From positions 1-32,043 of the forward strand of contig CANCJD010000008.1 in assembly GCA_947378275.1 (NCBI GenBank): DNA of 32,043 nucleotides, read 5' to 3'. Both the position numbers and the translations under genes were made by a program. Source of the stretch: Comamonadaceae bacterium (GTDB taxonomy: Bacteria > Pseudomonadota > Gammaproteobacteria > Burkholderiales > Burkholderiaceae_C). Shown here in pieces: positions 1-32,043 of this stretch. The first letter of the stretch is position 1. Every line of letters starts with the position of its first letter. The notes beneath the pieces were generated by a model, which saw only the letters and a program-made list of their open reading frames with translations, was not told the DNA's origin and made no database searches.

Positions 1-51
1 GGGCTTGTAAATCAACGCGCGATTATAACGGGGTGCCTGTTTGAAACGCCC

Positions 52-57
52 TACAAT
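52..57 (+). promoter_or_regulatory. possible -10 element of the tRNA gene
   Basis: TACAAT matches the sigma-70 -10 consensus at five of six positions and lies 15 bp before the tRNA 5' end. That would put transcription start about 9 bp before the mature tRNA. No convincing -35 hexamer sits 16-18 bp upstream, so the assignment is tentative. Confidence 0.3.
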
Positions 58-72
58 CCGGCGCTGCAGCAT

Positions 73-148
73 GCGGCTGTAGCTCAGTGGATAGAGTATT
101 GGCCTCCGAAGCCAAGGGTCGTGGGTTCGATCCCCGCCAGCCGCACCA
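73..148 (+). tRNA. tRNA-Arg, anticodon CCG
   Basis: The 76-nt cloverleaf folds completely. The acceptor arms GCGGCTG (73-79) and CAGCCGC (138-144) pair perfectly, with discriminator A145 and an encoded CCA at 146-148. The D stem is GCTC/GAGT with one G-T pair. The anticodon stem TTGGC/GCCAA (99-103 and 111-115) holds the loop CTCCGAA, so the anticodon is CCG, reading the Arg codon CGG. The T arm GTGGG/CCCGC carries the loop TTCGATC. No integrase or duplicated tRNA 3' end follows, so it is not visibly used as an attachment site. Confidence 0.97.
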
Positions 149-294
149 ATTTCCCCCGTCAAGTCGCCTCAGAAGGCGGTAACAGGGCGGGTCTCGACTG
201 CAGTCGCTGCTTTCCATCGTCTCACATGACCGCATCTGGAAGCACGACATGTTGCAAAGTTGGCGGTATTTTTGGCGGCACCTGCGTCCGCGGC

Positions 295-780
295 CTATTT
301 AGATGCTTTCAACCAGATCGCGCGCGGATCGCCGTCTACAAAATAGCTGGGGCATTGGTAACGCTTGATGTCTTGCGCATGCAAAGGGAAGGAGCCGCAA
401 TTGGAAAAACGCCGCAGGTAGGTGCCATAGATGCCGCACTGGTACTTTTCGCCGGCGATGGGCTCCAAAAAGGCGCAGCGCTTATCCAAGCAGCAGTTGC
501 CACATTGCACGCACTCGCCATACACGGTGACCGGAACGTGCTTGACCCGAAAAAAAACATCTCTGAAATAGTGTTCCACTGGGCCCGCACTCAAGGCTTG
601 AAAATGGGATCGGAATTTTTCGCGCTGTACGCGGTAGTCGGTCAAAAAGCGCCGATCCCAAAACAACGCTGCGACGATCAACGGCATCAGCGGCACCAGG
701 AACAGACACACGGAAGAGAAAGCAGGTGCAGCGATTGCGACAACCTGGATGCGTCGGGTGGGCGAAAAAAGGGAATTCAT
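295..780 (-). CDS. membrane-anchored YkgJ-like cysteine-cluster protein
   Basis: This is a 161-aa protein. Residues about 11-41 are strongly hydrophobic and form one or two N-terminal membrane segments. The rest is soluble and rich in cysteine: the motif CxxCxxCC lies at C90, C93, C96 and C97, with further cysteines at 102, 115, 128 and 143. CxxCxxCC is the hallmark of the YkgJ family (UPF0153), thought to bind zinc or an iron-sulfur cluster; its biochemical role is unknown. The membrane segment before the cluster domain is less usual, since many YkgJ proteins are soluble. The gene stands alone, transcribed leftward toward the tRNA and divergent from ugd with a 177-bp gap. The family call is from the cysteine spacing; I cannot name a function. 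Confidence 0.75.
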   Translation of the reverse strand: MNSLFSPTRRIQVVAIAAPAFSSVCLFLVPLMPLIVAALFWDRRFLTDYRVQREKFRSHFQALSAGPVEHYFRDVFFRVKHVPVTVYGECVQCGNCCLDKRCAFLEPIAGEKYQCGIYGTYLRRFSNCGSFPLHAQDIKRYQCPSYFVDGDPRAIWLKASK

Positions 781-957
781 TCCAAGGACCTTTGTTTGTC
801 CGCCATCCTATGGAACGTGCATTACGAAAACGTGTCATTCCCGAGTGCAGTGCATGATGCCACTCGCTGCTGCAATTTCTTCATTGAAACGTCATGAGTT
901 CGACATTGCGTTGAAACACGGCGTTCATAGCATCGTTCCCGACCACAAGGGGGCAGC

Positions 958-2277
958 ATGAAGATTTCGGTTTTTGGCACGGGGTATGTAGGCTTGGTTC
1001 AGGGTGCGGTACTCGCAGACGCTGGCCATCAAGTGACCTGCGTGGATTTGGATGAAAAGAAGTTGCAGGATTTGCGTGAAGGTGTGATTCCGATTTTCGA
1101 GCCTGGCCTGGAGGCCATTGTCAAAAGCGCCTTTGCCGACGGTCGCTTGGTGTTTACTTCTGACGCAGCCTTCGCGGTGCATCACTCTGACATTCAATTC
1201 ATCGCCGTTGGTACACCTTCCGGAGAGGATGGCAGCGCCGACCTGCGTCACGTGTTGGCGGTAGCCAAAACCATTGCGACGCACCTCACGGGATATGCGG
1301 TCATCGTGGACAAGTCCACCGTGCCTGTGGGTACCGCAGACCGTGTGTCTGAGGTCATCGCGCAGACTTTGAAAGAGCGCGGGCAGGACATTGCCTTTGA
1401 TGTAGTTTCCAACCCCGAGTTCCTGAAGGAAGGTGCGGCAGTGGCGGATTGCCAACGCCCCGACCGCATCGTCATTGGCACACATAGCGCAAGGGCGGAA
1501 GCTCTGATGCGCGAGTTGTACGAGCCCTTCAACCGCAACCATGACAAGATCCTTGTCATGAGCCCGCGCAGCGCGGAAATGACCAAATACGCCGCCAATT
1601 GCATGCTGGCCACCCGCATCAGTCTGATGAACGAAATGGCCATCGTGGCCGAGGGCTTGGGTGCTGACATTGAGTCTGTGCGCCAGGGCATAGGTAGCGA
1701 TCAGCGCATTGGCTACCACTTCATTTACGCAGGTGCCGGATACGGTGGAAGCTGTTTCCCCAAGGACATCAGCGCGCTGGTCAAGTCAGCACAGCAAATT
1801 GGCATGGATCCGTTTATTTTGAATGCTGTGGAAGCGCGCAATCAAGCGCAAAAGCGCGTCATATTCGAAAAACTCAAGTCACACTTCCAAGGTGAATTGC
1901 GCAACAAGGTCATTGCACTGTGGGGGCTGGCCTTCAAACCCAACACCGACGACATGCGCGAAGCGCCCAGCCGTGTGCTGATGGAGGCCTTGTGGGCGGA
2001 GGGCGCCAAAGTGCAGGCCTATGACCCCGCAGCCATGGAAGAGGCGCAACACCTTTATGGGAATAAACCCGAGCTGATGCTGGTGGGCACCAAAGAGGCG
2101 GCATTGACTAACGCGGATGCGTTGGTCATCATGACCGAATGGCGTCAGTTCAAGGCACCGAATTTTGATGCCATCAAGCAAGCGCTGAAATCTCCCGCAA
2201 TTTTCGACGGACGGAATTTGTTCGAGCCTGCGCGAATGAAAGAGCGCGGCTTTGACTACTTTGGCATCGGCCGCTGA
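958..2277 (+). CDS. ugd: UDP-glucose 6-dehydrogenase
   Basis: The 439-aa enzyme oxidises UDP-glucose twice, with NAD+, to UDP-glucuronate in the cytoplasm. The N-terminal Rossmann fold opens with the NAD motif GTGYVGL (residues 7-13). The catalytic cysteine is C266 in GYGGSCFPKD, and the substrate-domain helix with K210 (MTKYAANCMLATR) is intact. Length is normal for the family. The ATG is preceded by a purine-rich AGGGGGC about 5 bp upstream. A sigma-70-like pair TTGCGT (906-911) and TAGCAT (928-933), 16 bp apart, may be its promoter. A weak Pho-box-like repeat (TCTTCAT-N4-ACGTCAT, 878-895) lies just before it. The gene runs tail to tail with galU, which makes its substrate. UDP-GlcA can feed capsule, exopolysaccharide or glucuronosyl lipids; the GT4 enzyme two genes away is a candidate user. 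Confidence 0.96.
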   Translation: MKISVFGTGYVGLVQGAVLADAGHQVTCVDLDEKKLQDLREGVIPIFEPGLEAIVKSAFADGRLVFTSDAAFAVHHSDIQFIAVGTPSGEDGSADLRHVLAVAKTIATHLTGYAVIVDKSTVPVGTADRVSEVIAQTLKERGQDIAFDVVSNPEFLKEGAAVADCQRPDRIVIGTHSARAEALMRELYEPFNRNHDKILVMSPRSAEMTKYAANCMLATRISLMNEMAIVAEGLGADIESVRQGIGSDQRIGYHFIYAGAGYGGSCFPKDISALVKSAQQIGMDPFILNAVEARNQAQKRVIFEKLKSHFQGELRNKVIALWGLAFKPNTDDMREAPSRVLMEALWAEGAKVQAYDPAAMEEAQHLYGNKPELMLVGTKEAALTNADALVIMTEWRQFKAPNFDAIKQALKSPAIFDGRNLFEPARMKERGFDYFGIGR

Positions 2278-2508
2278 TGATTTGGAGAAAACTTCTTCCA
2301 CTGTAAAGTCAGTGCCTGCATCGAATTTTTTTCGGAAGGCCTAGGCTACTTGCAAATATCGATAGGGTATTCGCAACGCATTTCTCCTTTATGCCCTCGA
2401 CATTGGAAGGCATGCACGCCCAAGCTTTGAAGTGGTACTAATCTCAAAAATAAGCGGAGTTGAAAGATTGCAAAAAAAAACTTCCCGGATGCAAGCGACA
2501 AAAAAACG

Positions 2509-3378
2509 TTAGTACGTTAGCGTTGACAGATAGGTCTTAAATTCTTTAGAGGTTTCAGGGTGACGCAAAGCCAACTCAACGGTTGCTTTCAGGAATCCCA
2601 GCTTGCTTCCACAATCGTAACGAACGCCTTCGTAAGAAAAAGCGTAGACAGCCTCCTGAAGTAAAAGACTTTGGATGGCATCTGTGAGTTGGTACTCGCC
2701 GCCAGCACCGGGTTTGAGGCTTTGGAGATGCTGAAAAATCGATGGTGTAAAAATATACCGACCAACGACCCCCAAATTAGATGGCGCCTCTTCCGGCGCA
2801 GGTTTTTCAACGATTTGCGACAGTTTTACCAGTCGTTCCGCAATACTGGTACCCGCAACGACTCCGTAAGAGCGACTTTGTGAAGGTTGAATGGCTTCAA
2901 CTGCCACCACAGAACTTCTATAGTGTTTATGTATCTCCACCAATTGTTGAAGTACGCCTGGCTTGTGATCGATAAGATCGTCCGCCAACACGACGGCAAA
3001 TGACTCGTCGTTTACTAGGGAGGCTGCGCAATTGACTGCATGCCCTAACCCTAGCGCTTCAGGCTGGCGTACATAAACACAGTTGATATGCTTGGGCTTG
3101 ATGTTGCGTACAAGAGCTAATAACTCAGAACGCTGCTTTGCTTCCAGCTCAAATTCAAGTTCAAATGAAGTGTCAAAATGATCTTCAATGCTGCGCTTGC
3201 TTCGGCCGGTCACAAAAATCATTTCAGTGAACCCTGCTTCTATGGCTTCCTCTACTGCATATTGAATAAGAGGCTTGTCAACGACGCACAGCATTTCTTT
3301 TGGACTGGCCTTGGTGGCGGGCAAAAATCTAGTCCCCAAGCCGGCTACAGGAAATACAACTTTGCGAATAGTTTTCAT
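2509..3378 (-). CDS. galU: UTP-glucose-1-phosphate uridylyltransferase
   Basis: The 289-aa protein makes UDP-glucose from glucose-1-phosphate and UTP. The nucleotidyltransferase signature VFPVAGLGTRFLPATKASPKE lies at residues 8-28, followed by VVDKPLIQYAVEEA and the GRSKRSIEDHFD segment, all typical of bacterial GalU. Length matches the family (about 290-300). The coding sequence is more AT-rich than the phn genes, as is the 231-bp tail-to-tail gap to ugd. Reading leftward past the stop there is a nine-T run at about 2472-2480 after a poor stem, so termination is uncertain. The leader contains a perfect 10-bp inverted repeat (3413-3438). The glycosyltransferase gene upstream points the same way, 205 bp away, so co-transcription is possible. 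Confidence 0.96.
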   Translation of the reverse strand: MKTIRKVVFPVAGLGTRFLPATKASPKEMLCVVDKPLIQYAVEEAIEAGFTEMIFVTGRSKRSIEDHFDTSFELEFELEAKQRSELLALVRNIKPKHINCVYVRQPEALGLGHAVNCAASLVNDESFAVVLADDLIDHKPGVLQQLVEIHKHYRSSVVAVEAIQPSQSRSYGVVAGTSIAERLVKLSQIVEKPAPEEAPSNLGVVGRYIFTPSIFQHLQSLKPGAGGEYQLTDAIQSLLLQEAVYAFSYEGVRYDCGSKLGFLKATVELALRHPETSKEFKTYLSTLTY

Positions 3379-3412
3379 GTGAGCATCAAATTGTTAAGGG
3401 AATTGGTATTTT

Positions 3413-3438
3413 GTGTCTTGCACTTCCCTGCAAGACAC
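3413..3438 (-). repeat. perfect 10-bp inverted repeat in the galU leader
   Basis: GTGTCTTGCA (3413-3422) and TGCAAGACAC (3429-3438) are exact reverse complements around a 6-nt loop. The repeat lies 35-60 bp before the galU ATG and downstream of the co-directional glycosyltransferase gene. Neither strand has a T tract after the stem, so it is not a canonical terminator. It may be an operator or a 5' leader hairpin that tunes read-through from the upstream gene. Confidence 0.6.
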
Positions 3439-3583
3439 CATTGTCAGCAAGCGAACGATGCAAGGAAGTCTGGATTTTTTCTTGTCCATGGCGTTGACAA
3501 CACACCCATGCGCCGCTCGGCGCTTGCACGCTTGTGCCAACTGCGGCCAACCCGCACATTAATGGCGGAACTCAATGTGATCA

Positions 3584-4867
3584 TCACGCTGCGGCGGTCG
3601 TGACGTCCGTCGCAAACAACTGTATGTGTTGACGCATCACATGGTGGAAGACGCCTTCGGTTCTTTCAACAATCATGCGCCAACTCAGGGAGCGCGCACT
3701 CAGACAGGCTTGTTCTGCCAAGACGAGCATTAACTCTCTGTTGTTGAGCAGTGTTTGAACACCCATTTCAAAGTCAAATTCAAACTGCGTTCGTGCCAAC
3801 ACGCCATTGACGCCGCTTTGAATCAACTCTCCTGCAGCAGCGTGATCAAAAGCCACCACCGCCAACCTAGAGGCCATGGCTTCCAAAGTCACATTGCCAA
3901 AAGTTTCAGTTTGACTTGCAAAAGCAAAAATATCGGCACTGGCATAGTGTTGCGCCAAGTGAGCACCTGTTTGAAAGCCTGCAAAGATCACGTCTGGGTT
4001 TTCTTTTTCTAAGCTTTCGCGCATGGGTCCGTCCCCCACCAGCACGAGTTTGAGGTCTGCGTGTCGATGCTTAAGATTTTGATAGGTTTGAATGACCAAT
4101 TTCAGGTTCTTTTCAGGGGCCAATCGACCGACATAAAGCAACACTCTGCTTGCATCATCAGCGTTCCAGGTTTTTCTCAGCGTAGCGCTGCGATGCGCAG
4201 GCGAGAAAGTGTCGGTGTCAACGCCTCTGGGTACGACGTATAAATGTTTGAACCCGGCATGGCTTAACTCATGTTGCAACTGACTGGTGGGCACCATCGT
4301 GGCTTGTGCCGAATTGTGGAATTTTTTCAAGTAAGCCATGATGGCGCCACTGGACCATCCAATCCCATAGTGCTGGCTGTAGGCGTGAAAGTTGGTACGG
4401 AAGTCGGTGCTGATCGGTAATTTCAGTTTGCGCGCCACTTGCAGTGCCGACCATCCCAAGGGCCCTTCGGTAGCGATGTGCACGATGTCCGGCCTTTGGC
4501 GGGACCACAGGCGCAGCAACTCGCGTTTGGCGGGCAATCCGAAGCGTAACTGCTTGTAAAAAGGAATGGGAAAGCCGCGCACCAAGACCTCTTGGTAGCT
4601 GCTGTTGACCGTCGCCACGTCGGCGCCGGGTTGGCGAGGTCGTACCAACCAGATGACATGACCAAGTCCCTGCAATCCCTGCACAATCTTGGACAAGGTG
4701 TGCGCTACGCCATTGATGTCAGGTGGGTAGGTTTCGGTGACCACCGCGATATTGAGTGCGGCACGCGCGTTGCTAATGCGCTCGACTTGCAGGTGCGGTT
4801 CAATTTTCATGGCGCCACTGTGCCCAAGGACTGCGACTTTTTTATGAACCTTCGGTGACGCTGTCAT
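3584..4867 (-). CDS. GT4-family glycosyltransferase, Agt/MgtA-like (candidate glycolipid synthase)
   Basis: The 427-aa protein has the two-domain GT-B fold of family GT4. The N-terminal part carries VTETYPPDINGVAHTL (about residues 43-58), the acceptor-side signature of lipid mannosyl- and glucosyltransferases. The C-terminal domain has LLYVGRLAPEKN and the nucleotide-sugar motif E-x7-E in ETFGNVTLE. No membrane span is evident, so it is probably peripheral on the inner membrane. The first ATG (4867) overlaps a CTGTCAT heptamer and has no clear Shine-Dalgarno; M20 (ATG at 4810) begins close to the conserved region and is an alternative start. Agt of Agrobacterium is, as I recall, a GT4 enzyme making glucosyl- and glucuronosyl-diacylglycerol under phosphate stress. 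The nearby ugd, galU and plcP-like genes fit that role, but the substrate is inferred. It could instead serve exopolysaccharide. Confidence 0.85.
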   Translation of the reverse strand: MTASPKVHKKVAVLGHSGAMKIEPHLQVERISNARAALNIAVVTETYPPDINGVAHTLSKIVQGLQGLGHVIWLVRPRQPGADVATVNSSYQEVLVRGFPIPFYKQLRFGLPAKRELLRLWSRQRPDIVHIATEGPLGWSALQVARKLKLPISTDFRTNFHAYSQHYGIGWSSGAIMAYLKKFHNSAQATMVPTSQLQHELSHAGFKHLYVVPRGVDTDTFSPAHRSATLRKTWNADDASRVLLYVGRLAPEKNLKLVIQTYQNLKHRHADLKLVLVGDGPMRESLEKENPDVIFAGFQTGAHLAQHYASADIFAFASQTETFGNVTLEAMASRLAVVAFDHAAAGELIQSGVNGVLARTQFEFDFEMGVQTLLNNRELMLVLAEQACLSARSLSWRMIVERTEGVFHHVMRQHIQLFATDVTTAAA

Positions 4868-4899
4868 GAATTTTTTGTGCGATCACCAACCCGGCAGTT

Positions 4900-4932
4900 T
4901 TGTCACTAAATTTTCATGCAAAAGCGTGACAG
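4900..4932. promoter_or_regulatory. candidate Pho box(es) between divergent genes
   Basis: On the plus strand TTGTCAC-TAAA-TTTTCAT (4900-4917) matches the CTGTCAT/C direct-repeat Pho-box pattern at 11 of 14 positions with the correct 11-bp period. On the minus strand an exact CTGTCAC half site (4932-4926) overlaps it, but its partner is poor. The region separates the glycosyltransferase gene (leftward) from the DUF962-like gene (rightward). No -10 hexamer lies at the ideal 10-bp distance; TTCTAT at 4933-4938 is 15 bp from the plus-strand site. The call is therefore tentative. Confidence 0.4.
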
Positions 4933-4997
4933 TTCTATGCCAAGGCGCCCGCGCAGCCGCGAGCGGCGCCTTCAGCCCCTTTTTTCCAGGAGATTTC

Positions 4998-5612
4998 ATG
5001 CAGTCGTTTTTTCAACTCGTCAACGTTCAGCGCTGGGACGACCACCGCTATTACCACCACAGCCGTATCAACCAGTTTCTGCACCTGATCAGCGCTATGT
5101 CTTTCTTGGTGGCCTATGTGTTTTTGTTCATTGATCCTGTAGTGTCGGCATTGATTGCATGGTTGTTTTCCATGAGTACGCGCCAGATGGGACACTTTTT
5201 CTTTGAGCCCAAAGGTTTCGATGCGGTTAACCAAGCCACACATGAGCACAAAGAAGACATCAAAGTCGGCTACAACTTGAATCGCAAAATTGTGTTGTTG
5301 AGTGTTTGTGCTTTCATTCCTGTGCTGGCGTACTGGATGCCCGAGTATCTGCAATGGGCAGTGCCCCAAGCCTATGAAGACACCCCCGTGCGCATGACGG
5401 CGATCGCTTGGCTGATGCTCGGTGTGGCAGGTCTGGTTTTTCGCGTCTTGCAACTCTGGAAGCAGGACAGCCTGATGGCTGGTTTGGCATGGGGATTCAA
5501 GATCATTACCGACCCTGTGCACGACATCAAGATGTACCACAAGGCCCCGCTCTACCTCCTGCGGGGCCAGCGCTTAGACCCGATGGATCATGTCAAAGGC
5601 GCGCAGCACTAA
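4998..5612 (+). CDS. DUF962/Mpo1-like small membrane protein
   Basis: I take the start at ATG 4998, 5 bp after a clear CCAGGAGA, giving 205 aa; the frame stays open upstream to 4866 but that extension looks non-coding. Four hydrophobic segments are visible, at about 29-42, 44-58, 96-112 and 137-150. Residues about 18-26 read HSRINQFLH (H-x3-N-x3-H), and about 65-73 read RQMGHFFFE (Q-x-G-H-x3-E). These two motifs are what I expect in DUF962 proteins, the family of yeast Mpo1, an iron-dependent dioxygenase acting on 2-hydroxy fatty acids. The family call is from motif pattern only. The gene ends 4 bp inside the converging aminotransferase gene. Its position among lipid genes fits a membrane-lipid role, which remains inference. 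Confidence 0.5.
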   Translation: MQSFFQLVNVQRWDDHRYYHHSRINQFLHLISAMSFLVAYVFLFIDPVVSALIAWLFSMSTRQMGHFFFEPKGFDAVNQATHEHKEDIKVGYNLNRKIVLLSVCAFIPVLAYWMPEYLQWAVPQAYEDTPVRMTAIAWLMLGVAGLVFRVLQLWKQDSLMAGLAWGFKIITDPVHDIKMYHKAPLYLLRGQRLDPMDHVKGAQH

Positions 5613-7285
5613 GCAGCGCGAAACCTCGCCGTCAACATCTCTTTGAGTACCTGGCGGCGAATCTTTTTACCGGTTTGCGCTTCAGGCGCCCACCACCAAC
5701 CGTCGGTTTGCATGCTCTTGGCGGCCAGCACAAAGCGCTGGCAGAAGTCCTCAAACGCTGCATCGTCAAAATTGAAGCTGAAAATCATGCGACCCGTTCC
5801 CACCCAACTCAGAGCAATTCCTTGCGCACGCAAATAGTATTGCAGCAGCCAGTTGTAACGGCTGGGCACGTCGTAAAGTACCGACCAAATGGTTTCCATT
5901 CCGGCTACACGCACTGGGACGCCCGCCGCTTGCAAGCGCTCGTTCAGCAAAGATTGGCGCTGGACCCAGGTGTCCGATGCTGCCGCGTACAAAGAGGCAA
6001 GATCGGGAGTGTCGAGCGACTTCAGAAACACATTCATGGCGCACATGACATAGGGATGGGCATTGAAGGTTCCACGGGCAAAGCAGATGTCGCCCGGTTT
6101 GTCTTCTTGAAAGCGTTTCATCCAGTGCGCTTTGCCGCAGATCACGCCCACTGGCAGACCGCCACCCAGGGTCTTTCCATAGGTCACCAGATCGGCCTGG
6201 ATGCCAAAGTATTCCTGTGCGCCACCCTTGGCCAATCGAAATCCCAGGAATACCTCGTCCAAGATCAGTGCGATGCCTTTGGCGCTGCATACGGCGCGCA
6301 GTTCGGTCAGCCATTGCGTGTAGGCGGCGCGGTCGTAGGCCACGTGGCGGGTGCCGTCTACCAGCGTGGAGTCGGTGGGTGCCGCGCGGTTAGGGTGCAT
6401 GGCTTGAAGGGGGTTGATCAGCACGCAAGCGATGTCGTTGCGGTTGCGCAGCACCCGCAAGGTGTTGGGGTGCATTTCATTCAATGTGAGCGTGTCTTTG
6501 GACGGCGGCATGGGGTTGCCGGGACCGGGCTGTACATCATCCCACCAGCCGTGGTAGGCGCCAGTGAAGCGTACGATTTTCGGCTTGCGCGTGTGGTAGC
6601 GTGCCAGGCGTACAGCCTGCATCACCGCCTCTGTACCAGACATGTGGAAGGAGACCTCATCCATGCCAGAGATTTGGCACAGGCGCTGTGCGTTGTCGAG
6701 CACGATGGGGTGGTAGGAACCAAGCACCACGCCCAATGGCTGCGCCAGCGCCGCGCCTTCGCTCATACTGGCTTTGTAGTAGTCCGAGCCCAACAGGTTG
6801 ACGCCGTAAGAGCCGGTCACGTCAATGAAGCGGTTTCCGTCCAAATCGGTCAGCCACACTCCGCTGCTTTCGCGCCAAAAGCTGCCCAGCTTGACGTACT
6901 GTGCCAGCAGGCTGCGGAACTGGTAGGGCACACGGTACTGGCTGATGAGCTGCAAATCCGACAGCATGGGCCGCGCTGCGTCGGACTGCGCCAGAGTCTG
7001 GGGGCTCTGGTCTTTCAAAAGCCCGCCGAGTTGTGCCAACGCTGTGCGCCGACGCTGTTCTACCGACAACGGCGCGCCGTCGACAGCGTACCAAGTGGCG
7101 TCGGGGTAGGAGTAGCTCGGTATCCATTTCGACACCCGCTTGGCCATGCGCAGGTGGCCCCCCAGCGATGGGTACTTGGCCAGCGAAAGCTGCAAGCGTT
7201 GCCAAGCCTTGGGAAGGACGACTAAACCCAGTGACGCCGCACCACCCCACACTGCCATTGACATGACTGCCTCAGAACCGTCCAT
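5609..7285 (-). CDS. class III (glutamate-1-semialdehyde-like) PLP aminotransferase with N-terminal extension
   Basis: The 558-aa protein is a fold-type I, class III PLP enzyme. SGTEA (216-220) and YHGWWDD (244-250) are the phosphate- and ring-binding segments, ILDEVFLGFR holds D343, and the Schiff-base lysine is K371 in TYGKTLGGGLPVG. Glutamate-1-semialdehyde aminomutases are about 430 aa. The extra length is an N-terminal region of about 110 residues starting with a hydrophobic stretch (about 8-26) that could anchor it to the membrane, followed by a basic, tryptophan- and tyrosine-rich linker. A normal hemL is expected elsewhere, so this is probably not a haem enzyme. It diverges from psd across only 49 bp and meets the DUF962-like gene tail to tail with a 4-bp overlap. 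I cannot name its substrate; the neighbours suggest an amino-group transfer linked to lipids. Confidence 0.85.
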   Translation of the reverse strand: MDGSEAVMSMAVWGGAASLGLVVLPKAWQRLQLSLAKYPSLGGHLRMAKRVSKWIPSYSYPDATWYAVDGAPLSVEQRRRTALAQLGGLLKDQSPQTLAQSDAARPMLSDLQLISQYRVPYQFRSLLAQYVKLGSFWRESSGVWLTDLDGNRFIDVTGSYGVNLLGSDYYKASMSEGAALAQPLGVVLGSYHPIVLDNAQRLCQISGMDEVSFHMSGTEAVMQAVRLARYHTRKPKIVRFTGAYHGWWDDVQPGPGNPMPPSKDTLTLNEMHPNTLRVLRNRNDIACVLINPLQAMHPNRAAPTDSTLVDGTRHVAYDRAAYTQWLTELRAVCSAKGIALILDEVFLGFRLAKGGAQEYFGIQADLVTYGKTLGGGLPVGVICGKAHWMKRFQEDKPGDICFARGTFNAHPYVMCAMNVFLKSLDTPDLASLYAAASDTWVQRQSLLNERLQAAGVPVRVAGMETIWSVLYDVPSRYNWLLQYYLRAQGIALSWVGTGRMIFSFNFDDAAFEDFCQRFVLAAKSMQTDGWWWAPEAQTGKKIRRQVLKEMLTARFRAA

Positions 7286-7303
7286 ACGTAGAACCCTTTG
7301 TAA

Positions 7304-7329
7304 AACCTTGTTTGTATGACTTCAAGGTT
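7304..7329. promoter_or_regulatory. inverted repeat in the aminotransferase/psd divergent promoter
   Basis: AACCTTG (7304-7310) and CAAGGTT (7323-7329) are exact reverse complements separated by 12 bp, giving a dyad of 26 bp within a 49-bp divergent intergenic region. The size and position suit a dimeric repressor or activator acting on both genes. The right arm ends 5 bp before the psd ATG, so it may also overlap that ribosome binding site. No regulator gene lies nearby. Confidence 0.45.
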
Positions 7330-7334
7330 AAGAA

Positions 7335-8222
7335 ATGATGACTTTGAAAAATGCACTGCACGCCCTGGGCGCCCAAGAAGACTTGAATTTCCTGTTGACC
7401 AATCGGATACCCCGGCTGGCACTTACGCGCTTTATGGGTTGGTTCAGCCAGCGCACCAACCCGTGGGTGCGTGACCTGTCCATTGCCACCTGGAAGTTGT
7501 TTGCCGACCTGGACCTGCTGGAGGCCAAGAAGCAGCACTTTGACAGCCTGCACGACTGCTTCATCCGTGAGCTCAAACCCGGCGCACGCACGATCGATCC
7601 CGACCCACGAACCCTGGTGAGCCCCTGCGATGGCATCGTGGGCGCCATGGGCCGCGTGGAGGGCGACAAGGTGTACCAGGCCAAAGGATTTCCTTACACC
7701 CTCACTGACTTGCTGGGTCCCCTGGGCGCGGACAGTCCCTGGCAGGATGGTGTGTTTGTGACGATTCGCATCACTTCGTCCATGTACCACCGCTTTCATG
7801 CACCCTATGACCTGCGGCTGAACGGCGTGGATTACTTTGCTGGTGACACTTGGAACGTCAACCCGATTGCCCTCAAACGGGTTGAAAAGCTGTTTTGCAA
7901 AAACGAGCGTGCGCTTCTGCGGGTGGATGTAGGGCAGGAGCGCTACCCCGTTGCCTTGGTGCCGGTGGCCGCGGTGCTCGTGGCGAGCATCCGTTTGCAT
8001 GCGCTAAGCGAATTGCTCGATTCCCGTTACGAAGGGCCGGGTCACGTCGACTGCGACGCGAGCTATACGAAAGGCCAAGAGATGGGTTGGTTCCAACACG
8101 GATCGACCATTTTGGTGTTCGCACCCAGGGGCTTTGAATTCGCTCCTGGTATTCAGGAAGGCTCGCCTTTGCGTATGGGGCAAGCTCTGCTGCAACTACC
8201 CCGCGTGGAAGCAGCCAGCTGA
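7335..8222 (+). CDS. psd: phosphatidylserine decarboxylase
   Basis: The 295-aa proenzyme converts phosphatidylserine to phosphatidylethanolamine at the inner membrane. The self-cleavage motif is GST in WFQHGST; Ser257 would become the pyruvoyl group at the N terminus of a short alpha chain of about 39 residues. Upstream, the segment SPCDGIVGAMGRV (about residues 95-107) and SSMYHRFHAPYD (about 150-161) are conserved in the bacterial prokaryotic-type family. Two consecutive ATGs (7335 and 7338) could start it. The 3' end overlaps the converging lplT gene by 27 bp, so the two lipid genes share sequence. PE made here is the most likely parent of the lysolipid handled by LplT. Confidence 0.95.
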   Translation: MMTLKNALHALGAQEDLNFLLTNRIPRLALTRFMGWFSQRTNPWVRDLSIATWKLFADLDLLEAKKQHFDSLHDCFIRELKPGARTIDPDPRTLVSPCDGIVGAMGRVEGDKVYQAKGFPYTLTDLLGPLGADSPWQDGVFVTIRITSSMYHRFHAPYDLRLNGVDYFAGDTWNVNPIALKRVEKLFCKNERALLRVDVGQERYPVALVPVAAVLVASIRLHALSELLDSRYEGPGHVDCDASYTKGQEMGWFQHGSTILVFAPRGFEFAPGIQEGSPLRMGQALLQLPRVEAAS

Positions 8223-9440
8223 GCGCATGGCCCAATAACGCCACTGCACAAGCGCCATACCCACCGTGACCAGCAAGCCTAGACCGCAAGCCAGCTGGTC
8301 CACAGGCACTTTGGCGTACAGCAGCGCGCTGTACGCGCCCATCATGCTCAAAATGCTGGCGTTCTCATTGGTATTTTGAACCGAGATGGACCGTCCGGCA
8401 CTCAGCAGTGTGACACCGCGGTGCTGTAACAGGGCATTCATGGGCACCACAAAAAAGCCGCCGACCATACCCAACAGCGCAGTCAGTACGACCGCTGCTT
8501 GCCAGCTCTCAATACCAACCATGAAGGGCATCAGCAGTCCCAACACCATGCCCACGACCAACACATTGGGCGCTTGTTCGAGGCGCACAAATCGCGCGGC
8601 CAATGCCGCACCAGCGACTACCCCCACCGCAGTGGCCGCTTGCAAATAGGCCGCATGCTCCAAAGACAAGTGCAAGGCTTGCTGCGCCCAGGCCAGCACC
8701 AACAGTTGCAGGCAAGCACCCACGCCCCAAAACAAGGTAGTCACCGTCAAACTGATGGATCCCAAAGGGTCGCGCCAGAGCGCAGTCTGGTCTTGCACAA
8801 ACCGCGCCCAGACTGCGTGAATATTCCAAGGGCTGCGCGGGTAGCGCACACCGCTGTCGGGAATAAAGCAGTTCATGAAAGCAGCGCATCCGTAAAACAG
8901 CAGCAAGGCCAGTAGCGACACCGCCAGCGTGCCCCAGGAAGCCGGGATGCCGCTGCCCAGCCACTGGCACAACGCAGAGCCCAGCCACAGCTTGCCCACC
9001 AAAAAGCCACCCAGAACCACGCCAAACAAGGCAGCACACACGGTACTGACCTCAATCCAGCCGTTGGCCCGCACCAAGCGGTGTGCGGGCTCCATTTCGG
9101 TGATCAAGCCGTACTTGGCCGGGGCATAAATGGCGGCTCCGAGACCGGCCAAGCCAAAGGCCGCCACAGGATTCAAGCCCAGTAACATCGATAAGCATGC
9201 CAGGCACTTGATGCCGTTGGCCACCATCATCACGCGGTGCTTAGGCCAGTGGTCCGCCCATGCGCCCACCCAAGGACCCAACGCCACATAAGACAGGGTG
9301 AACATGAGCTTGAGCAGCGGAATCCAAAAGGCTTGCTGATGCTGTTCGGTCAGCGCAGCCATGGCCACCACCAGCAAAGCGTTGTCGGCCAAGGCGGACA
9401 CAAACTGTGCCGCCAACAAAATGAAGAAGCCGCGCGCCAA
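8196..9440 (-). CDS. lplT: lysophospholipid transporter LplT (major facilitator superfamily)
   Basis: The 414-aa protein is hydrophobic throughout with about 12 membrane spans and opens with the LplT-like AAQFVSALADNALL. It also has AKYGLITEMEP and WIEVSTVCAALFGVVLGG, as in LplT proteins that flip lyso-PE across the inner membrane for re-acylation. No ATG is available at the N terminus. The homologous start falls on a TTG (codon 9440-9438), and an in-frame stop a short distance upstream rules out a long extension. It follows the PlcP-like gene by 19 bp on the same strand, so the two are very probably one operon. In E. coli lplT is paired with the acyltransferase gene aas; no acyltransferase is seen here. 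A low-efficiency TTG start would keep the transporter scarcer than PlcP. Confidence 0.92.
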   Translation of the reverse strand: MARGFFILLAAQFVSALADNALLVVAMAALTEQHQQAFWIPLLKLMFTLSYVALGPWVGAWADHWPKHRVMMVANGIKCLACLSMLLGLNPVAAFGLAGLGAAIYAPAKYGLITEMEPAHRLVRANGWIEVSTVCAALFGVVLGGFLVGKLWLGSALCQWLGSGIPASWGTLAVSLLALLLFYGCAAFMNCFIPDSGVRYPRSPWNIHAVWARFVQDQTALWRDPLGSISLTVTTLFWGVGACLQLLVLAWAQQALHLSLEHAAYLQAATAVGVVAGAALAARFVRLEQAPNVLVVGMVLGLLMPFMVGIESWQAAVVLTALLGMVGGFFVVPMNALLQHRGVTLLSAGRSISVQNTNENASILSMMGAYSALLYAKVPVDQLACGLGLLVTVGMALVQWRYWAMRSAGCFHAG

Positions 9441-9459
9441 TGGGAGTGACCGCAGCGAC

Positions 9460-10260
9460 TCAGACCACCTCAGCAGCCGTCACGGCTTGAGGCACCGGCT
9501 GCACCACGTTGGCGACTTGTAAAAAGTCAAGCGACTGATCCCAGTAAATCAATTCCAACTTGCCGTCTACATGCTCTACCAGTGCGGAGCGGCTCTCCAC
9601 CCAGTCTCCGTCATTGCAATACAAGACGCCATCAATCATGCGGATTTCAGCGCGGTGTATGTGGCCGCACACCACGCCCTGGTAGCCCCGCTTGTGGGCT
9701 TCGTGGGCCAGGGCTTTTTCAAAGTCGGCAATGAAGTTGAGCGCCTTCTTGACCTTGTTCTTCAGAAAGGCCGACAAGGACCAATAAGGCAGACCCAAAC
9801 GTGCGCGAAAGCGGTTGAAGTGGCGGTTCAGGCGCAAGGCCAGTTCGTACAGGTAGTCGCCTACATAGGCCAGCCACTTGGCGTACTTCACTACCGCGTC
9901 GAAATAGTCGCCGTGGATCAGCAGTAATCTGCGCCCATCTTTGAGGGTATGGCAGGCTTCCTCGGTCACTTCAATGCCGCCGAAATGGTGACCCACAAAA
10001 CCACGTGCGAATTCATCGTGGTTGCCGGGGATATACACCACATGGCAGCCCTTGCGCGCGCGGCGCAGCAGCTTTTGCACTACGTCGTTGTGGGCCTGGG
10101 GCCAATACCATTTGCGGCGCAGTTGCCAGCCGTCGACGATGTCGCCCACCAAATACAGGTAATCGCTGGTGTGGGACTTCAAAAAATCAATCAGGGCCTC
10201 GGCCTGGCATCCGGGTGTTCCCAAATGCAGGTCGGAGATAAAAACGGCTCTGTAATGCAT
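9460..10260 (-). CDS. calcineurin-like phosphoesterase, PlcP/LpxH-related (candidate phosphate-stress phospholipase C)
   Basis: The 266-aa cytoplasmic or peripheral enzyme has all five metallophosphoesterase blocks: ISDLHLG (8-14), GDIVDGW (39-45), GNHDE, IHGDYFD and GHIH. Such proteins are usually labelled UDP-2,3-diacylglucosamine diphosphatase. The blocks WYWPQAHNDVVQKLLR, HFGGIEV, LGLPYWSLSAFLK and GDWVES are, from memory, those of the PlcP group, whose Sinorhizobium member hydrolyses phosphatidylcholine and PE to diacylglycerol during phosphate starvation. A Pho-box-like site sits 90 bp upstream and the lysolipid transporter gene lies 19 bp downstream; both favour PlcP over lipid A biosynthesis. 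The ATG is preceded by GAGGA. The substrate is inferred; a true lpxH elsewhere in the genome would settle the label. Confidence 0.82.
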   Translation of the reverse strand: MHYRAVFISDLHLGTPGCQAEALIDFLKSHTSDYLYLVGDIVDGWQLRRKWYWPQAHNDVVQKLLRRARKGCHVVYIPGNHDEFARGFVGHHFGGIEVTEEACHTLKDGRRLLLIHGDYFDAVVKYAKWLAYVGDYLYELALRLNRHFNRFRARLGLPYWSLSAFLKNKVKKALNFIADFEKALAHEAHKRGYQGVVCGHIHRAEIRMIDGVLYCNDGDWVESRSALVEHVDGKLELIYWDQSLDFLQVANVVQPVPQAVTAAEVV

Positions 10261-10332
10261 CCGGTCCTCATGGGTACAAATGTGAGTGGGGGCACCCGCG
10301 AATCAGGCGCACCTCCTTGTCGAAGCGCGGCA

Positions 10333-10366
10333 AGCGTATTCAATTTGTATGACTGATTGATGAAAG
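10333..10366 (-). promoter_or_regulatory. Pho box and -10 element for the plcP-lplT operon
   Basis: Read on the minus strand, CTTTCAT (10366-10360), a 4-bp CAAT spacer and CAGTCAT (10355-10349) form a direct repeat with 11-bp period. Each half matches CTGTCAT at six of seven positions. Ten bases later comes TACGCT (10338-10333), a plausible -10 hexamer at the usual PhoB-promoter distance. Start of transcription would be near 10326, about 65 nt before the plcP-like ATG. The site lies only 10 bp past the phnN stop codon. It is a pattern match, not a tested site. Confidence 0.65.
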
Positions 10367-10375
10367 GCCGAAACG

Positions 10376-10954
10376 CTAAAGCGTGCGCACCAACTGCAAT
10401 CCCGTGTGGTCCTGCAGCATTTGACACAGCATCGACGTACTCTCTTCCAAGCTGCCAGCGTTGCCGATCTGCAGGTCCCCAGCGGCGACATCCACTGCGG
10501 CCGATTGGGAACGAAGCACGCGCGCTTCAACTTCAACCGCTGCCTCGCGCTGGCGCGAGAGCAAGCGTTGGCGCACCAGGCTTTCGGGCGCACTGACGTG
10601 CAGCACCGCCATACCCGGGAACCGCTCCCGCGCCTCTTGCACGTACGCGCGTGAGCCGTTCACGATCACCCAACCATTGCGGTTTGCGATTTCGGTGTGG
10701 CGTACGCCGTAGTGCAGGCCGTGGGCCTGCCAGTGCAGCGCGAACGCACCAAGCTGCGCCAGTTGCGCAAAATCTTCGTGGCGGACAGACTCATGGTCCT
10801 CGGAGGCATCACCCGCCGCCCGCGTAATGGTGCGCCTCGCGAAATGGAGTGCCGGCGTAGGCTGAAACGTTTGCACATGAACGCGCAAGCAGTTCAGCAA
10901 ACTGTCTTTACCCACGCCCGAAGGTCCCATGACATAAATGACCTTTGCACTCAT
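10376..10954 (-). CDS. phnN: ribose 1,5-bisphosphate phosphokinase PhnN
   Basis: The 192-aa kinase converts ribose 1,5-bisphosphate to PRPP, the last salvage step for the ribose used by the C-P lyase pathway. The Walker A motif GPSGVGKDS lies at residues 9-17 (counted from M at 10954) and the fold is guanylate-kinase-like. I chose ATG 10954 because it overlaps the stop of the upstream DUF1045 gene as ATGA, the normal sign of translational coupling; the frame is open a further nine codons without a better start. Length agrees with E. coli PhnN (about 185). The two-gene operon runs away from phnGHIJKLM and ends just before the plcP promoter. Confidence 0.93.
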   Translation of the reverse strand: MSAKVIYVMGPSGVGKDSLLNCLRVHVQTFQPTPALHFARRTITRAAGDASEDHESVRHEDFAQLAQLGAFALHWQAHGLHYGVRHTEIANRNGWVIVNGSRAYVQEARERFPGMAVLHVSAPESLVRQRLLSRQREAAVEVEARVLRSQSAAVDVAAGDLQIGNAGSLEESTSMLCQMLQDHTGLQLVRTL

Positions 10955-11667
10955 GGCGCAAATCCAAACCGCTGCACCCACCGAAAATCTGCACCAGGCG
11001 TTTCCTCAACAAACCAGGACACGCCGTCAATCAAGACACCGTCACGCAGCAATGGCGAAAACCACGACTGTGCTTGGTCAATGAGCTGCACCACCTGCGC
11101 TTCAGGCAGGCCATCCAAGGACCCGGTGAGCGTCAGGTGAAAGCCAAAGTCGTCCATCACAAAAGGGTAGCCCCACAAAGTCAGCATCTCGGCTTGACGC
11201 GGCGTTAAACCATGCCGACTGCGGCGCTCGACTTCGCTGGGCGGCAGGGGTGCGGCACAGTCGTGCAGGTCACGCACGCACGCATCTGCCAGACGCTGCA
11301 AAAGGGCAGAAGGCTCCTTGGGTACCAGCGCTAAAAATTGGCCCATGTGCGCCAGCTTTATGGGCAGTGTGAACGGTGCACCCAAGACCGCTGACAAACC
11401 AAAGAAGCCAGCGTCAATGTCGGCGGTTGTGCGGTCTGGGGCTAGCGCAAATGGGGCTTTCAAAGTGGCGTGCCAGCCGTAGCGACGGGGCTCTTGGGTG
11501 CGCTGCGCAAACTCAGCTTCGGTCCACCCTTCGAATACGGGCTGCGAGAGCATCTGTCCCGTTCGGGCGCAGCGCCCCAGCCACTGCGAACCTAAGGTCC
11601 AAGCAAGACTGTCAGGGTCGGGGGCAAAGTATGCGGCATGGCGGTAAGCGGGCTGAGGAAAGTGCAT
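10951..11667 (-). CDS. DUF1045 phosphonate-operon protein (2H phosphoesterase superfamily)
   Basis: The 238-aa protein carries two H-x-T motifs, GWHATLKAPF and GFHLTLTGSL, about 100 residues apart. This is the paired active-site signature of 2H phosphoesterases, which open cyclic or linear phosphodiesters. A DUF1045 family of this kind recurs in phn operons. I place the start at ATG 11667; three more codons upstream begin with TTG. The gene overlaps phnN by 4 bp (ATGA). No PhnP gene is present in the window, and PhnP is the enzyme that opens 5-phosphoribosyl 1,2-cyclic phosphate in E. coli. A 2H phosphoesterase is chemically suited to that step, so it may replace PhnP; this is inference. No signal peptide is seen. 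Confidence 0.85.
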   Translation of the reverse strand: MHFPQPAYRHAAYFAPDPDSLAWTLGSQWLGRCARTGQMLSQPVFEGWTEAEFAQRTQEPRRYGWHATLKAPFALAPDRTTADIDAGFFGLSAVLGAPFTLPIKLAHMGQFLALVPKEPSALLQRLADACVRDLHDCAAPLPPSEVERRSRHGLTPRQAEMLTLWGYPFVMDDFGFHLTLTGSLDGLPEAQVVQLIDQAQSWFSPLLRDGVLIDGVSWFVEETPGADFRWVQRFGFAP

Positions 11668-11744
11668 CGAAGTCAAGCGTCGGGCGCGTCACAAAAAGGA
11701 AATATGGCCGTCTTAAAGTTTGTGCCAATCACGATAGCCCGCCC

Positions 11745-12269
11745 ATGTTGCATAAAGATTACACGCCCGATTGCATCCCCCAAGAAACCAGCAACGCCCT
11801 GCGCGCGCGCTGGATTTCTTGCTTGGCCCGTGCCCCACAAGCCTGGTTAGAAATCCGCTTGGGCCGCTTATGCGAGGGCGAGTTGCAGTTGCTTCGCCCA
11901 GCAGAAACCGGCCTGATGATGGTACAGGGCCGCGCAGGCGGCAGCGGTCAGCGCTTCAATCTGGGCGAGGTCAGCGTCACCCGCTGCGTGCTCAAACCCG
12001 ACGCCTTGCGCACCGGTTGCGACCAGGTGGGCGTGGCCTATGTGATGGGCGGCTCGCACCGCCATGCCCAGTTGGCCGCCGTGGCCGACGCCCTGCTGCA
12101 GGACCCGGCGCTGCACGCGCACTGGAACACGGTGCTGGTTGAACCCCTGCTGCAAATGCAGGCCGCGCAGGCACAAACCCACAACGCGCAAGCACAGGCT
12201 ACGCGCGTGGAATTTTTCACGGTCGCCCGCGAAGCCGGTGCGGGTGCAGACGACGAAGGCGACGCCTGA
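11745..12269 (+). CDS. phnG: C-P lyase core subunit PhnG
   Basis: The 174-aa protein is a subunit of the PhnGHIJ core complex and, with PhnI, H and L, helps exchange the adenine of ATP for a phosphonate. The conserved AETGLMMVQGRAGGSGQRFNLGE-type block lies at about residues 44-66, and the C-terminal TRVEFFTVARE segment matches the E. coli protein. It is about 24 residues longer than E. coli PhnG, mostly at the N terminus. The chosen ATG (11745) leaves a 77-bp divergent gap to the DUF1045 gene. Six bases before the ATG is GATAGC, a possible -10 element that would give a leaderless message; no good -35 is seen. It overlaps phnH by one base (TGATG). Confidence 0.93.
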   Translation: MLHKDYTPDCIPQETSNALRARWISCLARAPQAWLEIRLGRLCEGELQLLRPAETGLMMVQGRAGGSGQRFNLGEVSVTRCVLKPDALRTGCDQVGVAYVMGGSHRHAQLAAVADALLQDPALHAHWNTVLVEPLLQMQAAQAQTHNAQAQATRVEFFTVAREAGAGADDEGDA

Positions 12270-12892
12270 TGCAAACACGACTCAAGGATTTAGGACGCGC
12301 CTTTGCCCAACCCGCGCTGTGCAGCCAAAACGTTTTTCGCCATGTGTTAACTGCGTTGTCCTTGCCCGGCCAAGTGCAAACTTTGGACCGCACCGGTGCG
12401 CTTGCGGGCATGCAGGAGCCGCGGGGCGCGCATCCTTCGGCGGCCGCTATTTTGCTGGCCCTGCTAGACCAGGATTGCAAGCTCTGGCTGTCGCCGGGCT
12501 TTGATGACAGCGATGCCGCAGCCTGGCTTCGCTTTCATACGGGCTGCGTGGTCGTGCCTGAGGCGGCAGATGCCGATTTTTGCTGGGTTGCCTGCGGTGC
12601 TGAGCTGCCCGGGTTGAGTCAACTCGCACAAGGCAGTGCCGAATACCCGGACATCTCAGCCACATGCATCGTGCAGGTCGACATGCTGCAAGCACAGGGT
12701 GCAGAAGCTTCTTGGACGCTCAGCGGACCTGGCGTGAACGGCTGTACGCAGATTCAAGTGGGCGGACTGGCGTCCGATTTCGTCGTGCAGCGGCGCGAGA
12801 GCCAAACCCATTTTCCCTGCGGCGTGGACCTCCTGTTCACGCACGGACAGACCCTGGTGGGGCTGCCGCGCTCCACCCTGATTGAAGGCTGA
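12269..12892 (+). CDS. phnH: C-P lyase core subunit PhnH
   Basis: The 207-aa protein is the PLP-transferase-like fold subunit of the C-P lyase core, which keeps the fold but is not known to bind PLP. It opens with the conserved FAQPALCSQNVFRHVLTALS (about 11-30) and has RGAHPSAAAILLALLDQD at about 51-68, as in other PhnH proteins. It ends with FPCGVDLLFTHGQTLVGLPRST, the family's typical C-terminal block. E. coli PhnH is about 194 aa. The start codon shares its A with the phnG stop, and phnI begins 6 bp after the phnH stop, so the genes are tightly coupled. Confidence 0.94.
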   Translation: MQTRLKDLGRAFAQPALCSQNVFRHVLTALSLPGQVQTLDRTGALAGMQEPRGAHPSAAAILLALLDQDCKLWLSPGFDDSDAAAWLRFHTGCVVVPEAADADFCWVACGAELPGLSQLAQGSAEYPDISATCIVQVDMLQAQGAEASWTLSGPGVNGCTQIQVGGLASDFVVQRRESQTHFPCGVDLLFTHGQTLVGLPRSTLIEG

Positions 12893-12898
12893 AGATTT

Positions 12899-13993
12899 AT
12901 GTACGTTGCCGTTAAAGGGGGCGAATCGGCCATTTTGGCCAGTTACGACCTGCTGGCCCAGGAACGCCGCGGCGATCCCACGGTGGCCGAACTGAGTATC
13001 GAACAGATCAGCCAGCAACTGCGCCTGAGCGTGGACCGGGTGATGACCGAGGGCTCGGTCTACGACCCGCAACTCGCGGCGCTGGCCATCAAGCAAAGTG
13101 CGGGCGACCTGGTAGAGGCGATCTTCTTGCTGCGCGCCTACCGTGCCACGTTGCCGCGCCTGGGTTACAGCGAGGCCTTGGACACGGCGCAGATGCAAAT
13201 CACCCGCCGCATCTCTGCAGCATTCAAAGACCTGCCCGGTGGCCAAGTGCTGGGTCCTACTTACGACTACACCCAGCGCTTGCTCGATTTCAGCCTGCTC
13301 GCTACCGGTGCACCGCTTGCGGCGGCCCGCCAAGGCACTGCCAGCACCGAGGCCACTCCTCGCGTGGTGGATCTGTTGCACCACGAAAGCCTGCTTGAAA
13401 CCCAGCACCCACCAGAGGGTGACCCCGACCCGTTTGACCTAACGCGCCAGCCGCTGCGTTTTCCGGCCGACCGCTCAGCGCGTCTGCAAAACCTGGCCCG
13501 CGCCGACGAAGGATTTTTGCTGGCCATGGCCTATTCCACCCAGCGCGGGTATTCGGAGTCGCACCCTTTTGTCGGCGAAATCCGCTATGGCACGGTGGAC
13601 TTGTGCATCACACCGGAAGAGTTGGGCTTTTCCATCTCGATTGGCGACTTGCCCTTGACCGAATGCCAGATGATCAACCAATTCCAAGGCAGCCAAACGC
13701 AGCCGCCGCAGTTCACACGGGGCTATGGTTTGGCGTTTGGCCACAGCGAGCGCAAGGCCATGGCCATGAGCTTGGTGGACCGCGCATTGCGCGCCGAAGA
13801 GCTCGGCGAAGCCGCTACATCCCCCGCCCAAATGCAAGAGTTTGTGATGTCCCACAGCGACAGCCTGGAGAGCTCGGGCTTCGTCCAGCACTTGAAGCTG
13901 CCGCATTACGTGGACTTTCAGTCCGAGCTTGAGCTGGTGCGCAAGATGCGCCAGACATTTGCCAGCCAGGAAAGCCCCCATGCAGCCGACTGA
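12899..13993 (+). CDS. phnI: C-P lyase core subunit PhnI
   Basis: The 364-aa protein is the nucleosidase-type subunit of the core complex; with G, H and L it displaces adenine from ATP to form ribose-1-phosphonate-5-triphosphate. The conserved start MYVAVKGGESAI, the LLRAYRATLPRLGYSE segment (about 79-94) and the QRLLDF block (about 124-129) are present. The downstream MAYSTQRGYSESHPFVGEIR segment (about 212-231) fits the family's conserved second half. Length is close to E. coli PhnI (354). The 3' end overlaps phnJ by 14 bp. Confidence 0.95.
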   Translation: MYVAVKGGESAILASYDLLAQERRGDPTVAELSIEQISQQLRLSVDRVMTEGSVYDPQLAALAIKQSAGDLVEAIFLLRAYRATLPRLGYSEALDTAQMQITRRISAAFKDLPGGQVLGPTYDYTQRLLDFSLLATGAPLAAARQGTASTEATPRVVDLLHHESLLETQHPPEGDPDPFDLTRQPLRFPADRSARLQNLARADEGFLLAMAYSTQRGYSESHPFVGEIRYGTVDLCITPEELGFSISIGDLPLTECQMINQFQGSQTQPPQFTRGYGLAFGHSERKAMAMSLVDRALRAEELGEAATSPAQMQEFVMSHSDSLESSGFVQHLKLPHYVDFQSELELVRKMRQTFASQESPHAAD

Positions 13994-14891
13994 AACGAGC
14001 GCCACGCAGGCCCACCCTGTGCGCGATCCGCACATCAATTTCGCCTACCTGGATGAGCGCACCAAGCGCATGATTCGCCGCGCCATTTTGAAAGCCGTGG
14101 CCATTCCGGGCTACCAGGTTCCCTTTGGTTCCCGCGAGATGCCGCTGCCCTACGGCTGGGGCACCGGCGGCATTCAGGTCACCGCGTCCATCATCGGGCC
14201 GTCAGACGTGCTCAAGGTGATTGACCAGGGTTCAGATGACACGGTCAATGCGGTCAACATCCGCCGATTTTTTCAGCGCACCACGGGCGTAGAAGTAACC
14301 ACCGACACCCTGCAAGCCAGCATCATCCAAACACGCCACCGCATCCCTGAGACGCCATTGCGCGAAGGCCAGGTCTTGGTCTACCAAGTTCCTGTTCCCG
14401 AACCTTTGCAGCACCTAGAACCACGCGAGATGGAGACCCGCAAGCTGCACGCCTTGCAAGAGTACGGCCTGATGCATGTCAATCTGTTTGAGGATCTGGC
14501 GCACTACGGCCACATCGCAACCACCTACGACTATCCCGTGTTGGTGAACGGTCGCTACATCATGTCGCCCTCGCCAATCCCAAAGTTTGACAACCCCAAG
14601 ATGCACCTCAACCCTGCGCTGCAACTCTTTGGCGCGGGACGCGAAAAACGCATTTATGCAGTGCCCCCCTATACCTCCGTGGAAAGCCTGGGCTTTGATG
14701 ACCATCCATTTGAAGTGCAGCGCTGGGACCATGCCTGCGAACTGTGCGGCTCAGAGACCAGCTTCCTGGACGAGGTCCTGATGGACGACCAGGGCGCGCG
14801 CATGTTTGTGTGTTCCGACAGCGACTATTGCGGTAAGCGCCAGGCGCTTTTACTGGCCCCTGCAGCAGATACCGAAGGCGGCGCAGCATGA
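13980..14891 (+). CDS. phnJ: C-P lyase catalytic subunit PhnJ (radical SAM)
   Basis: The 303-aa enzyme cleaves the carbon-phosphorus bond of ribose-1-phosphonate-5-phosphate, releasing the alkane and a cyclic ribose phosphate. The cysteines C253, C256, C278 and C284 have exactly the Cx2Cx21Cx5C spacing of E. coli PhnJ (241, 244, 266, 272): three bind the 4Fe-4S cluster and one is the thiyl radical site. G44 in AIPGYQ corresponds to the proposed glycyl-radical G32. The +12 offset comes from a longer N terminus. I start at ATG 13980, inside the end of phnI, because homology begins soon after. The 3' end overlaps phnK as ATGATG. No key residue is missing, so the enzyme looks functional. Confidence 0.97.
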   Translation: MQPTETSATQAHPVRDPHINFAYLDERTKRMIRRAILKAVAIPGYQVPFGSREMPLPYGWGTGGIQVTASIIGPSDVLKVIDQGSDDTVNAVNIRRFFQRTTGVEVTTDTLQASIIQTRHRIPETPLREGQVLVYQVPVPEPLQHLEPREMETRKLHALQEYGLMHVNLFEDLAHYGHIATTYDYPVLVNGRYIMSPSPIPKFDNPKMHLNPALQLFGAGREKRIYAVPPYTSVESLGFDDHPFEVQRWDHACELCGSETSFLDEVLMDDQGARMFVCSDSDYCGKRQALLLAPAADTEGGAA

Positions 14892-15676
14892 TGTCCAACG
14901 AATCCCAAGCGCCATTGCTGCAAGTGCGAAACCTAAGCTGCGCCTATGGTGCGCGTGCCGTGGTGCGCGACATTTCTTTTGACCTGTGGCCTGGCGAAGT
15001 GCTGGCTGTGGTGGGCGAATCGGGCTCGGGCAAAAGCACACTGCTCAACGCGGTCGCGGCGCGCCATGCGCCCAGTGCTGGTCAGGTGGCCTTTGCGCTT
15101 AAAGACGCAGGCCTGCAGGACATATACGCGATGACCGAGGCGCAGCGCCGCATGCTGGCGCGAACCGACTGGGGCTTCGTGCACCAAAACGCTGCCGATG
15201 GACTGCGCATGAATGTCTCCGCTGGCGCCAATGTGGCAGAGCGTCTGATGGCCCTTGGCCAGCGCCACTACGGCGACCTGCGCGCCCAAGCCACTGACTG
15301 GCTGGAGCGTGTGGAAATCAGCCCCAGCCGCATGGACGACCGGCCTGACACCTTTTCGGGTGGGATGCGCCAACGTCTGCAAATTGCCCGCAACCTGATT
15401 ACCCAGCCCCGCTTGGTGTTTATGGACGAGCCCACCTCGGGGCTAGACGTGTCAGTGCAGGCGCGTCTTCTGGACATGCTGCGCATGCTGACCCGCCAAA
15501 TGGGTCTGGCGGCCATCATCGTCACCCACGATCTGGCGGTCGCGCGCCTTCTGGCGCAACGCATGCTAGTGATGCAAGGCGGTAAAGCGGTGGAAACCGG
15601 CTTGACCGATCAGGTGCTGGACGATCCCCAGCACCCCTACACCCAACTCTTGGTTTCCTCGGTGCTACAACCATGA
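14888..15676 (+). CDS. phnK: C-P lyase ABC-type ATPase PhnK
   Basis: The 262-aa protein has a complete ABC ATPase cassette: Walker A GESGSGKST (about 43-51), signature TFSGGMRQR (about 155-163), Walker B LVFMDEPTSG and the switch histidine in VTHDL. PhnK has no membrane partner; it docks on the PhnGHIJ core and is needed for C-P lyase activity. The family is related to oligopeptide-transporter ATPases, hence DppD-like annotations. Two ATGs (14888 and 14891) overlap the phnJ stop and either could be used. Its 3' end overlaps phnL by 4 bp. Confidence 0.95.
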   Translation: MMSNESQAPLLQVRNLSCAYGARAVVRDISFDLWPGEVLAVVGESGSGKSTLLNAVAARHAPSAGQVAFALKDAGLQDIYAMTEAQRRMLARTDWGFVHQNAADGLRMNVSAGANVAERLMALGQRHYGDLRAQATDWLERVEISPSRMDDRPDTFSGGMRQRLQIARNLITQPRLVFMDEPTSGLDVSVQARLLDMLRMLTRQMGLAAIIVTHDLAVARLLAQRMLVMQGGKAVETGLTDQVLDDPQHPYTQLLVSSVLQP

Positions 15677-16413
15677 CCCAGAACATAGCCCCCGCCTTGT
15701 CCACCACGCCCTTGCTGCACATGCAAGGTGTGAGCAAGCAGTTCGTTCTGCATCTGCAAGACAGCACGTCTTTGCCGGTACTGCACAACTTTGACTTGCA
15801 TCTGTTGCCAGGCGAATGCGTGCGCCTAAGTGGCCCCTCCGGCATGGGAAAGAGCACCGTGCTCAAGCTGGCCTTTGGCAACTACCGGGCATCCGCCGGT
15901 CATATCTGGGTACGCTCCACCGACGGCAAACTGGTCGATATAACCCAGGCGGACGCTCGCGCAGTGCTGCACCTGCGTAGCCAGGCCATGGGCTATGTGA
16001 GCCAGTTTTTGCGCGTGATCCCGCGCGTGGCGGCCATTGACATCGTGGCTGAGCCTCTGCTGGAGGCCGACGACACCCGTTTTACTGCGGCACAGGCCCG
16101 TGAGTTGGCCGCCCATTGGCTTGAACGCCTGCGTATTCCGTCCTCGCTGTGGCAACTGCCGCCCGCTACCTTTTCGGGCGGGGAGCAGCAGCGCATCAAT
16201 ATTGCACGCAGTTTCATCAAGCCCCGCCCGCTGCTGTTGCTCGACGAGCCCACAGCTTCGCTGGATCCGGAAAACACCCAGACCGTGATCGAGCTGATTG
16301 CGCAGGCGCGCGCCCAGGGCGTGGGCATCCTTGGAATTTTTCACGATAGTGCGGTCGCGCAGGCCGTGGCCAGCCGCACCGTGGCCATGCAAGCCGTTAA
16401 CACCACACCATGA
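15673..16413 (+). CDS. phnL: C-P lyase ABC-type ATPase PhnL
   Basis: The 246-aa ABC protein has Walker A GPSGMGKST (about 55-63), signature TFSGGEQQR and Walker B LLLLDEPTASLD, with the switch histidine in FHD. PhnL binds over PhnK in the C-P lyase complex and is required, with PhnG, H and I, for the nucleosidase step. The Walker A loop has Met (GMGKST) where many ABC proteins have Ala or Ser. It is linked to phnK and phnM by 4-bp ATGA overlaps on both sides. Confidence 0.95.
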   Translation: MTQNIAPALSTTPLLHMQGVSKQFVLHLQDSTSLPVLHNFDLHLLPGECVRLSGPSGMGKSTVLKLAFGNYRASAGHIWVRSTDGKLVDITQADARAVLHLRSQAMGYVSQFLRVIPRVAAIDIVAEPLLEADDTRFTAAQARELAAHWLERLRIPSSLWQLPPATFSGGEQQRINIARSFIKPRPLLLLDEPTASLDPENTQTVIELIAQARAQGVGILGIFHDSAVAQAVASRTVAMQAVNTTP

Positions 16414-17579
16414 ACAGCCCTACCTCCACCCCCTCTCTGTTGACCAACGCGCGCCTGGTGCTAGCGGACGAAATCATTCACGGCAGCTTGCAATGCCACA
16501 GCGGCCTGATCCAAGCAATCGACGCCGCACCTACCGCCGTGGCGGGGGCCATCGACCTGCAGGGCGACTACCTGCTGCCCGGCATGGTGGAAGTGCACAC
16601 CGACAATTTTGAACGCCATCTGATGCCCCGCCCCAAGGTGCGTTGGGACGACGCACCCGCGCTGTTGGCCCACGACGCCGAGATTGCAGCCTCCGGCATT
16701 ACCACCGTGCTCGATGCGCTGGGGGTGGGTGAGTCCGACCCCGACAGCGTGCGTGGCAGCGAATGGGATTCGGTGCTGGAGTGCTTAAGCGACTTTACCC
16801 AGCGCGGCGTGCTGCGCGCAGATCACCTTTTGCATGTCCGCTGCGAGCTGCCAGCGCCGAATACCCTGGAGCTGTTCCAACCTTTTGTGGGCAACCCGCT
16901 GGTACGCATGCTCTCGGTGATGGACCACACCCCAGGCCAGCGCCAGTGGGAAAACATCGAGCACGCCTGGATTTACTTCACCGGGAAAAAAGGTTGGAGC
17001 CAAGCTAAGTTTGAAGAGCGCGTCGCCCAATCTAAGGAACACCAGGCGCGCTACGCGCTGCCGCACCGCGCCTATTTCACTGACTATTGCAAGCAGCACG
17101 GCATTACCCTGGCAAGCCACGATGACACGACGGTGGAACATGTGGAACAGGCGCATGCGGAGGGAGCCACGGTCAGCGAGTTCCCCACAACGATCGCCGC
17201 AGCACAGGCGGCGCATGCGCGCCAAATGGCCACCATCATGGGCGGGCCCAATGTGGTGCGCGGCGGTTCGCACTCTGGCAATGTGTCTGCCATTGAACTG
17301 GCAAGGCTGGGCCTGGTGGATATTTTGTCGTCCGACTATGTGCCTGGCAGCCTGCTGTCGGCCATGGTGCGCCTTACCGAGACGGCAGGCATGACCTTGC
17401 CTCAGGCCAGCGCCCTGGTCAGCCGCAACCCGGCACAGTCGCTCGGTTTGCACGACCGGGGCAGTATCGCCGTGGGCCTGCGCGGCGATCTGGTGCAGGT
17501 GCGCATGACACCCTTGGCCGACGGGCGCCAGCAACCGGTGGTGCGTGCCGTGTGGCGTGGTGGAGTGCGGGTGGCCTGA
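16410..17579 (+). CDS. phnM: ribose 1-phosphonate 5-triphosphate diphosphatase PhnM
   Basis: The 389-aa amidohydrolase-fold enzyme removes pyrophosphate from alpha-D-ribose 1-phosphonate 5-triphosphate, giving the PhnJ substrate. The metal-binding motif H-x-D lies in [10 protein letters not shown] (about 60-69), ASHDDTT at about 235-241 gives further metal or catalytic residues, and [10 protein letters not shown] (about 288-297) with SDYVPG (about 309-314) closes the site. Length is close to E. coli PhnM (378). It is the last of the seven tightly overlapped genes. An 86-bp gap with its own Pho box separates it from phnC. Confidence 0.95.
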
Positions 17580-17582
17580 GTT

Positions 17583-17616
17583 TCGTCACCACGCTGACAC
17601 ACATGATTTCTATGCT
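17583..17616 (+). promoter_or_regulatory. Pho box and -10 element for phnCDE
   Basis: TCGTCAC (17583-17589), a 4-bp spacer and CTGACAC (17594-17600) form an 11-bp-period direct repeat matching CTGTCAT/C at 11 of 14 positions. Exactly 10 bp further is TATGCT (17611-17616), a good -10 hexamer. This is the same geometry as the site before the plcP-like gene. It begins 4 bp past the phnM stop codon and would start transcription near 17623, about 43 nt before the phnC ATG. The internal position suggests the transporter genes can be induced separately from phnGHIJKLM. Confidence 0.6.
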
Positions 17617-17630
17617 TCGCCCTATGCCAT

Positions 17631-17653
17631 CTGCCGGCACCTTAGCCCGGCAG
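17631..17653 (+). repeat. leader hairpin before phnC
   Basis: CTGCCGG (17631-17637) and CCGGCAG (17647-17653) are perfect 7-bp arms around a 9-nt loop. The stem ends 12 bp before the phnC ATG. No T tract follows, so it is not a strong terminator. It may protect the downstream message or reduce phnC translation. Confidence 0.5.
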
Positions 17654-17665
17654 CCAGAAACGCCC

Positions 17666-18478
17666 ATGCACACACTCCAACTTCACAATCTCAGCAAACG
17701 CTTCGGCGACACGATGGCTGTCCATGGCGTGTCGCTGTCCATTGAAGCGGGCAGCTTTATTGGCGTAATTGGACGCTCAGGCGCGGGCAAGTCGACGCTG
17801 CTGCGCATGATCAACCGGCTGAACGAGCCGACCTCCGGCACCGTGGAATTTGACGGCACGGTGGTTACCGATTTGCAAGGCCCGGCGCTGCGCCAATGGC
17901 GACGCAACTGCGCCATGGTGTTCCAACAGTTCAACTTGATTGGACGTTTGGATGTGATTACCAACGTCATGATGGGACGCCTGACCAGTGTGCCGACGTG
18001 GCGCTCGCTGCTTACGCTTTGGAGCGATGCCGATAAGCTTGCCGCCCTCGAAGCGCTGGACCGCTTCGGCATGGCCGACTACGCCGCCCAGCGCTGCGAC
18101 CAACTCTCCGGTGGCCAGCAACAACGTGTGGCGCTGTGCCGGGCGCTGGTGCAAGAACCCCAAATTATTTTGGCCGACGAGCCCATCGCCTCCCTGGATC
18201 CACGCAACACGCAGGTGGTGATGGACGCGCTGCGCAGCATCAACCGCGATATGGGTATCACCGTGCTGTGCAATTTGCACGCGCTGGATGTGGCGCGCAG
18301 CTACTGCGACCGGTTGGTGGGTATGTCAGCGGGACGGGTTGTTTTTGATGACGTTCCAGGCGCACTCAGCGAGGCCGTGGTGCAAGACCTCTACGGAATG
18401 GAGGCCGCTGAGGTGCAGGGTCACCACAGCACTGCTGCAGTGGTACTGCCCTTCGCTCGCCACGCACATAGCGCCTGA
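17666..18478 (+). CDS. phnC: phosphonate ABC transporter ATPase PhnC
   Basis: The 270-aa cytoplasmic ATPase powers phosphonate import with PhnD and the two PhnE permeases. Walker [10 protein letters not shown] (about 35-43), signature LSGGQQQRV, Walker [13 protein letters not shown] and the switch histidine in NLHALD are all present. I start at ATG 17666, where homology to PhnC begins. The frame is open 38 codons further back, but that stretch overlaps phnM and contains the promoter and hairpin, so it is probably not translated. E. coli PhnC is about 262 aa. A 62-bp gap leads to phnD. Confidence 0.95.
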
Positions 18479-18540
18479 CAGCGCTGGATTTTTGGCCATT
18501 TTTTCTCTTCCCTCTTCCCTCACCAAAAAAAGGAAACACT

Positions 18541-19440
18541 ATGTTCAATCGTCGTGCACTGCTCGCACTCGCTGCTTCCACCGCCCTAATGGCTTCGGCC
18601 CAGGCGCAAGACTGGAAAGCCAAGTACCCTGAACTGGTGTTTGCCAGTATCCCCGCTGAAAACGCTGCCGCAGTGACCGAGCAGTTTGCCGATTTTGCAG
18701 CCTACCTCTCCCGTGAAATTGGCGTCCCCGTCAAGCTGCGCATCGCCGGTGACTATGCCGCTGTCATCGAAGGTCAACGCGCAGAACAAATTCACATTGC
18801 TTACTATGGACCCGCCGCTTATGCGCGCGCCCGCATGATCGGCGTCAAGACCACTCCGTTTGCCATTGAAGTGGCCAAGGGTGGAGTCAAAGGCTATTAC
18901 TCGGTTTTGTGGGTGAAAGCGAATTCGCCGTACCACAAGGTGGAAGACCTCAAAGGCAAGAACATTGCATTGGTCGACCCCAACTCCACCTCGGGCAACA
19001 ACGTACCACGCTATGCCCTTTCCAAAATGGGCATCAAGCCGGAAGACTTTTTCGGCAAGGTGATTTACAGCGGCAGCCACACCAATGCCATCGTGGCGCT
19101 CAATCAAGGTACGGTCGACGTGGCCGCCAACCAGTGGTACAGCGACTCCGATTCCGAAGTGACGCGCATGGCCGACAAGGGCATGGTCAAAAAAGAAGAC
19201 TTCCGTGTCATCTACAAGTCAGACCAGATCGTGAACTCTCCCATTGCTTACCTCGACAGTCTGCCGGCCGACCTGAAGAAAAAAATTGAGCAGGCGTTCT
19301 TTGACTTTGCTAAGAAGGACAAAGCTGCGTTTGACAAGTTCTCCAACGGCAAATTTGAACCCTTCCAGCCTGTGACGCATGACGCATATTTGCCCATCAT
19401 CGAACTCAACAAGTTCGTCGATGCACTGCGCAAGAACTAA
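18541..19440 (+). CDS. phnD: phosphonate-binding periplasmic protein PhnD
   Basis: The 299-aa protein has a signal peptide (MFNRRALLALAAS..., cleavage probably after AQA at 22) and exports to the periplasm. The mature part is a phosphate/phosphonate-binding type II fold: the segments FASIPAENAAAV, IHIAYYGPAAYARA, DPNSTSGNNVPRYAL and YSGSHTNAI supply the anion-binding loops typical of PhnD. AAAGGAAA lies 5-6 bp before the ATG and is a good ribosome binding site, consistent with high expression of a binding protein. It lies between phnC and the permease genes. The exact ligand cannot be read from sequence. Confidence 0.95.
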   Translation: MFNRRALLALAASTALMASAQAQDWKAKYPELVFASIPAENAAAVTEQFADFAAYLSREIGVPVKLRIAGDYAAVIEGQRAEQIHIAYYGPAAYARARMIGVKTTPFAIEVAKGGVKGYYSVLWVKANSPYHKVEDLKGKNIALVDPNSTSGNNVPRYALSKMGIKPEDFFGKVIYSGSHTNAIVALNQGTVDVAANQWYSDSDSEVTRMADKGMVKKEDFRVIYKSDQIVNSPIAYLDSLPADLKKKIEQAFFDFAKKDKAAFDKFSNGKFEPFQPVTHDAYLPIIELNKFVDALRKN

Positions 19441-19446
19441 GTCGCC

Positions 19447-20304
19447 GTGAGCGCAGCCGCTGACCATTCCAAAGCCTACGCCCATGCCGTGGCGGCCAAG
19501 CGCCGCCAACTGTGGCTGGGCTTGCTGGCGCTGGCGGTGTGCGTGTTGTTTGCGGGTCAGGCCGCGGAAATTTCGATCGCCAAGTTTGCCGACAAAATTG
19601 GCAACTTCACCAGCTATATCGACCGAATCAGCCATCTGGAAAGCGGCCAGTGGGTGCTGAGCGATCCGAAGGAATGGTTTTGGGGCTGGAAAAAATGGCT
19701 GGCGCTGATGGGTGAGACACTGCTGATGGCTTATGTGGGCACGGTACTGGGCGCCTTCGGTGCTTTGCTGCTGTGCTTCTTGGCCAGTAAAAATATCACC
19801 GACCGCCAATGGCTGGTGTTTGGCGCCCGGCGTTTGTTGGAGTTCTCACGCACCGTCCCTGAGATGGTGTTCGCGTTGATTTTTGTTGCCGCTTTTAGCC
19901 TGGGGCCCTTGCCGGGCATTTTGGCCTTGGCAATTCACACGGCTGGAGCCTTGGGCAAACTGTTTGCCGAGGTCACGGAAAACATCGATATGAAGCCGGT
20001 CGATGGCGTGCTGGCCAGTGGCGGCAGCTGGGTGCAAAAAGTGCGTTTTGCAGTGCTGCCGCAGGTCGCATCCAATTTCGTGAGCTATGCCCTGCTTCGC
20101 TTTGAAATAAATGTGCGCGGCGCTGCCGTGCTCGGCTTTGTAGGCGCAGGTGGCATTGGTCAAACGCTGCTTGAAGTCATTCGCAAGTTTTATTACGCCG
20201 ATGTCAGCGCCTTGTTGGTGCTGATCATCGCAACCGTCATGGTGATTGACGCGCTCACCGAGCGCATTCGTCACCGTCTGCTGGGACAGGAGCGTGCTGC
20301 ATGA
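19447..20304 (+). CDS. phnE: phosphonate ABC transporter permease PhnE1
   Basis: The 285-aa inner-membrane protein has about six spans, an early one at about 20-37 and a cluster from about 90 to 275. The cytoplasmic coupling loop carries the conserved E...GASW-like region GGSWVQKVRFAVLPQ (about 196-210) and FVGAGGIGQTLLE. It starts with GTG at 19447, 6 bp after the phnD stop; no ATG is near. The 3' end overlaps phnE2 by 4 bp (ATGA). Two tandem phnE genes probably form a heterodimeric channel, a common arrangement in phn loci. Confidence 0.93.
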   Translation: MSAAADHSKAYAHAVAAKRRQLWLGLLALAVCVLFAGQAAEISIAKFADKIGNFTSYIDRISHLESGQWVLSDPKEWFWGWKKWLALMGETLLMAYVGTVLGAFGALLLCFLASKNITDRQWLVFGARRLLEFSRTVPEMVFALIFVAAFSLGPLPGILALAIHTAGALGKLFAEVTENIDMKPVDGVLASGGSWVQKVRFAVLPQVASNFVSYALLRFEINVRGAAVLGFVGAGGIGQTLLEVIRKFYYADVSALLVLIIATVMVIDALTERIRHRLLGQERAA

Positions 20305-21176
20305 GTGCGCAAAGCCGACTCCGCAATGCGCCGCAGTGGTCTGGTAAGCCATTGGCATTGCGCACCCGCTACCCGGCTCATTTCCAGCCCTTTTTCCGTG
20401 GACAGAGTACAGCGGTGACCATAGTGGCACTGGCTATCGCTGTATTCGGCTATGGCATCTACAGCCTGGACATGAGCTATGGCCGGATCGTTGCCGGACT
20501 CGGGGAACTCGGATCTATGGCGCTTCGCATGCTGCCACCTACACCGGGCAGTTGGGCATTGGCAGGCAGCTATGTGCATGCCATGGTGGAGACCTTGGCG
20601 ATTGCCTTGCTGGGAACGCTCATGGCCGCGGTCCTTGCCTTCCCATTGGGATTTTTGGCGGCGCGTAACACCACGCTCAACCGCCTGGTGAAGTTTATGG
20701 CGCGGCGCTGCTTTGACACCTTGCGTGGCGTGGATATCCTGATCTGGGCCTTGGTCTGGATCAACGTCGTGGGCCTGGGTCCGTTCGCCGGGGTGCTCGC
20801 GCTTTTCATGTCCGACCTAGGCAGCTTTGGCAAACTTTTTTCCGAGGCGATCGAAGCGGCGGACCATAAACCCGTCGAAGGCGTGGTGTCGACCGGGGGC
20901 TCCTGGTTGGCCTCGGTTCGTTTTGGCATCTTGCCGCAGTTGCTGCCGGTGCTGCTGAGCCAGGTGTTGTATGCGTTTGAGTCCAATACCCGCAGCGCCT
21001 CCATCATCGGCATCGTGGGCGCTGGCGGCATCGGACTGATCTTGTCGGAGCAAATTCGCACGCTGGAGTTGCAGCAAATGTCGTTTGTGATTTTGCTGAT
21101 TCTGGCCACCGTCTCGGCCATCGACTTTTTCTGCGCACGCATCCGCTTTGCCATCATCGGCGTGCGCGCCTGCTAG
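20301..21176 (+). CDS. phnE: phosphonate ABC transporter permease PhnE2
   Basis: The 291-aa second permease shares the PhnE layout with its neighbour: an isolated span at about 36-54, a cluster from about 93 onward, the loop GGSWLASVRFGILPQ and the IVGAGGIGLILSEQI segment. The two paralogues match each other in these blocks but differ elsewhere, so they are an old duplication, not a recent repeat. Translation is coupled to phnE1 by the ATGA overlap. A perfect 7-bp hairpin follows its stop by 4 bp. Confidence 0.93.
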   Translation: MSAQSRLRNAPQWSGKPLALRTRYPAHFQPFFRGQSTAVTIVALAIAVFGYGIYSLDMSYGRIVAGLGELGSMALRMLPPTPGSWALAGSYVHAMVETLAIALLGTLMAAVLAFPLGFLAARNTTLNRLVKFMARRCFDTLRGVDILIWALVWINVVGLGPFAGVLALFMSDLGSFGKLFSEAIEAADHKPVEGVVSTGGSWLASVRFGILPQLLPVLLSQVLYAFESNTRSASIIGIVGAGGIGLILSEQIRTLELQQMSFVILLILATVSAIDFFCARIRFAIIGVRAC

Positions 21177-21180
21177 TCAT

Positions 21181-21197
21181 GCAGCGCGATGCGCTGC
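21181..21197 (+). repeat. intercistronic hairpin after phnE2
   Basis: GCAGCGC (21181-21187) and GCGCTGC (21191-21197) pair perfectly around a 3-nt loop, between the phnE2 stop and the HD-oxygenase start. Only two T residues follow. It may partly end transcription or protect the 3' end of the phn message, lowering expression of the last gene. Confidence 0.5.
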
Positions 21198-21216
21198 TTC
21201 CACCATGGAGATTTGT

Positions 21217-21777
21217 ATGTCACTGACCATCCCCGAAATCGTGGAACTGCTGGGCAGCCGCGCCACCACTTGGTACGGCCAGGAGGCCGTGAGCCAGCTC
21301 GACCATGCCCTGCAATGTGCGCACATGGCTGAAAAAGCCAATGAGTCACCAGAAACCGTAGTCGCCGCACTGTTGCATGACTTGGGACATATGCTGAGTC
21401 CACTCCAGGAGCCCGTGGCCGATCAAGATGTGCTGCCAACGAAAGACGATTTGCATCAGTTTGTTGCGTTGCCTTTTTTGCGTGGCCTGTTCTCAGACGC
21501 TGTGCTGGAGCCGATCAAGCTGCATGTCGACGCCAAGCGCTACCTGTGCGCGGTGGATGCGAGTTACTGGAATGACCTGTCACCAGCGTCCAAGCACAGC
21601 CTGGAGCTGCAAGGGGGCTGCTATGACGAAGCCCAAGTGCGCGCCTTTGAGACCTTGACCTACTACGCCGAAGCGGTGCGCCTGCGCCGCTATGACGATT
21701 TGGCCAAGATCCCCGGGCAACCCACGCCACCTTTGGCGCATTACGCCGCCTTGATGGATGCCGTCGTGGCCGCCTGA
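21217..21777 (+). CDS. PhnZ-like HD-domain phosphonate oxygenase
   Basis: The 186-aa HD-fold protein resembles the mixed-valent diiron oxygenase PhnZ, which cleaves 1-hydroxyphosphonates to phosphate and a carboxylate. Y20, E23, H30, H54, D55 and H58 reproduce the spacing of PhnZ Y24, E27, H34, H58, D59 and H62 exactly, with a constant offset of four. H80, H103, K107 and D160 or D161 are candidates for the remaining ligands and substrate contacts (PhnZ numbering is from memory). I start at ATG 21217, 6 bp after GGAG. No PhnY- or TmpA-like hydroxylase, which would make its substrate, is present in the window. Proteins of this kind recur in phosphonate operons. It is the last gene of the phn unit. 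Confidence 0.82.
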   Translation: MSLTIPEIVELLGSRATTWYGQEAVSQLDHALQCAHMAEKANESPETVVAALLHDLGHMLSPLQEPVADQDVLPTKDDLHQFVALPFLRGLFSDAVLEPIKLHVDAKRYLCAVDASYWNDLSPASKHSLELQGGCYDEAQVRAFETLTYYAEAVRLRRYDDLAKIPGQPTPPLAHYAALMDAVVAA

Positions 21778-22078
21778 GAGCATTTGCGCCAGGGACAAAC
21801 CTTAGCCCCCCAGCAGATGCCTGCAAGCGCACAAACACTACGGGATCAAAGGCTTGCACAGGGGCTTATTTGGGTGTCCCTGCCCACCGCGCACCAAGTC
21901 CAGCAAGATATTTCGACAGCATTTTTTAATAGTTGCCCCAAGTATTGGCGGTGTCACGCTGTGGCTGGGGAAAACCGCAATACCAAGGTATGCCGAATTC
22001 GGTTTTAATGGCATGCCCTTTGCAGGGTGCTTTGTCGGACTGTCTGACTGAGGCCGTCCCCGTTCCCCCACCTGAAGC
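21778..22078 (+). other. 301-bp intergenic region before the amino-acid/amide importer
   Basis: No convincing gene is present; a 74-codon frame here shows no coding signs. The region holds a sigma-54 promoter (22009-22024). Upstream of it are an exact 10-bp palindrome CCGAATTCGG (21993-22002), a wider dyad AAAACCG/CGGTTTT (21971-21977 and 22000-22006), and GGTATGCC (21988-21995) repeated as GGCATGCC (22010-22017) 22 bp away. These dyads could bind a regulator next to the promoter. TGCAC- and GCACC-type half sites further upstream (about 21857 and 21891) might be remote NtrC sites. Confidence 0.55.
22009..22024 (+). promoter_or_regulatory. sigma-54 (RpoN) promoter
   Basis: TGGCATG-N4-TTGCA matches the sigma-54 consensus TGGCAYR-N4-TTGCW at every defined position, with the invariant GG and GC exactly 10 bp apart. 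Start of transcription would be near 22035, about 44 nt before the first ATPase gene. Such promoters need an AAA+ activator, commonly NtrC under nitrogen limitation. Confidence 0.75.
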
Positions 22079-22855
22079 ATGCGCCAAGAATGCATCCTTG
22101 AAACCCGGCAACTGAGCAAAGAGTTCAAAGGCTTTGTCGCCGTGGACCGCGTCGACCTGCGCGTACGCCGGGGCAGCATCCATGCCTTGATTGGCCCCAA
22201 TGGCGCTGGCAAAACCACTTGTTTCAACCTCCTGACCAAGTTTTTGACGCCCAGCTCGGGCCAGATTCTGTTTGAGGGCCAAGACATTACCGCCTTGTCG
22301 CCGGTGCGCATCGCCCGCCAGGGGGTCATTCGGTCGTTTCAGATTTCCTCTGTCTTTCCGCATCTCACGGTGCTAGAAAACGTGTGTATTGCGCTACAAC
22401 AGCGCCTCATGAAGACGTCCTTCCAATTTTGGCGTTCCGAACGTGTGCTCGACCAGTTGCATCCGCGCGCGCTGGAGCTGCTGCGCGAAGTGGACCTGGA
22501 GGCCTACGCCACGATTCCTGCGGTGGAACTGAGTTATGGCCGCAAGCGCGCGCTGGAAATCGCCACCACGCTGGCCATGGATCCGCAGCTCATGCTGCTC
22601 GATGAGCCCACGCAAGGCATGGGCCTGGAAGACGTGGACCGCATCCGCCAGCTCATCAAAAAAGTGGCCGCCAACCGCACAGTGCTGATGGTTGAACACA
22701 ATATGAGCGTGGTGTCGAGCATCGCCGACACCATCACCGTGCTGCAACGCGGCGCGGTGCTGGCCGAGGGGCCGTACGCCGAGGTGTCGCAAAACCCGGC
22801 CGTGATTGAAGCCTATATGGGCAGCGCGAGCACCGCCTTGAAGGGAGCGCACTGA
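22079..22855 (+). CDS. branched-chain-amino-acid-type ABC transporter ATPase (LivG-like)
   Basis: The 258-aa ATPase has Walker A GPNGAGKTT (about 40-48), the LivG-type signature ELSYGRKRALEIA in place of classic LSGGQ, Walker B LMLLDEPTQGM and the switch histidine in VEHNM. The LSYG signature and the long insert after the Q loop (QQRLMKTSFQFW) are typical of the HAAT family. It is the first gene of the five-gene importer and ends overlapping the second ATPase gene by one base (TGATG). No strong Shine-Dalgarno precedes the ATG. The ligand is unknown. Confidence 0.92.
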   Translation: MRQECILETRQLSKEFKGFVAVDRVDLRVRRGSIHALIGPNGAGKTTCFNLLTKFLTPSSGQILFEGQDITALSPVRIARQGVIRSFQISSVFPHLTVLENVCIALQQRLMKTSFQFWRSERVLDQLHPRALELLREVDLEAYATIPAVELSYGRKRALEIATTLAMDPQLMLLDEPTQGMGLEDVDRIRQLIKKVAANRTVLMVEHNMSVVSSIADTITVLQRGAVLAEGPYAEVSQNPAVIEAYMGSASTALKGAH

Positions 22856-23559
22856 TGGCTGTCCCAATTCTCGAAGTCAAGGGCCTGCACGGCTGGTACG
22901 GCGAGTCGCACGTGCTGCACGGCGTGGACTTTTCGGTGCAAGAGGGCGAAGTCGTCACCCTGCTCGGACGCAACGGTGCTGGGCGTACCAGTACGCTGCG
23001 CGCCATCATGGGCCTGATTGGCAGCCGCAAAGGCTCGATCAAGCTCTGGGGCCGCGAGACCATTGCCATGCCCACGCACCAGATCGCACGACTGGGCATT
23101 GGCTACTGTCCCGAAGAGCGTGGAATTTTTTCTTCGCTCTCGACCGAAGAGAACCTGCTGCTGCCGCCCACATTGGCGCCCGGCGGCATGTCGGTGGAAC
23201 AGATTTATGCGATGTTTCCCAACCTGGAGTCGCGCGCCCACAGCCAAGGCACCCGTCTGTCCGGCGGCGAGCAGCAGATGCTGGCCGTGGCGCGCATTTT
23301 GCGCACTGGCGCCCGGCTCCTGTTTTTGGATGAAATTTCCGAAGGCCTGGCCCCGGTGATCGTGCAAAAGCTCGCCGAAATGGTGGTGGCGCTGCGCAAG
23401 CAGGGTTACACCATCGTGATGGTGGAGCAAAACTTTGTGTTTGCCGCGCCGCTGGCCGACCGCTTTTTGGTGATGGAGCACGGCACCGTGATCCAAGAAT
23501 TCACCCAGGCTGAGTTGCCCTCGCGCATGGACCGGCTGCACGAATACCTGGGCGTGTGA
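22855..23559 (+). CDS. branched-chain-amino-acid-type ABC transporter ATPase (LivF-like) with altered Walker A
   Basis: The 234-aa protein is the second nucleotide-binding subunit, recognised by LVRAIMGL-type and EERGIFSSLSTEENL segments, the signature RLSGGEQQM and VEQNF at the switch position. Two sites are unusual. The Walker A motif reads GRNGAGRTST, so the phosphate-binding lysine is arginine (CGT). The Walker B end reads LLFLDEISEGLAP, with Ile where Pro is normal. The reading frame and all other motifs are intact, so it is not a decayed gene. If this site is weak, hydrolysis may depend on the LivG-like partner; alternatively Arg may work in this subgroup. Confidence 0.9.
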   Translation: MAVPILEVKGLHGWYGESHVLHGVDFSVQEGEVVTLLGRNGAGRTSTLRAIMGLIGSRKGSIKLWGRETIAMPTHQIARLGIGYCPEERGIFSSLSTEENLLLPPTLAPGGMSVEQIYAMFPNLESRAHSQGTRLSGGEQQMLAVARILRTGARLLFLDEISEGLAPVIVQKLAEMVVALRKQGYTIVMVEQNFVFAAPLADRFLVMEHGTVIQEFTQAELPSRMDRLHEYLGV

Positions 23560-23603
23560 GCGCCCGCCTTCCCTTGAATTTTTTTTACCCACCGGAGACC
23601 GAC

Positions 23604-24815
23604 ATGAAATTGAAAAAAATTGCCATTGCCTGCGCCCTGACCACCGCCAGCTTGCTGGGTGCGGGTGCAGCCCAAGCCCAAATCTCGGGCGACGTGATTC
23701 GCATCGGCTTTATTACCGACCTCTCTGGCCTGTACGCCGACATTGACGGCCCGGCCGGAGCTGAAGCCATTCGCATGGCGATTGCCGACCTGGGCGGCGC
23801 GGTCGCCGGCAAGAAAATTGAACTCTTGGTGGCAGACCACCAAAACAAGGCCGACGTGGCCGCTGCCAAAGCGCGCGAGTGGTTCGACCAGCAAGGGCTG
23901 GACGTGCTCATTGGCGGCACCAATTCAGGCACCAGCCTGGCCATGGCCAAAGTGGCGCTGGAAAAGAAAAAGCCCTTCTTCCCTGTGGGCGCAGGCAGCT
24001 CGGCGCTGACCAACGAGCAGTGCTCCCCCTACACCACGCACTACGCCTATGACACCGTGGCACTGGCCAAAGGTACGGGCCCGGCCGTGGTCAAGGCGGG
24101 CGGCAAAAGCTGGTACTTTTTGACGGCGGATTACGCCTTCGGCACCGCACTGCAAAACGACGCCAGCAACGTGGTTAAGGCGGCGGGCGGCAACGTAGTG
24201 GGCTCGGTGCGCCACCCCTTGTCTGCCAGCGACTTTTCTTCGTTCATGCTGCAAGCGCAGTCGAGCAAGGCGCAAATTCTGGGCCTGGCCAATGCGGGTG
24301 GTGACACGATCAACGCCGTCAAGGCGGCCAATGAATTTGGCGTCACCAAGACCATGAAACTGGCCGGTCTGCTGATGTTCATCAACGACGTGCATTCGCT
24401 GGGCCTGCCCGCCACGCAAGGCATGTACCTCACGGATAGCTGGTACTGGAACCAGTCGCCCGAGTCGCGCGCCTGGAGCAAGCGCTTCTTCGATAAGTTC
24501 AAGCGCATGCCCTCGTCGATTCAAGCCGCCGATTACTCGGTGGCGCAGTTTTACCTCGGCGCCGTCAAAGCCGCCGCGTCCGACGACGGTGACAAGGTGA
24601 TGGAGCAAGTACACAAGCTCAAGGTCAACGACATGTACGCCAAGGGCGGCTACGTGCGCCCCGACGGCCGCATGGTGCACGACATGTTCCTGATGCAGGT
24701 GAAAACCCAGGCCGAGTCGAACACGCCGTGGGATTACTACAAGCTGATCTCCACCACCAAGGGCGAAGACGCGTTCACCACCAAGGCCGAATCCAAGTGC
24801 GCTTTGTGGAAATAA
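23604..24815 (+). CDS. periplasmic substrate-binding protein of the HAAT importer
   Basis: The 403-aa protein has a clear signal peptide (MKLKKIAIACALTTASLLG..., cleavage about after AQA at 25) and a type I periplasmic binding fold (Peripla_BP_6). The mature start is IRIGFITDLSGLYADIDGPAG, followed by IGGTNSGTSLAMAKVA and WYFLTADYAFG, typical of LivJ-like receptors. I use ATG 23604 with CGGAGA nearby. Only one binding protein and its ligand-pocket residues are visible, so the substrate (amino acid, amide, urea or aromatic acid) cannot be named. Its place between the ATPase and permease genes, and the sigma-54 promoter, favour a nitrogen-containing ligand. Confidence 0.9.
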   Translation: MKLKKIAIACALTTASLLGAGAAQAQISGDVIRIGFITDLSGLYADIDGPAGAEAIRMAIADLGGAVAGKKIELLVADHQNKADVAAAKAREWFDQQGLDVLIGGTNSGTSLAMAKVALEKKKPFFPVGAGSSALTNEQCSPYTTHYAYDTVALAKGTGPAVVKAGGKSWYFLTADYAFGTALQNDASNVVKAAGGNVVGSVRHPLSASDFSSFMLQAQSSKAQILGLANAGGDTINAVKAANEFGVTKTMKLAGLLMFINDVHSLGLPATQGMYLTDSWYWNQSPESRAWSKRFFDKFKRMPSSIQAADYSVAQFYLGAVKAAASDDGDKVMEQVHKLKVNDMYAKGGYVRPDGRMVHDMFLMQVKTQAESNTPWDYYKLISTTKGEDAFTTKAESKCALWK

Positions 24816-24829
24816 CAAAAAGCTAAACC

Positions 24830-25714
24830 ATGGACGTTTTTGGCATTCCCATTCAGGCTTTTCTGGGCCAGCTCTTGCTGGGGCTGGTCAATGGCTCTTT
24901 TTACGCCATGCTCAGTCTCGGCTTGGCCGTGATTTTTGGCCTTTTGGGCATTGTCAACTTCGCCCATGGCGCGCTGTACATGGTCGGCGCCTATGTGGCC
25001 TTTGTGTTGCTCGACACCTTTGGCATCGGCTACTGGTGGGCGCTGGTGATCGCGCCGCTGGTAGTGGGGGGCTTGGGCGTGGTGATTGAACGCACCTTGC
25101 TCAAGCATCTCTACAAGATTGACCCCATCTACGGCCTGCTGCTGACCTTTGGGCTGGCGCTGATTGCAGAGGGCGTATTCCGAGACCAATTTGGCGTCTC
25201 GGGGCAGTCGTACCCGGTGCCCGAGCTGCTGCGTGGGGCCACTGATCTGGGCTTTATGGTGCTGCCCAACTACCGCGCTTTTGTGGTGTTTGCATCCTTG
25301 GCGGTGTGCCTGGGCACCTGGTTTGTCATTGAACGCACGCGCCTGGGCAGCTATTTGCGCGCCGGCACGGAAAATCCGGCGCTGGTGCAGGCCTTTGGTA
25401 TCAATGTGCCAGTGATGGTGATGCTGACCTATGGCGCAGGCGCCGGTCTGGCCGCGCTGGCTGGCGTGCTGGCTGCGCCCGTGATTCAGATCACGCCGCT
25501 GATGGGCAGCAACTTGATCATTGTGGTGTTTGCGGTGGTGGTGATTGGCGGCATGGGTTCGATTTTGGGCTCCATCCTTACGGGCCTTGCGCTGGGGCTG
25601 ATTGAGGGCCTGACCAAGGTGTTTTACCCCGAGGCGTCGAGCATCGTGGTGTTTGTGATCATGGCGCTGGTGCTGATGGTGCGACCCGCCGGCCTGTTTG
25701 GTAAGGAAAAGTAA
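24830..25714 (+). CDS. branched-chain-amino-acid-type ABC transporter permease (LivH-like)
   Basis: The 294-aa inner-membrane permease has about eight spans and the LivH signatures GLVNGSFYAMLSLGLAVIFG (about 18-37) and GIVNFAHGALYMVGAY near the N terminus. VVVIGGMGSILGSILTGLALG near the C terminus is the coupling region. It starts 14 bp after the binding-protein stop. The stop overlaps the next start by one base (TAATG). All features are normal for the family. Confidence 0.93.
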   Translation: MDVFGIPIQAFLGQLLLGLVNGSFYAMLSLGLAVIFGLLGIVNFAHGALYMVGAYVAFVLLDTFGIGYWWALVIAPLVVGGLGVVIERTLLKHLYKIDPIYGLLLTFGLALIAEGVFRDQFGVSGQSYPVPELLRGATDLGFMVLPNYRAFVVFASLAVCLGTWFVIERTRLGSYLRAGTENPALVQAFGINVPVMVMLTYGAGAGLAALAGVLAAPVIQITPLMGSNLIIVVFAVVVIGGMGSILGSILTGLALGLIEGLTKVFYPEASSIVVFVIMALVLMVRPAGLFGKEK

Positions 25715-26667
25715 TGAACGCTGCGACCTCTTTGACGCGACGCAGCCATGTGGCCCTGTGGTTGGGCCTGGCCGTGCTGCTGGCAGCACCTTTCATCGGG
25801 CTGTACCCGGTGTTCATGATGAAGGCCTTGTGCTACGCCATCTTTGCCTGCGCTTTCAATTTGCTGCTGGGCTACACCGGCTTGCTGTCTTTTGGCCACG
25901 CGGCCTACCTTGGCGCTGCTGCTTACGCCACCGGCTGGCTGGTGCGCAGCCAGGGCTGGTCGCCCGAGCTCGGTGTGCTGGCGGGCACCGCGGTGGCAGC
26001 GGCCTGCGGTCTGGTGGTGGGGCTGATTGCCATTCGCCGCCAAGGCATTTACTTTGCCATGGTGACGCTGGCCATGGCGCAGATGATTTACTTTGTGTTT
26101 TTGCAAGCGCCCTTCACCGGCGGTGAAGACGGCTTGCAAGGCGTGCCGCGCGGAATGCTGTTTGGCGTGCTGTCGCTGGCCGACGACCGGGTGTTGTACT
26201 ACGTGGTGCTGGCGGTGTTTGTGGCGGTGTTTTTGGCCATCATCCGCATCGTGCACTCGCCTTACGGCCAGGTGCTCAAGGCGATTCGCGAGAACGAGCC
26301 GCGTGCTATTTCGCTGGGTTATGACGTGGACCGCTACAAGCTGCTGGCCTTTGTCATGTCCACCGCGCTGGCCGGCCTGGGCGGGGCGATGAAATGCCTG
26401 GTGCTGGGCTTTGCCACCCTGTCAGACGCGCACTGGTCGCTCTCGGGGGAAGTGGTGTTGATGACGCTCCTGGGCGGCATGGGCACCTTTGCAGGTCCGG
26501 TAGTCGGCGCCTTCACCATCATCGGCCTGCAGAACTTTTTAGCGGATCAGGTGGGTTCGTGGATCAACGTCATCATCGGCGGCATTTTTGTTGTGTGCGT
26601 GGTGGCGTTTCGCAAGGGATTTGTGGGCGAACTGCTGGCGTGGCAAGCTCGAAAAACCCGGGTCTAA
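25714..26667 (+). CDS. branched-chain-amino-acid-type ABC transporter permease (LivM-like)
   Basis: The 317-aa partner permease has about ten spans with the LivM motifs NLLLGYTGLLSFGHAAYLGA (about 49-68), AIRENEPRAISLGYDVDRYK (about 190-209) and TLLGGMGTFAGPVVGAF. The ENEPRA block is the hallmark of LivM subunits. The stop codon lies in the loop of the hairpin at 26654-26684, which probably ends the operon. Together with LivH it forms the channel. Confidence 0.93.
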   Translation: MNAATSLTRRSHVALWLGLAVLLAAPFIGLYPVFMMKALCYAIFACAFNLLLGYTGLLSFGHAAYLGAAAYATGWLVRSQGWSPELGVLAGTAVAAACGLVVGLIAIRRQGIYFAMVTLAMAQMIYFVFLQAPFTGGEDGLQGVPRGMLFGVLSLADDRVLYYVVLAVFVAVFLAIIRIVHSPYGQVLKAIRENEPRAISLGYDVDRYKLLAFVMSTALAGLGGAMKCLVLGFATLSDAHWSLSGEVVLMTLLGGMGTFAGPVVGAFTIIGLQNFLADQVGSWINVIIGGIFVVCVVAFRKGFVGELLAWQARKTRV

Positions 26668-26684
26668 GGCACAAGCCCGGGTTT
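26654..26684 (+). terminator. hairpin at the end of the importer operon
   Basis: AAACCCGGG (26654-26662) and CCCGGGTTT (26676-26684) pair over 9 bp, with a 13-nt loop that contains the LivM TAA stop. The 3' arm ends in TTT. This looks like a rho-independent terminator with a short T tract, formed partly from coding sequence. Confidence 0.65.
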
Positions 26685-26796
26685 ACTGCGGCCTGCCTGG
26701 CCGCTCCTTCCAAGCCGGTTCGCACAGGACCTTGGACCAAGCGGCGTTAGATGCAACGACAATCGAGGCTTCGCTTCATTTATTCACGCCCACACC

Positions 26797-27609
26797 ATGT
26801 CCGATACCCCCGCCCCCATGCCCGCCCTCGTCACCCCTGAGATGTTTGACGAAATCGACGCCTTTCTCGACGACCTGCGCACGCGCAACGACGAAACGCC
26901 GCAGTGGGAGTTTTGCGAAGGTGTGCTCGCCGCCCTGGTGTGCTGCCGCCGCGCCATTGCGCCCGACGAATACCTGGAACTTTTGCTCGGTGTCGCCCCG
27001 GCCAACGAGCACGCTGACGCAGCGGTGGAATACGAAGGCAGCTTTGCCGACGCCGCCCAGCGCGCACGCTTCATGGACATCTGGAACGCCCGCTGGACCG
27101 AAATTGCCACCGCACTGGCCGCCGATACCAAGTCGCTAGACGAAGAAACCGCTTACCAGCCCGAGGTGATGGACGTGCGTGGCGCCATCGCATCTTTGCC
27201 GGAGGCCGAACGCGCCGAGTTGGGTGACGACGCCATTCCTTCGTTTGGCCAGGTATGGGCCTTGGGCTTTATGTTTGCCGTGGAAAACTGGCCCGAAGAA
27301 TGGGCCGCGCCGCGCGACAAAGAAGCCGCCAAGTGGTTGGACGCCTCTCTGGAATCCATGGTGGCCCTGACCGAAGACGATACCGGCGCTATTGAGGTGT
27401 CCCCGTTCAGCGACGACTCGCCCCCCAGCATGAGCCAGGCCCGCGTTGACGCTTTTGCAGACGCCGTCTGGGCGGTGCATGACCTGTTTGAGCTGTGGCG
27501 CGGCATCGGTCCCCGGGTGGAAACCGTACGCAAGGTCGAAGGCCCTGGCCGCAACGACCCGTGTTCGTGCGGCAGCGGCAAAAAGTTCAAGAAGTGCTGC
27601 GGGGCCTAA
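26797..27609 (+). CDS. UPF0149/YecA-like protein with C-terminal SEC-C motif
   Basis: The 270-aa acidic protein has an all-helical UPF0149 (YecA-type) body from about residue 13 to 200 and a C-terminal SEC-C zinc-binding tail, RNDPCSCGSGKKFKKCCG (CxC-x8-CC), like that of SecA. SEC-C tails bind zinc and often contact the ribosome or SecB. UPF0149 has no established biochemical role in most species. The gene is preceded by 129 bp after the importer terminator. Its stop codon also sits inside a hairpin. The domain call is secure; the role is not known. Confidence 0.88.
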   Translation: MSDTPAPMPALVTPEMFDEIDAFLDDLRTRNDETPQWEFCEGVLAALVCCRRAIAPDEYLELLLGVAPANEHADAAVEYEGSFADAAQRARFMDIWNARWTEIATALAADTKSLDEETAYQPEVMDVRGAIASLPEAERAELGDDAIPSFGQVWALGFMFAVENWPEEWAAPRDKEAAKWLDASLESMVALTEDDTGAIEVSPFSDDSPPSMSQARVDAFADAVWAVHDLFELWRGIGPRVETVRKVEGPGRNDPCSCGSGKKFKKCCGA

Positions 27610-27617
27610 AACCCCGC
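27599..27617. terminator. hairpin between convergent genes
   Basis: GCGGGG (27599-27604) and CCCCGC (27612-27617) form a GC-rich 6-bp stem whose 7-nt loop contains the TAA stop of the SEC-C gene. No T tract follows. It lies 17 bp from the end of the converging ompW and could slow transcription in both directions. Confidence 0.45.
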
Positions 27618-27633
27618 GCCCGGTTCTGAATCC

Positions 27634-28302
27634 CTAGAACTTCATCCCCACTGTGACACCGTAGCTGACCGGGTCCAGCGTTACATCCAGCGTCTGGCCG
27701 GTGGACAGCGTGTTTTTGGTTTTGAGCGGCGTCATGCCGTAGAAGACGTCGATAAACCACTTGTCGTCCACGGCAATGGTGGCGCCAATCTGCGCGCTGA
27801 CGGTGAACTGCGAGTCCACTTTGAGCGTAGTGGGGCTGCCGCCCGGGTTGGTCATGGCGGTCAGCGCGCCGCTTCCCGATTCGTTGAAAAAGTAGGCGTA
27901 GGTGGGGCCCACACCGACATAGGGACGAACCTTGGCACGAGCGTCCATAAAACGGTATTGGAAAAACACCGTCATGGGCAGCGCCTGCACTTCGCCGATT
28001 TGTCCTGCGTTGGCCAGCGCGCCAGCGCCGTACAGCTTGTGCTTAAAGGGCAGGGCCAGGGGCAAGTCCACCGAGAAGTTGTCGGTGTACATATAGGTGA
28101 CGCCCCCGCTGACTTGGCTGGCCGAGCCCACATCCGTCTTGGAATTGGGAAAGCTTGGCGCACTCATGTTGCCACTGGTGACCTGTGGCGCGATGGTGGT
28201 GGCACCAGCGCGCGCCATCCAGGTGCCGGCTGTTTGCGAGAAGGCGGCATGGGTGCTCAGCGCAATGGCTGCGGCTGCAATGAACTTCAAGGTATGTGTC
28301 AT
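27634..28302 (-). CDS. ompW: OmpW-family outer-membrane protein
   Basis: The 222-aa protein has a signal peptide (MTHTLKFIAAAAIALSTHA, cleavage about after FSQ) and an OmpW-type eight-stranded barrel with alternating aromatic residues, ending in the outer-membrane sorting residue F (VGMKF). VRPYVGVGPTYAYFF (about 122-136) is a conserved OmpW strand. I start at ATG 28302, eight residues after which the signal peptide core begins; CGGAG lies 6 bp upstream. The upstream gene ends 25 bp away on the same strand, so the GDSL lipoprotein and OmpW are probably co-transcribed. OmpW passes small hydrophobic compounds, which could include products of the esterase. Confidence 0.88.
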   Translation of the reverse strand: MTHTLKFIAAAAIALSTHAAFSQTAGTWMARAGATTIAPQVTSGNMSAPSFPNSKTDVGSASQVSGGVTYMYTDNFSVDLPLALPFKHKLYGAGALANAGQIGEVQALPMTVFFQYRFMDARAKVRPYVGVGPTYAYFFNESGSGALTAMTNPGGSPTTLKVDSQFTVSAQIGATIAVDDKWFIDVFYGMTPLKTKNTLSTGQTLDVTLDPVSYGVTVGMKF

Positions 28303-28327
28303 GGTTTTCTCCGTGCAGTTCATGGGT

Positions 28328-29416
28328 TTACAGCCAACCGGCCAAGACCAGCTCTTTGGTGACTAATTGGGCGAGAAGTTTGTAGCCGTAGGGGGTGAGG
28401 TGGACTGAGTCGGCAAAAAGGTAATGCGAGATGTCCCCAGCTATTACGTTGAGGGCATTGCATACCAGTGAACTGCCGTCTGAATTTCCCGGTGAGGCCA
28501 GCGCGTTGAAGCCATAGGCCAGATTGCATGCCGGTGCAGATACATTGCTCAGGCCGTATTGGCTGGGGTTGGCGGTTTCGTCCTTGCTGGCGGAGTAGGC
28601 GTCAATTTGCAAGACCCCGCTCGCGCCAACCAGATTAGCCCGCAACTGCGCATTGAACGTGGTCACCATAGCGTCCACCAAAGCTTTGCCCCCCGAATCT
28701 AGCGTGCTTCCAAAGGGGGTTCCCACCACATCAGGAATGTTCAGCACCACAATGTGCTTCGCACCTTTTGCCACCATTTGGGTTTTTATATAGGTACCTA
28801 AAGTCGCCCCTGCTGTGCCCATCGCGGTTACCGCAGCGGTGGCCGCAGCGTTTGCATCACCACCATGCCCGACGGTGTAAGAAAACACTCCCAGGTTCAT
28901 AAATACATCGTTTGCGCCCGCCATCACGGTCACAAGTTCAGTGCCCGAAAATGTATTGCCGACTACGCTTAAATGATTTGCAATTTGTGTGACCACCGGT
29001 ACGGTGAGCGCTCCCATGGCAGATCCATTGCCGGGCCCCGTAGGATCAGTGATCCGCGCGCCCCCTTGGGCATAGTTTCTGCACGTGGTGTGATTGACCA
29101 CCGCCACCACAAAGCCCGGCGACACGGTTGCATCACCGGTGAGTCCTGTTTGCGCAGCGCAGGGCGCAGGTGCGCCGATTTGTGCAGCGATCAGCTCTGT
29201 CCAGTTTTTATCCGTAGCGGAATTCACCGTCCATTTGCCTCCGCCCAGCGCAGCGATGGTGCCGACTTTGTAAGTGCCAACATCGCTCAAGCTATCGCCA
29301 AATGACACCAGCGACGAGTAGCTCACCTTCGGCGTCTGGTCCCCATTGCCCCCGCCGCCGCAAGCCACCAACAGCGCCGCGCCCAGCGCTGACGCGACAA
29401 ATTTGAACAAATGCAT
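28328..29416 (-). CDS. GDSL/SGNH-family lipoprotein esterase
   Basis: The 362-aa protein is exported and lipidated: the lipobox is LVAC with C19, followed by a flexible GGGGNGD linker. The catalytic GDSL motif is FGDSLSDVG with Ser42, block III is GANDVF and the Asp-His pair is ADSVHLTPYG near the C terminus. These are the four SGNH sites of COG3240-type lipases and esterases, which act on acyl esters at the cell surface. Paired cysteines in the middle (CAAQ and TTCR) may form a disulfide. AGGAG lies 10 bp before the ATG. The substrate is not predictable; lipid esters or acylated polymers are plausible. Confidence 0.88.
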   Translation of the reverse strand: MHLFKFVASALGAALLVACGGGGNGDQTPKVSYSSLVSFGDSLSDVGTYKVGTIAALGGGKWTVNSATDKNWTELIAAQIGAPAPCAAQTGLTGDATVSPGFVVAVVNHTTCRNYAQGGARITDPTGPGNGSAMGALTVPVVTQIANHLSVVGNTFSGTELVTVMAGANDVFMNLGVFSYTVGHGGDANAAATAAVTAMGTAGATLGTYIKTQMVAKGAKHIVVLNIPDVVGTPFGSTLDSGGKALVDAMVTTFNAQLRANLVGASGVLQIDAYSASKDETANPSQYGLSNVSAPACNLAYGFNALASPGNSDGSSLVCNALNVIAGDISHYLFADSVHLTPYGYKLLAQLVTKELVLAGWL

Positions 29417-29438
29417 GCTGCTTGACTCCTAAAAACCG

Positions 29439-29478
29439 ATTAAATTTATTCGACAAATTCAGTATCAAAAACTGAATT
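29439..29478 (-). promoter_or_regulatory. promoter with overlapping dyad before the GDSL esterase gene
   Basis: On the minus strand TTGATA (29468-29463) and TTTAAT (29444-29439), 18 bp apart, are good sigma-70 hexamers. A perfect dyad AATTCAGT (29456-29463) and ACTGAATT (29471-29478) with a 7-bp centre surrounds the -35 hexamer. A regulator bound there would block or recruit polymerase. The whole stretch is far richer in AT than its neighbours. Confidence 0.55.
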
Positions 29479-29558
29479 AGCGGAATTTAATGATTTTTAG
29501 GAATAAGTTAAATCCGGGTAAACCCGTCAGGCCGGCCGTTCGGGTCGTAGTGGGAGGA

Positions 29559-29813
29559 CTACCGGTAACGCAGCTTCATCACCAAGATACAAAGCGCCAG
29601 CGCCTCTGTGATCGCGTTGGCAATCACGATGGGCCAGGCGTCCAAGAGCAGGCCGTACACCAGCCACAGGCAGATGCCCAACGTGAAGGCGCTGTACATG
29701 CCCAGAGAAATGCCGCTCACGTCCTTGGTGCGCAGGGTGTGCAGCACCTGCGGCACAAAGCTGGCGGTGGTCAGGGTGGCGGCGACGGTGCCTATCCAAT
29801 CGGCAAATAGCAT
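29559..29813 (-). CDS. SemiSWEET sugar transporter
   Basis: The 84-aa inner-membrane protein has three spans and the PQ motif in SFVPQVLHTLRTKD (about 18-31), with SGISLGMYSAFTLGICLWLVYG as the third-helix region. That is the complete bacterial SemiSWEET layout, a half-size transporter that dimerises and moves small sugars by facilitated diffusion. The start codon shares a base with the dacB stop (TAATG), so it is translationally coupled to dacB. The pairing with a peptidoglycan enzyme gene has no obvious functional reason. Confidence 0.88.
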   Translation of the reverse strand: MLFADWIGTVAATLTTASFVPQVLHTLRTKDVSGISLGMYSAFTLGICLWLVYGLLLDAWPIVIANAITEALALCILVMKLRYR

Positions 29814-31234
29814 TAATTTCCTTCGGTATCTTGGGCGGTCCAGTCCACCAGCGCGTCAAAGGCGGCGCGGGCGGCTTGGGCATTTTGGTGGTTGGCCAGG
29901 GCGACCAGCACATAGCGCTTGCCGTTGGCGCCGTGGACATAGCCGGCAACAGCGCTCACGCCGTTGAGGCTGCCAGTTTTCAGGTGCGCGCTGCCTGGGT
30001 TGGCTACTTTGGCGCGTTTGAGCGTGCCGTCTACACCGCTGATCGGCAGCGAGGCCATCAGCTCCGGCATAAGCGGCGAGCGGTAAGCGGTTTGCAGCAG
30101 CAGGCCCAGGGCGCGCGCGCTGATGCGTTCCTGGCGCGACAGGCCCGAGCCCTTTTCCAGCTCCAGCGGCTCGCTGGCGCTGATGCGTGTTTGCCACCAG
30201 CGCTCCACTACGGCGCGTGCGGCGTCCAGCGTGGCCACTGTGCCGCTGCCTTCGCGCCCCAGCGTCAAAAACAGCTGCTGTGCCATCACGTTGTTGCTGT
30301 ATTTGTTGATGTCCCGAACGATTTCGGCCAGCGGGGGCGAGCGCAGCTCCAGCGTGGGCGCACCGGCCAGCAGTGGGGCGGGCACTTGCCCGTAGCGCAC
30401 CGCGCCGCTGAGCTGGCCGCCCATGCTGCGCCAAAGGCCTTGCACGGCACGTGGCGCGTAACTGGCAGGGTCGGCATAGGCCACGGGCCAGACCTTTTCT
30501 CCGCAGTCTGCCGGGTAGCCGCCAGAAAAGCGGATGCGCGCTGGGTCGCTGAGCGCGGCTTTGAGCGCGCCCCGGTAGTCGCCGCAGGGGCCGCCGATCA
30601 GCGGCACTGTTTCTTGGGTTTGCACGCCCCACAGGGGTGGGTCAATCTGCACACGGGCCACGCGGCGCTGCGCGTCTGGGGTAAACGTCATCAGCACCGA
30701 TTTGTAGTTGATCAGCAGCGCGTCCGGGCTGGCGTTGTAGGGGCGTAGCGGTTCGCCGTCAAAGGCGCCGGGGTCGGATGCGTCTGGCGCAAAGGCGCTG
30801 CGGTCGAGCACGATGTCGCCCTGAATGCTTTGGATGCCAAAACCCTGCAACCGGTGCAGCAGCAACCACAGGCGCTCCAGCACCAGCTTGGGGTCGCCCT
30901 GGCCCTGGATATACACATCGCCCTGCAGCACGCCGGCGCGCACCGCGCCGTCCACATACACCGGCGTGCTCCAGGTGTAGGCGGGCCCCAGCAACTCCAG
31001 CGCGGCAAAGGTGGTGACGAGTTTGATGACCGAGGCGGCCTGCATGGCCGCGCCCGCGCGGTGGCTCAGGCGCGGCGCGGCGCCCAGCTTGTCTGCGTCC
31101 AGCACCAAGAGCGCCACCGCGTCGCGCGGTATTTTGGCGCGGGCCAGTTCGGCGTCTACCGAGGCCGGAATTTGCGCGTGTGCCAGTGCGCAAGCGCAGC
31201 ACAGGGCAAACATCAGCAGGCGGCGTAAAAACAT
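29813..31234 (-). CDS. dacB: D-alanyl-D-alanine carboxypeptidase/endopeptidase (PBP4)
   Basis: The 473-aa periplasmic class C penicillin-binding protein trims and cleaves peptidoglycan cross-links. The signal peptide is MFLRRLLMFALCCACALAHA. The three catalytic motifs are S68-V-I-K71, SNN in KYSNNVMA and KTG in HLKTGSLN. A long insert between the first two is typical of PBP4 domains. I use ATG 31234: the frame is open 49 codons further, but that sequence is arginine-rich and overlaps the divergent promoter. A GATAAT -10 sits 7 bp before the ATG, suggesting a leaderless message. Confidence 0.93.
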   Translation of the reverse strand: MFLRRLLMFALCCACALAHAQIPASVDAELARAKIPRDAVALLVLDADKLGAAPRLSHRAGAAMQAASVIKLVTTFAALELLGPAYTWSTPVYVDGAVRAGVLQGDVYIQGQGDPKLVLERLWLLLHRLQGFGIQSIQGDIVLDRSAFAPDASDPGAFDGEPLRPYNASPDALLINYKSVLMTFTPDAQRRVARVQIDPPLWGVQTQETVPLIGGPCGDYRGALKAALSDPARIRFSGGYPADCGEKVWPVAYADPASYAPRAVQGLWRSMGGQLSGAVRYGQVPAPLLAGAPTLELRSPPLAEIVRDINKYSNNVMAQQLFLTLGREGSGTVATLDAARAVVERWWQTRISASEPLELEKGSGLSRQERISARALGLLLQTAYRSPLMPELMASLPISGVDGTLKRAKVANPGSAHLKTGSLNGVSAVAGYVHGANGKRYVLVALANHQNAQAARAAFDALVDWTAQDTEGN

Positions 31235-31239
31235 ACGCT

Positions 31240-31248
31240 CGATTATCG
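31240..31248 (-). promoter_or_regulatory. -10 element of dacB
   Basis: On the minus strand CGATAATCG contains the -10 hexamer GATAAT (31247-31242), ending 7 bp before the dacB ATG. Transcription would start at or next to the A of the start codon, leaving little or no leader. No strong -35 is seen. Confidence 0.5.
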
Positions 31249-31325
31249 GTGCCGCAGTTTGCGCCGCCTTGTTGTTGCTGCCCCGCAGGCGACGACCCCG
31301 GCGCTGTTGCCCCCAGGGCCAGCGT

Positions 31326-31334
31326 CGATAATCG
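31326..31334 (+). promoter_or_regulatory. -10 element of the DMT transporter gene
   Basis: CGATAATCG contains GATAAT (31327-31332), ending 6 bp before the ATG at 31339. It is the exact mirror image of the dacB element 78 bp away, so the two divergent genes have matched start sites and both could be leaderless. Confidence 0.5.
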
Positions 31335-31338
31335 CCGC

Positions 31339-32043
31339 ATGACTTCTCCCGCCCCTGCCGCACACCCCAGCCGCCTTTCACCCCGCGCCGTGGGCCTGCT
31401 GGCTGCGGTAGTTACCGTGGCGATCTGGACTTCGTTCATCGTGATCGCCCGCGCCTCGGCCGACCCGGCGCGCGGCGGCTCGCTTAGCCCGTTTGACATC
31501 GTCTATGCCCGCCTGTGGGGCGCCGGTCTGGTGCTGCTGCCCTGGGGTTGGTGGCTGTCGCGCCGCGCGCGTCTGGCCGGGCAGGGCGCCGGTTCATTGG
31601 GTGGCTTGTCGCCGCTGCCTTTGCCCATCACGGCGCGGGTGGGTGTTTTTGGTGGTTTGTTGTACGCCATGCTGGCGTATAGCGGCTTTGTGTTTGCCCC
31701 GGCGGCGCACGCCTCGGTGCTGCTGCCCGGCAGCCTGCCGCTGTGGACCACGCTGCTGGCGCTGGTGTTGCTGGGCGACCGCATCAGTTGGGGCCGGGCG
31801 CTCGGATTGGCGCTGATCGTGGGCGGCGACGTGTTGGTGGGTGGCGCGAGCCTGCTGCACGCCTTTGACGGCAGCGGCGTTTGGCGTGGCGACTTGCTGT
31901 TTATCAGCGCCGCCATGGCTTGGTCGGTCTACAGCGTGCTGGTGCGCCGCTATGCGCTCGACGCGGTGCGCGCCACCATTGCTGTGACCGCCATGGCCTT
32001 TGTGGTTTATGTGCCCATCTACACCGTGCTGGTGATGGGCGGC
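31339..32043 (+). CDS. DMT/EamA-family transporter, cut by the window end
   Basis: The frame runs 235 codons from ATG 31339 to the last base with no stop, so the 3' end is missing. Translation gives MTSPAPAAHPSRLSPRAVGL and then at least six hydrophobic segments. The first EamA repeat starts at about residue 19 (LLAAVVTVAIWTSFIVIARA), with YAMLAYSGFVFAPAAHASVL and LGLALIVGGDVLVGGAS further on, the usual pattern of ten-span drug/metabolite transporters. A second EamA repeat has just begun (LLFISAAMAWSVYSVLVRRY). The substrate is unknown; members export amino acids, nucleosides or metabolites. Confidence 0.88.
   Translation, partial: MTSPAPAAHPSRLSPRAVGLLAAVVTVAIWTSFIVIARASADPARGGSLSPFDIVYARLWGAGLVLLPWGWWLSRRARLAGQGAGSLGGLSPLPLPITARVGVFGGLLYAMLAYSGFVFAPAAHASVLLPGSLPLWTTLLALVLLGDRISWGRALGLALIVGGDVLVGGASLLHAFDGSGVWRGDLLFISAAMAWSVYSVLVRRYALDAVRATIAVTAMAFVVYVPIYTVLVMGG

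Follow-up and report, generated by a model that had tools for sequence, protein, structure and literature searches.

A probable phosphorus-starvation island built on a conserved four-gene lipid cassette in a Comamonadaceae genome

In the literature surveyed, accounts of membrane-lipid remodelling under low phosphorus come chiefly from Pseudomonas and from marine and rhizobia-type bacteria. In Pseudomonas and SAR11, the PlcP-Agt pathway produces glucosyl- and glucuronosyl-diacylglycerol, according to two studies (PMC8528852, PMC4796936). The locus analyzed here shares with the PlcP-Agt systems of Pseudomonas, Phaeobacter, SAR11 and Agrobacterium a phosphoesterase of putative PlcP type, a lipid-type GT4 glycosyltransferase, a supply of UDP-sugars and an upstream Pho-box-like site, but no Agt-like partner was found in its clade, and it adds a class III aminotransferase (AT), a DUF962 protein, a second phosphatidylserine decarboxylase (Psd) and an LplT coupled to PlcP. 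Like known C-P lyase systems, it holds phnGHIJKLM, phnN, phnCDE and an HD-domain oxygenase, and it departs from them in having a DUF1045 gene beside phnN and lipid genes joined to the set, and in that no Pho-box-like site was found at the phn promoter. Both plcP and phn genes have been used as low-phosphate markers in a study whose relevant passages mention no shared gene cluster (PMC6852614). Considering gene content, conservation, co-occurrence, a gene fusion and conserved promoter sites, we regard the block as a likely phosphorus-starvation island with a conserved lipid cassette of four genes at its centre (psd2, AT, DUF962 and GT4); we met no description of this cassette in the titles or abstract openings of the literature searched. 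Such a conserved cassette in Burkholderiales, whose neighbours include PlcP, Pho and phosphonate genes as well as ornithine-lipid and betaine-lipid-like ones, would enlarge the response to low phosphorus by new enzymes and probably by a new lipid.

Gene content of the locus

The window, the whole stretch of DNA under analysis (32,043 nucleotides), comes from a metagenome-assembled genome that is 70% complete and comprises 197 contigs. The host is a freshwater bacterium. An earlier note on this DNA had read positions 958-21777 as sugar-nucleotide genes (ugd, galU), a GT4 gene, psd, a plcP-like gene coupled to lplT and a phosphonate uptake and C-P lyase system, with DUF962-like and aminotransferase genes among them, and profile searches located every one of these genes, as follows.

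958-2277, plus strand: ugd, UDP-glucose 6-dehydrogenase (UDP-GlcA supply); TIGR03026, 455.8 bits
2509-3378, minus strand: galU, UTP-glucose-1-phosphate uridylyltransferase; TIGR01099, 364.5 bits, above cut-off
3584-4867, minus strand: cassette GT4 glycosyltransferase, probably with a lipid acceptor; Pfam GT4 domains
4868-4997: divergent GT4/DUF962 promoter; Pho-box-like repeats at 4926-4943 (minus) and 4900-4917 (plus)
4998-5612, plus strand: DUF962/Mpo1-like membrane protein, putative metal-dependent oxygenase; PF06127, 19.9 bits, below the cut-off of 24
5609-7285, minus strand: AT, class III aminotransferase, probably membrane-anchored; PF00202
7335-8222, plus strand: psd, second phosphatidylserine decarboxylase; PF02666, 183.9 bits, above cut-off
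8196-9440, minus strand: lplT, lysophospholipid transporter; NF008397, 463.2 bits, above cut-off
9460-10260, minus strand: plcP-like metallophosphoesterase (phospholipase C type), 19 nt upstream of lplT
10349-10366, minus strand: Pho-box-like site upstream of plcP-lplT; two mismatches to the consensus
10376-10981, minus strand: phnN, ribose 1,5-bisphosphokinase; TIGR02322, 161.8 bits, above cut-off
10951-11676, minus strand: DUF1045 phosphonate-operon protein; PF06299, 150.5 bits
11790-17579, plus strand: phnGHIJKLM, C-P lyase core and accessory genes; PhnJ PF06007, 494.9 bits; phnG start approximate
17552-21176, plus strand: phnC, phnD, phnE, phnE, phosphonate ABC transporter; TIGR02315, TIGR03431 and TIGR01097 (twice), all above cut-off
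21148-21777, plus strand: HD-domain phosphonate oxygenase (Phn-HD/PhnZ-like); TIGR03276, 205.4 bits (cut-off 214.6)

Several of these genes have counterparts elsewhere in the same genome. A further psd lies at G000:C29, and at least two psd matches occur in 44 of the 48 genus-level genomes with AT; the two in G047 are neighbouring fragments and the second in G027 is a contig-end fragment. The lplT of the island is likewise a second copy, 47% identical to a match at G000:C6. The PlcP-like protein is not the LpxH of this genome: with about 47 bits it stays below the LpxH cut-off of 134, and a separate LpxH (231.7 bits) is encoded on another contig.

A conserved cassette and its relation to PlcP-Agt remodelling

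Gene order among relatives supports a phosphorus-scarcity island but moves its centre to a conserved unit, psd-AT-DUF962-GT4. In 80 loci found through AT, with adjacency counted where the flanks suffice and with many loci related, so that the counts are not independent, psd adjoins AT in 75 of 75 cases and DUF962 does so in 67 of 68, and GT4 holds its place in the unit in 54 of 60. Carriers of the cassette include the environmental isolates Zwartia hollandica and Malikia granosa. The suspicion of the earlier note that the DUF962-like protein and the long aminotransferase belong to the island is thus borne out, both being among its most constant genes. Neighbouring sugar-nucleotide genes are more variable: ORF clustering places ugd in 22 of the 80 loci, and galU was found as a neighbour in one (L049), which makes galU a poor member of the programme to which it had been assigned. 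Across 101 genomes, at E<=1e-40, AT and psd2 occur together in 51, AT without psd2 in one (G010, where AT and a contig end are 185 bases apart), psd2 without AT in none and neither in 49; a contig-end psd fragment in G027 goes uncounted at this threshold. GT4 was likewise scored per genome by an E-value limit, so that G005 counts as lacking it despite a tblastn match (L120).

The cassette extends beyond this group. Ten further, more distant genomes include one (L139) with all four cassette functions in a row on a single strand; Pfam shows no PHP domain in the 902-residue protein of that locus. A psd was seen in six of the ten; the L140 stretch is cut, L138 has no psd within 12.4 kb, and in L141 and L142 none lies in the stretch obtained and BtaA-like genes occupy its expected place. 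These last two loci, from two genomes of one distant genus, encode AT and DUF962 as a fusion.

One alternative to a distinct cassette pathway is that the locus performs plain PlcP-Agt remodelling, with GT4 making glucosyl- or glucuronosyl-diacylglycerol and with AT, DUF962 and psd2 as accessory or unrelated genes. The joint presence of plcP, ugd and a lipid-type GT4 speaks for it, as does the known output of that pathway. The best NCBIfam matches of GT4 are alpha-MGlcDAG synthase (109.7 bits) and GlcNAc-PG synthase (155.5 bits), neither of which reaches its cut-off. The earlier note had set this GT4, as one of the glycolipid-synthase type, against the background of PlcP-Agt remodelling; it differs from the Agt-like enzyme usually found beside plcP in this order. 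Matches to the window's PlcP-like protein lie within 200 nt of an Agt-like gene in 37 of the 38 genomes with both, the Agt-like set being 39 matches of at least 277 bits in 38 genomes, from which a fragment in G012 (144 bits) and two next to plcP in G063 (170 and 155 bits) were excluded. In the window's own 70%-complete genome the Agt-like query matches only the cassette GT4, at 37% identity, and no Agt-like gene was found in its clade and the sister group, which include genomes that are 94-99% complete (G004, G035; G021, G028, G050). The cassette GT4 may therefore stand in for this usual partner of plcP. In agreement with such a role, AT has plcP within 10 kb in 16 of the 31 genus-level cassette genomes where no Agt-like gene was found, versus 1 of the 17 that possess one. 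GT4 nevertheless need not be an Agt, because both genes coexist in those 17 of 48 genus-level cassette genomes, and at single loci (L070, L072, L076) an Agt-like gene sits beside plcP together with the cassette GT4. This coexistence, and the fact that AT, DUF962 and psd2 are more constant than plcP or ugd (in loci found through AT), leave plain PlcP-Agt remodelling rather unlikely as a full account, with the proviso that it overlaps the reading we prefer, both being phosphorus-starvation islands, so that their odds are not mutually exclusive.

Phosphorus-gene neighbourhoods and promoter sites

The proposal that the lipid genes lie in a phosphorus-scarcity neighbourhood holds in many relatives: 55 of the 80 loci have at least one panel phosphorus gene in their flanks (plcP in 44, phn-type genes in 21, ppk2 in 19, olsB in 18, phoX in 10, phoU in 7, phoB and phoR in 6 each, btaA-like genes in 4). 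In L080, L085, L091 and L093 the genes form a single run, phoR-phoB-phoU-phoX-olsB-cassette-plcP-phnCDE-psrA-hpnW-phnX-HD.

Pho-box-like sites, as sequence matches, occur at two of the lipid promoters, those of GT4/DUF962 and plcP. Real intergenic regions, with a false rate of about 10-12%, were taken as background in preference to dinucleotide shuffles, whose rate was lower (about 1-3%). By consensus score, which provides the independent test, 53 of 68 DUF962 upstream regions reach at least 11/14, versus 18 of 150 other intergenic regions; at plcP the score gives only 9 of 41, versus 14 of 122 in the background. Strict patterns occur in 48 of 68 relatives at the GT4/DUF962 promoter (background 0/144) and in 26 of 41 at the plcP promoter (2/144); both were read off the promoter alignments, so these counts measure conservation and are not independent predictions. 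A loose half-site pattern is present upstream of ugd in 16 of 22 cases, DUF962 in 50 of 68, GT4 in 38 of 67, plcP in 13 of 41 and lplT in 2 of 39, against 18 of 144 in the background; its counts for AT (42/77) and psd (19/77) may reflect the psd start region. For this reason a plcP-type pattern upstream of AT (18/77) was set aside, being, on the reading of the alignment, probably the reverse complement of that region. At the phn promoter (11677-11790 in the window) no Pho box was found in any of nine relatives or in the window, and none was seen in the window at AT/psd or ugd. For a shorter box pattern the window shows no enrichment, with 68 matches versus 61 expected and as many in 23 of 100 shuffles.

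These data also bear on a rival reading, in which the cassette serves the envelope or lipid diversification in general, for instance as a sphingolipid- or LPS-related module, and lies near phosphorus genes as a side effect of shared mobility or of scattered Pho genes. In its favour, eight of the 28 loci with full flanks contain no panel phosphorus gene; in Sphingomonas (L132) a serine palmitoyltransferase gene is found some 10 kb from the cassette, in a neighbourhood without phn, plcP or olsB matches; and PhnJ does not track the cassette in the genus-level group. Against such a module, which we consider improbable, stand the recurrence of nine phosphorus gene groups in varied arrangements and the conservation of Pho-box-like sites at the promoter of the cassette itself.

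Cassette proteins, proposed pathway and C-P lyase linkage

The closest solved structure to AT among the matches listed, by both sequence and fold, is the aminotransferase (AMT) domain of the mycosubtilin synthase MycA (6kfm; E=1e-65 in profile search, 29% identical in the fold alignment), followed by GSAM. The fold comparison used an alignment-based model, the single-sequence model being unusable (pLDDT 35.5). AT shares the lysine of the TYGK motif, K371, which is invariant in 30 sequences and aligns with the PLP lysine of 6kfm, and it differs from MycA in standing alone rather than within a synthase and in having an N-terminal hydrophobic helix, which probably anchors it to the membrane. The DUF962 protein is a distant Pfam match, with conserved histidines, to the Mpo1 2-hydroxy fatty acid dioxygenase family; below the family cut-off, it forms a separate subfamily tied to AT, and two other Mpo1-like (PF06127-type) matches elsewhere in the genome exceed that cut-off.

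Ethanolamine-phosphate phospho-lyases are class III PLP enzymes. AT could therefore be such a lyase, freeing phosphate from the phosphoethanolamine that PlcP would yield from phosphatidylethanolamine. This reading was set aside as very unlikely on the closest relatives of AT just named: no phospho-lyase appears among the best 60 of 69 sequence matches or the 50 listed fold matches, and an N-terminal membrane helix is unexpected for a soluble substrate.

If the block is, as we propose, a phosphorus-starvation island centred on the cassette, the PhoB control, reaction steps and lipid product that we infer would combine as follows. At low phosphate, PhoB would switch on the GT4/DUF962 and plcP-lplT promoters; PlcP would split phospholipids into diacylglycerol and phosphorylated head groups; GT4, substituting for the missing Agt-like enzyme, would use UDP-sugars from Ugd (and GalU) to glycosylate diacylglycerol; an amine-bearing lipid, formed or altered by the membrane-anchored AT together with the DUF962 oxygenase and the additional Psd, would maintain the charge and curvature of the membrane in the absence of phosphate; lysolipids would be returned by LplT; and the phn genes would import phosphorus from phosphonates. 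Our leading guess for the cassette product is an aminated phosphorus-free lipid. More tentatively, the cassette could be an undescribed starvation pathway whose lipid product would carry an amine but no phosphorus, might be an aminated glycolipid, and would mimic phosphatidylethanolamine; the amine would be installed by a membrane-bound transaminase acting with a His-rich membrane oxygenase, the two being fused in some bacteria.

The claim that lipid and phn genes are neighbours in related genomes stands in part. In all ten other rows (L032-L041) of the 11-row clade of the AT tree, phn adjoins plcP and the cassette, on contigs of varying length (L033 extends only to phnN) and without lplT beside plcP in L032, L033, L035 and L040. 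Other phn-cassette arrangements occur outside this clade, and together these gene orders indicate that the grouping exceeds chance. A fortuitous neighbourhood or assembly join, conceivable in a 70%-complete genome of 197 contigs, is contradicted by the same phn, plcP and cassette order in these ten loci, with L034 on a 411-kb contig, and has a negligible probability. The linkage is nonetheless found in only 10 of 26 PhnJ-bearing genomes, and the frequency of PhnJ in the genus-level group does not differ significantly with the cassette (21/48) and without it (4/13; p=0.53). On the AT tree, the distribution of phn linkage needs seven changes, at least five of them forced by starred branches, indicating that the cassette became linked to C-P lyase on more than one occasion.

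Gene content of the window and constancy of the cassette

A phosphorus-scarcity island is the best reading of the block at 958-21777. At the centre lies an uncharacterised lipid cassette, formed by a psd gene, a class III aminotransferase gene (AT), a DUF962/Mpo1-like gene and a GT4 glycosyltransferase gene, and the phosphonate-uptake and C-P lyase genes (phn), the PlcP-like gene (plcP), lplT and ugd are its changing partners. The source genome is a metagenome-assembled genome (MAG; 2.2 Mb, 70% complete, 197 contigs), of which the window is one entire contig, and, judged by AT, its closest named relatives are Comamonadaceae, Burkholderiales and Rhodoferax MAGs. Gene-by-gene identification recovered every gene named in an earlier note read from the sequence alone, and its gene list is therefore correct.

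Gene order and additional features of the window
Left part: ugd, galU, GT4, DUF962/Mpo1-like, AT (class III aminotransferase), psd, lplT, PlcP-like metallophosphoesterase
Rightward continuation after the PlcP-like gene: phnN, DUF1045, phnGHIJKLM, phnCDEE, HD-domain phosphonate oxygenase
295-780 (-): 161-aa ORF containing a cysteine cluster of the CxxCxxCC type and lacking an above-cut-off Pfam match, which we tentatively take to be ykgJ; relatives in 15/80 cassette loci
22079-26667 (+): five-gene ABC transporter downstream of the phn genes, resembling UrtDEABC (urea/amide or branched-chain amino acid type) and scoring under urea-specific cut-offs; two of its genes share 37-38% identity with ATPases located close to the cassette in L067, L078, L083 and L084

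A contig scan with AT yielded 225 matching stretches, of which 208 belong to relatives; the best 80 were used as loci, so that near relatives are over-represented. Counting only loci with enough flank, psd adjoins AT in 75/75 and DUF962 in 67/68 (the two lie ~5.9 kb apart in L095), and GT4 has its place beside them in 54/60 (exceptions L063, L064, L075, L092, L095 and L103). The earlier suggestion that the DUF962-like protein and the long aminotransferase belong to the island is supported, both being cassette genes. Five loci (L053, L068, L077, L079, L085) stem from MAG contigs titled Bordetella parapertussis, and their placement in the AT tree suggests mislabelled environmental Burkholderiales.

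Of 101 genomes, 51 have both AT and the cassette psd and 49 have neither; psd never occurs alone, and AT does so once (G010), 185 bases from a contig end. GT4 and AT are both present in 47 of 61 genus-level genomes and both absent from 12, with one genome holding AT only and one GT4 only; in the remaining 40 genomes the pattern is looser (both 3, AT only 1, GT4 only 10, neither 26). The cassette psd is an additional copy: PF02666 matches number at least two in 44 and one in 4 of the 48 AT-bearing genus-level genomes, and in the 13 lacking AT one in 6, none in 5 and two in 2, the last two accounted for by fragments.

Phosphorus genes as changing partners

Recurrent neighbours, named by the profile of one representative per cluster, comprise PPK2, an OlsB-type acyltransferase (166.7 bits, under the cut-off of 350), PhoX, PhoR, PhoB, PhoU, PsrA (likewise under its cut-off), HpnW, PhnX and a DUF3419 protein that we take to be BtaA-like. 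At least one panel phosphorus gene is present in 55/80 loci and in 20 of the 28 whose flanks each extend to nearly 10 kb, in support of the proposed phosphorus-scarcity island with lipid genes; the other eight full-flank loci (L060, L062, L083, L090, L095, L097, L098, L100) hold no panel phosphorus gene. By gene, these 28 loci contain plcP in 19, olsB in 12, phn-type genes in 8, ppk2 in 7, phoX in 6, phoB, phoR and phoU in 5 each and the btaA-like gene in 3. For a single-copy gene, simple arithmetic puts the chance of lying within such a 21.6-kb stretch at ~0.6% in a 3.5-Mb genome, and the excess is not convertible to a probability because the loci are related. The clearest loci (L080, L085, L091, L093) read phoR-phoB-phoU-phoX-olsB-(lplT)-psd-AT-DUF962-GT4-plcP-phnC-phnD-phnE-psrA-hpnW-phnX-HD, with lplT in the L080 and L085 runs only.

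The earlier note had also expected lipid and phn genes to be neighbours in related genomes, which stands for some relatives and fails for others. C-P lyase genes adjoin the cassette in 12/80 loci and any phn gene does in 20/80 (L061 has the HD gene alone; L033 has phnN alone, then the contig end), and the side holding the phn genes varies among lineages. The FastTree phylogeny of AT requires 7 changes in phn linkage, at least 5 forced by starred branches, counting 22 linked and 30 unlinked rows with 51/103 rows omitted for short flanks or as outside the annotated set. Of 26 PhnJ-bearing genomes among the 101, ten have phn genes near an island lipid gene: eight on one contig (G000, the window's own, G004, G024, G035, G017, G027, G039 and G048, where the linked gene is plcP and the cassette is on a separate contig) and two (G038, G016) through contigs ending within phn genes. 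No phn-lipid link was seen in the other 16, including the one-/two-contig assemblies G007 and G058 as well as G047, a genome lacking the cassette; in the genus-level group PhnJ does not track the cassette (21/48 with vs 4/13 without, p=0.53).

PlcP and Agt genes are adjacent in published systems (PMC4796936, PMC8528852). The same adjacency is found in this order, where the match to the window's PlcP lies <=200 nt from an Agt-like GT4 gene in 37/38 genomes possessing the latter. No Agt-like gene turned up in the window's genome or in five relatives that are 94-99% complete, G004 and G035 from its clade and G021, G028 and G050 from the sister group. At genus level 48 genomes hold the cassette, and plcP is <=10 kb from AT in 16/31 of them without an Agt-like gene vs 1/17 with one (Fisher p=0.0015, kinship ignored). 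Our reading of this is that plcP shifted in this group from Agt to the cassette, whose GT4 (37% identity to the Agt-like query) may have taken over the Agt role. Known Agt enzymes are GT4 members using UDP-glucose or UDP-glucuronate (PMC8231724), which fits the nearby ugd.

Pho-box-like sites upstream of cassette and partner genes

Matches to the Pho-box consensus at 3 mismatches or fewer number 5 in the window vs 1.64 expected (3/100 shuffles reach 5); a shorter pattern is not enriched there (68 vs 61 expected; 23/100 shuffles reach 68). The best two sites agree at 12 of 14 positions each, and none reaching 10/14 was found at AT/psd, ugd, galU or phn in the window.

10349-10366: site upstream of plcP
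4926-4943: site between GT4 and DUF962

Among relatives, sites of at least 11/14 occur in 53/68 DUF962 upstream regions (160 nt) vs 18/150 other intergenic regions (150 nt). The corresponding counts are 32/67 for GT4, 11/22 for ugd and 9/41 for plcP (200 nt; background 14/122), 15/77 for AT and 14/77 for psd (120 nt; background 16/167), 1/39 for lplT and 0/9 each for DUF1045 and phnG. In an alignment of the window with the L032-L059 rows, the stretches judged by eye to be best conserved are the site at plcP and the repeats between GT4 and DUF962. Two patterns, read off the same alignment, match 26/41 plcP regions vs 2/144 background regions and 48/68 DUF962 regions vs 0/144. The phn promoter region is partly conserved, yet without a Pho-box-like site; the divergent DUF1045/phnG region (11677-11790) carries a conserved GTCACAAAAA...AAATA stretch and a second one near phnG, neither of them a Pho box.

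Cassette enzymes and distant relatives

From the enzyme set, our guess is that the cassette makes an aminated phosphorus-free lipid. Among the matches listed, the closest solved relative of AT by sequence is the AMT domain of mycosubtilin synthase (177 bits vs 126 for the best glutamate-1-semialdehyde aminomutase; E=1e-65 with a profile), which is again closest by fold of the AT model (pLDDT 85.9). Its PLP lysine (K371) does not vary across 30 sequences. All 30 also carry an N-terminal hydrophobic stretch (17-residue Kyte-Doolittle mean >=1.2), which reaches 1.6 in 24/30, a value attained elsewhere in the protein by 7/30. The model shows a single helix at 3-36, so AT is likely anchored in the membrane. 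The cassette DUF962 protein conserves several histidines and scores under the Mpo1-like cut-off.

In a class-level sample, AT was detected at E<=1e-120 in 11/369 genomes, the window's own included. Of the ten others, six show psd (L133, L134, L135, L136, L137, L139), 2.4 kb away from DUF962 in L136; psd was not seen in L138 (a 12.4-kb contig), L140 (stretch cut) or within the L141 and L142 stretches. On a Sphingomonas parapaucimobilis plasmid (L132), psd-AT-DUF962 occurs with a methyltransferase gene, and with serine palmitoyltransferase ~10 kb off; this locus gave no match to phn, plcP or olsB. One strand of L139 carries, in succession, AT, a large GT4-bearing protein, psd and DUF962, and in L141 and L142 AT and DUF962 form a single open frame.

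L139 10844-13552: 902-residue protein between AT and psd, with a C-terminal GT4 domain and ~520 unrecognised N-terminal residues
L141 8265-10493: AT-DUF962 fusion, 742 residues
L142 9007-11223: AT-DUF962 fusion, 738 residues

The fusions come from two genomes of one genus, and the DUF962 profile matches them at E ~1e-25 (L141) and 6e-27 (L142) in a search space of these two proteins. A BtaA-like gene adjoins the fusion in both.
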